From: an uncultured Bacteroidales bacterium
GTDB taxonomy: Bacteria > Bacteroidota > Bacteroidia > Bacteroidales > Bacteroidaceae
Direction of reading: 5' to 3'
Assembly (NCBI GenBank): GCA_902778265.1
Contig: CACYXI010000027.1
Span: 1 to 47,802 of the forward strand
Length of the DNA stretch: 47,802 nucleotides
Part shown: in pieces, positions 1 through 47,802 of the stretch
Position numbering within the stretch: position 1 is the stretch's first letter
Layout: each line of letters begins with the position of its first letter
Position numbers and translations under genes: made by a program
Notes under the pieces: model-generated
Told to the model about the DNA's origin: nothing
Seen by the model: the letters and a program-made list of their open reading frames with translations, nothing else
Databases searched by the model: none

Positions 1-4
1 GCTG

Positions 5-12
5 CAAAGGTA
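5..12 (-). promoter_or_regulatory. possible Bacteroidota -7 box for a leftward gene off the window
   Basis: Read on the minus strand this is TACCTTTG, matching the TAnnTTTG box. No clear TTTG is seen 19-20 bases upstream, so it is weak. If real, a leftward transcript starts at the window edge, which would mean the glutathione peroxidase remnant to its right has lost its own 5' part. Confidence 0.3.
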
Positions 13-55
13 ACACTTTTCTGCGACATACGATACGTTGTACTAAGATATTTTG

Positions 56-202
56 GTTAGTCAACGTGGAGCTATCCACGGACAATCTCCCCTGCGCCGG
101 AATTTCACCAAGTTCCTCATTTCACGTGATGGCAAGATATTACGTCGCTATGAGCCTAAAGACAATATAAGCGACATAGAGGTTGATATCCAGACAGAAA
201 TG
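56..202 (+). pseudogene. C-terminal remnant of a glutathione peroxidase, in frame with the next gene
   Basis: Translated in the nitroreductase frame, this stretch reads NFTKFLISRDGKILRRYEP followed by an acidic helix. That is the conserved C-terminal end of the BtuE/Gpx thiol peroxidase family ('WNFTKFLi.R.G.v..RF.P'). The catalytic Cys, Gln and Trp, and roughly the first 130 residues of a normal 160-180 residue enzyme, are absent. A stop codon at 44-46 lies upstream, and no peroxidase sequence is visible in the other frames of the first 52 bases. I read it as the tail left by a deletion. A TTG at 53 could let it be translated as an N-terminal extension of the nitroreductase. Confidence 0.6.
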
Positions 203-739
203 AATCCTGTGCTGAGTAATATCATGGCGCGTCGCTCTATCCGTAACTATCTTGACAAGTCTGTGGAGCATGAAAAGCTGGAAATGATAGTACGTGCCGG
301 TATTAATGCCCCGAGTGGTATAAACCGTCAGCCGTGGATAATTCGCGTGGTGGAAGACCAAAAACTTATTGCCGATGTAACGGAGGTTTTCAAACAGGAG
401 AATGCAGAGCAAGTGAAGCGTGACAAGAATTTTAAGAATATGTTCCGTAACGCTCCTAATATCATTTGCGTCTGCACACCTGCCAATGGTGGTGGCGAAC
501 TGGATGCTGGGTTGTTTGGCGAGAACATAATGCTTGCAGCACAGTCTATGGGACTTGGCACCTGTTGCCTTGGTGGTCCTGTACGCTTCCTAACATCCAA
601 CGAAAAGTGCAAGTTCTTCCTTGATCGCCTTGATATCCCTGCAGACTACAAACTGAACTATATCATCGCTATCGGCTACCCAAATGAACAGCCAGATGCC
701 AAACCACGTGATGCTTCAAAGGTGAAGTTTATTAAGTAA
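203..739 (+). CDS. nitroreductase family protein (FMN-dependent oxidoreductase)
   Basis: The protein is 178 residues from the ATG at 203, within the usual size of the compact nitroreductase family. Near the N-terminus MARRSIRNYLDKSV is the typical 'R.S.R.f....v' phosphate/FMN-binding start, followed by APSGINRQPWIIRVV, the conserved 'APSg.N.QPW' motif. The middle holds the GLGTCCLGG segment and the end IIAIGYP, both typical of the fold. Such enzymes reduce nitro, quinone or flavin substrates with NAD(P)H in the cytoplasm; the substrate here is unknown. The open frame extends upstream to a TTG at 53 through a glutathione peroxidase remnant. I prefer the ATG at 203 because homologous proteins start there. 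An AGGTT/AACCT repeat element follows the stop codon. Confidence 0.85.
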   Translation, partial: NPVLSNIMARRSIRNYLDKSVEHEKLEMIVRAGINAPSGINRQPWIIRVVEDQKLIADVTEVFKQENAEQVKRDKNFKNMFRNAPNIICVCTPANGGGELDAGLFGENIMLAAQSMGLGTCCLGGPVRFLTSNEKCKFFLDRLDIPADYKLNYIIAIGYPNEQPDAKPRDASKVKFIK

Positions 740-740
740 C

Positions 741-890
741 TCAAGTTTCGCAAACTCAACTTCTTAGGTTATTAGGTTTTAAGGTTATATGGTTATAAGG
801 TCTGCATCGCAAATACGCATTGTTCACAAGCTCACCAAGCTAAAGCAAGTCCAACCTGAAAACCTTAAACCCATAAACCTTAATACCTGC
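741..890. repeat. AGGTT/AACCT intergenic element, copy 1
   Basis: The left half carries repeated AGGTT words (for example TTAGGTTATTAGGTTTTAAGG) and the right half carries AACCT words, so the two halves can pair as a long imperfect hairpin. A short hairpin-like piece containing TTTCGCAAACTC sits at the left end and resembles, in reverse orientation, the CAACTT..AAGTTG hairpin of the copies near 13.4 and 22.7 kb. It lies between the convergent nitroreductase and Fic genes. Confidence 0.55.
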
Positions 891-891
891 T

Positions 892-1695
892 TCACTCCTT
901 AATTCTAAAATATCTCAACAAAGCCTTGTAGTTATCTTGAGCGGCAAGACATGTATCACGCAGATACTCAGGAATTGTAGGCCATTGCTGAAGACCTCTG
1001 TAATAGAAGCGTCTAAGTTCCTCTGTGATAATAAATGGAACAATACTGTTAGCAAGACATTCCTTGAACATCACAAGTCTTCCTACCCTGCCATTACCAT
1101 CCTGAAATGGGTGTATAGCCTCAAATCGTTGGTGGAAATCCAGAATATCGTCAAGCGACTTTGATTTCTTACCGTTATATTCCTTTAATTTCTCTGGTTC
1201 ACAAGTCTCCATCCCTCCTACCTCATTAGGCATCAGCTTATACTCACCCACGCGAAACCAATCCTTCTGGGCATCATGAGTACCAGATTTCAACATAAGG
1301 TGTAATTCTTTGATATACCCTTCTGTAAGCCTATCTGTAGCATGATCAATAATACTATCTATGCAACGGAAGTGATTCACAGTCTCAACAATATCATCCA
1401 CACGCACACTCACATCCGTAATACCAATGGTATTTGTCTCGAAAATATGTCGAGTCTGCTCATGAGAAAGTTTACTACCCTCCATGTGATTGGAGTTGTA
1501 CGTAAGGTCAATCTGCGTGCGATGATATATCCCACCCTTCAACCTCATTTCTTTCTGTTCACGAAGTACTTTCAGCAATGGCATAATATGCTTTTCCTTG
1601 CCACCTTTTTGTACAACTGCATCCTCTGGAATGTTCCATGTCTTACCCGTCAGAAAAGCACCTTCAAGCTTTCCTTGACTACAATAATTTCGCAC
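892..1695 (-). CDS. Fic family protein (AMP-transferase type)
   Basis: The Fic active-site motif HPFQDGNGRVGR lies at residues 195-206 counted from a GTG at 1695; it matches HxFx(D/E)GNGRxxR with the catalytic His. An upstream SNHMEG (68-73) fits the (S/T)xxxE(G/N) inhibitory helix of self-inhibited Fic proteins. Fic enzymes usually transfer AMP to protein hydroxyls. The N-terminus (VRNYCSQGKLEGAF..WNIPEDA) looks like the second half of a small helix-turn-helix domain seen in related Bacteroidales Fic proteins, with its first half missing. The open frame reaches a TTG at 1758, but a good promoter box lies inside that extension, so the later start is preferred. The stretch between the EYKLMPNE and DILDFHQRFE regions looks about ten residues shorter than I expect for the family. 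Confidence 0.85.
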   Translation of the reverse strand: MRNYCSQGKLEGAFLTGKTWNIPEDAVVQKGGKEKHIMPLLKVLREQKEMRLKGGIYHRTQIDLTYNSNHMEGSKLSHEQTRHIFETNTIGITDVSVRVDDIVETVNHFRCIDSIIDHATDRLTEGYIKELHLMLKSGTHDAQKDWFRVGEYKLMPNEVGGMETCEPEKLKEYNGKKSKSLDDILDFHQRFEAIHPFQDGNGRVGRLVMFKECLANSIVPFIITEELRRFYYRGLQQWPTIPEYLRDTCLAAQDNYKALLRYFRIKE

Positions 1696-1714
1696 TTTAA
1701 GTGAAAATATGATG

Positions 1715-1745
1715 CAAATGTAGCAATTTTTTCCGATATCGGCAA
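1715..1745 (-). promoter_or_regulatory. promoter of the Fic gene with a palindrome in the spacer
   Basis: On the minus strand TACATTTG (1722-1715) matches TAnnTTTG, and CTTG lies about 20 bases upstream. The spacer contains the perfect 10-bp palindrome CCGATATCGG at 1733-1742, a plausible operator. Transcription should start near 1708, just upstream of the GTG at 1695. Confidence 0.6.
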
Positions 1746-1810
1746 GTTTTTGGGACAAAACGAGAGAAAAAATAGAAAAAACAACCTGTACGGTTGAAAT
1801 ATTAATGTTT

Positions 1811-1846
1811 CAATTAATGTCCTAATTAACGTCCAAATTAATGTGT
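1811..1846. repeat. three 12-bp tandem units
   Basis: CAATTAATGTCC, TAATTAACGTCC and AAATTAATGTGT follow each other directly. A related AATTAACGTGAATTCGACG string follows at about 1889, and another, AATTAACGTGAATTTGACG, at about 14976. The function is unknown. The region lies upstream of the Fic and DUF2809 promoters, which point away from each other. Confidence 0.6.
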
Positions 1847-2002
1847 TATAAAAAATGCCGTAAGGCGAAACATTTATTAGGACACTAATTAACGTGAATT
1901 CGACGAATTTTTCATTTCGACAGATTTACATTAAAAAAGAATAAGGGAAACGGATTAATTTCTTAATCGTACATGTTGAAAAATCACATTGTAAAAACAA
2001 AA

Positions 2003-2034
2003 TTTGGCGATTACGATTATTATGAGTACCTTTG
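2003..2034 (+). promoter_or_regulatory. promoter of the DUF2809 gene
   Basis: TTTG (2003-2006), a 20-base spacer and TACCTTTG (2027-2034) form a full Bacteroidota promoter. Only six bases separate the -7 box from the ATG at 2041, so transcription should begin at or next to the start codon. Confidence 0.75.
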
Positions 2035-2040
2035 CAACGT

Positions 2041-2409
2041 ATGTCAAAACGCATCTTATATATTATCGCTATTATCTTTCTGATATTGATTGGTCTATCA
2101 TCAAGAAAGATATCAATGATTCCGGAGGAAACAGGTGATGGGCTTTGGGCAATGGCATTGTTCTACTTTCTGCGGTTTCTCTTTATCAATCAGAAAATTG
2201 AACGAATTGCTATTGTCACGCTTGCCATCTCGTTTGTCGTAGAATTCTCACAACTTATAAGATGGGATTGGCTGGTAGCTTTCCGCTCAACATTTATTGG
2301 GCACATGCTATTGGGGCAAGGCTTCGTATGGTGGGATCTACTGGCTTATATCATAGGTGTGTTGCTGGCATATCTTATTGCACGACTATCAGAGGTTGTT
2401 AGGTCATAA
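2041..2409 (+). CDS. DUF2809 family membrane protein
   Basis: This 122-residue integral membrane protein has about four hydrophobic segments. It carries the DUF2809 landmarks in order: GLSSRK near the N-terminus, GDGLWAMALFYFLRF, VEFSQL, IGHMLLGQGFVWWDLLAYIIG. The biochemical role of the family is not known. The open frame could start at a TTG at 2032, but that base lies inside the -7 promoter box, so the ATG at 2041 is chosen. It is followed after 76 bases by a TfoX-N gene on the same strand. Confidence 0.85.
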   Translation: MSKRILYIIAIIFLILIGLSSRKISMIPEETGDGLWAMALFYFLRFLFINQKIERIAIVTLAISFVVEFSQLIRWDWLVAFRSTFIGHMLLGQGFVWWDLLAYIIGVLLAYLIARLSEVVRS

Positions 2410-2478
2410 GATCATAACGCGAAAAACGTTCGACTAAAGACCTCCAAACCTCATAACCTTTAAACCTCCAAACCTACA
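2396..2478. repeat. AGGTT/AACCT element, copy 2 (short)
   Basis: A shortened copy of the element, overlapping the end of the DUF2809 gene (GGTTGTTAGGTCATAAG) and ending in AACCT words directly before the TfoX-N start codon. The terminal CAACTT..AAGTTG hairpin of other copies is absent. Confidence 0.45.
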
Positions 2479-2485
2479 AAAAACT

Positions 2486-2800
2486 ATGGCTTGTACAACA
2501 GACTACATTGATTTCATTTGCTCGCAACTTGAAGGTGTGGGCGTTATTCGGTCAAAGAAGATGTTCGGCGACTGGATGATTTATATCGACGAGAAGCCTA
2601 TCATCTTAGCGTGTGATAATATCTGTTATGTCAAGAAACTTCCTGAGATAGCAGACCTGATGTCAGATGCCAGCACAGGTTTCCCTTACGATGGTGCAAA
2701 GGAGCATTACATCCTTGATATTGAGCATCGTAGTGAGGCTATCAAAGTCATCCAAATATTATTGCCTTTGATACCTTATCCTAAGAAAAGGAAGAAATAA
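2486..2800 (+). CDS. TfoX N-terminal domain protein
   Basis: The 104-residue protein consists only of a TfoX-N domain (PF04993 type): a helix (YIDFICSQLE), then RSKKMFGDWMIYIDEKPIILACDN, the signature beta region with 'kkMFGg..iy.ng..fal..d', then YVKKLPEIADLM and a C-terminal helix, ending in a basic tail KKRKK. In gamma-proteobacteria TfoX/Sxy regulates competence. Stand-alone TfoX-N proteins in Bacteroidales have no established role. It is the second gene after DUF2809 and probably shares its transcript. Confidence 0.85.
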   Translation: MACTTDYIDFICSQLEGVGVIRSKKMFGDWMIYIDEKPIILACDNICYVKKLPEIADLMSDASTGFPYDGAKEHYILDIEHRSEAIKVIQILLPLIPYPKKRKK

Positions 2801-2812
2801 GTAAACCAAAAA

Positions 2813-2850
2813 CTCTGTTTCTCCGTGCTTTCGCATTTGGAGAAACAGAG
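2813..2850 (-). terminator. terminator of the GH43-GH35-GH115 operon
   Basis: A perfect 12-bp stem (CTCTGTTTCTCC at 2813-2824, GGAGAAACAGAG at 2839-2850) with a 14-base loop. On the minus strand it is followed by TTTTTGGTTT, so it mainly serves the leftward operon. It may also stop the rightward TfoX transcript. Confidence 0.75.
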
Positions 2851-2892
2851 CGACTTGGGTATTACATTAAGCCTACACTATAAGATAGACTT

Positions 2893-4302
2893 TTACTTGA
2901 AATATCCGTTACCGAAATAACTGTAATGATTGTTGTCAGGATTGATAACAATCTGCTCTACAGTAATTTCCGGATCTATCATGATTAGTTTTATGGTATG
3001 CTTACCTGGAGCTATATCGAAATTGACTGATAGCCAGCGGATATTATCAAAGATCTCATCACGACGGGGCATCTTACGGCCTTTATTCCATCCGCTCAAT
3101 AGGAGTTTTTCTGCCTTTGGCAATGGTTTCAACACCTTGGAGACAGCAAGATTCTTGGGGGTGTATTCGCCAAACACATCGTGAAGCCATTGTCGGGCAT
3201 CAACTACCTGCATTGGCTGATCGTCAATCTTAACGCCAATACGCAGTCCTCGCTCTGGATAGATATCCTGAACAGGAAGAATGCCTATCGCAATCTGATT
3301 TGTCTTCATATCCACTTCGTAACAGAGTGAGGCATTCCCTTCATTCTCAATGCTTTCTGCCATTACATTGCTTGAACCCATACATCCCTTACCACGACCA
3401 AGATCAGGAAGGAAAATCCAACTTGCCTGTTGGGTGTCGGTCTTACTGCTGTATTTATAGGCAGGAATACAATACTCGTCAGATGTTTCAGCTGTTGGAT
3501 AATCCATCTTTCCGAGATTAAGGGCGAGAGGGTTCACATTCTTCTCAGGAATAGACCATTTGGTATAGCCGATATGATTATCGAGCATTATGCCATTCCA
3601 TTTACCACCAGCAAGTTGGGTGTTATAGTAGTCGGTGAGCTGCCTGTCCTTTTTCATCAAAGCCTCTATGGCAAGAGAATCGCCAAGAGTAGCATAGTTA
3701 TAGATATGAGCCACACCTGCACTTCCCATTACAGGATAATAAACAAGCTGATAATAAGCATCTTGCATGGAAGCAGGCAACTCGGCTTTCAGATTCTCAC
3801 AACGAGTTACAAGTGTTTGCCACAGATAGCTCATGTGTAGCATCTCCTCTTTGTTGAAGATGCCAGGATATTGCACTTCTGGCTTTCTCAGAAGGTTATA
3901 CTTGCTGTATTTCGCGATGATATCGGCAATTTCGGCAGAATACTTCCTACCAAAGATACTTGCAGCAAAATCCTCAAGATATTTAGCCTCATCACCTGGC
4001 TTTATAGCATCAGGATTCCAGGCATACCTCATGATGAAATCAATAGGCACTTCCTTTGGTTTCAAGTCACCCACATTGATAATCCAGATTCTATCTATGC
4101 CCGATTGATAGGCAATATTGAGTTGCTCACGTAATTTTGGTATCGTGGTGGTGTTTACCCATCGGTCATTCCAAGGACCACCATTCATATCAATGTGATA
4201 GTAAAGTCCGAGACCTCCCTTGCGCTTACGCTCGAAGACGGAAACCTGCATCATAGTATCTCTGTACCTCGGTAAAGATAGCCCAAAGCTGCGGAACATC
4301 AC
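2893..4302 (-). pseudogene. GH115 alpha-glucuronidase, C-terminal fragment
   Basis: From about residue 23 (ERKRKGGLGLYYHIDMNGGPWNDRW) this is the second half of a GH115 enzyme. The family removes (4-O-methyl-)glucuronic acid from xylan or related polymers. GIDRIWIINVGDLKPKE and FIMRYAWNP belong to the catalytic barrel, and the end (FDIAPGKHTIKLIMIDPEITVEQIVINPDNN) to the C-terminal accessory domain. The first about 22 residues are out-of-frame reading and not part of the enzyme. Compared with the family, roughly 20 residues with the DNNWG-type motif are missing between the two fragments and the frame changes. The C-terminus appears complete. Confidence 0.8.
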
Positions 4303-5344
4303 TTGCCTTCTTACCCATCACCTTGCTTATGATACGACGCTGGTTTTTGATGACACTTTCGAGAGTATTCATATTGTCTGCATCATTGCCGCTACCCATT
4401 GCCACATCGCCATCACCACGCATACCGATCGTGATGATATTCTCGTAATTCTTGGCATGCTCAATGCCTTCGGTAAAGAATTTGTCAAGGTTGGCTGGAT
4501 TCTTGGAGTAGTCCCAAGGGCCTATCTCATTACGACGTGATGTGTATTCCTTATGGGCACGCATCATAGGTTCATGGTGTGAAGTTCCCATAACAATGCC
4601 CATTTCATCGGCAAGTCGTGGCGATTCAGGATCGTCTTCATTGAAAGCTGTTGCCCACATAGCAGGCCAGAAATAGTTAGCCTTCAGGCGCAACAATAGT
4701 TCAAAGATATGTTCGTATGCCTTTGCATTAACTCCTCCGAAATGATTGTTGCACCAAGTGCCAAACGAAGGCCATTCGTCGTTGATGAATATACCGCGAT
4801 ACTTCACCTTTGGTGATGGCTGTATGAAGCATCCGCCATCATAGTAAAGCATGTCTCTATGCACTACGGGGGCATCTGCCATCCAATACCACGGAGACAC
4901 TCCTATACGTTCAGAAATATCGTAAATGCCGTAGATAGTACCACGCTTGTCACTTCCTGCAATAACAAGATTTCCATCCACAATATCGATGATGTACGAT
5001 TCCCATTGCCCTTTTACTTTGCGTACATCGAGCTTCTTCTGCTTTATTATACTGTCGATGATTCTGCTTTTGCCTATTGTACCGACAATAATGCTCTTCG
5101 GCTGCTTCATCCATGGTGAGTCAGATGACTGTAGGCTTACCTGGGATGAGAATCCAGTTACCTTACGTACATCGTCACCCAGATCATGAGCGGCACGGAT
5201 AACTCCCTTCCAGTCGTTTTCATCCACAATAATGCCTGCCGTTATGCCTTTGTTGGCTATGCAGAAACGTTCTGTCTGCGCCTTTCCACTCAAGGATAAT
5301 ACTACTGCTATCAGAAGTATAAAAAACTTTGTCCTAATACTCAT
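4226..5344 (-). pseudogene. GH115 alpha-glucuronidase, N-terminal fragment
   Basis: This 372-residue reading frame starts with a signal peptide (MSIRTKFFILLIAVVLSLSGKAQ) and covers the N-terminal domain (SIIVGTIGKSRIID, GTIYGIYDISERIGVSPWYWMADAPV) and the first half of the barrel. Conserved motifs include KYRGIFINDEWPSFGTW, YFWPAMWATAFNEDDPESPRLADEMGIVMGTSHHEPMMR and ITIGMRGDGDVAM. It stops shortly after LWAIFTEVQRYYDAGF, where intact enzymes continue with a 'PDDVTL..DNNWG' segment. Its start overlaps the preceding GH35-like gene by 11 bases, so it is the third gene of the operon. The two halves together give about 800 residues, the usual family size less one internal gap. Confidence 0.8.
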
Positions 5345-7112
5345 ACATCTTTATTCTAAATGCCTTTACTTCTCCGTTGCGGATAACGGGACCACCTAAT
5401 GTAGTCTCATCACCATTAAGTCGGTGCAGCATTTCGCGACCTTCACTGGTAAATGTTATCTCATCAACCGACTCATAACCTATATGTACTCCATTCTTAG
5501 CAGATAGTATGCTAACCATCAGATTGCCAATGCCACCTGCTATTAGAAACTGGTTGTCACTTTCCTGTATCACTAGCACACCAGCAACATTCCTGTCGGT
5601 CATCTTTACCTGCTCTCCTGCAACACCAACAAGTGCCTGTGCCTGACTTGTACTGTAAGGTGATACGGCTACTATGTAGCGCCCCATCCGGATACTGTCA
5701 GTCTTACGGGTATCACCGTCGAGCAACAAGCCATTGATGCGGTGCTCACGTCTATACTTCACGATATATGGTGTAAGGTGTCTGAGCAATTTATAGGCTT
5801 TGTCGTAGGCATGATCTTGCGGGTCGGCACTGTTCATGATACCTCCACCATCAATGCCGAAAGGCGAGTAACAGAGAGTCTGATAACGTCCAAAGGCATA
5901 GAAGGCTCGCGCAGCACCATCAGATGAGCAACGTGTCTCTGGCAATATTACAGGATTGTCTGCCATATCATAACGCTCCATAACCCAGTCGAACAGTTCT
6001 GTAGAATATATGTCAGGACACAATAGGTCTATATCAGGAGCTGCCGCCCGCCATATATCAGTTAAATGGGGATGTGGACCTCCTGATGGATATTTACCAG
6101 GCTCCTTGAAATCACCTTTTATCCACGCATTGACGAAAAGGGGTAACGGATAAATGGTTTTTGCCATTTTAGCAAGCGACTCCATATATGAGGCATAGTT
6201 CCATGTATTGAACAACTCCTCTGTGAAATATGGAAACTGCCACTTCCATCGTTCACTTTCAACAATGTTGTCGTGCTTCACTTCAAGTGGATTATCCTTG
6301 TCGCTGCATCCGAATACCTCTTCCCATGAGCCTTTGCTACGACATCCCTGCTTTTCCCAAGCCGTAAGTAATGCTGGTTGCAACTGCTTTTTGTGAGTCT
6401 TCATATAGTTGATAAGCTCTTCAGGAACCTGCTCCCTAAAATGTTTATTTGCCAAAGGTGAATAGTCACGCATAGCACGGTTGGGACCTCCTGCCCAACT
6501 TGATGCAGCATCAAGCGTACCTACTTCGTTTTCTATCTGAACAGCAATTACCGTATGTGCTATGCTATCCTCATGCCTTACATATTTCATTAACTCTCCA
6601 AAGGCTCGCGTATCAGCCTCCATAGCATTCTTGCCCAATGCCGATAATGCAGCTATAGGCTCTCCATCCTTGAAGTGAGCCAATGGGAAACGCTTTGTGT
6701 CGTGTTTCACCCAACCAGGTACATAACTTGACATGCCATTCTTCCATGAACCAAACCATAGTAGTACTAATCGGAGATTAGACTCACGAGCACCACGTAT
6801 CATTTCTCCAACAAGCGAGAAGTCGAATTTTCCCTCTTCTGGTTCTACTAATTCCCATGATACTGCAGCTATAACCGTATTCAGGTTCTTTTTTGCCATA
6901 CGTTGCCAGATGTCTGCCATATAATGACTGCTGCCTGTAGATGAGTTATGCAGTTCTCCTGCCAACATAAGATATGGCTCCCCATCTACAGTCATCTGCC
7001 ATGTGCCATGCTTTTTCTCCACCTTGGGCAACTGTTGTGCCATTAATGAGGATGTCGTAAATACAGTCAGCGCAATATATAACGCAATTTTCCAAATGTA
7101 ATAATTCTTCAT
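5334..7112 (-). CDS. GH35-like beta-galactosidase with C-terminal DUF5597-type domain
   Basis: The 592-residue secreted enzyme has a signal peptide (residues 1-26, ending LMAQ). A GH35-type barrel follows: ELHNSSTGSSHYMADIWQRMAKKNLNTVIAAVSWELVEPEEG, then AVQIENEVG, whose NE Glu (E196) is the expected acid/base, and VILPETR, whose Glu (E392) is the likely nucleophile. The last about 130 residues form the beta-rich domain (DUF5597 type) found on such Bacteroidota and Cellvibrio enzymes, some of which act on galactosyl side chains of xyloglucan. It lies 7 bases after GH43 and overlaps GH115. With these neighbours a role in stripping side chains from a hemicellulose is likely; the exact bond is not provable from sequence. 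Confidence 0.8.
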   Translation of the reverse strand: MKNYYIWKIALYIALTVFTTSSLMAQQLPKVEKKHGTWQMTVDGEPYLMLAGELHNSSTGSSHYMADIWQRMAKKNLNTVIAAVSWELVEPEEGKFDFSLVGEMIRGARESNLRLVLLWFGSWKNGMSSYVPGWVKHDTKRFPLAHFKDGEPIAALSALGKNAMEADTRAFGELMKYVRHEDSIAHTVIAVQIENEVGTLDAASSWAGGPNRAMRDYSPLANKHFREQVPEELINYMKTHKKQLQPALLTAWEKQGCRSKGSWEEVFGCSDKDNPLEVKHDNIVESERWKWQFPYFTEELFNTWNYASYMESLAKMAKTIYPLPLFVNAWIKGDFKEPGKYPSGGPHPHLTDIWRAAAPDIDLLCPDIYSTELFDWVMERYDMADNPVILPETRCSSDGAARAFYAFGRYQTLCYSPFGIDGGGIMNSADPQDHAYDKAYKLLRHLTPYIVKYRREHRINGLLLDGDTRKTDSIRMGRYIVAVSPYSTSQAQALVGVAGEQVKMTDRNVAGVLVIQESDNQFLIAGGIGNLMVSILSAKNGVHIGYESVDEITFTSEGREMLHRLNGDETTLGGPVIRNGEVKAFRIKMYEY

Positions 7113-7119
7113 ATTTCCT

Positions 7120-8751
7120 TTATTTTTTTACTTCATATTCAAACCAGTCTATATCAACATATCCTTTATCGTTTTCACTATTACTCTGCGCAAATAGTCC
7201 GAGCATTACTCCGGTGAAACCGCCATTTGTCTCCGTACTTAGGTATCGGTATTCCATCTTGGCAAGCGTAGTGTAGCTTGCGCCGTCAGTAGATGCCATC
7301 ATATAATAGTAGTCTTTGTCAGAGGTTATACGCAGATAGGCATAGTTTCCATTCAAGGTTATCTGATTGTTTTCGCTATGACTGGTCTGACCAAGACGCA
7401 CGTTTGACCTTATGATAATCTTCTCGTCTTTCCTCTCTGCCACCACATCATAGTGGCTCAGCGGAGTGGCATAGGCTGTGATGCCCACTTGCATTCCTTC
7501 CGTAAGATGTGTGAGGTCTGCCTTTGCCGTTGCAGAAAAAGACAGTTCTGTCTGCCTACGTGCAACAAAGGTAGGTGAAGCCGTTTCGCTTAGGTCTATG
7601 GTGCTGGGATAGAGACGCAGAAAACCCTTATGCGCCGTGAGTGAGTATTTTGTATAATCCGGGTTACAAAGACTCATCCAGCCCATAGGCAAGCCCAAGG
7701 AATGATAGCTGTCTTTGGGAGCATGTCGTTCCGCATAGTTAAATTCTTCCTTTACAGGGTCTTCTGCCAAAGGCACTAACGGCAAGGTTTTACATTTCAT
7801 CTCTACTTGCAATGTGCCGTCATTATTCACTACAGGCCAACCGTTTTTCTCCCATTCCACCGGTGCAAGCATTGTCTCACGCCCCATAACATGCTGCAAG
7901 TATCCACTTGTTCTGTAGCCTAAGCATATCATCCACCATGAAGAGTCAGGAGCCTGAACAAGATCTGCGTGTCCGAGTCCCTGAATAGGACTGTTCTGCA
8001 TCTTCATATTGAAGTGTGAGAGGATAGGATTTGAGGGGTTAGACTCATAAGGACCGAACAGGTTTTTACTACGCAGAATATTGACATGATGCCCATGCTC
8101 AGTACCACCCTCTGCAAGTAGCAGATAGTAGTAGTCGTCTTTTTTATAGATATGTGGTCCTTCCGGGTAACGCCCTCCAAGACCAACTCCCAGATGATGT
8201 ATGTCACCCAATTTCTTGCCTGTGTTCACATCAATCTCACATATCTTGATATCGCCCTCTTTCCATAGGAAATAGCATTTGCCTTCATCAAAGAAAAGCG
8301 TAGGATCACAACTTCCGATAGCAAAGTCGATTATTATTGGATCTGACCACTCCCCAGAAGGATTATCTGTCCATACATAGAAATGGCGGCGTGAAGGGAA
8401 TACCGTTGTCACCATATAATATCGCCCATTGTTATATCTGATAGTAGGGGCATAGATTCCGGAATTACCATCTGTGCCCTTCAAATCCACCTGAGAAGGA
8501 CGTGTCAGGCAGTTGCCCACCTGCTCCCAGTTCACCAGATCCTTACTATGGAATACTGGCACACCAGGGAAATACTGGAAGGTGCTGTTTACGAGATAGA
8601 AATCATCACCCACCCTACATACGCTTGGATCTGCATGGAATCCTGCAAGCACAGGATTCTTGAAGCCCGATGCACCCCTTGTTGTCAAAGGGGAGAGTAT
8701 GCCTGACAATATCATAATAGCTGTCAGGAGAAAGAAATTACGTTTTTTCAT
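7120..8751 (-). CDS. GH43 beta-xylosidase / alpha-L-arabinofuranosidase
   Basis: The 543-residue secreted protein starts with MKKRNFFLLTAIMILSGILSPLTTRGAS. The N-terminal five-bladed propeller shows the GH43 catalytic triad: Asp41 in HADPSV (base), Asp149 in GSCDPTLFF (pKa modulator) and Glu197 in RYPEGPH (acid). STFQYFPGVPVFHSKDLVNW is typical of the xylosidase/arabinofuranosidase groups. From about residue 330 a concanavalin-like beta-sandwich (GH43_C2 type) follows, with SFSATAKADL, QVGITAYATPLSHYDVV and YLRITSDKDYYYMMASTDG. It is the first gene of the operon; the ATG at 8751 lies about 35 bases after a promoter. Together with GH115 it points to (glucurono)arabinoxylan. Confidence 0.88.
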   Translation of the reverse strand: MKKRNFFLLTAIMILSGILSPLTTRGASGFKNPVLAGFHADPSVCRVGDDFYLVNSTFQYFPGVPVFHSKDLVNWEQVGNCLTRPSQVDLKGTDGNSGIYAPTIRYNNGRYYMVTTVFPSRRHFYVWTDNPSGEWSDPIIIDFAIGSCDPTLFFDEGKCYFLWKEGDIKICEIDVNTGKKLGDIHHLGVGLGGRYPEGPHIYKKDDYYYLLLAEGGTEHGHHVNILRSKNLFGPYESNPSNPILSHFNMKMQNSPIQGLGHADLVQAPDSSWWMICLGYRTSGYLQHVMGRETMLAPVEWEKNGWPVVNNDGTLQVEMKCKTLPLVPLAEDPVKEEFNYAERHAPKDSYHSLGLPMGWMSLCNPDYTKYSLTAHKGFLRLYPSTIDLSETASPTFVARRQTELSFSATAKADLTHLTEGMQVGITAYATPLSHYDVVAERKDEKIIIRSNVRLGQTSHSENNQITLNGNYAYLRITSDKDYYYMMASTDGASYTTLAKMEYRYLSTETNGGFTGVMLGLFAQSNSENDKGYVDIDWFEYEVKK

Positions 8752-8785
8752 ATTGCATTAATAACTTTACACGTTTTAGTTTCTG

Positions 8786-8815
8786 CAAAGATAGCATCTT
8801 CACATGCTATTTTGC
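8786..8815 (-). promoter_or_regulatory. promoter of the glycoside hydrolase operon with overlapping inverted repeat
   Basis: On the minus strand TATCTTTG (8793-8786) matches the -7 box, with a TTTG about 21 bases upstream. The inverted repeat ATAGCAT-N6-ATGCTAT (8791-8810) overlaps the box and fills the spacer. It is the best candidate site for the neighbouring HTCS regulator. Confidence 0.6.
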
Positions 8816-8888
8816 AAAAAAACGCGTCTCATATTATTGCAATAATGTTTCAGAAAAAATGCAGAATAGATAACTCACTCTTTGATAG

Positions 8889-9995
8889 TTATTTACTTCT
8901 CTCACGCTCTTTCCATTCATTAGGTGACATTCCATAGAGTTCACGAAACGAATTGATGAAATATGATGTGTGCTTGAAGCCTACCTTCGTGGCTATCTCG
9001 CTTACATGAAGGTTTGTTTCGAGCAAGAGTTTCTCTGCCTGCTTCAGTCGGACATTCCTTATGAAGATGCTTGTTGACTGGTTGGTTTTCTCCTTTAGTT
9101 TTCGATGTAGGCTAGTTCGGCTTATGCCAACCTCCTCGCATAGTGTTTCTACGGAAAAGTCTGCATCTCCTATGTGGTTGTTGATAACATTCATCAGTCG
9201 CTCCATGAGCTTGTCTTCATAGTCTTCTGCTTCAATTGTTTCCAATTTGTCCTCTTGTAGTTGCTTTCCCTGATAGACATTGCGGAGCTGCTGACGAAGC
9301 TGTATGAGGTTAGATATTTTCTGGCGTAATATCTTTATGTTGAATGGCTTGGTAATATATGCGTCTGCACCTATGCCCAAACCCTGAAGCGTAGCTTCTT
9401 CATCGGCACGTGCAGTAAGCAGAATGACGGGAATATGGGCTAACTGAATGTTCTTCTTCAGTTTTCGGCATAGTGTTATACCATCCATCTGAGGCATGGT
9501 TACATCGCTTATTATTGCGTCAGGTTTTTTCTCAAATATGAGTTGCAAGGCTTGCTTGCCGTTTGTCGCCTCATGTATATGGTAGTCGGTGGAAAACTGT
9601 TCGCAAAGGTATTTCCTCACCTCGTCATCATCTTCCACGATAACGAGATGCCTTGTGGTGCGCGATTGCTGAAGGTCGGTTGAAACATTGTATTCTGATT
9701 CTATGCCAGGAACTGGTCCTATCGGTTCTTCGTCAGTTGCCTGAGCTGCAAGAAGCTGAAGTCTCTGGGCATTATGCAGCATAAGATTGTAGGTCTTTTG
9801 TCGCTGTTCGTCAGGATCATTGTCTATGAGCTGGACAAGAGGACTGATAATGAGCGACATAGGAGTACGTATCTTGTGTGATATCAAGGCAAGTGCCTTG
9901 ACCTTTTCCTTGCTGCGTATCCAGAAATATATCAATGTAGCCATTGCAACGACTATAAGGCACAGCACACTCTTAGCCCATATACTTCCCCACAT
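8889..9995 (-). pseudogene. HTCS regulator, C-terminal fragment (TM, HisKA, receiver, AraC), HATPase missing
   Basis: In order this 368-residue frame shows a transmembrane helix (SVLCLIVVAMATLIYFWI, about 9-26), a histidine phosphoacceptor region (ISHKIRTPMSLIISPLVQL, about 38-56), a short linker, a receiver domain (VIVEDDDEVRKYL; phospho-Asp in DAIISDVTMPQMDG; Lys in ITKPF) and an AraC-type DNA-binding domain ending FKHTSYFINSFRELYGMSPNEWKERERSK. The HATPase_c domain expected between the phosphoacceptor helices and the receiver is absent: only about 30 residues lie there, with no N or G boxes. The stretch between membrane helix and HisKA is also much shorter than usual. It is out of frame with the sensor half. 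As it stands it could not phosphorylate itself. Confidence 0.8.
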
Positions 9996-11941
9996 TCCAC
10001 TGCATAACGCAGAGAATGACAGCCAGCATCAAGGTTACTGAACGAAATGATATGTCCGCCATCAGGAATGGATATCCACTCACCATTATCGAGTGAATAG
10101 CAGTATGTGCATCCAGCGGGACGATCAATCTCTACTGTTGACAGTTCTATGCTGAATGAATTATTCTCGTAGGCTATGCTGAAATTTCGAGAATCTAATA
10201 TAGAACTGTCAATAATGACCTTCCCTCCAGTAAGTGTCTTTGTATTGATAGCCTCGTTATTGATATATAGAGCGGTGATTCGCGGGTGTAAATTGAAACT
10301 TATTTGACTGACGTTTCTTGATGAAAAATACGTTATGCCCTCATTTCCGGCAAACCAAAGCGTACCATCGTCATCCCTGACGACAGCACCTTTTGAGAAC
10401 TCATTGCCTTGAAGTCCGTCTCTTGCTGAATAGTTAGTGAAGACACTTTCATGCTCATCAAAGCATGAGAGACCAGTGTTTGTGGAAAACCAAATCTTTC
10501 CCTCTTCATCCTCAGAGATGGCAAAGACTGTATTTGTCCCCATTCCATCGGATGTGGTATATGTTTTCTGCTTGTTCTTGTCAATAACAGTCAAGCCTTC
10601 GGATGTACCAATCCATAATCTTCCTCTTGTATCCTCATATATAGTATATACTATTTTCTTAGGACATAGGTTCTGATGCTTGTTGATATTGTATATGCCG
10701 TTGAATGTTCCTACGAGGACATCACCGTTTGACAGTATGCAGATACAGTTTACATAGGGATTCATTCCCTTATAGTCAATATGCCTAATGCTGTGTTTGG
10801 TTAGATCATAGCAGTATAAACCATTTCCCATAGTACCAAGCCATACTCTTTGCTGCCGGTCTTCCTTGATGCAAAAGACACGGGGGAAATCGGGGAGTCC
10901 CTGAACCTTGTTTGACACGCTATTGACCCGCCTATAGCAAGGATAGCCATACGATCCTATCCAAAGTGCTCCTTCAGAGTCTTCCATCAAGGCGTTTATC
11001 ATGGGAGGTACCCCTTCTGATATGTGCTGGGACTTATTGCTTTCAAAATAGTACAATCCATCGCCATCTGTTCCTACCCACATACCTCCATTACGGCTCT
11101 TCACTATTGATTGCACGCAATGTGAGCCTATAAGATTCTTCTGAGATGTTCTTGAACCGATATAACCGAACATTCTCTTATGCCTTGACATCATCACGAT
11201 GCCTTTCTGATAGAGTGCTATCCATAGGTTTCCGCTTCTGTCACGCATAAGGTGATGAACTTTCTGAAGCTTTTGCGGAATATTCGGAATATCAAGTGGA
11301 TAATCGATATATGTGTGCTGAAGTTCATTGAATAGCTTCACACCATCGCCATCAGTACCTAAAAGCAAATGGCTATCGTCATATCGCAATGTGGCACGTA
11401 TGTTTAGTTTCTCTGTAAACTCATTTGTAATATCTTCTGAGAAGTACGGCTTATCCATTTGCAGAATCTCAATACCGCTTTTCCCCTTTGTCCTTATCTC
11501 ACACGAAATATCGCCCGTTCCATATAATCTACCATCTTTCTCCAACATCAACCTGTTGATGTTTACCTTCAATGGCTTGCCATTTGGAGTAGTCCCAATA
11601 GGTGAAAAGTCATCCGTATCGTGTCTGTATATCTGCATGCCTCTATAAGTACTTACTATCAGATTTCCTTTAGCATCCTCAATGATCGTACTTACATAGT
11701 TGCTCGCCAACGAGGTTTCATCTCCTTCTTTATGCTTGTATGAAGTGATCTTAACACCGTCATATTTATTCAGCCCATCCTCTGAGGCAATCCATATCAG
11801 TCCATATCTATCTTCATAGATATAGTTTACAAGACTACTTGTCAATCCGTTCTCGGTAGTAAACAACCTATACGTCTGTGCCGTAGCCCCTGTCATCACG
11901 AGCCACAGCAAGAGTAATATCAATATTCTTCTTTCTTTCAT
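9953..11941 (-). pseudogene. HTCS regulator, N-terminal periplasmic sensor fragment
   Basis: The 662-residue frame begins with a signal peptide (MKERRILILLLLWLVMTGATAQ) and holds the two-component-regulator propeller repeats typical of HTCS proteins: YEDRYGLIWIASEDGLNKYDG, MWVGTDGDGLYYFESN, LWIGTSEGLTVI, IWFSTNTGLSCFD, LWFAGNEGITYFSSR. A Y_Y_Y domain start (SFSIELSTVEIDRPAGCTYCYSLDNGEW) follows. It ends at GCHSLRYAVECG, where the frame changes before the membrane helix. HTCS proteins bind oligosaccharides in the periplasm and activate adjacent polysaccharide-utilisation genes. A promoter lies 30-60 bases upstream. Taken with the second fragment, the gene looks inactivated unless the frame change is a sequencing error. 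Confidence 0.8.
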
Positions 11942-11972
11942 AGCTGTATAAGGGAGGACGAAGGATGAAGTA

Positions 11973-12002
11973 CAAATTTACTAAAGTAGGTAAGTATTCA
12001 AA
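11973..12002 (-). promoter_or_regulatory. promoter of the HTCS gene
   Basis: On the minus strand TTTG (12002-11999), an 18-base spacer and TAAATTTG (11980-11973). The -33 TTTG coincides with the outer edge of the inverted-repeat element that begins at about 12001, so the element may supply part of the promoter. Confidence 0.55.
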
Positions 12003-12242
12003 ATGATTATCCGCAATTACGTGACAGGCGGGCTGAAAGCCCAAAAGCATATAGCATAGGGCAACGCCCTATGTAAAAAGCAGTTAGTATATTCGCCCTG
12101 TAAGGGCAAAAGCCCTAATAAAAATAAATGCTTTTGCCCCTTCAGGGCGACATTACTAACCTCCATTCACCTAGGGCGATGCCCTAGGCTATTAGCTTTT
12201 GCCCCTTCGGGGCGCTATCGGGTGATTACGGATAATCATTTA
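12001..12242. mobile_element. MITE-like inverted-repeat element with internal short hairpins
   Basis: The ends are about 20-bp terminal inverted repeats (AAATGATTATCCGCAATTAC on the left; the reverse complement of the right end reads AAATGATTATCCGTAATCAC, 2 mismatches). Inside are several perfect hairpins: CATAGGGC-AAC-GCCCTATG (12055-12073), GCCCTTCAGGGC, CCTAGGGC-GAT-GCCCTAGG and GCCCCTTCGGGGC. No open frame fits, so it is non-autonomous. Similar hairpin clusters are common in Prevotella/Bacteroides intergenic DNA. Confidence 0.65.
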
Positions 12243-12292
12243 TTCAAATTTTATTCTTGATAATAAAAATATGCATTCACTTAACAATTAAA

Positions 12293-12991
12293 CTACCTTA
12301 CCTCCAATGAATAGCTTCTCCCTCTGTCTGACTCTATCTTAAGATTACTATTTGCCTCAATAATCGGCTTGATACGACGGATAAGGGTATAGAGGGTATC
12401 GTTGGCATCTGGCTTCTTTGGCCAGAGACGATCGCAAATTTCCTGTTTTGTGAGGGTATGGTCGTCTGATTTTAGGAACATCTCCAAGAGAGTGTGCTGC
12501 ATTGGAGTGAGGTGAATACGCTCACCTGTGGCATTACAGAACCTATCATTATTGAATATAAGTCCGCCGTATACTATGCCCTGCACTATGAGTTCAGGCC
12601 TGTGACGACGAACATAAAGGGTACTACCAATAAGCCAAAGCATACCTATAACCACCAATGATGCTGATGCCCGTTGATCTGAAAGCATAAATACAGTGGT
12701 AAAATCACAGTTAGCCTCAGCTATGAGTTCTGTCTCCTGATGATTGCCCTTGCGTACCGTCCGCATAGCCAGACAGGCGGTATCTCTAAGCTCTACAATG
12801 GTGATATTATTGCGATAGCAACGTATGGTGTCTGCAGATACCACATCGCACGGCATCTGGTACTTGGTAAGTGCCAGAGCATTGTTTACATCCTCAGAGA
12901 TACGAGTACTTGTAGCTTTATAACTTGTGATAGCAGAGACAACTGCCATAAGCATCACCAAAAGGAATATTGATATAGGTAGTTTCTTCAT
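12293..12991 (-). CDS. membrane-anchored winged-helix transcriptional regulator
   Basis: The 232-residue protein has an N-terminal membrane helix (about 5-22), an about 85-residue loop probably in the periplasm, a second membrane helix (ASLVVIGMLWLIGSTLYV, about 109-126) and a C-terminal OmpR/PhoB-type winged-helix domain (about 140-232). The last contains HLTPMQHTLLEMFLKSDDHTLTKQEICDRLWPKKPDANDTLYTLIRRIKPIIE and a basic wing ESDRGRSYSL. This ToxR-like layout suggests a one-component sensor acting on DNA from the membrane. The signal is unknown. It is transcribed divergently from the NSS symporter, which may be a target. Its leader carries an AGGTT/AACCT element. Confidence 0.8.
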   Translation of the reverse strand: MKKLPISIFLLVMLMAVVSAITSYKATSTRISEDVNNALALTKYQMPCDVVSADTIRCYRNNITIVELRDTACLAMRTVRKGNHQETELIAEANCDFTTVFMLSDQRASASLVVIGMLWLIGSTLYVRRHRPELIVQGIVYGGLIFNNDRFCNATGERIHLTPMQHTLLEMFLKSDDHTLTKQEICDRLWPKKPDANDTLYTLIRRIKPIIEANSNLKIESDRGRSYSLEVR

Positions 12992-12993
12992 TG

Positions 12994-13134
12994 TTTCTGA
13001 AGGTTTAAAGGTTTGCTGGTTTTAGGTTTTTAGGTCTTCTGGTCGGATATTTCGAAATTAAGAAATTAATTTTTAATTCTCAATTTTCAATTGGTTTAAG
13101 ACCTTACAACCCTCTAACCTTATAACCATTTACG
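12994..13134 (-). repeat. AGGTT/AACCT leader element, copy 3
   Basis: It lies between the promoter and start codon of the winged-helix regulator. Positions 13023-13078 are an inverted copy of 13362-13417, 54 of 56 bases identical. The outer AGGTT words (13000-13035) can pair with the AACCT words (13090-13128) around an A/T-rich core. Confidence 0.65.
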
Positions 13135-13144
13135 TTAGTTTCTG

Positions 13145-13152
13145 CAAAGATA
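13145..13152 (-). promoter_or_regulatory. -7 box of the winged-helix regulator gene
   Basis: On the minus strand TATCTTTG matches TAnnTTTG. No good TTTG is visible at -33. It predicts an about 145-base leader containing copy 3 of the leader element. Confidence 0.5.
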
Positions 13153-13265
13153 CTGATAATTACCGAATTTCCGCTTATCTGCTTGCACAAAAATGCCGTT
13201 CTTTAAGAAACTTTTGCCTTTCTATATATAATATGGTGGTTTTTGTTGAATGAATTGTACAAATT

Positions 13266-13297
13266 GTTGGATAATTGTGGAAAAATAATTAATTTTG
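13266..13297 (+). promoter_or_regulatory. promoter of the NSS symporter gene
   Basis: GTTG (13266-13269), a 20-base spacer and TAATTTTG (13290-13297). It predicts a leader of about 180 bases that contains copy 4 of the leader element. Confidence 0.55.
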
Positions 13298-13317
13298 CAA
13301 GCTGATAACAAATTCAT

Positions 13318-13455
13318 CGGTTAGAAGGTCTTGAGGTTATATGGTCATAAGGTCTTAAAACAATTAAAAATTAATTTCTTAATTTCAAAATATCCGACCA
13401 GAAGACTTAAAAACCTACAAACCTTAAACCTGCAACTTGAGCTATGCGAAAGTTG
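13318..13455 (+). repeat. AGGTT/AACCT leader element, copy 4, with terminal hairpin
   Basis: It lies in the leader of the NSS symporter gene. AGGTT-type words at 13318-13355 can pair with AACCT words at 13405-13430 around an A/T core. The element ends in a hairpin CAACTT-N11-AAGTTG (13433-13455), 31 bases before the start codon. The core 13362-13417 is the inverted partner of 13023-13078. Confidence 0.65.
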
Positions 13456-13486
13456 AATATCTCAATAGAAAAATAGCAAATAATAA

Positions 13487-14881
13487 ATGGTAAATGAATC
13501 TCGCAATTCATTCAGCGGTTCGCTGGGCTTTGTACTTGCATCGGCAGGAAGTGCCGTTGGCTTAGGCAATATCTGGCGATTCCCTTATCTCGCAGCACGA
13601 GACGGAGGCGGTCTCTTCCTCGTGCTCTACATTCTCCTTGCCGTAACATTCGGATTTACCCTCCTCATCACAGAGGTAGCTATTGGCAGACGTTCCCGTC
13701 AGGGACCACTCACCGCCTACCGTTTCTTTCGCAAGGAATGGGCATTCATAGGCTATCTCTCATTCATAGTGCCTTATATCATCTATCCCTACTACTGTGT
13801 GATAGGTGGCTGGGTACTGAAATATCTCACTACATACATAGCGGAAAGTGCTGATGCACCCGTAGCCGACGGATATTTCACCGATTTCATCACAGATCAA
13901 TGGTCGCCTATCATCTATATGGCTCTCTTTGCCGTGATCTGCTTCTACGTGGTGTATCATGGTGTGGAGAAAGGTATCGAACGCTATTCACGCATCATCA
14001 TGCCTATACTTCTGCTTATGGTGATTGGTATCTGTGCATATTCACTCACAATATCACATACAGACGCCAACGGCGTTACGCGCACAGGACTTCAGGGTGT
14101 AGGTGTCTATTTCATCCCTAATTTCGACGGTCTCACCGTGAAGAAATTCCTAATGATAGCACTTGATGCCACAGGACAGCTTTTCTACTCGCTCTCTATC
14201 GCTATGGGTATTATGGTGACTTACGGCTCATACATGAAACGTAGCGTAAATCTTGGCAAGGCGGTCGATAGAATCGAGATTTTCGACACTTCCATCGCTA
14301 TTCTGGCTGGTATGATGATCATCCCTGCCGTCTATGTATTTATGGGTACAGAAGGCATGAGCGCAGGTCCAGGACTTATGTTCGTAGCTCTTCCAAAGGT
14401 GTTTGACTCGTTAGGTTCATTTGGCGGTCGTGCCATCGGATTTGTCTTCTTCCTTACCGTCACCTTTGCCGCCCTCACAAGTGCCGTATCGCTATTAGAG
14501 GCTATCGTAGCAAGTTTTATGGATAAGTTCGGGTGGAGCAGACGCAAGGCTGTTATCATTATGTCCGCCACAGGTTTTATATGGTCTATCATCGTATGTC
14601 TTGGCTATAACGTCTTCTACTTTGAATATACTTTACCTAATGGAGCCAAAGCACAGATTCTTGATGTCTTCGACTATATCAGCAACAATGTGCTTATGCC
14701 ATTCCTTGCCATCTGCACCTGTATAATGATAGGATGGGTAGTAAAACCCCGTCTCCTCATTGGTGAGATAAGGATGAATGGCTACGAGTTTCATCGCAAG
14801 AAACTCTATATCGTGATGCTCAGATACGTCGTCCCTGTACTCCTCACCATCCTATTGGTTTCTTCAACAGGGATATTCTAA
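13487..14881 (+). CDS. sodium-dependent transporter, NSS (SNF) family
   Basis: The 464-residue inner-membrane protein has about 11-12 transmembrane helices with the LeuT fold. The N-terminal SLGFVLASAGSAVGLGNIWRFPYLAARDGGGLFLVLY is the NSS signature: TM1 with its unwound GSAVGLGN sodium and substrate site. LDATGQLFYSLSIAMGIMVTYGSYM is the conserved TM6 region. Members import amino acids or amines with Na+; the substrate here cannot be read. Length fits bacterial 11-12 TM members. It is a single gene with a long leader and a strong terminator, divergent from a membrane winged-helix regulator. Confidence 0.9.
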   Translation: MVNESRNSFSGSLGFVLASAGSAVGLGNIWRFPYLAARDGGGLFLVLYILLAVTFGFTLLITEVAIGRRSRQGPLTAYRFFRKEWAFIGYLSFIVPYIIYPYYCVIGGWVLKYLTTYIAESADAPVADGYFTDFITDQWSPIIYMALFAVICFYVVYHGVEKGIERYSRIIMPILLLMVIGICAYSLTISHTDANGVTRTGLQGVGVYFIPNFDGLTVKKFLMIALDATGQLFYSLSIAMGIMVTYGSYMKRSVNLGKAVDRIEIFDTSIAILAGMMIIPAVYVFMGTEGMSAGPGLMFVALPKVFDSLGSFGGRAIGFVFFLTVTFAALTSAVSLLEAIVASFMDKFGWSRRKAVIIMSATGFIWSIIVCLGYNVFYFEYTLPNGAKAQILDVFDYISNNVLMPFLAICTCIMIGWVVKPRLLIGEIRMNGYEFHRKKLYIVMLRYVVPVLLTILLVSSTGIF

Positions 14882-14896
14882 GATTGTTTGATTACC

Positions 14897-14960
14897 AACG
14901 CAAAGACACAAAGAAGCAGAGATTATACACCTTTGCATCTTTGTGTCTTTGCGTTTTTGC
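14897..14960 (+). terminator. terminator of the NSS gene
   Basis: A perfect 18-bp stem: AACGCAAAGACACAAAGA at 14897-14914 with its complement at 14938-14955, 23-base loop, then TTTGCGTTTTTG. The stem sequence also occurs as a dispersed repeat near 15851-15883, 34575 and 38474. Confidence 0.75.
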
Positions 14961-15000
14961 GTTTTTGTATATAAATTAACGTGAATTTGACGAATTCAAA

Positions 15001-15240
15001 ATGACCTATAAAAGCAACTCCGTTGCTTGGTTTTGGAACAAAAATTCCCGACGATGACCAGAAAATTTGACTCAGAAAATTATAAAATTAAATTTTTTGG
15101 AATAAATTTTCTAGTAATTTTGGAGAACTTGCTTTAGCTTGTTGAGCTTTGCGAAAAATTTTTGTTCCGTAAACAGTAGCTTACTGCTAAAACAACTTAG
15201 CTTTTAATTCTAAGAATTTACGTTAATTTTAGAGCGTAAG
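15001..15240. repeat. GACGATGACCAG repeat region, copy 1
   Basis: Contains CGACGATGACCAGAAAATTT (15049-15068), preceded by a GCAAC..GTTGC hairpin and followed by A/T-rich sequence with TTTTCTAGTAATTTT. The same arrangement recurs at 33640-33780. No gene is seen from 14960 to 15495. Confidence 0.55.
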
Positions 15241-15403
15241 CTCAGAAAAACCTTGAGTTTGTTAGAAATTATACCTGAAAAACTGACCTTTTATGGTATG
15301 AAAAAGAAAAAATTTAGACATAAAAAAGAAAAATTTAATAAAATTTTCTTTTCTCTTTTTCTTATTAGTTGGTGTAAAAATCTGTTAAATCCTCGATGAA
15401 ACC

Positions 15404-15461
15404 GCAATTTTACAAAATTGCAATTATGCAAAACATTGTTGCAACTTTGTAAAAAATGTTG
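15404..15461. promoter_or_regulatory. palindromes upstream of the candidate sRNA promoter
   Basis: GCAATTTT-AC-AAAATTGC (15404-15421) is a perfect palindrome, and TGCAAC..GTTGCA (about 15440-15461) a second inverted repeat. They lie 40-95 bases upstream of the promoter at 15498 and could be operator sites. Confidence 0.35.
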
Positions 15462-15497
15462 CATGATCGAAATAGCAAACTTTATGAAACATTTCAA

Positions 15498-15529
15498 TTT
15501 GTCAAAATTATCTATTTTTTCTACCTTTG
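15498..15529 (+). promoter_or_regulatory. promoter of a candidate small RNA
   Basis: TTTG (15498-15501), a 20-base spacer and TACCTTTG (15522-15529): one of the best consensus matches in the window, with no protein gene downstream. Confidence 0.75.
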
Positions 15530-15535
15530 CACTCG

Positions 15536-15636
15536 GAAATAAGTGTAATTTTTATGAAAGTGACACATTTGATGTCTTAAAAGGGGAAAAACTATACAAG
15601 GTCAGATTTAGTTGCGAAACTAAATCTGATTTTTTT
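15536..15636 (+). ncRNA. candidate small RNA of about 100 nt
   Basis: It is bounded by a full promoter (15498-15529) and by an intrinsic terminator with a 12-bp perfect stem, TCAGATTTAGTT (15602-15613), tetraloop GCGA and AACTAAATCTGA (15618-15629), followed by seven T (15630-15636). The only small frame inside is an 8-codon ATG frame at 15554-15580 (MKVTHLMS) without a visible ribosome binding site. I do not recognise the RNA. The transcript start is estimated from the promoter and may be off by a few bases. A leader-peptide attenuator with no downstream gene is less likely. Confidence 0.55.
15602..15636 (+). terminator. intrinsic terminator of the candidate sRNA
   Basis: A perfect 12-bp stem with a GNRA-type GCGA loop and a T7 tract. 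Confidence 0.85.
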
Positions 15637-15759
15637 ATGCCCTTATGAAAGCAAATTGTGTTGGAAAGTAAATTAGGAGTAAATTAAATCAGTAAATTAA
15701 TGTAGATTGATGAATAGATAAAGATTTAGCAGCAGAGGTGCGTTATAAATTTCTGGAAC

Positions 15760-15779
15760 AAATTTTCTGGTCATCGTCG
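15760..15779 (-). repeat. GACGATGACCAG repeat, copy 2 (inverted)
   Basis: The reverse complement of 15049-15068, followed by CATGAAAGTCCC. The flanking stretch 15780-16130 holds short repeats (AAGTCCCAAG, a GCACC-GTAA-GGTGC hairpin, GCAAGTCC words) but no gene that I can support. Confidence 0.6.
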
Positions 15780-16144
15780 CTAAATTTCATGAAAGTCCCA
15801 AGAGCGTAAACGAAAAAATCCCTATAATCTGTGAAATCTGTGGTCAAGACTAATCTTCGTGTCTTTGCGTCTTAGCGTTTTAAAAGCACAAATTTTCTTG
15901 AAAGTCCCAAGCACCGTAAGGTGCGTTTGCGTTTCCTATGTACCTCCCTTGCAAGTCCGTACCAAACTCGATGCAAGTCCCATTTTTCGTCTATTCTATG
16001 AAAGGGATTAGAAACGGTTTAGAAGCGAATTACAAGCGAAGGAGAAGCGAACCTGAAACAGAGTCATAACGAAGGCACATCGAAGGCATAAAAGAGTCAC
16101 GGAGTTAGCACCTATTATTTGCAATGTCGAGATTACAAGTGTGA

Positions 16145-16468
16145 TTTTTTTTAGAATTAAACGACAAACACGTACACACCCATAAAAATGAGGGTATAAC
16201 AAACAGAGTGTCAGGTAGTTTAGGGGCGTGTACGTGTTTGTCTAACACGTACACAAGTCGTACACAACACGTACACATTTCTTGCACAAAAATAAGACTT
16301 TTGTGCAAATTTTCGCTCGTTACGTAAATTTATAGAGCGTGACGACTCATGTACATGTTGTGTACATGTTTGACAAACACGTACACGCTTTTAACTTATT
16401 GGTTATCAGTATAATTAGATGCATTTTTAGTGGGTGTGTACGTGTTTAGCGTTTAATTCTAAAAAAAA
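16145..16468. mobile_element. 324-bp element with about 46-bp terminal inverted repeats and ACACGTACAC motifs
   Basis: The left end (16145-16190) and right end (16422-16468) are inverted repeats of about 46 bases with about four mismatches, both starting with T8 and containing AGAATTAAACG and AAACACGTACACACCCA. Further ACACGTACAC or GTGTACGTGT words occur at about 16225-16236, 16242-16253 and 16266-16276, and a diverged one at 16376-16386. A hairpin TTGCACAAAA-N7-TTTTGTGCAA occupies 16282-16308. No open frame of a gene is present. It may be a non-autonomous transposable element or a multi-site protein-binding region. Confidence 0.6.
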
Positions 16469-16783
16469 TTTTACTATACGAAAAAGCAAAGAAAAGATTT
16501 ACAAGCCCTGTATGGACGACATAATTAACATGCAGATCGTAAGTTTCAATGTTCACTATCTGTTAAAAAATCTTTTGACGAGACTATCCTGCAAATTGGG
16601 ATATTATGAAATAATATGATGGTCGTGAAAGGAAAGTGATTTGTAACTTATTCACAATAAATGTATTATCCGAAATTTCCGATTGATTGGTATGTATATA
16701 CACTATTTATTGTGAAAACAAACTTTTTTATGCAAGAGTGTGAATATTTTCTATTTTTTTACATTTATTTCGAAATAATTACT

Positions 16784-16791
16784 TAATTTTG
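16784..16791 (+). promoter_or_regulatory. -7 box before the first surface-protein gene
   Basis: TAATTTTG, 88 bases before the ATG at 16879. The -33 position shows only TTTA-like sequence, so the match is partial. Confidence 0.5.
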
Positions 16792-16878
16792 CACCAGATA
16801 AAAGGTATGTTATATCATATTGTTCATCAAAATTACACTCAAAGTCAATATTCTTAGGAATAAAAAAAACAAAAAAAT

Positions 16879-19800
16879 ATGAAGACAAGTAAGATTTCAA
16901 GGTATTTATTGGTACTATTGTGTGCCCTAAGCTCCAATGCAGTTTGGGGACAGAAAACCGTGAGATTATATTTCGAGCGGTACAATAATCATGCAGATGG
17001 AGTCCTCCCTGCATTTTCTGTTGACGGTGATATGCCTAATGATGCTACTGTAAGTGCAGATGGATTTGTATGGGCATCTTCCTATCGAGAGACCTCTTTC
17101 CGCTTTCCAAATTGCGAGGACAGAGTCTTTGCAAAGAAAAACGCCGACAAAAAGAGCACTCACGCTTCATTGACCTTCACCAATTTCAAGTACGAAGTCA
17201 AGAAGATTGAATGGAACAGAATGAATGATATCTTCTCAAATACCATTCTCGATATTTTCAAGACATTTAGCATTTATACCACTACAACCCCTTATACCGG
17301 TACTCCGAAAAGCGGTTCAGAGGGTTCATGGCAGATATTTGGTAAGAGTGCAACATTCGGTGTGGCTACTTTCCCTGGAACAAGTGACAACCTTGAATTG
17401 AAGGGCTTGTCTTCTCTGGTAATGGAAGAGATGAGTGAAGGTGTGTTTACTTCTAATGCGAAAGAAATCAACGACCGTTGCCGTTTCTTCCTTAAGGCTG
17501 GTTCAAAGGAACAGGAGGCAGCAAGAAGAAGTGGTAACCATTTCTTTGCGTTCCAGATCACATACTACGACCCTTCATTGTCTTTCAATGAAAATATGCC
17601 AAGTGAGATGGCCATCGGAAATGAAATAGAGATTGACAAGAAAGGCTCTGAACTGTATTCCATAGCTCACGCGGGTGCTTTCAACTTTAAAAAGACCTAC
17701 GCTACCTCAAATCCAAGAGTAATCACTATCGATGAAAACGGAAAGATGAAGGCCATAGCTACTGGTGATGCAATTATCACTATGACTATTACTGATGGTA
17801 ATGTTACAGCATCAGCAACCAAGACTGTTTCTGTTCGTGACTTTGACAATTCATTATTCCAATATCATAAGAAATCTGGTAATGAAGATAATCTGTATGT
17901 CAGAGAGATGGATCATAATGATGGAGATTATAAGGTTTTAGACAAAACTGCAAATGGATTCAAATTGCTGTCAAGTGATTCAAGAAAATTCAGGGCTGGA
18001 TTATTACCGTTCAGCTTTAGCGTTGATGCACCAAAATATACAAAAGTAACACCTACATGGAATTTCAATATCAAGTTGTCAAGAAATGACGATGGCATTT
18101 GGGATTATTGGTATTCTCATGCAGAACTTCTGTATATTCCAGAAACGGCTGTACTTGATAATGTAAAATTGAACACAACTGATAATTCTGGAAATCTTTC
18201 AGAATACAGTTTTTGTAAAACCAAGGGAACAACATCCAAATCTTACAGTAGAGAAATAGATAATTCTAACAATGCAAGCAAAACCACAAACAAACTGCAA
18301 TTTGCTGCATTGGCTTATACTCGTAATACAACACTTACAGAGCAGCAGGTAGAGACTTCCTTCTCATACACCACAAGCTACGCCTACGTTTACCACTCTA
18401 CCGTTTCCTTTGCAAAGGATTCAGAAGCATGCCCTTATACAATGCCAACCGCTAAGGCAATCAATTCTGAAACACAGGACAAGCATTTGCCTCGTGTTAA
18501 TGATGTGCAGGGCTATACATTCCTTGGCTGGAGCACTCAGAAAGGCGGTACCGTAGTATATGAAAACGGTGCAGAGTTTAATCCTTATGATGAGGTTAAC
18601 GGTGGTGGTAAAGGCCCTGTAACTTTATATCCAGTCTGGGAGCCTAATTCTTATTCTGTGACACTTAACCACAATTATGGTTCTAACGAAGAGGAATTTA
18701 TAACCGTATATTACAACGAGGATATGCCAACCATAACTCCTCCAACAAGAGAAGGTTATATCTTCAGAGGCTATTATGAAGGTCAGACTTATGACCAGGA
18801 TAACGACTGGACTGATAAGTACTATAATGCTGATGGTACAAGTGCTAAAAAGTGGGACAAGACCAATAACGCCACACTCTATGCTCATTGGGAAGCAAAG
18901 ACATACACTCTTAACTTCCACACCTGTGGCGGTAGATTGAGTGATAATGTAGGAATTCGACCAGAAGAGGGGCAATTTGAGACCTTCCCTACATCAGAAA
19001 ACAATACTAAGGTTAGTGTCAATGTGATGTATAACTCACCTTACGGAGACAGATTCTGGTGCGAGGAGGTGATAACCATCCGTCCGGGATATAAGTTCAT
19101 GGGCTGGTTCACAAAGGAAACCGGCGGTGAAAAGGTATATTCCGTACAAGATGTGGACTGTTCATTCAATGCAATAGCAGGTACTTTCTGGAGCGAAGAA
19201 GGCACTAATGGTAAATGGATAAAGGATCTGCCAGACGGAAAACTCGACCTCTATGCTCAGTATGAGTGCAAGTTTGAGATCGTGGATGATGGTGAGCGAA
19301 TCAACTTCAAGCCAGGCTATGACATCGCTACAATTGACGTCAACGCTGCTATTGAAGAAGATAACAACGTATATCACGTGGCTCCTATGATCGTCGATAT
19401 TACCGAATATCCTCACTACATACAGCCTGGTGGTATGGTGAACAGTAAGGGCGAGAAATTCGAGGATGGCGTAGAGGCATTCAACGTGACATTGGATGAT
19501 GCACGCGACGAGTCAAAGCTCGCTCCTAACGCTCTCGTCTATCTGTCAGACAAGTCTGACCTCTATACTGATGCTAAGAATGTGGTTATGATGAAGAGTG
19601 AGCAATGTCTCAACCTTGTAGTTACCGACAGAGCTCCTATCAAGATTCCTTATGCTTTCAAGGCTAACAAGGCTTTATACGAGCGCAACAAGAACTACTC
19701 AAGCGAGGATGCTGCCGTAGCACAGGCTGCTAACTCTAAGTGGGGTACTCTCTGCTTGCCTTATCCTATAAAGAACAACAGCAACAACGTGAGGTTCTAT

Positions 19801-20367
19801 AAGCTGGCTGAATTCAGAAACAACTACATGCACTTCACACCTATGGCAGATGCTGTCATCCCTGCCAATACACCGGTTCTCTACAAGCGTATAGAGGGTG
19901 AAGGTTCTGATGTTAAGATTGAAGAGGCAGGCGTAGATGTTCCGATGAACACGTCATATTCCACAAATTCTGGCAGTTCATTAGACTCTTGGCAGTTCAT
20001 TGGTACGCTAACCACTAAGATATTCTGTGGTAAGGACTATGCCAAGGCTCTTCCTGCCGGTGCTGAGAAGATGAACGGCACAAAGGAGATCTACTATTTC
20101 AAGCAGGATAAGTTCACTCATCTCAAGAATACGGGTAAGGTGACTATGCTTCCATATCGTGCATACTTCACTACTACGGAGTCTAATGCAAAGGTGGCAG
20201 CCTTCTCTCTCATAGCAATTGATGAAGAGGGTGCTACCGACATCACCAACCTCATTGACAATGATGCCGAGGGTGACGGTAAAATCTACGATCTCAACGG
20301 TCGCAGAGTGATGCAGCCGGTAAGCGGTCGCCTCTACATTGTAGATGGTAAGAAGAAAGTATATTAA
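16879..20367 (+). CDS. large secreted protein with Big2-like and Listeria-Bacteroides (InlB B-type) repeats
   Basis: This 1162-residue protein has a signal peptide (residues 1-24, ending AVWG). Residues about 240-320 resemble a bacterial Ig-like (Big2) domain (NPRVITIDENGKMKAIATGDAIITMTI). Residues about 545-830 hold Listeria-Bacteroides repeats with 'GYtF.GWst..gG......Y.vW' units: GYTFLGWSTQKGG, GYIFRGYYEGQ, GYKFMGWFTKETGG. A C-terminal region shared with the 1625-residue protein begins near RAPIKIPYAF and includes WGTLCLPYPI, VIPANTPVLY and WQFIG. The extreme end, GKIYDLNGRRVMQPVSGRLYIVDGKKKVY, is a short sorting-like tail seen on exported Bacteroidales proteins. A surface or secreted role is likely; the ligand is unknown. 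The small acidic gene follows after 20 bases. Confidence 0.8.
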   Translation: MKTSKISRYLLVLLCALSSNAVWGQKTVRLYFERYNNHADGVLPAFSVDGDMPNDATVSADGFVWASSYRETSFRFPNCEDRVFAKKNADKKSTHASLTFTNFKYEVKKIEWNRMNDIFSNTILDIFKTFSIYTTTTPYTGTPKSGSEGSWQIFGKSATFGVATFPGTSDNLELKGLSSLVMEEMSEGVFTSNAKEINDRCRFFLKAGSKEQEAARRSGNHFFAFQITYYDPSLSFNENMPSEMAIGNEIEIDKKGSELYSIAHAGAFNFKKTYATSNPRVITIDENGKMKAIATGDAIITMTITDGNVTASATKTVSVRDFDNSLFQYHKKSGNEDNLYVREMDHNDGDYKVLDKTANGFKLLSSDSRKFRAGLLPFSFSVDAPKYTKVTPTWNFNIKLSRNDDGIWDYWYSHAELLYIPETAVLDNVKLNTTDNSGNLSEYSFCKTKGTTSKSYSREIDNSNNASKTTNKLQFAALAYTRNTTLTEQQVETSFSYTTSYAYVYHSTVSFAKDSEACPYTMPTAKAINSETQDKHLPRVNDVQGYTFLGWSTQKGGTVVYENGAEFNPYDEVNGGGKGPVTLYPVWEPNSYSVTLNHNYGSNEEEFITVYYNEDMPTITPPTREGYIFRGYYEGQTYDQDNDWTDKYYNADGTSAKKWDKTNNATLYAHWEAKTYTLNFHTCGGRLSDNVGIRPEEGQFETFPTSENNTKVSVNVMYNSPYGDRFWCEEVITIRPGYKFMGWFTKETGGEKVYSVQDVDCSFNAIAGTFWSEEGTNGKWIKDLPDGKLDLYAQYECKFEIVDDGERINFKPGYDIATIDVNAAIEEDNNVYHVAPMIVDITEYPHYIQPGGMVNSKGEKFEDGVEAFNVTLDDARDESKLAPNALVYLSDKSDLYTDAKNVVMMKSEQCLNLVVTDRAPIKIPYAFKANKALYERNKNYSSEDAAVAQAANSKWGTLCLPYPIKNNSNNVRFYKLAEFRNNYMHFTPMADAVIPANTPVLYKRIEGEGSDVKIEEAGVDVPMNTSYSTNSGSSLDSWQFIGTLTTKIFCGKDYAKALPAGAEKMNGTKEIYYFKQDKFTHLKNTGKVTMLPYRAYFTTTESNAKVAAFSLIAIDEEGATDITNLIDNDAEGDGKIYDLNGRRVMQPVSGRLYIVDGKKKVY

Positions 20368-20387
20368 AAAAAGATATTCAATTAAAG

Positions 20388-20585
20388 ATGTATTTTAGGA
20401 AAGTTTACAATGCCCCAATAGCAGAGAGATTTGCGATTGAAGAGGATTGTCGTTTGCTCGAGAACTCTTTCAAACAGGAAGAAGGATCAGAAGAGGATTG
20501 GGGTGAGGCAAAGCCAATAACAGGTGGCATCACCTTAGAGGACGACAATGAAAATATGAATTCAAGCCAGATATGGCATGATTAA
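20388..20585 (+). CDS. small acidic protein, partner of the preceding surface protein (family member 1)
   Basis: 65 residues, no signal peptide. The start is basic with a Y..P motif (FRKVYNAPIAERFAIEED), the centre reads RLLENSFKQEEGSEEDWGEA, and the end is acidic with Trp (IWHD). The central block is almost identical to that of the gene at 28066, with 50 identical bases (20460-20509 = 28171-28220). It follows the surface-protein gene by 20 bases and is closed by a terminator, so the two form an operon. I do not recognise a domain. Short proteins of this general shape occur beside surface proteins in other Prevotella genomes as unnamed hypotheticals. The role could be export partner, regulator or peptide precursor. 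Confidence 0.7.
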   Translation: MYFRKVYNAPIAERFAIEEDCRLLENSFKQEEGSEEDWGEAKPITGGITLEDDNENMNSSQIWHD

Positions 20586-20590
20586 CAACC

Positions 20591-20628
20591 ATCAGCGACT
20601 ATCCCCGATAGTCGCTGATTTCGTTTTT
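20591..20628 (+). terminator. terminator of surface-protein module 1
   Basis: ATCAGCGACTAT (20591-20602), loop CCCCG, ATAGTCGCTGAT (20608-20619), then TTCGTTTTT. A perfect 12-bp stem. Confidence 0.85.
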
Positions 20629-20654
20629 AATGAGTCTTTCATTAGAATTATCAT

Positions 20655-20878
20655 ATTTTATTTTATGCCGTATTGGCAATTTTAGGCATTAGGTCCAAAT
20701 TTTCAATTTAATGGAATGATCATTCCAATAATTATAACACTACCAAAAACCTCTTATATAATAAAAAAATTCTATTATAACACCTGAATGATAAAAAGAA
20801 AATATTTGAATATTGAACATATTCAAATAGAAAATGAGGCTCAATGCCTAAAATTGCCAATATGGCATAAAATAAAAT
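20655..20878. mobile_element. 224-bp element with 36-bp terminal inverted repeats
   Basis: The left arm 20655-20690 and right arm 20843-20878 are inverted repeats with 35 of 36 bases matching. The inside holds a perfect palindrome GGAATGATCATTCC (20713-20726) and TTTGAATATTGAACATATTC-type repeats, but no gene. It is MITE-like and lies directly upstream of the operators of the AAA ATPase gene. Confidence 0.65.
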
Positions 20879-20906
20879 GTAAAATTTTGTACAGCTAAGC
20901 ACAAAA

Positions 20907-20956
20907 TGCACTATGTAAGTGCAGAAATATAGAAAAATATGCACTGTTACAGTGCA
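20907..20956 (+). promoter_or_regulatory. twin palindromic operators upstream of the AAA ATPase gene
   Basis: Two 17-bp sites, TGCACT-N5-AGTGCA, at 20907-20923 and 20940-20956, with centres 33 bases apart (about three helical turns). The second occupies the place of the -33 element of the promoter whose -7 box is at 20964, so a bound repressor would block transcription. Confidence 0.65.
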
Positions 20957-20963
20957 AAATTTG

Positions 20964-20971
20964 TATCTTTG
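20964..20971 (+). promoter_or_regulatory. -7 box of the AAA ATPase gene
   Basis: TATCTTTG, 23 bases before the ATG at 20994. The -33 region overlaps the second operator. Confidence 0.65.
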
Positions 20972-20993
20972 CAACCAAATAAACAAAAAAATT

Positions 20994-22169
20994 ATGGAAC
21001 AACTGATAGCAAATTACAGAAGACTCTTACAATTGACAGAGAGTAGATTTCATAGGTATATGTACGACAAGGTGAACTGGAATGGTCGTCTTGTTGGTAT
21101 CGTTGGTGCCAGAGGTGTAGGTAAGACTACAATGATTTTGCAACATATCAAGGAAAAAATGGATGTAAATCGCTGTCTGTATGTTAATGCGGAGGATTTC
21201 TATTTTGCTTCACATAAGTTAGTGGACTTGGCCGATGAGTTCACAAAAATGGGTGGAGAATATCTTTATATTGATGAGATACACAGATACGATGGATGGT
21301 CAAGGGAATTAAAGCTTATGTACGACTATCATCCTGAATTAAAGATAGTATTCTCTGGCAGCTCAATAATAGATATCAACAAGGGTGTTAAGGCAGATCT
21401 CTCGCGTAGAGCCGTGAAATATACGATGTACGGTCTGTCATTTAGGGAGTATCTGGAACTATTTGAGGGTATAAAGAGCAAGGTCTATACGCTTGATGAG
21501 GTGTTAGAGCATAAAGTGGAGATGGATACTGATTTCCGACCACTAATGTATTTCCGTCGTTATTTGGAGAAAGGCTACTATCCATTTGCCTTAGAGGATG
21601 ATTATGGAGAGAAGCTTCTTAACATAGTGACAAAGACGTTGGAAACAGATATTCCTGAGTATGCCAATATGAATGTTTCGACAGGTCGTAAGCTGAAGCG
21701 TCTGATGGCTGTGATAGCAGAGAGTGTACCTTTCAAGCCTAATATGGTAACTCTTGCCGAGGTGTTAGGAATATCACGAAACAATGTAGCAGACTATCTG
21801 TTGTATATCGAGGAAGCAGGACTTATTATTCAGTTACGTGATCAGACAGGTGGTGTACGCTCTATTGGCAAGGTGGATAAGGTCTATTTAGAGAATACGA
21901 ACTTGATATACTCGTTAACCAAGAAGGATCGGGTGGAAATTGGTAATGTTAGGGAAACGTTCTTCATGAATCAGCTACGTGTAGTGGATGATCCTATCAC
22001 TTCACCTGTATCAGATTTCTTAGTAGGTGACAGGACCTTTGAGGTAGGTGGTCGTAACAAGAAACAAAAACAAATTCGAGATATAAAAAAGGCGTATGTA
22101 GTGAAAGATGATATTGAATACGGAGCCTTAAATGTTATCCCTTTGTGGATGTTCGGACTGCTGTATTAG
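20994..22169 (+). CDS. AAA ATPase with C-terminal DUF4143-type domain
   Basis: The 391-residue protein starts at the ATG at 20994; the longer open frame would begin upstream of the promoter. Walker A is GARGVGKTT (residues 38-46). Walker B is YLYIDEIH (Asp94, Glu95). A sensor-type FSGSSII and ADLSRRAVKYTMYGLSFREYLEL follow, and the C-terminal part holds the winged-helix/nuclease-like DUF4143 region (LKRLMAVIAESVPFKPNMVTLAEVLGISRNNVADYLLYIEEAGLI, FEVGGRNKKQKQI). The family is widespread and common in host-associated Bacteroidales; its function is not settled. The FEVGG..K segment resembles the restriction-like fold of the family. It is a single gene with its own operators. Confidence 0.88.
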   Translation: MEQLIANYRRLLQLTESRFHRYMYDKVNWNGRLVGIVGARGVGKTTMILQHIKEKMDVNRCLYVNAEDFYFASHKLVDLADEFTKMGGEYLYIDEIHRYDGWSRELKLMYDYHPELKIVFSGSSIIDINKGVKADLSRRAVKYTMYGLSFREYLELFEGIKSKVYTLDEVLEHKVEMDTDFRPLMYFRRYLEKGYYPFALEDDYGEKLLNIVTKTLETDIPEYANMNVSTGRKLKRLMAVIAESVPFKPNMVTLAEVLGISRNNVADYLLYIEEAGLIIQLRDQTGGVRSIGKVDKVYLENTNLIYSLTKKDRVEIGNVRETFFMNQLRVVDDPITSPVSDFLVGDRTFEVGGRNKKQKQIRDIKKAYVVKDDIEYGALNVIPLWMFGLLY

Positions 22170-22425
22170 TTCATATTCTATTTCGTGGGATGACAAATTC
22201 AATAGAAAATAGCAATTAGAAATAAGGGGAAATCTGTGTACCTACACGCGGGTAATTTAAGTGATTTGGGGTCAGATAATTGGGAGAGAGGGGAGAGGGA
22301 AAGAAGGAGTGAAAATTGTATTGTGGAAATAGCAAATTGTGATATTAATAAGTTAAAAAGAGGGGATTTTCGGGGAGAAACGCAAATTTTTTTAATAAAT
22401 TTTATGATTATTCGGAAAAAATTCG
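22170..22425. other. intergenic stretch without a supported gene
   Basis: A/G-rich sequence after the AAA ATPase gene. The short open frames here have no recognisable content, and I see no clear terminator. Confidence 0.4.
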
Positions 22426-22433
22426 TACCTTTG
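22426..22433 (+). promoter_or_regulatory. -7 box before the second surface-protein gene
   Basis: TACCTTTG, with only a TTTA/TTTT-like -33 region about 20 bases upstream. It predicts a leader of about 360 bases that contains copy 5 of the AGGTT/AACCT element. Confidence 0.55.
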
Positions 22434-22485
22434 CAACAAATAAAAATTCACTTATTCAAATTTCAAAAAATTAAAAGGTAAAACT

Positions 22486-22712
22486 CCACCAACCGAAGAC
22501 TTCAGAGGGTATAAAGTCAGAGGTTAGAAGGTATCCTCAAGGTTAGGAGGTTAGGAGGTTATAAGGTTAAAGGTTAGAAGGTCTGAAACAATTGAGAATT
22601 AATATCTTAAATTCTTAATATATTAATCTCAAAACAGTCTGACCTAAAAACCATAAAACCTGAAAACCTAAGAACCCAAAGACCCCAGCAACTTGAGCTA
22701 TGCGAGAGTTGG
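22486..22712 (+). repeat. AGGTT/AACCT leader element, copy 5, with terminal hairpin
   Basis: The longest copy: AGGTT-type words at 22520-22585, an A/T core with repeated TTAAT words (22590-22635), AACCT-type words at 22640-22680, and a hairpin CAACTT-N11-GAGTTG (22689-22711). Compared with copy 4 one base pair of the hairpin stem has become a U-G wobble, so pairing is kept. Confidence 0.65.
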
Positions 22713-22800
22713 ATGCAACTAATTCAAAGCACTTGTTTTTAAACAAAATATTAGCAATTAATTCAATCACTTATTTTTATAATACAGTGAAAAAACAAAA

Positions 22801-25800
22801 ATGTTGACAGATATGAGAAAAGGTAAGTTATTAAGGTATTTAATAGCCATGATAATGGCTTTAAGTACATCGGCTAATGTCTTCGCACAGGAGCGAGTAT
22901 TGAAGATATACTTCAATGAGACAAGTGACACTGCCACTGGTCCTCGAATCTTTGTGACAGACGATCATCCTAATAGTAGTTATGATATTCCTTTTGGTAC
23001 GAAAGTATCAGCACAAGGTTCTACATGGGCTACTGGTGCCAGATGGTTTGGTCTTCTTCAGCAAACAGTAACGGACAGAATTCTTGCTAATTATGAAGAT
23101 TCCGAACATAAGTCTTCACACTTAAAGATATCTTTTATGGATGAGTATGGAAATAGTACTTTTCCGTATGAGGTGAATAATATTCAATGGAATATTATGA
23201 ATGATCTTTTTTCTGGTACCATATTTGGAGATGGTTTTGATAACCTTCAAATCAGTACTGTATGTACTCCAGCAAAAGGTCAGGCAAGTTCATATACAGA
23301 AGAACATTGGGAATTGAATCCTTTTGCTCGAAATTCTTCTTTTACACAGTCTGATTTCCCTTCTACTTCTGGTTTGGTTCTTAATGGATTGAAATCCTTT
23401 GAGCTTAGAGAAAAAAACTTTTTTAAAATAAAAATACCTATTATTGGATGGACTCTTTATTCTGAACAAACAGAACTTAACGACAGATGTCGCGAGTTTA
23501 TCAAGGCTGGTTGGAATGGATCAAATACAGAGCCTAAAGTCAGAAATAGTGATGGTGAACTAATAGACATAGAGGGTGATGATAGCTATTGGGCATTCAA
23601 GGTAAAGTTTACTTTGCCAGATATCCGTATGCGCTTTATGGATGGTAGAAGTACCAATGTAATAAAAACAGATGAGGAGAATGTTGAGCTTTATGGAACA
23701 ATTATAGCTCATGCAGGAGCTGTATCTCCAACTGTTAATCCACAAGATCCTGATGACTTCCATTATGAGTTTACAGAATCAAGCAATGGTGAGATTATAA
23801 AATTTGAAGAAGTAAATTATCTTGGTACGAAATACAAAACAGGTAAAATTGTAGCAATTAACCATCCTGGTACTGTGGATGTAACCGTACATTTGATGCG
23901 TGGTGATAGAGAGGTAAGCTCATATACAGAAACCATCTATGTACGTGATTATGAAATAGCTACAAATGCACCTGAAATTGCTATTGCTTTTGTTGATGGC
24001 AATAAGGGTTATGATGTTACCGTTGGTGATAATAATGCTCAGATTCAGGGCGTTATTACAAAGGCTGGTAAAGACAATAAGGGTAATACTGTTAGTACTA
24101 CTACTTCCACCAATAATACTAATGGTTATCATTTTGAATATACATCAGACAATAATGATATCGCCACAATTAACAAAACTACAGGTAAGATCACAGCCAA
24201 GAAGGAAGGTGATGTGAATATTAGTGCTGTCTTGATGAATGGTACAACTCCTATTAGTGAATTTTATAACTATACCCTCCATGTATTTGCACAGCATGAG
24301 GGATTGGAGTTCAGACGCATAAATACTTATAAGTATAGTGATAACGGTAATACTAATTATAGTGGTTGGAAAGTTACTGCAACAAACAGTCAATCTTATG
24401 AATGGCAATCAAATAACTTGCTAAGGGTTAATACTTCTATTAACAAAGCAGGTGATACTTATGGTGTGAATGATTGGAAACAAATAGCAAGTTTCTCTAC
24501 TGGTGAGTTCAGCTACTGGCGTGCAATATGTCAGGAGGTAGCGTTTGATGTCTATGTACCTAAATATACAAAGTCCATAACTCAGTATTCATTTGCTGGT
24601 AATGCGGCTATCGGTAGCAAAAAAACACATTCAACAGGAAGGTATTCTAATTCTACTGGAAATTGCAAATATGGCTTTGAGATTAATTATTTAAATCAAA
24701 CATGGATTAATGGTAAGCCTCAAAATGTGCAAATAACTTTAGAACAAGCTAATACGAAACTTATAGATCGTATGTGGGATACCGATGCAGGTATCGTTAC
24801 TGAGACTTTTGCAAGAAGTGGTGCATCAAGTTATACAAGTAATGTTGGTGCCGCAAATGCTCTTAATAGGGAAATAAATAATGTAGATGCATCAAATAGT
24901 AATGAGCATAAACATTATACTGTTTATTTTGCGGTAATGGCTTATCTTTGGAATAACGAAAGCTATCCTGGAGATGTATCTATAGGATTCAAGGGTACTC
25001 CTGAATATACATATTATACCTACATTACTTATCACAAGAATGATGGAACAGGTGAACTCTTGCGCGCTACAGAGGAATATACAACAACGAGCAAGACTGA
25101 GAGCATACAACTGTTCCAGAATCCTACAAGTACAGAAACTGCTGGTCTGACACGTACAGGATACACATTCTTGGGTTGGAGCACTAATCCTGATGCCACT
25201 ACTCCTGACTATAATCTGCATGAAGATTTCATTCTCTATGATAATGTAGATGGTGGTGGTCGCGGTCCTGTAAATCTCTATGCCGTTTGGAGAGCAAACA
25301 CCTATATTGTAGAGCTTAGAAGTAGTTCAAATACAACTAATTACAATGTACATGGCTATGTACAAGCTACTTATGGTGCTGCTATGCCATCTGTAGATAT
25401 AGAAGGTAATACTCTTGCAATTCCAACTGTACCTCAGGGCTACATCTTCAGGGGATATGAAAGAAAAGAGAATTCAACAAGGACTACCTATTATGACCAG
25501 AATCTTAATAGCGCTCATGTATGGGATAGAACCAATGATATGGATTATATTTACGTAATATTGGTTGGTAAGCAGTCAACAGTACATCTTGATCATCAAG
25601 GAGGTACCACTACTGGCATAAGTGAATTTACTGCTACTTATGGAAGTAATATGCCAACAAGTGGCTTGAAAGCTCCAACAAAAACAGGATATACCTTTGG
25701 AGGTTATTATAGCGCAATCAACGGTGAAGGTACTCAGTACTATAAAACAGATATGACTGGTGCAAGAACCTGGAATATTGATGAGCAAGAGGTTACTCTC

Positions 25801-27678
25801 TATGCAAAGTGGAATCCTAGAAAATTCCTTGTAACTCTTGATGATAATGATGGTACGGGTGGTTCTACTTCTGTAACTGCTTATTATGAGCAGCCTATGC
25901 CTCTCGTGGATGATGATGGTGAAGCACTGAAAGTTCCTACTCGTGATGGATATATCTTCCTCGGCTATTCAATTAATAAGGAAGAGAATAATAGTCAATA
26001 TTATTATCAGTTGGATTGGCAGGGAAATATTACAAGTTATAGCACTTGGAATAAGCCAAAAAATGGAAAGCTCTATGCTCAGTGGGAAAAGACCTACAAG
26101 ATAACCTTGGATGCTGATGGAGGTAAGTTTGATGGTAGCGTAGATACTTATGGTACTATTCTTGAAAAGAATGAAGGTTCATTGGTATTGCAGGCTCGAA
26201 CCAACGAGGCTGAGTGTTCTCAGGTATATTGCTCAAATCGTATCAACATCAAGCCTGGCTACAAGTTGCTTGGCTGGTACACGGAGCGTCAGGGCGAGGG
26301 TGATGCCGAGCATCCTGAAAGACCGCATAAGGGAACTTTGGTTTACAGTATAGAGCCAGGTAACAACTTCTCTTATCATTTCTATGCAGTTCCTAATACA
26401 CCAAATGCTTGGAACGCTGATGGTAAGTGGATTGGTACGAGTGATCTTACATTGTATGCTCACTATCAGATTATATTTGATGTGACTGACGATGTAATCA
26501 CATTCACTGATATGACTCCAAAGAACTGCGTATCTGGTGAGGATCTTGCAGAGGCATTTAAGTATGCCAAGGAGCATGGCACCACGAAAGAGGAAATCAA
26601 TACAATCGATATGAGATATCCTGATACTGGTGCGGATGGTCTGAATGGTGAAGGTATAATGGAGGTGTTTGAGAATGCGAAGGCTGAGGCTAACACTATC
26701 ATTTCTCCTAATGCTCTTATCCTCTTCACAAGCACTTACCCAACAAGTAGAAACACTAACGCTGTTACTACTACAGGAGATGGCAGCAAGTGTCAGAATC
26801 TCGTGGTAACTGACAGATACCCAATGAGAATACCTCTTGCATTCGAGGCAGATCAGGCTTCATACGCTCGTGATGCTGGTGTGGTTTCTACTCCTGAAAA
26901 CCCTGATGGAGCTTTTGAACAGGCTAAAGTGTCTTACTGGGGTACTCTCTGCTTGCCTTACCCTATTAGGAATAAAGCAAATGGCGTGAGATACTTCTGG
27001 CTTGAGAGCACAGCCAACAACTACATGGAATTCCAGGAGTTTGCTGATGATGCCGTGATTCCTGCTAACACACCAGTACTTTACAACCGTACTGATGGTG
27101 CTGTAGGCTCACAGATATCCATCGAGGAGTATTACAGGAACGTTCCAATGAACACGACATACGAGGCTGTCACTATTGACTACTCTGATACATTTGATCC
27201 ATTGGAAGGTTACTATCCTAATGAGGTTGCACATGCGTCAATACACGACTGGCAGTTTATCGGTAATCTGAAGATGAGCATCTTCTGTGGTAAGGGCTAT
27301 AGTAAGGATTATAATGGCTTGCCAGCAGGTGCACAGGAAGTGACTGAAGGTAATGTCTTCTACTTCAAGCAGAACACGTTCACTCATCTGCTTCCAAGTA
27401 GAGATATAGACGGAAAGCACTACAAGGCTGGTAGAATGAACCTCTATCCATATCGTGCTTACTTCTACAAGAAGCCAAAGGCTAATGATTCTGGTTCTAA
27501 GATCTCTACATACTCTATCGTTGTAGTAAGTGAGGAAGGTGCTACCGACATCACTAATCTCGTATTCGGCGATGGTGAGGGTGATGGTAAGATCTACGAT
27601 CTGACTGGTGTTCGCGTAATGCAGCCAGTTAAGGGCCGCATCTACATTGTCAATGGTCAGAAGAAGATGTACAAGTAA
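22801..27678 (+). CDS. very large secreted protein with Listeria-Bacteroides repeats
   Basis: 1625 residues with a signal peptide ending ANVFAQ. The ATG at 22801 is used; an ATG at 22813 (MRKGKLL) is equally plausible. The N-terminal 360 residues resemble those of the 1162-residue protein (for example DRCREFIKAG against DRCRFFLKAG, IQWNIMNDLFSGTIF against IEWNRMNDIFSNTIL). Ig-like segments with NNDIATINKTTGKITAKKEGDVNISAVL follow. About five repeats lie around residues 780-1220 (GYTFLGWSTNPDA, GYIFRGYERKEN, GYTFGGYYSAIN, GYIFLGYSINKE, GYKLLGWYTERQ, each closing with a YAxW-type strand). The shared C-terminal region (WGTLCLPYPIRN, VIPANTPVLY) and the tail GKIYDLTGVRVMQPVKGRIYIVNGQKKMYK end the protein. 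The small partner gene lies 388 bases downstream, separated by repeat elements. Confidence 0.8.
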   Translation: MLTDMRKGKLLRYLIAMIMALSTSANVFAQERVLKIYFNETSDTATGPRIFVTDDHPNSSYDIPFGTKVSAQGSTWATGARWFGLLQQTVTDRILANYEDSEHKSSHLKISFMDEYGNSTFPYEVNNIQWNIMNDLFSGTIFGDGFDNLQISTVCTPAKGQASSYTEEHWELNPFARNSSFTQSDFPSTSGLVLNGLKSFELREKNFFKIKIPIIGWTLYSEQTELNDRCREFIKAGWNGSNTEPKVRNSDGELIDIEGDDSYWAFKVKFTLPDIRMRFMDGRSTNVIKTDEENVELYGTIIAHAGAVSPTVNPQDPDDFHYEFTESSNGEIIKFEEVNYLGTKYKTGKIVAINHPGTVDVTVHLMRGDREVSSYTETIYVRDYEIATNAPEIAIAFVDGNKGYDVTVGDNNAQIQGVITKAGKDNKGNTVSTTTSTNNTNGYHFEYTSDNNDIATINKTTGKITAKKEGDVNISAVLMNGTTPISEFYNYTLHVFAQHEGLEFRRINTYKYSDNGNTNYSGWKVTATNSQSYEWQSNNLLRVNTSINKAGDTYGVNDWKQIASFSTGEFSYWRAICQEVAFDVYVPKYTKSITQYSFAGNAAIGSKKTHSTGRYSNSTGNCKYGFEINYLNQTWINGKPQNVQITLEQANTKLIDRMWDTDAGIVTETFARSGASSYTSNVGAANALNREINNVDASNSNEHKHYTVYFAVMAYLWNNESYPGDVSIGFKGTPEYTYYTYITYHKNDGTGELLRATEEYTTTSKTESIQLFQNPTSTETAGLTRTGYTFLGWSTNPDATTPDYNLHEDFILYDNVDGGGRGPVNLYAVWRANTYIVELRSSSNTTNYNVHGYVQATYGAAMPSVDIEGNTLAIPTVPQGYIFRGYERKENSTRTTYYDQNLNSAHVWDRTNDMDYIYVILVGKQSTVHLDHQGGTTTGISEFTATYGSNMPTSGLKAPTKTGYTFGGYYSAINGEGTQYYKTDMTGARTWNIDEQEVTLYAKWNPRKFLVTLDDNDGTGGSTSVTAYYEQPMPLVDDDGEALKVPTRDGYIFLGYSINKEENNSQYYYQLDWQGNITSYSTWNKPKNGKLYAQWEKTYKITLDADGGKFDGSVDTYGTILEKNEGSLVLQARTNEAECSQVYCSNRINIKPGYKLLGWYTERQGEGDAEHPERPHKGTLVYSIEPGNNFSYHFYAVPNTPNAWNADGKWIGTSDLTLYAHYQIIFDVTDDVITFTDMTPKNCVSGEDLAEAFKYAKEHGTTKEEINTIDMRYPDTGADGLNGEGIMEVFENAKAEANTIISPNALILFTSTYPTSRNTNAVTTTGDGSKCQNLVVTDRYPMRIPLAFEADQASYARDAGVVSTPENPDGAFEQAKVSYWGTLCLPYPIRNKANGVRYFWLESTANNYMEFQEFADDAVIPANTPVLYNRTDGAVGSQISIEEYYRNVPMNTTYEAVTIDYSDTFDPLEGYYPNEVAHASIHDWQFIGNLKMSIFCGKGYSKDYNGLPAGAQEVTEGNVFYFKQNTFTHLLPSRDIDGKHYKAGRMNLYPYRAYFYKKPKANDSGSKISTYSIVVVSEEGATDITNLVFGDGEGDGKIYDLTGVRVMQPVKGRIYIVNGQKKMYK

Positions 27679-27723
27679 GGTTCTCTGAAACTATAAGAAG
27701 AAAATAAGTAATGCACAGAATAA

Positions 27724-27900
27724 TTTTTATAATCAAGAATTAGAGAATTTGAGATCTTTGAATTAATGAGAAAAAGAGAAAAATTGCTACTTATGTAGCA
27801 TTGGGAATTTCCGTGATTAACAGGAGCGTAAGCGACATTTCTCAAATTCCCCAAAATTCAAAAGAAAAATCTCTAATTCTCTAATTCTTGATTATAAAAA
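27724..27900. mobile_element. 177-bp terminal-inverted-repeat element, copy 1
   Basis: Begins TTTTTATAATCAAGAATTAG and ends with its reverse complement. The arms extend through GAGAATT-GAGA. The centre holds a GCTAC..GTAGC hairpin and AGGAGCGTAAGCGAC. A second copy with conserved flanks is at 34866-35044. It sits between the 1625-residue protein gene and its small partner gene. Confidence 0.7.
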
Positions 27901-27937
27901 TAAATTTGACTGCTTTTTTTAAAAAGCGCAAAGGCAT

Positions 27938-27988
27938 AACAACGAATTAAACGAATTAAAACGAAAAAGAGTTCAGACATTCGTTGTT
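27938..27988. repeat. AACAACGAATT inverted-repeat element, copy 1
   Basis: Starts AACAACGAATTAAACGAATT and ends ATTCGTTGTT. It belongs to a family with further copies at 34754-34846, 38644-38748, 40244-40350, 40374-40422 and 41464-41540. Confidence 0.65.
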
Positions 27989-28065
27989 GAAATTGTACAT
28001 CGTACATGGAAATGTTTTTATCTTGTTTTTATGGTTTTTGTGAAAAATCGAGAGTTTAGAGTTAA

Positions 28066-28299
28066 ATGACTAACTATAAAGCATTCATGATAGAAATAGA
28101 AAAAAAGAAAAGGAAATACGTAAGTCCGGTAGCGGAGTCCTTCGCTGTTGAAGAGGACGGGCGATTGCTTGAGAACTCTTTCAAACAGGAAGAAGGATCA
28201 GAAGAGGATTGGGGTGAGGCTCGCCCTATTGTCGGAGACGTCACCTTTGACGATGAGAACACCCATACCTCCAAGGCCGCATCTTTTTGGGAAGAATAA
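28066..28299 (+). CDS. small acidic protein, family member 2
   Basis: 77 residues from the ATG at 28066; an ATG at 28087 (MIEIEKKKRKYVSP) may be the true start, as it gives the same layout as the homologues. Basic start with KYVSPVAESFAVEED, the central block RLLENSFKQEEGSEEDWGEA, then an acidic region and FWEE at the end. No signal peptide or known domain. It belongs with the 1625-residue surface protein, from which it is separated by 388 bases of inserted repeat elements, unlike the 20-23 base gaps in the other two modules. A terminator follows. Confidence 0.65.
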   Translation: MTNYKAFMIEIEKKKRKYVSPVAESFAVEEDGRLLENSFKQEEGSEEDWGEARPIVGDVTFDDENTHTSKAASFWEE

Positions 28300-28326
28300 T
28301 AAATACCCTCTCATATCTGAAGAAAG

Positions 28327-28372
28327 CAGCGGCTATCGTTTCAAAACAGTTTTTGAATACAGGTAGCCGCTG
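28327..28372 (+). terminator. terminator of small acidic gene 2
   Basis: CAGCGGCTA (28327-28335) pairs with TAGCCGCTG (28364-28372), with an inner TTCAAAA..TTTTTGAA stem. It lacks a strong T tract, so it is moderate. Confidence 0.5.
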
Positions 28373-28399
28373 TGCATATTTCTGGTTAACGCAAATTTG

Positions 28400-28625
28400 A
28401 CGAGATATAAGCGCAGGTCGTAATGAAAGCGCTGAAAGCGCGACACCTAAAAGGGCGGTGCGAAAGCGCCGTTATTACGTAAATGCATGATTTGCAGAGC
28501 GCCGTAGGTGCGACACCTGATATATAATATATGTCGGTCCTTCAGACCTCACGCCTTAAAAATGTCTATTATAACGGCTCTTACGAACCGCCCTTTTAGG
28601 TATCGGGCCTACAGCCCTCGCACCT
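28400..28625. repeat. GCGCCGTAGGTGCGACACC repeat region, copy 1
   Basis: Contains GAGCGCCGTAGGTGCGACAC (28497-28516), then TGTCGGTCCTTCAGACCTCA, and several small hairpins (GGTGCGACACC, GGTCCTTCAGACC, AGGGCGG paired with CCGCCCT). A matching arrangement lies at 30275-30470. Confidence 0.6.
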
Positions 28626-28773
28626 TTAATCGTTTTTTTGAACTTACGTTACAATTAGAATGTTTTCCCCTTGAAATCAACGTTTTTAGCATAAGAATAA
28701 ATAAAAAATTTAATTATTTCTAATATAATAGATAAATTTTGGTCATTTCTTACGTTTTTTTGAAAAAAAACAC

Positions 28774-28781
28774 TAATTTTG
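28774..28781 (+). promoter_or_regulatory. -7 box of the membrane AraC regulator gene
   Basis: TAATTTTG, 20 bases before the ATG at 28801, preceded by a TTTTTTTGAAAAAAAA stretch. Confidence 0.5.
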
Positions 28782-28800
28782 TAGCCTAAAATCTAAATAT

Positions 28801-29946
28801 ATGACAATGCTTGATAGAATAAACGATATAAATCATGCAGCTTTAATGGTATTTTGCCTTATTTCCTCATTATATTTTTTATATCAAAAATGTGATGAGC
28901 AGGCACCAGTACGTTTGCGCCACTTGATGGGTACTGTACTCATGATTATTGCAGTTCAGTCATCTTTGTACTTCATAAGTACTTTCGCAGGAATTGATTA
29001 CCTGATTCTTGACAAGAAGATAGCTGTGCTCATTAATCTGCTGGTATTGCCTTTCTGTCTTATGATGCTTACCGAGCTTACCCGAATGAGTGAGGTGACG
29101 ATAAGGAAATGGGCAGTTCACGTAGGTGTTACGTTTGCTATACTTCTGATTTATGTTGTCCTGAAGTTTGTCAACCAGCAGTATGCGGACGTGTTCTACT
29201 ATATGTCGATGGCAGAGCTGCTGATATATATTGGAGTTTATGTGGTACGCTTTGCTAAGGCTGCAAAGAGGTACAACAAGACTGTTGCGGATGTATATGC
29301 CGACCTTGATGGTAGAAGTATCAACTGGCTTAACAGAATCCTCATCGTGATGCTCGTGTTCGCTATGGGATTTGTATTGCTGAAGATTGTTCTTGACGGC
29401 TTCTGCGACAATCGTATTGCAGGTATTGCCTTCTACCCTCTTACCTTGGTTATCTGCGTGGTTCTCTGTTGGAATGTTGACCAGATGCGTATGACCGAGT
29501 CTATTCCTTACGGCGATGAGCAGAGGGCTGTTCTTGAGGAGAGCACCAGTAATGAGGATGAAGAGGAGGAAGGTGCTACGGAGCATGTAGAAGGTCGTGA
29601 GCTTACTGCCGAGCAGAAGGAGTTTATGGAGCAGCTTGACACCGTATGTACCGAGGGTAATCTGTACAGTATGCACGGCATTACACGTGAGGACGTGGCA
29701 AAGGCTATGATGACCAATCATATTCGCCTCACGAAGCTTCTCAAGGAGGCTACAGGTCTCACCTTCAATGCGTATATCACCAAGATCCGTCTTGATCAGG
29801 CTGCACGTATGCTTCTTGAGACTAACGACACCATTGAGCAGATATTCTACACTTGCGGCTATCGCACTCGAAGCACCTTTAACCGCGCCTTCACAGATGC
29901 CTTCGGATGTACTCCAAAGGAATACAGAAGCAAGGCGGAGCACTAA
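28801..29946 (+). CDS. membrane protein with C-terminal AraC-type DNA-binding domain
   Basis: The first about 230 of 381 residues contain about seven hydrophobic segments (LMVFCLISSLYFLY, VLMIIAVQSSLYFIS, IAVLINLLVLPFCLMML, VGVTFAILLIYVVLKF, LLIYIGVYVV, ILIVMLVFAMGFVLLKIV, FYPLTLVICVVLCW). A very acidic linker (SNEDEEEEGATEHVEG) follows, then an AraC helix-turn-helix pair (RLTKLLKEATGLTFNAYITKIRLDQAARMLLETNDTIEQIFYTCGYRTRSTFNRAFTDAFGCTPKEYRSK). This is a membrane-tethered regulator. Target and signal are unknown; the nearby surface modules and the following small gene are candidates by position. Confidence 0.85.
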   Translation: MTMLDRINDINHAALMVFCLISSLYFLYQKCDEQAPVRLRHLMGTVLMIIAVQSSLYFISTFAGIDYLILDKKIAVLINLLVLPFCLMMLTELTRMSEVTIRKWAVHVGVTFAILLIYVVLKFVNQQYADVFYYMSMAELLIYIGVYVVRFAKAAKRYNKTVADVYADLDGRSINWLNRILIVMLVFAMGFVLLKIVLDGFCDNRIAGIAFYPLTLVICVVLCWNVDQMRMTESIPYGDEQRAVLEESTSNEDEEEEGATEHVEGRELTAEQKEFMEQLDTVCTEGNLYSMHGITREDVAKAMMTNHIRLTKLLKEATGLTFNAYITKIRLDQAARMLLETNDTIEQIFYTCGYRTRSTFNRAFTDAFGCTPKEYRSKAEH

Positions 29947-29978
29947 GGCGCATTGTTAAACTCATTAATAGAAGCATT

Positions 29979-30224
29979 ATGAGTGCAGCAGAATTAAGAG
30001 CAAGATACATTTTTAACTCGATGAATTTAGCGAGTGTAAGCGAGGATGTCAGAAAGCATCTTATGATATTGTTGCTGAACATTCCCAAGGATAAGTCTGT
30101 GCAGAAAAATAAAGATGCAAAGATGAAAGCACTTGCAAGATTGTCGGGATGTATAACTCTTCCTGATGATTTTGACTATAAGAAAGATTTGGGTGATGCA
30201 ATAGAATATTGCGTTTATCAGTAA
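29979..30224 (+). CDS. small hypothetical protein (81 aa)
   Basis: From the ATG at 29979: MSAAELRARYIFNSMNLAS.., ending LSGCITLPDDFDYKKDLGDAIEYCVYQ. It is 32 bases after the AraC-type gene, so probably co-transcribed, and a terminator follows at once. The C-terminal pattern 'LSGCI.LPDDFDYKKdL..A' recalls short antitoxin-like proteins of Bacteroidales, but no toxin gene lies next to it, so this is only a suggestion. Confidence 0.6.
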   Translation: MSAAELRARYIFNSMNLASVSEDVRKHLMILLLNIPKDKSVQKNKDAKMKALARLSGCITLPDDFDYKKDLGDAIEYCVYQ

Positions 30225-30228
30225 TATT

Positions 30229-30268
30229 AACAGCGACTATCTCTTTAACATGGGTGGTCGCTGTTTTC
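30229..30268 (+). terminator. terminator after the 81-aa gene
   Basis: AACAGCGAC (30229-30237) pairs with GTCGCTGTT (30257-30265), followed by TTCTTTG. The stem shares the CAGCGAC core with the terminator of module 1. Confidence 0.65.
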
Positions 30269-30274
30269 TTTGAG

Positions 30275-30470
30275 AGCCTTGAAGAGGCGACATCTAACAG
30301 GGTAGTACGCAAGTGCTACCTTAAGATGATTTTTTTAATGAGCGCCGTAGGTGCGACACCTAATAAATATAATAAGTGTCGGTCCTTCAGACCTCACCCC
30401 CTAAATAACGTCTATATATCCAGGGCTTGCGCCCTTCGCTATTAGGTGTCGCTCTTTCAGAGCTTCTTCA
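30275..30470. repeat. GCGCCGTAGGTGCGACACC repeat region, copy 2
   Basis: GAGCGCCGTAGGTGCGACAC begins at 30340, and TGTCGGTCCTTCAGACCTCA follows at about 30377, as in copy 1. From 30470 to 30611 nothing further is recognisable. Confidence 0.6.
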
Positions 30471-30611
30471 ACCATGTGTTTTCTACAATATACGAGTTGC
30501 TGAAATTTCTCTAATTCACATTAATTTACTAACAATTTACTTTCCAAATAAAACATGCGTAAGCTTTATCTGTTATTTAGTGCTTTTATTTTCTTTAACT
30601 AATCATTGCGT

Positions 30612-30647
30612 AAAAAAATCAGCGATAGCCAGTGAAGGCTACCGCTG
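30612..30647 (-). terminator. terminator of the GH5 gene
   Basis: CAGCGATAGCC (30620-30630) and GGCTACCGCTG (30637-30647) form an 11-bp stem with one mismatch. On the minus strand seven T follow (A run at 30612-30618). Confidence 0.8.
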
Positions 30648-30680
30648 AAACGGATAACTGAATTATGATTGAAAGTATGA

Positions 30681-33230
30681 TTATTTAACCAAAACCTTCT
30701 TGCCATTAACGATGTAGATACCGTTTGTTGGGTTGTCAACACGCTGACCCTTGAGGTTGTAGAAAACAGCTTTCTGAGCAGCAGGAGCCTCAATACCCTC
30801 AATGCCGGTAGTCTCTGCCAAGTCAAACTCGATGTCTGCGTCCTTAGAGTTAGAACCAGAGTTCTGAGTAATCTTGATATGACCGATAACAGCCTCAAGC
30901 CATACGCCCGCAGAACCGTTAGCATTAGCTACAGGAGTCCAACGGATCTTGTAGTTGCCTGTGGTATATACATTGAACGTAACAGAGCCCTTTGTAGCCT
31001 GTACGGTAGATACGTTAGTGTTCTTGTTGAGGTTGAGAGAGCACTGGATAATCTGACTACCCACAACAGTACCATCTTCCTTCATCACCTCACACTTCAC
31101 GTATGGAGTGCCAGCCCAAGCAGCAGCGTTGTAGGTGAGAGTGTATGTGCCAGGGAGGAAGCTGAGAGCATATCCCCAACGTGATCCATACTCAGCATAG
31201 TTCTCAGAAGTAGAACTTGTAGTGCTGCGGATATAGAGACCGTAGTTGAACTGTCCGCCCTGAGTGAAGTGGAAGATACGAGGACCAGAAGCAGCCTCAC
31301 CACTTTCTACGAGCTTACCACCATCATAGATAGCCCAACCTGGGTTTACATAGTTAGCCTTACCGAATGCCAATGGGTTGCTCATATAGCGGAGGTTCAC
31401 ATTGCCTATAACAGCCTCAACCCAGTCACCGCCATTGCCGTTAGCATCAGCACATGGAGTGAAGCGCAGACGATAGTTGCCCTTGTTGAGAGCATAGAAG
31501 CTGAGATAACCCTGTGCAGAGCCTGAAGTAGAAGCAGAGGTGTTCTTGTTCAGGTTCTTAGAGCACTTAACGATAGTGCTTGCTATAACGTTGCCAGAAG
31601 GTGTGAATACCTCTGCCTTAACGTAAGGAGTGCCAGACCATGCAGCAGCGTTGAATGTGAGGCAATAGTTACCATAGTTATTGAGAGAAAGCATATTGCC
31701 TGATGTTGTGCCATACTCGATATATCCAGACTGAGAAGCACTCTTCTGACGGATGTAGAAGCCGTACTTGAAATCGCCACCACCTGTGAACTGCATTACG
31801 CGCATACCGAGAGTAGCCTCGCCTGAAGCAGGATATTCACCTGCATCATTGCAAGCCCAGCCAACAGGACGGTCATTACCCTTTGTCCATGCAGGGATGA
31901 GAGAAGAAGAGAGGTCAACATTAACAGAACCGCTGTTGCTTGAACCGCCGTTATTGTTATTATTGTTGTTGTTATTGTTATTAGAACCGCTGTTGTTATT
32001 GTTGTTAGAGCCGTTAGATCTGATAGCATAGTCCTTCTGAGCCCAGAGAGAATACCAATACCAGCAAGCACCTGCACAAGCCTCCCATATACCGTTGAAA
32101 GCAGCCTTAGCCTTACCAGTCTTCAGATACTCAGCAACATCCATATATGTGTCTGTACCAGAGAGAGTCATAGAGATGTTGTCGTAGTAGTCGAGCACAG
32201 CCTTGTAAGCATAGCCAAACTTTGTTGTGCTACCTGTACCCCATGTGCCATAGTTGCCAGTTACCCAAGCTCCGTGCTCGTTGTAGTGGCCGTTGCTGCC
32301 ATTCTGAGGGCTCCAGTCAATCTCAGTAATTACGATAGGCTTGCTTGTAACCACAGGAACTGACTGCTTGAATGAATTGATAGAAGTCTGGTGGTCATGC
32401 TTAGAATCAGAAGTGCTGTACCAATCTGGATAGAAGTGTACTGCATAGCCATAGTTGTTATCCTTTACAGGATACTTGGCATAGTTTCTGTAGTTAGACT
32501 GCCAACCAGTACCAGGAACGAGGATGATACCTGTGTAACCATTCTTACGAATAACGTCGATGATAGGTTGGAAGAAGTCGCGCATAGCCGTCTCTGTGTC
32601 CTGACCATACTGATTGAGGAGCTTAACAGGCTCGTTGGCAAGCTCAATCATCACCGTACCAGAGTTCTTGATTACGTTAGGATTCTTAGTAACGATGTCC
32701 CAAACGGTCTTGAGATAGTTCTGATAGGCATCACCTACCTTGATAGTCTGAGGACATACGCCTGGTGGGCGCATAATAACGTACATGCCGTGGTTGAGAG
32801 CCTTTTGTGCGATAGGCCAATAGACAGACTGCATGTACTTCTCCAAGCGATAGCTTGAGAAACGGCTGATGTCTGCCTCACCACCACCTTGGGTATAAGA
32901 CTTGTTAGGGTCGTTGGTCCAACATGGATCAAGGTGCAGACGGAACAGGTTACAGTATGCACCCTGCTTTGTGTCTGTAATGCCAGTGAAAATCTTCTCA
33001 AAGTAGTTGAGACACGCGCTTACCGTACCGTCATTACACGCATTACCCCAACGATAGCTGTTGAAGTAAGGGCTTGGTGTGTCCATAACACCGTGAAGCA
33101 CTACTTTGTTACCAGAAGGATCCCTAAACTGATTCCCGCTGACGTGAAGTGGCTCTACCACTCCGAACTGTGCGAATGATGTTGCTGCTCCTGATAGCAT
33201 GAACATCGCTGCAAGGAAAAATTTTTTCAT
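30681..33230 (-). CDS. GH5-family glycanase (endoglucanase-like) with Asn-rich linker and two beta-sandwich repeats
   Basis: The 849-residue secreted enzyme has a signal peptide (1-20, ending SFA). The GH5-type barrel spans about 22-400: acid/base Glu200 in MIELANEP and nucleophile Glu303 in PIVITEIDWSP, with HGVMDTPSP, NLFRLHLDPCW and GYAVHFYPDW as supporting motifs. An Asn/Gly/Ser linker (about 405-435) follows, then two homologous about 150-residue modules (about 437-590 and 600-770), each with 'Y.LtfNAAAW.GTPYVK.EV' and 'GNY+.R.TP.AnaNG..g.W.EAVIG', probably carbohydrate-binding. The tail VFYNLKGQRVDNPTNGIYIVNGKKVLVK is sorting-like. Likely a secreted cellulase or related beta-glucanase. 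Single gene with its own promoter and terminator. Confidence 0.82.
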   Translation of the reverse strand: MKKFFLAAMFMLSGAATSFAQFGVVEPLHVSGNQFRDPSGNKVVLHGVMDTPSPYFNSYRWGNACNDGTVSACLNYFEKIFTGITDTKQGAYCNLFRLHLDPCWTNDPNKSYTQGGGEADISRFSSYRLEKYMQSVYWPIAQKALNHGMYVIMRPPGVCPQTIKVGDAYQNYLKTVWDIVTKNPNVIKNSGTVMIELANEPVKLLNQYGQDTETAMRDFFQPIIDVIRKNGYTGIILVPGTGWQSNYRNYAKYPVKDNNYGYAVHFYPDWYSTSDSKHDHQTSINSFKQSVPVVTSKPIVITEIDWSPQNGSNGHYNEHGAWVTGNYGTWGTGSTTKFGYAYKAVLDYYDNISMTLSGTDTYMDVAEYLKTGKAKAAFNGIWEACAGACWYWYSLWAQKDYAIRSNGSNNNNNSGSNNNNNNNNNNNGGSSNSGSVNVDLSSSLIPAWTKGNDRPVGWACNDAGEYPASGEATLGMRVMQFTGGGDFKYGFYIRQKSASQSGYIEYGTTSGNMLSLNNYGNYCLTFNAAAWSGTPYVKAEVFTPSGNVIASTIVKCSKNLNKNTSASTSGSAQGYLSFYALNKGNYRLRFTPCADANGNGGDWVEAVIGNVNLRYMSNPLAFGKANYVNPGWAIYDGGKLVESGEAASGPRIFHFTQGGQFNYGLYIRSTTSSTSENYAEYGSRWGYALSFLPGTYTLTYNAAAWAGTPYVKCEVMKEDGTVVGSQIIQCSLNLNKNTNVSTVQATKGSVTFNVYTTGNYKIRWTPVANANGSAGVWLEAVIGHIKITQNSGSNSKDADIEFDLAETTGIEGIEAPAAQKAVFYNLKGQRVDNPTNGIYIVNGKKVLVK
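31926..32018 (-). repeat. AAC/AAT codon microsatellite in the GH5 linker
   Basis: A run of Asn codons broken by Gly/Ser codons, appearing as TTG/TTA triplets on the plus strand. Length changes by whole triplets would vary the linker without breaking the frame. Confidence 0.7.
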
Positions 33231-33357
33231 TAAAAATTAAGTTAATAGGTTTTATGAAAGGTAATTAAACCCCAGGTGTTGGGGCGTTTAGTATTTGTCG
33301 AAAGGGGGATATACCGTGCGGTTAGGTTGAGAATATCCGGGTGACGAATCACCGATG

Positions 33358-33365
33358 CAAAAGTA
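33358..33365 (-). promoter_or_regulatory. -7 box and leader of the GH5 gene
   Basis: TACTTTTG on the minus strand, with no good -33 match. The about 120-base leader contains two small hairpins, GGTGA-TTCG-TCACC (near 33340-33353) and CCCCAACACCTGGGG (near 33270-33284). Confidence 0.5.
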
Positions 33366-33565
33366 TGAAGAATTTTCCTAATTGTCAGTTCAAAATCTGT
33401 CAAAATGTCTGAATAATTGTTATTTTGTTACATCAGAAAAACTTTCTGACATAATAACAAAAGTCTTATTTCTGCAATTTGTAGGAATTTGCAAATTATC
33501 CAAAAACAAGAAATGTTAATCAGTTTTAAAATGCCAGAATGCACACGTAATTAATACATAAAATA

Positions 33566-33597
33566 TTTGTATGTGATTGTGATTTTTCGTATTTTTG
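33566..33597 (+). promoter_or_regulatory. promoter of the RelA/SpoT-like exported protein gene
   Basis: TTTG (33566-33569), a 20-base spacer and TATTTTTG (33590-33597). It predicts a leader of about 230 bases that includes a copy of the GACGATGACCAG repeat. Confidence 0.7.
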
Positions 33598-33639
33598 CAG
33601 ATGAAAATTGTGTAAAATATAGACACGGCTATTCCATAA

Positions 33640-33780
33640 AAGCACCTTGTGGTGCTTGTGGGCTTTCAAGAAAATTAGCGACGATGACCAGAAAATTTAT
33701 ATTTAAAAATTTAATTTTGGGAAATTTTCTAGTAATTTTGTTAAATTTTTGTTCCCCACAAAAAGGAGCGTAAGCTCCAA
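33640..33780. repeat. GACGATGACCAG repeat region, copy 3
   Basis: AAGCACC-TTGT-GGTGCTT hairpin, CTTTCAAGAAAATTAG, then CGACGATGACCAGAAAATTT (33679-33698), an A/T-rich inverted section and a GGAGCGTAAGCTCC hairpin. It lies inside the leader of the following gene. Confidence 0.6.
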
Positions 33781-33833
33781 AAGTATAGTTTTGTGGATAT
33801 TTGAGTGGTCTATTGTGTAAAACGGATTTCAGA

Positions 33834-34556
33834 ATGAGAAGATTTATTTATACCTTTATAATGCTTTTTGCCATCACTATGGCGAGCCTTGCGCAGAAAC
33901 GATCTGTGGTAGGGCAGGGTACTGGTGAGCAAACGTTTAGGATAGATACTGCCCTGGTAGTTAAGATGCGTGAGGCGGCTACTACCGTAGGGCCTACCAT
34001 GATACATTTTGCTGACTCTATCGCCTTGCTTCATGGGGGTAAGGTAACGCCTATCAACTACAAATCGTTCCAGAGCACGCTACGAAAGTGTAATGCGGAG
34101 AAAGTACAGGCTAACGAGATCAACGACCTTGTACGCTGTACCATCGCTTGCCCTTACGACTCTCTCCATTCAATGATAACCGATCTTGTTCAGACTGCCA
34201 AGAAGAAGGGTATGTTTAAGAAATATAAGCATCAGGCATATCTCGACCGTGGGTATTGGGGAGATATGGTGATACTCGATCATGGGGTGATAGGCTCTGA
34301 GATTCAGGTGAAGTCATTCTATATGGCATACGCTAATTTCGATGGTAACATCGTGGATTTCCTCGGTGAGGACATCTGTGCTCAGATCAAGAATGACACG
34401 GGTAAGGAGTCGGGTATGAGTCACCACTATTACGAGATTATCCGTGACATCTCGGGCAAATACTCTGTGGAGGATAAAATGAAAGCTGCTGGTGAGAACA
34501 CCAAATACCTCAGAAGCTTCTGGGAAGACTACGAGAAAGGTGTCACGTTCTATTAG
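33834..34556 (+). CDS. exported protein resembling RelA/SpoT (ppGpp synthetase) domains
   Basis: 240 residues from the ATG at 33834, with a signal peptide (MRRFIYTFIMLFAITMASLAQ). The centre parallels the RelA/SpoT synthetase domain: NYKSFQSTLRK (76-85) is like 'R.KS.eSi.rK', NDLVRCTI (97-104) like 'nDiaGvRI' with the metal-binding Asp98, RGYWGDMVIL (139-148) like 'GY.siHl..', and SEIQVKS (155-161) like 'vEiQIRT' with Glu156. If correct it is a nucleotidyltransferase-fold protein outside the cytoplasm, and loss of some nucleotide-binding residues would be no surprise. The assignment rests on motif order only. It could be a different exported family. Confidence 0.5.
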   Translation: MRRFIYTFIMLFAITMASLAQKRSVVGQGTGEQTFRIDTALVVKMREAATTVGPTMIHFADSIALLHGGKVTPINYKSFQSTLRKCNAEKVQANEINDLVRCTIACPYDSLHSMITDLVQTAKKKGMFKKYKHQAYLDRGYWGDMVILDHGVIGSEIQVKSFYMAYANFDGNIVDFLGEDICAQIKNDTGKESGMSHHYYEIIRDISGKYSVEDKMKAAGENTKYLRSFWEDYEKGVTFY

Positions 34557-34574
34557 TTCGTGGCAATCTATATA

Positions 34575-34606
34575 AAACGCAAAGATGCAAAGACACAGAG
34601 ATTAAT
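34575..34606. repeat. AACGCAAAGA dispersed repeat
   Basis: AACGCAAAGATGCAAAGACA then CAGAGATTAAT. Related strings are at 14897 (inside a terminator stem), 15851-15883 (inverted) and 38474-38505. Confidence 0.45.
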
Positions 34607-34753
34607 TTCGTGCTCAAAAGAATAAATAACCGAAAATAAGTAAGTAGTCAAATTTATTGATATACATGAATATACATAATTATATTCTTTTGAACGTTTA
34701 TGCTCCTAATTAATTGCTGTGCAGAACCACGAAGCTTGTACAACAAACAATTC

Positions 34754-34846
34754 AACAACGAATTTAACGAAATATCATACACTCACATTTATTATGGGAA
34801 GCCATTCTCAAATGTATATTCGTTTAAATTCGATAAATTCGTTGTT
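34754..34846. repeat. AACAACGAATT inverted-repeat element, copy 2
   Basis: Starts AACAACGAATTTAACGAA and ends TAAATTCGTTGTT, with an about 55-base middle part. Confidence 0.65.
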
Positions 34847-34865
34847 AAGTAAATGCACAGAATAA

Positions 34866-35044
34866 TTTTTATAATCAAGAATTAGAGAATTTGAGAAAAT
34901 TGAATTAATGCGAAAGAGAGAATTTTGCTACTTGCGTAGCATTGAGAATGGCCGTGATTTACAGGAGCGTAAGCGACCTTTCTCTAATTCTCCTAAATTT
35001 CAAAAGAAAAAATTCTCTTATTCTCTAATTCTTGATTAGAAAAT
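34866..35044. mobile_element. 177-bp terminal-inverted-repeat element, copy 2
   Basis: Begins TTTTTATAATCAAGAATTAG and ends in the inverted sequence with small changes (CTAATTCTTGATTAGAAAA). The central AGGAGCGTAAGCGAC and GCTAC..GTAGC hairpin are shared with copy 1, as are the flanks AATGCACAGAATAA and AAATTAAATTTGA. From 35045 to 35382 no gene is seen. Confidence 0.7.
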
Positions 35045-35382
35045 TAAATTTGATCACTTAGTTATCTATCTGCGTGGTTTGATATTATGCCTTCCATATA
35101 ACTAATTTCTTTGTTATTTCTTACTTTTTACTTCACACAGACGCATGATTCATTGCTGTGTTCAGAAAAATATAAAGTACAGGTTGGAAGAATTTGAAAA
35201 ACGTAAAAAGGGGATTACAAGCAACTTACATCTTACCTTCCAATGAAGAACTTTAGATTAAGTGTAAGGAATGAAAAACATAATGAAAGTGTTAAAAGCG
35301 AAATGATTTTAGACGTTTTTTCGCAATTTCTCTTCAAAAATCCATATTTTACTATCAGGTCTTAATAAAAAGGAGTGAAAAA

Positions 35383-35414
35383 TTTGCAGTTGTTAAGTTT
35401 TTTTCCTATTTTTG
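35383..35414 (+). promoter_or_regulatory. promoter of the third surface-protein module
   Basis: TTTG (35383-35386), a 20-base spacer and TATTTTTG (35407-35414), 94 bases before the ATG at 35508. Confidence 0.75.
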
Positions 35415-35507
35415 CCACGAAATATCCCCTAAATCTTGCGCTCTGATTTTATCAGAGGGAGCAGACATTAGCAGATACAACCGAATAATAACTAAAAAAT
35501 AAAGAAT

Positions 35508-38135
35508 ATGAAACATTTAAAAACGCTTATTACCCTATTCCTGTTGGCAATAGGAACAAGTGCCTCCTGGGCATTTGAGGATTTTGAGATTGATCTGACA
35601 CAAGAGACTCCTGTACTTCCTACGGGAGTGGAAATGATTCCTTATCTCAATAATTATACGCAGTATCCTAATACAAGCGATCTCAGTCATGGCTGGCATT
35701 GCTATGCTATCCAGTTTGATGTAGATGGTCCTGTAGATATTATTGTAGGTGGTTGTCAGCATCAGGGTGGATACTACGCTTCTGTTGTAGAAGCTAATAA
35801 CAAATCGCATGAAATAGAGAATAGTGTGTGCGGACAAAACTACACATACGAATATAAGGGTGGAGCTCAAACGTTGAAGCTTTACTGCGGACAGTATTGC
35901 CCATACATCAAGGTAGCAAAGCATGAAGCTCTTGTTGCTACTAACAATTTCACTATTGATCTTACGAAGGAAACAGTAGAACTTCCTACTGGAGTAAACC
36001 AGATTGATAATCCAGTAAAGCCTGGTGGTGCAAGGTTAAATGGACCAACACATGGCTGGCAATGGTATGCTATCGAGTTCTATGTAGATGCCAATGTGAA
36101 TATTACTATTGATGGATGCGACTATCAGAATGGATATACTGGCTATCTCGCAGATGCTAATGGCAACAAGATTGCAGGCTCAGACTTCAATAACACAACA
36201 TGTTTTGAGACATATACCTACAAATATGAAGGTGAACCACAGAAGCTGAAACTCTATTGCGGTCAGTTTTGCTCAAGCATAGCAGTAACAGAGGCAAAAC
36301 CTATTTCTAACCTAAATATCAATCTTGTTACTAAAACAGCTCCTGTTCTTCCTGTAGGTGTTACTCAAATCAGATACCCATTCTATGGATATAATGTGGA
36401 CTACCGTAAGGGTGATAGTCATGGAACATCATGGTATGCTGTTCAGTTTGATGTAAATGGTCCTGTCAAGATTACACTTGGTGGATGTGAATTTAATGGT
36501 GAAGAATTAGAAAAATGGAATCAAGGTGCAGTGAAAAATGTCACTACTGGAGAGACTCTTTGCACAACCTTTGAAACTTTAGCAGCAGGATGCTCTGGTA
36601 GTGGTTCTTTTGTATATCCTGGCGGACCTGCAACTCTTAAAGTATATTGTGGCGAGTATTGCCCTTATCTTAAAGTGGAAGAAATTGTGGAACCTGCTCA
36701 TATTCATTCTTTCGCTTCTGCATGGGAAAAGACAGATACTCACCACTATCATGCTTGTACAGAGACAGGTTGTGACATTACCGATTACAGCGCCGTTTCT
36801 GACGACGTAGCTGCTTATGTGGCTTATGGTGAACATGACTACGCAACAATAGTATTAGCTGCCAATGGAGCATATTATACATGCCAGTCTTGTGGCTATG
36901 TAAACACTTCACGTAAGACTGATGCTGATGCAGCGGTTGCAGTTATAAACCTTATTAACGCTATTGGTGAAGTTGAATATAGCACGGAATGCAACGCAAA
37001 GATACAGGCAGCTCTCAATGCCTATAATGCTTTAACTGAGGCACAAAAGGCACTCGTAACGAACTATGACATTCTCACGGAAGCTCAGGCAACCTACAAG
37101 GGCTTAACTCCTGTCCTCGTAGTAGCTCGTACAGCTATGTGGGATTGGGCAAATGCCCAGACAACAGATCAGATATATGAAGAGTCAAATATTGATCATA
37201 CAAATGGTATTATACACTCTGAAGTTCCTGGTGTGAATCTTGAAATAAATGCAGTATCAGGTCTGTTCAGAATGGAGGATGCAGGTAACATTAATGCAGT
37301 CGTTCTTCCAGCGGGCTGTACAATCAAAGTTCCTATTCGTAGAATGGGAGATAAAGTAACCGTTGTATGTGGTGATGATCAGAACTTCTACACAATAGGC
37401 GAAGACAAGACTCCATCTACGGGTGATGAAATGATCTATGTTGCTTCTCAGAAAGACTTTGAGGTAGGTTATGTTGCAATTACAGCAACAGCAGATTCAC
37501 GTTTCTTCAGCATCGAGGTTGAACAGAAACAATTCAAGTCTGTTCTTCCAATGATAACCCTTAATGCTGGCGGTTGGGCTTCATTCACATCACTTATCAA
37601 GGATCAGGTGGTTACAGTGCCTGCTGGCGCAACAGCATACGTTGCTATTGCTGCAGATAATGAGAATGTAACTCTTAAAAAGGTGACTCGATTCACCTAT
37701 GGTGAGGGCGTATTCATCTTTGGAGACCCAAATGCTCAACTTTACGCAAACACCGTCAAAGGAGTTTCAGACGTACCTAATGTGGCTGGCAACGTAACAA
37801 AAGGCTGTACCAAGGATATTGTAGTGTATTCATCAAGTCACGCTTATGTTGTTGCAACCAACAATAAGACCAAGAAGGCTGGATTCTACAAGGTTAGTAC
37901 ATCAATCACAGTTCCTGCAGGTAGGGCTTTCCTCTATGCTCCGAAGGCAGAGGCTAAGGAACTTAATATCGTATTTGAGGATGGTGAGGAAGCTACCGGT
38001 ATTGAGAGCGTTCTTGCTGTTGAAGATTCAGAGAATAAAGTTCCTACAGTGTTCTATAACCTCTCTGGTCAGGTAGTAGGTAAGGACTATAAGGGTATTG
38101 TTATCGGTAACGATGGCAAGAAGTATGTGAAGTAA
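35508..38135 (+). CDS. secreted protein with three about 120-residue Cys-containing repeats
   Basis: 875 residues with a signal peptide ending ASWA. Residues about 23-400 are three homologous repeats. Each starts like 'idLt.eT..LPtGV.qI.YP', contains HGW.wYAIqFdVdg.V.I.igGC, and ends L+LYCGQYCpYIkV with a CG.yC pair. A His/Cys-rich segment follows (HHYHACTETGCDITDY, TCQSCGYVNTS), similar to short CxxCG modules of surface proteins, then a helical FIVAR-like region (INLINAIGEVEY..LTEAQKALVTNYDILTEA) and beta-rich domains. The tail VFYNLSGQVVGKDYKGIVIGNDGKKYVK is sorting-like. I know no function for the repeats. The small acidic gene follows after 22 bases. Confidence 0.78.
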   Translation: MKHLKTLITLFLLAIGTSASWAFEDFEIDLTQETPVLPTGVEMIPYLNNYTQYPNTSDLSHGWHCYAIQFDVDGPVDIIVGGCQHQGGYYASVVEANNKSHEIENSVCGQNYTYEYKGGAQTLKLYCGQYCPYIKVAKHEALVATNNFTIDLTKETVELPTGVNQIDNPVKPGGARLNGPTHGWQWYAIEFYVDANVNITIDGCDYQNGYTGYLADANGNKIAGSDFNNTTCFETYTYKYEGEPQKLKLYCGQFCSSIAVTEAKPISNLNINLVTKTAPVLPVGVTQIRYPFYGYNVDYRKGDSHGTSWYAVQFDVNGPVKITLGGCEFNGEELEKWNQGAVKNVTTGETLCTTFETLAAGCSGSGSFVYPGGPATLKVYCGEYCPYLKVEEIVEPAHIHSFASAWEKTDTHHYHACTETGCDITDYSAVSDDVAAYVAYGEHDYATIVLAANGAYYTCQSCGYVNTSRKTDADAAVAVINLINAIGEVEYSTECNAKIQAALNAYNALTEAQKALVTNYDILTEAQATYKGLTPVLVVARTAMWDWANAQTTDQIYEESNIDHTNGIIHSEVPGVNLEINAVSGLFRMEDAGNINAVVLPAGCTIKVPIRRMGDKVTVVCGDDQNFYTIGEDKTPSTGDEMIYVASQKDFEVGYVAITATADSRFFSIEVEQKQFKSVLPMITLNAGGWASFTSLIKDQVVTVPAGATAYVAIAADNENVTLKKVTRFTYGEGVFIFGDPNAQLYANTVKGVSDVPNVAGNVTKGCTKDIVVYSSSHAYVVATNNKTKKAGFYKVSTSITVPAGRAFLYAPKAEAKELNIVFEDGEEATGIESVLAVEDSENKVPTVFYNLSGQVVGKDYKGIVIGNDGKKYVK

Positions 38136-38157
38136 ACTTGAATATTAACTCTCTATA

Positions 38158-38340
38158 ATGATTAAGTATATGAACAAGAAATATATTAAACCTTCAATCG
38201 TTGTTGAAAAGGCTCTGCTCACAGCCCTGATGGAAACAGCTTCCGTTCTGGGTGAAATCAGCAAAGATGAGAAGGGTAACTTCACCATCAATTCCAAGGA
38301 AGGCAATTTGTGGTTTGACGAAGATGATGATGAGGAGTAA
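38158..38340 (+). CDS. small acidic protein, family member 3
   Basis: 60 residues; the ATG at 38170 (MNKKYIKPSIVVEK) is the more likely start by comparison. Basic start with a KKYIKP motif, a short hydrophobic stretch (ALLTALMETASVLGE), then GNLWFDEDDDEE. It lacks the RLLENSF block of the other two but keeps the order basic/Y..P, hydrophobic, Trp plus acidic end, and the same position 22 bases after a large surface-protein gene. No known domain. Confidence 0.65.
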   Translation: MIKYMNKKYIKPSIVVEKALLTALMETASVLGEISKDEKGNFTINSKEGNLWFDEDDDEE

Positions 38341-38367
38341 ATCCTCTCAGTGTATAACACGTAACAG

Positions 38368-38397
38368 AAGCGGTGCTCATTGTGAGCGCCGCTTTTC
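38368..38397 (+). terminator. terminator of surface-protein module 3
   Basis: AAGCGGTGCTCA (38368-38379) with TGAGCGCCGCTT (38383-38394), one G-U pair, then TTC. A strong hairpin. Confidence 0.75.
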
Positions 38398-38404
38398 TTA
38401 TATC

Positions 38405-38470
38405 AAGAAAAGCACCTTGCGGTGCTGGAGCTTTCAAGAAAATTAGCGACGATGACCAGAAAACTTATTT
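38405..38470. repeat. GACGATGACCAG repeat region, copy 4
   Basis: AAGCACC-TTGC-GGTGCT hairpin, CTTTCAAGAAAATTAG and CGACGATGACCAGAAAACTT (38447-38466), as in copy 3. Confidence 0.6.
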
Positions 38471-38643
38471 TTAGAACGCAAAGAGGCAAAGACGCGAAGA
38501 TTAATTTTGAACACGGAAAAATCCTCGACTTTGACTTTGCCTTTTTGAACACAGCAATGATTCATGCGTTTGCATGAAGTGAAGCAAAAACAACAAAGAA
38601 ATATGTTATATGTAAGACATAACACCAAACCACACATGGAGAT

Positions 38644-38748
38644 AACAACGAATTAATCGAATTAAAACGAATAAACATTTGAAAAATGTCACCCATGATC
38701 AATGTGAGTGCAAGAAATATCTTCGTTTAATTCGTAAAATTCGTTGTT
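38644..38748. repeat. AACAACGAATT inverted-repeat element, copy 3
   Basis: Starts AACAACGAATTAATCGAATT and ends AAAATTCGTTGTT. The remainder of 38470-38867 holds an AACGCAAAGA repeat (about 38474) but no gene. Confidence 0.65.
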
Positions 38749-38867
38749 GTTTCTAAAAACGGAAAACACGAAAAGAACGAAAATTTTGTTTCGTGATTTC
38801 CGTGTTCAAAAAATGTTGTTGGTTTATTTGTACATTGTAAATGGTAAATTGTACATGTAAAAACACG

Positions 38868-40082
38868 TTACAGATGTTCGGCAAAGAACTCTAAGGCACG
38901 TCTTTGAACTGGCTTACGGAAACTATGCGGTATGTCCCACATTTCCGTCTGGAGATTATTATAGGCACCTTGGCTGTCCCAGACATCGTGCATGATGCTA
39001 AATGCCCTGTTGACACCATTAATAGGGAATAGCTTGTCTTTCGTGCCACTTATGAATAGCATTGGCTTAGGACACGCAAGACTGGCAACGTGAGGATAGT
39101 CTAACCAGCGACGAAGCCCTGGAAAACAGTTGGCAAAACCGCCATTCTCCGTGCGTGAGTACTTGAATGACATCTGTTCTTGAGTAGTTACCATCCAGCA
39201 AACTGATACAGCCGCCTTTATCTTGTCGCTAAGAGCTGCAAGAAGCCATGAACGATACCCACCCATAGAAAAGCCCACACAACCTATTCTTTTTGCGTCA
39301 ACGAAAGGAAGAGTGGCAATATAATCGGTACAGGCAATGTCATCGTAGGTCATATAGGCACTAAGGTCTATGCCGTACATCATCATATTACCGCAAATCA
39401 TATCAAACTTACTACGTAAAGCACCTTCTTTCTGCCCTCTTTCGCCCCACAAGGGCGCATCAGAACTAAAGACTACATATCCTCTCTGAGCGAGGTAATC
39501 GCCTACGAATTGCCCTTCATAGAGGTCATCAACCCACTTTTCTGCATCCTCAAGCACCACACTATCCTCAAGTGCAACAGGATTGTTAGCTTCAAGTGAA
39601 TCAGGATCTGGCTCAAACGGACGAATCATCTTTTCCTTGCCTATGAAGAGGTGTCCTCCATGATCGTGAAGGCAGTTGATTGCAGGGAAAGGTCCCTTGC
39701 CATTAGGAATAAGAATGATAGCAGGAACGGAATAATAGCGTGATAGCTTTATCTCTATCTTTCGTGCTTTATAGCCGTCTCTCTGCTCCTCACGAATAAC
39801 GGTAACACCGAAATCACCGGCAGGAGGAGGGGGCATAAGCATACAATCGTACACCTTCTGTCGTGCCACCTTTCGCCACTCGTCAAAGTCGGTAATATCG
39901 CTATTTCCCCATGCAAGAGGGTATTTAAGATCCTCAAGCAAACTGTCGGCATAGACAGGGAGATTGCGCATAAACTCATATTTCTGTCGGGTAGGAACAC
40001 TATACATCTTACCGTCCGGGTATTTCTGTGCAATACCAGGAAGGGAGAGAAATAATGATATGACAATCAATAGAGTTCGCAT
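38868..40082 (-). CDS. secreted alpha/beta hydrolase (acetyl-xylan-esterase / dienelactone-hydrolase type)
   Basis: 404 residues from the ATG at 40082, with a signal peptide ending PGIAQ; the longer frame to 40115 would begin upstream of the expected transcript start. The fold shows SVPAIILIPNGKGPFPAINCLHDHGGH, VVFSSDAPLWGERG, the nucleophile elbow GFSMGG (Ser272), Asp349 in ISGTKDKLF and His386 in DIPHSF. The layout fits Abhydrolase_7-type enzymes, several of which deacylate sugars. With glycan-degrading genes in the window an esterase of plant polysaccharides is plausible but unproven. Single gene. Confidence 0.8.
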   Translation of the reverse strand: MRTLLIVISLFLSLPGIAQKYPDGKMYSVPTRQKYEFMRNLPVYADSLLEDLKYPLAWGNSDITDFDEWRKVARQKVYDCMLMPPPPAGDFGVTVIREEQRDGYKARKIEIKLSRYYSVPAIILIPNGKGPFPAINCLHDHGGHLFIGKEKMIRPFEPDPDSLEANNPVALEDSVVLEDAEKWVDDLYEGQFVGDYLAQRGYVVFSSDAPLWGERGQKEGALRSKFDMICGNMMMYGIDLSAYMTYDDIACTDYIATLPFVDAKRIGCVGFSMGGYRSWLLAALSDKIKAAVSVCWMVTTQEQMSFKYSRTENGGFANCFPGLRRWLDYPHVASLACPKPMLFISGTKDKLFPINGVNRAFSIMHDVWDSQGAYNNLQTEMWDIPHSFRKPVQRRALEFFAEHL

Positions 40083-40101
40083 ATAGTTTCGTAGAATTAT
40101 G

Positions 40102-40109
40102 CAAAAATA
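40102..40109 (-). promoter_or_regulatory. -7 box of the alpha/beta-hydrolase gene
   Basis: TATTTTTG on the minus strand, about 20 bases before the ATG at 40082. The -33 is not clear. Confidence 0.55.
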
Positions 40110-40243
40110 GCTCAAAATCTTGGAAATACGACTATTCTCTGTATATTTTAGGGAATATTAACTATATTCACGTCACAAACATACAAACAAATACGTTATA
40201 GTATTAGGTGTTTTATACGAATTCGCCGAACTTACGTTAAATC

Positions 40244-40350
40244 ACAACGAATTAAACGAATTTAAACGAATAATTTGTTGTACCCTCAAAAAAATGCACA
40301 AGAGCGTAATACCCAATCAAAACGAATGAAAATTCGATAAATTCGTTGTT
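40244..40350. repeat. AACAACGAATT inverted-repeat element, copy 4
   Basis: Starts ACAACGAATTAAACGAATTT and ends TAAATTCGTTGTT, with an internal partial TTTGTTGT. Confidence 0.6.
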
Positions 40351-40373
40351 ATAAAGAACATGCGCTGGGACAT

Positions 40374-40422
40374 AACAACGAATTAATCGAATTAAAACGA
40401 AAAAATCGATGATTTCGTTGTT
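40374..40422. repeat. AACAACGAATT inverted-repeat element, copy 5
   Basis: Starts AACAACGAATTAATCGAATT and ends GATTTCGTTGTT: a short hairpin form in direct succession to copy 4. Confidence 0.6.
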
Positions 40423-40483
40423 AAACAAATCATGTGTAATAACAATCTGCAATGAATAAATAATTGAATAAGAATAATAACTA

Positions 40484-41038
40484 ATGAAGAAGATCTTAAT
40501 CTCTCTCGCTTGTGCAGTAATATGCTGCGCTTGTGATGCTCGTCGCAACAATGCTATGACTGACGGGCAGAAGAACATCCAGACTGAGACTACGTCTGAC
40601 ACAAATGATGTTCAGGAAGGTGTTGCTGATGGTCAGATGGCACCAGATTTCACTCTCAACGACATCAACGGCAAGCCTTTGGCTCTGTCAAGTCTGAGAG
40701 GGAAGTATGTTCTCATTGATTTCTGGGGTACTTGGTGTATCTGGTGTGTAAGAGGTATGCCAATGATGAAGGAGTACTATAAGAAATACTACGATAAAAT
40801 GGAGATTTTAGGCGTGGATTGCAATGATCCTGAGAAGAAATGGAAGGCTGCTGTCAAGGAGCTTGATCTGCCTTGGAAGCATGTCTATAATCCAAAGGGT
40901 TCGTCTGAGATATTACAGAAATATCAGATTCAAGGCTTTCCAACAAAGATTCTCGTTGATCCTGAAGGAAAGATAGCAAAGACCGTAATCGGAGAAGATC
41001 CTGCGTTCTATCAGTATCTTGACGAGACTCTTAAATGA
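40484..41038 (+). CDS. TlpA/ResA-like thioredoxin-fold lipoprotein
   Basis: 184 residues. MKKILISLACAVICCAC looks like a lipoprotein signal with Cys17 as the probable modified residue, although the lipobox is not canonical. The thioredoxin-like domain (about 50-184) has APDFTLNDINGKPLALSSLRGKYVLIDFWGTWCIWC with the redox pair Cys85-Cys88, and the cis-Pro loop QGFPTKILVD. The CIWC active site is unusual compared with CGPC or CPPC. Such proteins reduce disulphides or assist cytochrome maturation and metal handling in the periplasm. No TAnnTTTG box is visible directly upstream. A hairpin follows the stop codon. Confidence 0.88.
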   Translation: MKKILISLACAVICCACDARRNNAMTDGQKNIQTETTSDTNDVQEGVADGQMAPDFTLNDINGKPLALSSLRGKYVLIDFWGTWCIWCVRGMPMMKEYYKKYYDKMEILGVDCNDPEKKWKAAVKELDLPWKHVYNPKGSSEILQKYQIQGFPTKILVDPEGKIAKTVIGEDPAFYQYLDETLK

Positions 41039-41110
41039 AAAATGAAAAGTGAACAATGAAAAATACATATTACAAATTGTACAGGTTTTCATTTTTCACT
41101 TTTCATTTTC
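41036..41110 (+). terminator. hairpin after the TlpA-like gene
   Basis: ATGAAAAGTGAACAATGAAA pairs imperfectly with TTTCATTTTTCACTTTTCAT. It belongs to the GTGAAAAGTG repeat type also used at 42004-42118 and 45440-45534. Confidence 0.5.
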
Positions 41111-41218
41111 AAATTACAGGATATCAAGGGAACACCGTAGTTTCTTTGCGAATTTGCAATTACAACAATTACAATTACAATAAGAAAATATGCGCACCCT
41201 ATCACGTGATTTTACCTC

Positions 41219-41256
41219 TAATACTATATATATTTATATAAATATATATAGTATTA
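41219..41256. repeat. 38-bp perfect A/T palindrome
   Basis: An 18-base arm (TAATACTATATATATTTA), TA in the middle, and the exact complement. It lies in a gene-free stretch (41110-41410) and is cruciform-prone. Confidence 0.7.
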
Positions 41257-41412
41257 GTATTTAATGTGCAAGTCTTTTTAGGGGTAAGAATGTGTGTCCA
41301 TATTTTATTGTAATTATGTAATTGTAATTGTCGGGTATATTGAAGATACAAAAAGTTAACCCAAAATACAGAGGATAGGGGTATAATTATAGTGAGGGAA
41401 GCATTGAAACAT

Positions 41413-41540
41413 AACAACGAATCAAAACAATCCGCCATTCTAAAAACACGCGCAAAAAGAGATAACAACGAATTAAACGAATTAAGACGAAGATATGAAT
41501 ACTATTTAGACGGGAATTGCGAAGCAAATAATTCGTTGTT
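41413..41540. repeat. AACAACGAATT elements, copies 6 (partial) and 7
   Basis: A partial end at 41413-41430 (AACAACGAATCAAAAC) and a full copy at 41464-41540 starting AACAACGAATTAAACGAATT and ending AATTCGTTGTT. The remaining sequence to 41795 shows GCAAGTCC-type repeats and a TTAGGGATTAGAGATTAGAG run, but no gene. Confidence 0.6.
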
Positions 41541-41795
41541 GAAAAAAATATTGAAAAAAGTTGCCATTTGCCCTTGTTTTTTTTCGATTTTGAAGTATAA
41601 GTAAGTAGAGGGGTGTGATAAGTGAAGAACGAAGAGTGAAGAATGAAAAATACCATTCGGCACTTGGCCATCGCTGAAGTTAGCAAGTCCGATGCAAGTC
41701 CGTTGCAAAACCGTTCCAAATCCCATTCTGGAATGGGCGAATGAGGGGAGGGATTATGGTTAAGAGATTAGGGATTAGAGATTAGAGGTTAGGGG

Positions 41796-41963
41796 TTAGT
41801 GAAAACCACAGCCGTTGCAGTTTCCGCAGTTGCATTTCTTGCCATTACCATCGCCTGTATCACAACAGCTGTTCTTGCCATGATTGCCTTTGAAATATGA
41901 GATTGCAACCATGACAAACGCCAAGAGGACGACGGATAGGAGGATGATGCTGACGAGGTTCAT
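41796..41963 (-). CDS. FeoB-associated Cys-rich membrane protein
   Basis: 55 residues: an N-terminal membrane helix (LVSIILLSVVLLAFVMVAISYF), then a Cys-rich end with SCCDTGDGNGKKCNCGNCNGCG (eight Cys after the helix). This is the layout of the FeoB-associated Cys-rich membrane protein family, encoded next to feoB and thought to assist ferrous iron uptake. It lies directly downstream of feoAB on the same strand. A 25-bp tandem duplication (41939-41963 and 41964-41988) covers the start region, giving a second, out-of-frame ATG at 41988. Confidence 0.8.
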   Translation of the reverse strand: MNLVSIILLSVVLLAFVMVAISYFKGNHGKNSCCDTGDGNGKKCNCGNCNGCGFH

Positions 41964-41988
41964 GGAGGATGATGCTGACGAGGTTCAT
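41939..41988. repeat. 25-bp perfect tandem duplication over a start codon
   Basis: GGAGGATGATGCTGACGAGG and the five bases TTCAT occur twice in direct succession. The inner ATG (41963) opens the FeoB-associated frame; the outer ATG (41988) is in another frame because 25 is not a multiple of three. Confidence 0.85.
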
Positions 41989-42003
41989 TTTTTTCAAAAG
42001 TTA

Positions 42004-42118
42004 AGAGTGAAGAGTGAAAAGTGAAGAATTTGAGTTTGTTTTGCAAATCAATATCTATCACTGAAATACTTGCTGTTGAAAATGTAATTCAAATTCTTCA
42101 CTTTTCACTCTTCACTCT
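42004..42118. terminator. 30-bp perfect inverted repeat between feoAB and the Cys-rich gene
   Basis: Left arm 42004-42033 and right arm 42089-42118 match perfectly around a 55-base loop. It starts 9 bases after the feoAB stop codon, so it may terminate or attenuate before the Cys-rich gene. Related in sequence to 45440-45534. Confidence 0.6.
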
Positions 42119-42126
42119 TCGTTCAT

Positions 42127-44457
42127 TTAGAACATCCAGTACGCAAGCAATGCCACGACATAGGCAATGGCACATTGACCGAAGACTACGGCAACGGCGT
42201 ATTTCTTACCAATTTCCCTGCGGATTGAAGCTATTGCAGCCACACAAGGGGTATAGAGCAAGCAGAATACGAGCAGGGAAACTGCCGATGAAACCGTTAA
42301 AATGGTGTTTATAGTCGTTCCTGCGCCGAAAAGTACGGTGAGAGTACTAACTACACTCTCCTTAGCCATAAAGCCGCCTACAAGGGCTGTACATACGCGC
42401 CAGTCGCCAAATCCGAGTGGGGCAAAGACTGGAGATACGAAATCGGCTACTATTCCGAGGATTGAGTCATCGGCATTCTCCACATGCTGAAGGTGGAAAC
42501 CGAACGACTGGAGGAACCATATAACGATTGTCGCCATGAAGATGACGGTAAAGGCACGCTGAAGGAAGTCACGGCTCTTCTCCCAAAGGAGCATAAAAGT
42601 AGAGCGTGCTGACGGCATTCGGTAGTTTGGCAACTCCATGACGAAAGGCACAGGATTTCCACGATAGAATGTCTTCTTCAGGATGAGTGCCACGATGATT
42701 CCGACTATTATACCAAGAAGATAGAGTGCTACCATTACAAGAGCAGCATTATCTGGGAAGAAAGCTGCACAGAAGAATGCGTAGATAGGGAGCTTTGCCG
42801 TACATGACATGAAAGGCGTGAGCATAATGGTGATCTTACGGTCGCGCATTGAAGGTAACGTGCGACTTGACATCACAGAAGGTACGGAACAGCCGAATCC
42901 TATGAGCAAAGGCACGATGGAACGGCCAGAAAGACCGAGTTTACGCAGTGGACGATCCATTACGAAGGCTATTCTCGCCATATAGCCTGAATCCTCAAGC
43001 ATGGACAGGAAGAAGAACAGAGTGACGATGATAGGCACAAAACTTGCCACGCTTCCCACACCTGCATAGACACCATCGATGATGAGAGAACGCACGATAT
43101 CGTTCACTTCCCACGATTTCATCGCATTTTCTGAGATTTCGGTAAACCACTCTATTCCGCCCTCTAACAGCTCTTGGAGTGTTCCGCCTATAACATCAAA
43201 GGTAAGCCAGAAAATTGCCGCCATGATGCCTAAAAACGCGGGAATAGCGGTGTGTTTACCCGTAAGCACCGCGTCTATCTTCTCAGAACGGTAGTGTTCC
43301 TTGCTCTTATGAGGATGAGTAACCGATCTCTTACATATGTTCTGGATGAATGAGAATCGCATATCAGCCATAGCTGCTGCACGGTCAAGTCCTCGCTCTT
43401 CCTCCATCTGACAAAGGATATGCTCGATGGTTTCGCGCTCATTCTGCGAAAGCTTGAGAGCATCAATGACGAGTTTATCGCCTTCCACGAGCTTTGAAGT
43501 GGCAAAGCGGATAGGGATATCAGCACGCTTGGCATGATCTTCAATCAGGTGCATTATAGCATGAAGACAACGATGCACGGCTCCTCCATGTTCTTCCTTT
43601 GAGCAGAAATCCTGAATGGCTGGTACCTCCTGATAGGTGGCAATGTGCATGGCATGCTCCACAAGCTCTGAGATTCCCTCGCCCTTGGCTGCAGAGATTG
43701 GCACCACAGGTATTCCGAGCATAGACTCCATCTCATTGACATGGACGTATCCGCCATTTCCCTCCAATTCATCCATCATATTGAGGGCAAGAACCATCGG
43801 AATACCAAGTTCCATGAGCTGCATGGAGAGGTAGAGGTTACGCTCTATGTTGGTGGAATCAACGATATTGATGATGCACTTAGGTTTCTCTTCAAGAATG
43901 AACTTACGGCTTACTACCTCCTCGCTGGTGTATGGAGAGAGTGAATAGATGCCTGGAAGATCGGTGACTTCGGTGTTTTTCTGTCCTCTGATAGCTCCTG
44001 TCTTGCGATCAACGGTAACACCAGGGAAGTTACCCACATGCTGATTGGCACCTGTAAGCTGATTAAAAAGCGTGGTCTTTCCGCAGTTCTGGTTTCCTGC
44101 AAGGGCAAATGTGAGTATCTCTCCCTCTGGAAGTGGATGGGCATGGGTAGGATCGTGATAGATGCCCGGCTCTCCGATACCCGGGTGATGACCTGACATG
44201 AGGCGCGGCTCTTCCTCTTCATCATCAGTCGCCACATAAGGGGTTATGTCTATCTTCTCTGCATCTGCAAGGCGCAGGGTGAGTTCATAACCGTGAATGG
44301 TGAGCTGCATAGGATCGCCCATAGGAGCATATTTCTTGAGTTTAACGACTGCTCCCGGGATAAGTCCCATGTCGAGGAAGTGCTGACGAAGTGAACCGCT
44401 ACCTCCAACGGTTGTAACGGTTGCTGATTGTCCGATATTAAGTTCTTTTAGTGTCAT
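42127..44457 (-). CDS. feoB: ferrous iron transporter, FeoA-FeoB fusion
   Basis: 776 residues from the ATG at 44457; the upstream extension in the open frame crosses the promoter. Residues 1-72 are a FeoA/SH3-like domain (LKELNIGQSATVTTVGG..RQHFLDMGLIPGAVVKL). The FeoB GTPase domain follows with G1 GNQNCGKTT (121-129), TDLPGIYSL (G3) and NMMD (G4), then the membrane part with two Gate segments (GFGCSVPSVMSSRTL; LVFCLLYTPCVAAIA). FeoB takes up Fe(II) across the inner membrane. The FeoA-FeoB fusion is usual in Bacteroidales. Promoter and start codon are only six bases apart, and a palindrome in the promoter suggests metal control. Confidence 0.93.
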   Translation of the reverse strand: MTLKELNIGQSATVTTVGGSGSLRQHFLDMGLIPGAVVKLKKYAPMGDPMQLTIHGYELTLRLADAEKIDITPYVATDDEEEEPRLMSGHHPGIGEPGIYHDPTHAHPLPEGEILTFALAGNQNCGKTTLFNQLTGANQHVGNFPGVTVDRKTGAIRGQKNTEVTDLPGIYSLSPYTSEEVVSRKFILEEKPKCIINIVDSTNIERNLYLSMQLMELGIPMVLALNMMDELEGNGGYVHVNEMESMLGIPVVPISAAKGEGISELVEHAMHIATYQEVPAIQDFCSKEEHGGAVHRCLHAIMHLIEDHAKRADIPIRFATSKLVEGDKLVIDALKLSQNERETIEHILCQMEEERGLDRAAAMADMRFSFIQNICKRSVTHPHKSKEHYRSEKIDAVLTGKHTAIPAFLGIMAAIFWLTFDVIGGTLQELLEGGIEWFTEISENAMKSWEVNDIVRSLIIDGVYAGVGSVASFVPIIVTLFFFLSMLEDSGYMARIAFVMDRPLRKLGLSGRSIVPLLIGFGCSVPSVMSSRTLPSMRDRKITIMLTPFMSCTAKLPIYAFFCAAFFPDNAALVMVALYLLGIIVGIIVALILKKTFYRGNPVPFVMELPNYRMPSARSTFMLLWEKSRDFLQRAFTVIFMATIVIWFLQSFGFHLQHVENADDSILGIVADFVSPVFAPLGFGDWRVCTALVGGFMAKESVVSTLTVLFGAGTTINTILTVSSAVSLLVFCLLYTPCVAAIASIRREIGKKYAVAVVFGQCAIAYVVALLAYWMF

Positions 44458-44463
44458 CAAGTG

Positions 44464-44497
44464 CAAAATTACTAAAAATCGACTTATTTTCAATAAG
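44464..44497 (-). promoter_or_regulatory. promoter and palindromic operator of feoAB
   Basis: TAATTTTG (44471-44464, minus), a 19-base spacer and ATTG. The perfect inverted repeat CTTATT-TTC-AATAAG (44483-44497) covers the -33 region, a candidate site for an iron-responsive repressor (Fur/DtxR type not determinable). The -7 box is followed by only six bases before the ATG. Confidence 0.6.
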
Positions 44498-44574
44498 TAG
44501 GTATGAAATATTAGCATCTCAGAGGGAAAAATACCTACAAATGATGATAATATCATTAAAAAATGTACTTAATC

Positions 44575-44605
44575 TTTGACATTCGGCGTTTTATTAGTAT
44601 TTTTG
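44575..44605 (+). promoter_or_regulatory. promoter of the Cys/Lys-rich gene
   Basis: TTTG (44575-44578), a 19-base spacer and TATTTTTG (44598-44605), 41 bases before the ATG at 44646. Confidence 0.8.
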
Positions 44606-44645
44606 CAGAGAAATTCCAAAGTTAAACAATAAACAGATTCAAAAA

Positions 44646-44897
44646 ATGAAGAAGACTTTAATACTAGGCCTCATTGCCATGATGGCTCTTGTGGCTAACG
44701 CACAGGATCAGAAGAAAGAGGCTTGTGATAACAAGTGCAAGACTGAGAAGTGCGAGAAGAAGGAGTGTTGCAAGAAAGCTTGCGACAAGGACAAGAAGTG
44801 TGCTAAGAAGTCTTGCGACAAAGCTAAGAAAGGCTGTGACAAGGCTAAGAAGACCGACGGCCAGACTGGCGCTACGAAGCAGGAAGGTAAAAAGTAA
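44646..44897 (+). CDS. exported Cys/Lys-rich small protein
   Basis: 83 residues: signal peptide MKKTLILGLIAMMALVANAQ, then a stretch made almost only of Lys, Cys, Asp and Glu with about ten Cys in CxxK, CD+ and CC+ repeats, and a hydrophilic tail. The pattern suggests metal binding in the periplasm, or at the surface after another export step, but it matches no family that I can name. It is divergent from feoAB (about 190 bases between starts) and precedes the MaoC-like gene by 45 bases. A role in iron or other metal handling is an inference from position and composition. Confidence 0.75.
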   Translation: MKKTLILGLIAMMALVANAQDQKKEACDNKCKTEKCEKKECCKKACDKDKKCAKKSCDKAKKGCDKAKKTDGQTGATKQEGKK

Positions 44898-44942
44898 TTG
44901 TCTGGTGTAAAGAGTAAAGTAGAAAGTGTAAAGAATAAAGAA

Positions 44943-45410
44943 ATGGAAAAGCTTATAATTAACAACTACGAGGAGTTCGCTTCATACGAGGGACAGATTC
45001 TCGGTACTTCTGACTATGTAGAACTGACCCAGGAGCGTATCAACCTGTTTGCTGACGCTACTCTCGACCACCAGTGGATTCACGTTGACACAGAGCGTGC
45101 AAAGACAGAGAGCCAGTTTGGCACAACCATCGCTCACGGTTATCTCACACTCTCTGTACTTCCACATCTCTGGGAACAGATTGTTGACGTAAGGAACGTG
45201 AAGATGCTCGTAAACTACGGTATTGACAAGATGAAGTTCGGACAGCCAGTACTTTCTGGTCAGAGCATCAACCTCACCACAAAGCTCCAGAGCATACAGA
45301 ATCTCCGTGGTGCAGTGAAGACAGAGGTTAAGTTCACCATGAACGTTAAGGAAACAGGCAAGAAGGCTCTCGAAGGTGTAGCTATCTTTATCTACTATTT
45401 TGAAGCGTAA
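44943..45410 (+). CDS. MaoC-like (hot-dog fold) dehydratase / enoyl-CoA hydratase
   Basis: 155 residues from the ATG at 44943; a TTG at 44898 would only add low-complexity residues. The hydratase signature FADATLDHQWIHVDTERAK carries the catalytic Asp/His pair (DHQWIH), with FGTTIAHGYLTLSVLP after it. It ends with beta strands typical of the fold. MaoC-like proteins act as (R)-specific enoyl-CoA hydratases or related thioester enzymes in the cytoplasm. It is probably co-transcribed with the Cys/Lys-rich gene. No functional link to that gene is evident. Confidence 0.88.
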   Translation: MEKLIINNYEEFASYEGQILGTSDYVELTQERINLFADATLDHQWIHVDTERAKTESQFGTTIAHGYLTLSVLPHLWEQIVDVRNVKMLVNYGIDKMKFGQPVLSGQSINLTTKLQSIQNLRGAVKTEVKFTMNVKETGKKALEGVAIFIYYFEA

Positions 45411-45439
45411 CCCGTCCCTTCGGGAAGTGAAGAGTGAAT

Positions 45440-45534
45440 AGTGAAAAGTGAAGAATTTGAGTTACTTTTTATTGTTGAAAGGCAATCAATGACCTTGAAA
45501 CTACAATACTAACTCAAATTCTTCACTTTTCACT
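45440..45534. terminator. bidirectional terminator between convergent genes
   Basis: A perfect 25-bp inverted repeat, arms 45440-45464 and 45510-45534 with a 45-base loop, between the ends of the MaoC-like gene (45410) and the RsbW-like gene (45548). Its sequence (GTGAAAAGTGAAGAATTTGA) is shared with the inverted repeat at 42004-42118. Confidence 0.7.
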
Positions 45535-45547
45535 CTTCACTTTTCAC

Positions 45548-45958
45548 TTATTTGCTCTTCTTCTTCATCACCAGCACATTCATTCCATCTGGAGTACGTT
45601 GGTAATCCACCTCGTCCATCATTTGCTGAACGAGGAAGATACCTAATCCACCTATTTTTCGCTTCTCTGCATCAAGGTTTATATCCACGTCAGGAGCCTG
45701 CTCCAAAGGATTGAATGGCTTTCCATCGTCCTTCAGAACAAAAGTGACAGTATCAGCTTCCTTGTCAGCATCTAATGTGAAGGTATGCTCTCCACCTTCA
45801 GGATAGGCATACTGCATGACATTGACCACAGCCTCCTCAAGCACCAGGTTCAACTGGAAACTTGTGTCTGGATCAATGGCATACTCACTACATACCTGAT
45901 CGATGAAATCAGCTAATAATGGCACTTGCGAGATATCGTTCTTTAAGAGCAACTGCAT
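45548..45958 (-). CDS. anti-sigma regulatory factor, RsbW-like serine kinase domain
   Basis: 136 residues from the ATG at 45958. The protein is a lone HATPase domain of the RsbW/SpoIIAB type: FQLNLVLEEAVVNVMQYAYPEG (N box with Glu and Asn), VTFVLKDDGKPFNPL (D box) and KRKIGGLGIFLVQQMMDEVDY (G box). Such proteins bind or phosphorylate an STAS-domain antagonist and control a sigma factor or another partner. The STAS gene lies 53 bases upstream on the same strand, supporting a partner-switch pair. No sigma factor gene is in the window. Confidence 0.88.
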   Translation of the reverse strand: MQLLLKNDISQVPLLADFIDQVCSEYAIDPDTSFQLNLVLEEAVVNVMQYAYPEGGEHTFTLDADKEADTVTFVLKDDGKPFNPLEQAPDVDINLDAEKRKIGGLGIFLVQQMMDEVDYQRTPDGMNVLVMKKKSK

Positions 45959-46011
45959 AACTCCTCTTTTTATCGCCGTAGAAGACAAAAACAATTAAGC
46001 GTGAGGTTATT

Positions 46012-46317
46012 TCAATCCTCAAACTTAAACAGGGCTGTGAAGCCTGTAATGGCGAAAACCTGCTTAACGGCAGGGATTGCACCCTTGATGGTTACATCGC
46101 CACCCTGAGAGATTGTTTTCTTACGAAGAGAGAGGAAGATACGCAGGCCAGAAGAGGATATAAACTCCATCTTTTCACAGTTGAGCACAATATGCTTATC
46201 AGCGTTTTCCATAAGCTCTTCCATGTCAATGGCAAACTGTGTAGAAGCTGCTGTATCAAGACGACCTTCGAGGATACCTGTTATGGTGGTATCATTCTTT
46301 TCTATTGTTAGTTTCAT
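46012..46317 (-). CDS. STAS-domain anti-sigma factor antagonist
   Basis: 101 residues forming a single STAS domain: TITGILEGRLDTAASTQFAIDMEELM, HIVLNCEKMEFISSSGLRIFLSLRKKTISQGGDVTIKGAIPAVKQVFAITGF. The Ser pair in EFISSSGLR is the expected phosphorylation site for the RsbW-like kinase encoded next. It is the first gene of the pair, with a promoter about 50 bases upstream. Confidence 0.9.
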   Translation of the reverse strand: MKLTIEKNDTTITGILEGRLDTAASTQFAIDMEELMENADKHIVLNCEKMEFISSSGLRIFLSLRKKTISQGGDVTIKGAIPAVKQVFAITGFTALFKFED

Positions 46318-46365
46318 AGTTTTAATTATTATATGATTAAAATTGTTTCTTTAGGATTACGAGTG

Positions 46366-46397
46366 CAAATATATGAAATCTTTTTCTTTCTACCAAG
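46366..46397 (-). promoter_or_regulatory. promoter of the STAS/RsbW pair
   Basis: CTTG (46397-46394), a 20-base spacer and TATATTTG (46373-46366) on the minus strand. Confidence 0.65.
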
Positions 46398-46416
46398 AAA
46401 AAATGTCAAAAATTGT

Positions 46417-46456
46417 AAAAAAAGAAGGAACTGACAGTATAAAAACCATCAGTTCC
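46417..46456 (-). terminator. terminator of the fumarate reductase operon
   Basis: GGAACTGA (46427-46434) pairs with TCAGTTCC (46449-46456). On the minus strand a CTTCTTTTTTT tract follows. Confidence 0.75.
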
Positions 46457-46487
46457 CTTATTTTATGACCAAGAAATCACCTAATTC

Positions 46488-47802
46488 TTAGTCAGCGAGC
46501 TTTGCCTTGATGAACTCGCGGTTAAGGCGAGCAATGTTAGCAATAGACTCGTTCTTAGGGCATACAGCCTCACAAGCACGTGTGTTTGTACAGTTACCGA
46601 AGCCCAGCTCATCCATCTTGGCAATCATAGCCTTAGCACGCTTTGCAGCCTCTGGACGGCCCTGTGGGAGGAGTGCGAGCTGTGATACCTTAGAAGAGAG
46701 GAAGAGCATAGCAGAACCGTTTTTACAAGCTGCTACGCAAGCACCACAACCGATACATGTAGCGCAGTCCATAGCTTCGTCAGCATTCTGCTTAGGGATG
46801 AGGATAGCGTTAGCATCCTGAGCCTGGCCTGTGCGGATAGTGTTGTAACCACCAGCAGCAATGATCTTATCGAATGCTGAACGGTCAACCATACAGTCCT
46901 TGATAACAGGGAAACCTGCTGAACGCCAAGGCTCTACAACGATAGTCTCGCCGTCCTTGAAACGACGCATGTAAAGCTGACATGTTGTAGCACCGCTCTC
47001 TGTCTTACCATGAGGAGTACCGTTGATGTAGAGTGAGCACATACCACAGATACCCTCACGACAATCATGATCGAATACGAAAGGCTCCTTACCCTCGTTG
47101 ATCAGCTGCTCATTGAGCATATCGAGCATCTCAAGGAATGAAGTATCATCAGGGATGTTCTTCATTTCACGCTCATCGAAATGACCCTTATCCTTAGGAC
47201 CATTGAGTACAGGGGTTGTATCATCATTGCCCTGATACTCCCAAGCACCTACGTAGAAGAAGTTCTCGTCGTCGCGCTTAGCCTCACCTTCCTCTGTCTG
47301 GTGCTCCTCACGGAAGTGACCACCACATGACTCCTCACGGTGGAGAGCGTCAGTAGCGATGAGTTCGCCCATAAGGATGAAGTCGCGGAGGTGGATAGCC
47401 TTGTCAAGCTCAACGTTGAGACCTTCCTTAGCTCCTGGAACGAAGAGGTTAGTGTTGAACTCCTGACGAAGTGCCTTGATGAGCTTGATACCCTCTTCAA
47501 GACCCTGCTTGGTACGACCCATACCAACGTGCTCCCAAAGGATGTGACCAAGCTCCTTGTGGATAGAATCCACAGAACGCTTACCCTTGATGTTAAGGAG
47601 ACGTGTAAGCTCTGCGTCAACTGCCTTCTCTGCCTCAGCGAACTCAGGCATATCGGTAGAAAGACGTGGCCAGATTGACTGGTCAGCGAGGTAGTTCTGA
47701 ATAGTATAAGGAAGTACGAAGTAACCGTCAGCAAGACCCTGCATAAGAGCAGAAGCACCAAGACGGTTAGCACCGTGGTCAGAGAAGTTACACTCACCGA
47801 TA
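46488..47802 (-). CDS. fumarate reductase/succinate dehydrogenase: end of FrdA in frame with FrdB (partial)
   Basis: The frame enters from the right edge with [31 protein letters not shown], the end of the flavoprotein FrdA/SdhA, through [35 protein letters not shown]. It then continues without a stop into the iron-sulphur subunit FrdB at about [33 protein letters not shown]. FrdB keeps the 2Fe-2S loop CREGICGMC with its later Cys, the [14 protein letters not shown] cluster motif and [16 protein letters not shown]. Missing are about 20 residues of the FrdA C-terminus, the intergenic space and about 14 residues of the FrdB N-terminus with its first beta strand. Normally these are two genes. 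The complex reduces fumarate in anaerobic respiration. The fusion is either real or an assembly deletion. Confidence 0.85.

Follow-up and report, generated by a model that had tools for sequence, protein, structure and literature searches.

Cargo and Partner Genes of the Window

Within the window, the whole stretch of 47,802 nucleotides analysed here, three large genes for surface proteins (cargo) are each followed on the same strand by a tiny gene encoding a small partner (Table 1). A preliminary description had listed these three pairs of large and small reading frames; their lengths and coordinates are confirmed, as are the gaps of 20 and 22 bases in modules 1 and 3 and the insertion of repeat elements in module 2, where a gap of 387 bases contains the palindrome and a 33-nt repeat. 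The signal peptides of the cargos were read by eye, and in P0001 and P0003, again by eye, a Gln stands right after the likely signal-peptide cut. A Big_2-like domain in cargo 1 remains below the cut-off, and a Pfam search with cargo 3 up to an E-value of 1 returned zero matches. The small partners P0002 and P0004 are closely related, with 60% identity across residues 15–75, and P0006 is tied to them solely via the family motif described below.

Table 1. Positions of the cargo genes, small partners and associated features in the window.
Feature	Positions	Strand	Remarks
Cargo 1 (P0001)	16879..20367	+	1162 aa; signal peptide by eye; List_Bact_rpt repeats
Short T9SS C-terminal signal, cargo 1	20236..20364	+	TDI...YDLNGRRV...GRLYIVDGKKKVY; profile seed row; motifs as in PMC11969387
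Small partner 1 (P0002)	20388..20585	+	65 aa; purifying selection relative to P0004
Cargo 2 (P0003)	22801..27678	+	1625 aa; signal peptide by eye; Big_2 and List_Bact_rpt repeats
Short T9SS C-terminal signal, cargo 2	27544..27675	+	Profile seed row
Imperfect palindrome of ~200 nt between cargo 2 and small partner 2	27710..27909	.	Second copy at 34852–35053
Small partner 2 (P0004)	28066..28299	+	77 aa
Fourth T9SS-tailed cargo (GH5 cellulase-like)	30681..33230	-	Without small partner
Cargo 3 (P0005)	35508..38135	+	875 aa; signal peptide by eye
Short T9SS C-terminal signal, cargo 3	37995..38129	+	ATGI...FYNLSGQ...GIVIGNDGKKYVK; profile seed row
Small partner 3 (P0006)	38158..38340	+	60 aa

The Short T9SS Signal of the Cargo

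T9SS cargo comprises the major surface proteins of Prevotella and its relatives. Judged from their sequences, the three cargos of the window end in a short T9SS signal as described for Prevotella intermedia. According to PMC11969387, the short CTDs of this species carry a T/GI cleavage-site motif, a Motif B of Tyr..Gly with a basic residue, a Motif D of GxY or GxN followed by Ile, and a basic Motif E, all in the last 45–60 residues of the cargo. Read by eye, the cleavage motif and Motifs B, D and E can be placed at the extreme C-terminus of all three window cargos, with Motif D in a deviant form (GRLY, GRIY and GIV). The tail profile A3 recovers these cargos, themselves among its seven seeds, with E-values of 2.0e-20, 2.8e-20 and 1.5e-15, and the tail of cargo 1 is predicted to be structured and preceded by a low-confidence linker. 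Unlike members of the established sorting-domain models, most tails score below them: TIGR04183 (T9SS type A sorting domain) is matched by 5 of 70 partner proteins at an E-value of 0.1, PF18962 (T9SS type A sorting) by 2 of 70 at 0.001, and neither is reached by any of the three window cargos. When 16 tails were aligned to a set of six longer CTDs, both groups picked by eye and overlapping in kind, hhalign gave a probability of 89 over 30 columns; CTD structures are the subject of PMC11285876. SprA/Sov (TIGR04189), the sole T9SS part searched for, is present in the source genome (2600 bits) and in 20 of the 20 genomes tried. PMC11969387 covers the cargo, small partners lying outside its subject, and the terms “downstream”, “operon” and “small protein” are absent from its main text.

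Pairing of Small Genes with T9SS-Tailed Genes

The pairing of large surface proteins with a tiny gene is real and general in Prevotella-like bacteria. Among 22 family genes found by sequence alone in the source genome, 20 sit downstream of a T9SS-tailed gene and one directly upstream; a further three of the 25 small genes listed (C40, C87 and C231:3542) were excluded from this count because it was inspection of the sequence past tail genes that first revealed them. Likewise, when DNA from 84,980 species was scanned for MKKKYIKP irrespective of context, 53 stretches were returned, 34 of which have a family-like ORF and were taken as Bacteroidales (L159 and L180 coming from a single record). With one of these (L164) lying at a locus edge and not judgeable, 28 of the 33 judged matches follow a T9SS-tailed gene, 23 of them starting 9–39 bp downstream of it. 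Three false Bacteroidota matches were dropped: a SusD-like lipoprotein (L163), a 15-aa ORF (L144) and the end of a longer ORF (L165). A 39-aa ORF lying 13 bp past a tail-less protein of at least 1141 aa (L138) was also excluded from the count. In genus g191, 12 of 14 context-blind family genes follow a T9SS-tailed gene, with L205, cut by the locus end, included and L206 (34 aa) excluded. Homologues are thus mostly found with a surface-protein neighbour, and these counts support the earlier proposal that repeated pairing implies a functional link, which we likewise infer.

Approached from the tails, the source genome gave 82 matches; leaving aside six weak ones, 76 were examined, of which 75 have a stop and 74 are readable downstream. 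A same-strand family ORF lies downstream of 21 of these 74, and one lies on the opposite strand; shuffles average 0.84, so pairing occurs more often than by chance, while 53 of the 74 are without a partner. Spacing is close: among 71 cargo-partner gaps (L143, L185 and L203 left out), 56 are at most 50 bp, 24 are 9–17 bp and 5 are overlaps. In some lineages the order is reversed, with the small gene upstream of its surface-protein neighbour, and in other lineages the neighbours are surface lipoproteins. Three observations go beyond the preliminary description, namely the short T9SS signal on the cargo, the partnerless state of most such cargo and this reversal of gene order.

Neighbours of the small genes include LRR, Ig-like, lectin, peptidase and glycosidase proteins. 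An immunity protein or toxin partner was rejected, as one partner family stands beside all of these types. The cargo bodies are unrelated, indicating that the link is to the export route. A cassette of cargo and small gene might nevertheless have been duplicated from an ancestor, so that pairing reflects descent and not present function. The co-duplication of P0001/P0003 with P0002/P0004 would fit, as would the related cargo under several source-genome partners (51–66% identity among L013, L051, L053 and L054), yet the passengers next to partners fall into at least eight types by Pfam, both gene orders occur and the small genes are under purifying selection; such hitchhiking is most improbable.

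The wider distribution was assessed in 298 genomes of the bacterial family. The pattern MKKxYxxP gave 802 matches vs. 93 reversed-pattern controls in the 187 SprA-positive genomes, and 186 vs. 94 in the 111 SprA-negative ones; the 13 matches in the source genome were counted, not placed. In genus g26, the count is equally low with SprA (1.62; 13 genomes) and without it (1.64; 58 genomes), indicating that abundance tracks clade, and strict dependence on the T9SS is consequently not claimed. One SprA-negative genome (G348) has 12 matches; with 2 of its 5 candidates scored, its SprA may have been overlooked. Of 295 Bacteroidales genomes, profile A4 reached 8 at an E-value of 0.01, the source genome included, and a stricter DNA pattern reached 6.

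A Common Head and a Variable Segment

The small genes form one family of proteins with a common head and a variable segment. The head, the first 24–25 residues, consists of KKxYxxP, alternating hydrophobic residues and LLxxS near residue 24; the segment after it (~13–50 residues) is mostly acidic, has a late aromatic residue and differs from gene to gene. In 74 family proteins (a set without L011, C34 and the members from G088 and G318), a loose LLxxS-like motif ~16 residues past the Pro occurs in 72, compared with a mean of 14 and a maximum of 24 after shuffling, and is therefore a steadier feature than the hydrophobic middle: taking for each protein its highest Kyte-Doolittle average over 15 residues, the median is 0.72 and 5 proteins score above 1.6. 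The last 15 residues are net negative in 67 and contain a Trp in 45. Of the shared layout first proposed, the ends (IWHD, FWEE and LWFDEDDDEE) are borne out, and the “hydrophobic middle” is only partly right. The family matches no Pfam or NCBIfam model, and pipelines built on these are consequently unable to name the small genes.

The small genes are protein-coding and under purifying selection: three pairs of paralogues give dN/dS of ~0.21, 0.14 and 0.20, and the signal is lost once the frame is shifted. A fourth pair (L143/L185) shows only two changes, each of them a replacement, and is uninformative. Head and remainder diverge sharply in two genomes from outside the family of the source genome, with identities of 0.94 vs. 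0.25 in G318 (10 pairs, 5/6 loci) and 0.85 vs. 0.25 in G088 (28 pairs, 8 loci), values biased by paralogues having been found through the head and computed without L107. The split is weak in the source genome (0.30 vs. 0.22, the rest against shuffled being 0.18) and in genus g191 (0.34 vs. 0.22), and the variable part is conserved among close paralogues.

What the Small Partners May Do

The adjoining small protein suggests a helper or peptide, so far undescribed, that is tied to cargo secretion, and it could be a component still lacking from the picture of cargo export, surface attachment or signalling. The preliminary description had offered an export or anchoring partner, a regulator of the large protein and a peptide precursor, and had not chosen among them. 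Type III effectors are held by small acidic chaperones, and the main rival to the reading preferred below is a cargo-specific adaptor or chaperone whose head would dock on a shared export component while the acidic end holds the cargo. The single small gene per cargo gene, the close spacing and overlaps, and passengers that are unrelated to one another and share mainly the T9SS tail are consistent with this, and the two tail-less neighbours among the 33 judged, a GH3 protein (L184) and a serpin fragment (L182, its N-terminus beyond the locus), would suit a more general helper. However, no stable monomer fold is predicted (AlphaFold monomer of small partner 3, pLDDT 68.8, pTM 0.24), the cargo brings a signal peptide of its own and most tail genes are partnerless; the adaptor reading is somewhat unlikely.

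Neighbouring genes bear on two further readings. Across 125 neighbouring ORFs at 34 named loci (best 25 of 136 Pfam families), no processing or modifying enzyme was seen; two ORFs have CX3CX2C, both housekeeping activase-like by eye. LytTR is the commonest domain, occurring in 4 of the 125. This would accord with a cytoplasmic operon regulator, e.g., a feedback factor sensing cargo output by docking on a DNA-binding protein, as would the lack of a visible signal peptide on the small proteins, a short YxxP-containing linear motif that lends itself to docking and a small gene that adjoins or overlaps the cargo gene. Among the same best 25 families, however, no regulator is common to most pairs, and some lineages have the opposite gene order; such a role is distinctly unlikely.

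Our best guess, a tentative one, is that the small proteins may be leader-guided peptide precursors made with the cargo. The small gene would be translated straight after the cargo; a shared factor encoded elsewhere would bind the head, its 24–25 residues acting as the common recognition segment; cleavage or modification of the protein near LLxxS would follow, and its acidic-aromatic part would be released or presented along with the cargo. Co-transcription, shared-factor binding, processing and any cargo effect are what we infer here. The precursor reading is favoured by cargo pairing, close spacing, unrelated cargo bodies, the coding signal, the head/variable split in G318 and G088 and the predicted lack of structure. 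It is also favoured by the MKKKYIKP start heading Cys-rich precursor-like ORFs in other phyla (in L145, a gene rSAM-like by eye lies 879 bp upstream of one) and by sub-threshold matches to RaS-RiPP (3/25, best 0.072) and lasso (2/25, best 0.22) precursor models, the best E-value with curated precursor models being 0.026 and none near significance. It is disfavoured by neighbouring ORFs without a processing enzyme, the weak split in the source genome, the variable part kept in close paralogues and the 53 partnerless tail genes; a peptide natural product would also not usually come with a single small gene for each cargo gene. The broader proposal, that a dedicated leader-guided peptide from the next gene is released with many T9SS cargos in the Prevotella lineage and that one trans-acting system handles many distinct peptides in each genome, is unlikely; if true, peptide output would be tied to surface display.

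Comparison with Known Systems

The accessible part of PMC10352776, on RiPP mining in Bacteroidales, treats GG-motif leaders with PCATs, and the YxxP family was not found there. In the openly accessible journal literature, no description of a small partner beside a cargo gene was found (title and start of abstract), and strings such as MKKKYIKP matched no paper. The YxxP and hydrophobic spacing of the small proteins resemble RiPP leaders, a likeness that also favours the precursor reading. Like lasso and RaS-RiPP precursors with YxxP leaders, they have KKxYxxP, spaced hydrophobics, a head of ~25 residues and a variable remainder; unlike these, they were seen with no nearby maturase, remain outside the model cut-offs and each adjoin a surface-protein gene. 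Dispersed precursors of the prochlorosin type have nearly identical leaders and hypervariable remainders, with several per genome. The small genes differ from these in being paired with secreted proteins and in that no modifying enzyme was identified among the neighbouring ORFs of the 34 loci, but those of G088 and G318 resemble them in their near-identical heads, variable remainders and occurrence of several per genome.

The small gene and its position

The pairing of a large cargo gene with a small gene is very likely real. The preliminary description had seen this pairing in three modules, whose six ORFs have the positions and sizes it gave on reading of the window. Counted more widely, homologues of the small gene follow a tailed surface protein in 20 of 22 cases in the same genome, 28 of 33 in a scan for the starting motif MKKKYIKP, and 12 of 14 in genus g191.

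The contig lies in an assembly of 4.96 Mb (completeness 86.6%, contamination 4.7%). Modules 1 and 2 are duplicates of each other (repeats D1, D2 and D4); module 3 has a cargo of a different kind and a partner distant from the other two. Single-sequence searches found few relatives of the small proteins. Four further matches lie in this genome, three of them 3-117 bp downstream of tail proteins and the fourth (L007) inside a longer ORF. Elsewhere, L010 follows a tail protein. No tail protein comes before L011 (genome G012), where an RNase-like gene lies upstream at about 700 bp. A profile seeded with eight of these sequences found 21 places in the genome at E 10, to which a pattern search added one on contig C81. 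Those not downstream of a tail gene are on C34, where the small gene is directly upstream of one with start and stop overlapping, and on C81, 1 bp after a 309-aa protein (as read) without a tail. Three more genes, found by inspecting the DNA downstream of tail genes (C40, C87 and C231:3542), bring the total to 23 of 25. A same-strand family-like ORF is found downstream of 21 of 74 readable tail genes (opposite strand 1, shuffles 0.84), so that most cargo has no partner. At C231, L063, one cargo gene is followed by two small partner genes in tandem. The small proteins reach no Pfam or NCBIfam model (lowest E 0.0091, DUF6929, 3/44).

Other features of the window, with coordinates in nucleotides
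Feature	Position	Strand	Remark
Polysaccharide-use genes, including GH35/GH42-like and GH43	5334-11941	-	
Apparent hybrid two-component regulator pieces	8889-9995 and 9953-11941	-	overlapping ORFs within the polysaccharide-use region
Acido-Lenti-1 RNA match	12170-12214	+	37.5 bits, cut-off 37
Nested inverted repeats with many ACGTACAC-like motifs	16144-16469		upstream of module 1
AAA_14 ATPase gene	20919-22169		adjoins tRNA-Gln (ttg)
tRNA-Gln (ttg)	22408-22499	-	between modules 1 and 2
Imperfect palindrome of about 200 nt, two copies	27710-27909 and 34852-35053		first copy between cargo 2 and partner 2
GH5 cellulase-like T9SS cargo with short C-terminal signal	30681-33230	-	no small partner within 900 bp

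Other genera

The MKKKYIKP scan, which ran a DNA pattern against 84,980 species, yielded 53 stretches; 34 with a family-like ORF were taken as Bacteroidales, and 33 were judgeable. Their record organisms include Prevotella, Hoylesella, Xylanibacter, Palleniella, Leyella and Paraprevotella. A tail was scored here when the protein end passed a loose four-motif T9SS pattern, and the gap is 9-39 bp in 23 of the 28 tail-paired loci. Of the other five small genes, one (L187) follows a protein whose tail differs, one (L184) a GH3 protein with a signal peptide and one (L182) a serpin fragment whose N-terminus lies beyond the locus; two (L143, L185) immediately precede a lipoprotein. At L178 the record shows the cargo gene as two ORFs; 14 bp downstream of it, the frame of the small gene is open. 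In g191 a looser pattern gave 18 loci, which hold 14 family ORFs; the exceptions precede a lipoprotein (L200) or stand beside neither tailed cargo nor lipoprotein (L203). None of 12 loci from the looser pattern in genus g26 fits the family.

Outside the genome of the window the family profile found 20 loci. Three follow a tail protein (L106, L111, L112), three have other or no neighbours (L108, L110, L114), and 14 belong to genus g56, 13 of which were seen upstream of a lipoprotein (L130 is unreadable). At loci L107-L132 of genomes G088 and G318, family members precede SCS-type lipoproteins and have heads that are almost the same but remainders that are unrelated; just upstream of several, genes resembling PD-(D/E)XK transposases were noted by eye.

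The cargo and its export route

By eye, all three window cargo proteins (P0001, P0003 and P0005) begin with a Sec-type signal peptide, and each carries a C-terminal tail of about 45 residues. List_Bact_rpt repeats occur in P0001 and P0003, and both have a Big_2 domain, that of P0001 scoring under the cut-off. A profile built from seven tails, three of them from the window, gives 82 matches across the genome at E 1. A second tail type (GQLYILRGDKMYDATGRLVK-like) likewise precedes small partners at L111 and L187. The translocon gene SprA/Sov is present in this genome and in 70 of 72 genomes drawn from its genus; it is scarce in two other genera of the same family, being carried by 13 of 71 genomes of the otherwise SprA-negative g26 and 0 of 38 of g27. 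Taken with the named relatives from the MKKKYIKP scan, this distribution would suggest that the organism is Prevotella-like.

Among 70 partner proteins, incomplete for many loci, passenger domains include BspA-type LRR (8), Big_2 (4), InlB-like repeats (4 and 3), CBM26 (2) and ricin-type lectin (2), with single cases of C10 peptidase, GH3, serpin, pectinesterase, fimbrillin and GLUG. What they share is the tail, and often a preceding W.T...PF...RAY region, which is beta-rich in predicted structure and gave no usable PDB match. As passenger types differ and the tail is common, what unites most pairs is the export route.

What the small protein may be

The search itself fixed Y and P; across 74 family members, basic residues precede them, and hydrophobic residues recur at P+2 (0.82), P+4 (0.76), P+7 (0.89) and P+13 (0.93). 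Serine peaks at P+16 (40) and P+17 (29), and variable sequence follows. Since 34 members carry MKKKYIKP by construction, the search accounts for part of the conservation at the extreme N-terminus; the DNA pattern included neither the hydrophobic spacing nor LLxxS. The last 15 residues are net negative in 67 of 74, and a later [AS][KR]...[WFY] motif occurs in 33 of 74 (shuffled mean 10, maximum 18). In three paralogue pairs compared codon by codon, dN/dS is about 0.21, 0.14 and 0.20, and the synonymous excess vanishes on frame shift. A structure model has no stable fold.

The conserved head and variable end, the missing fold, the close spacing in either order and the unrelated passengers favour a peptide or a cargo adaptor over a regulator, which fits less well. 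We tentatively prefer a leader-guided peptide precursor, because of the split between head and variable part (head identity between paralogues is 94% in G318 and 85% in G088, the rest 25% in both) and because Cys-rich precursor-like ORFs of other phyla (L145, L152, L167) also begin with MKKKYIKP. An adaptor that serves the cargo would draw on the same features and is rated somewhat less likely than the precursor. The precursor reading is kept below an even chance since no enzyme stands out among 125 ORFs neighbouring the small genes at 34 loci and the split is weak in the genome of the window. The same start occurs on Cys-containing precursor-like ORFs of WOR-3, Bacillota, Clostridia and others (also L162, L138); the gene upstream of L145 looks rSAM/SPASM-like by eye, and the small ORF of L162 overlaps the stop of a 1388-aa ORF.

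Comparison with known systems

No description of a small partner family encoded beside T9SS cargo was found in the literature searched, and a processing step, if shown, would make the finding more than a leader-type small protein paired with a cargo gene. Short-CTD cargo of the T9SS is already known. When 16 tails were aligned to six longer CTDs, the probability was 89 across 30 columns; this is weak support for a relationship, since both sets were picked by eye, two CTDs came from partner proteins themselves and two lay below the PF18962 cut-off. The residue after the likely signal-peptide cut, judged by eye, is Gln in P0001 and P0003, in agreement with the Bacteroidetes Q-rule (PMC10653852). 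The short C-terminal T9SS signal that PMC11969387 reports for P. intermedia comprises a T/GI cleavage consensus, a Tyr..Gly motif accompanied by a basic residue, GxY or GxN followed by Ile, and a basic C-terminus. The window tails agree with it motif by motif, and deviate in Motif D, which reads GRLY, GRIY and GIV.
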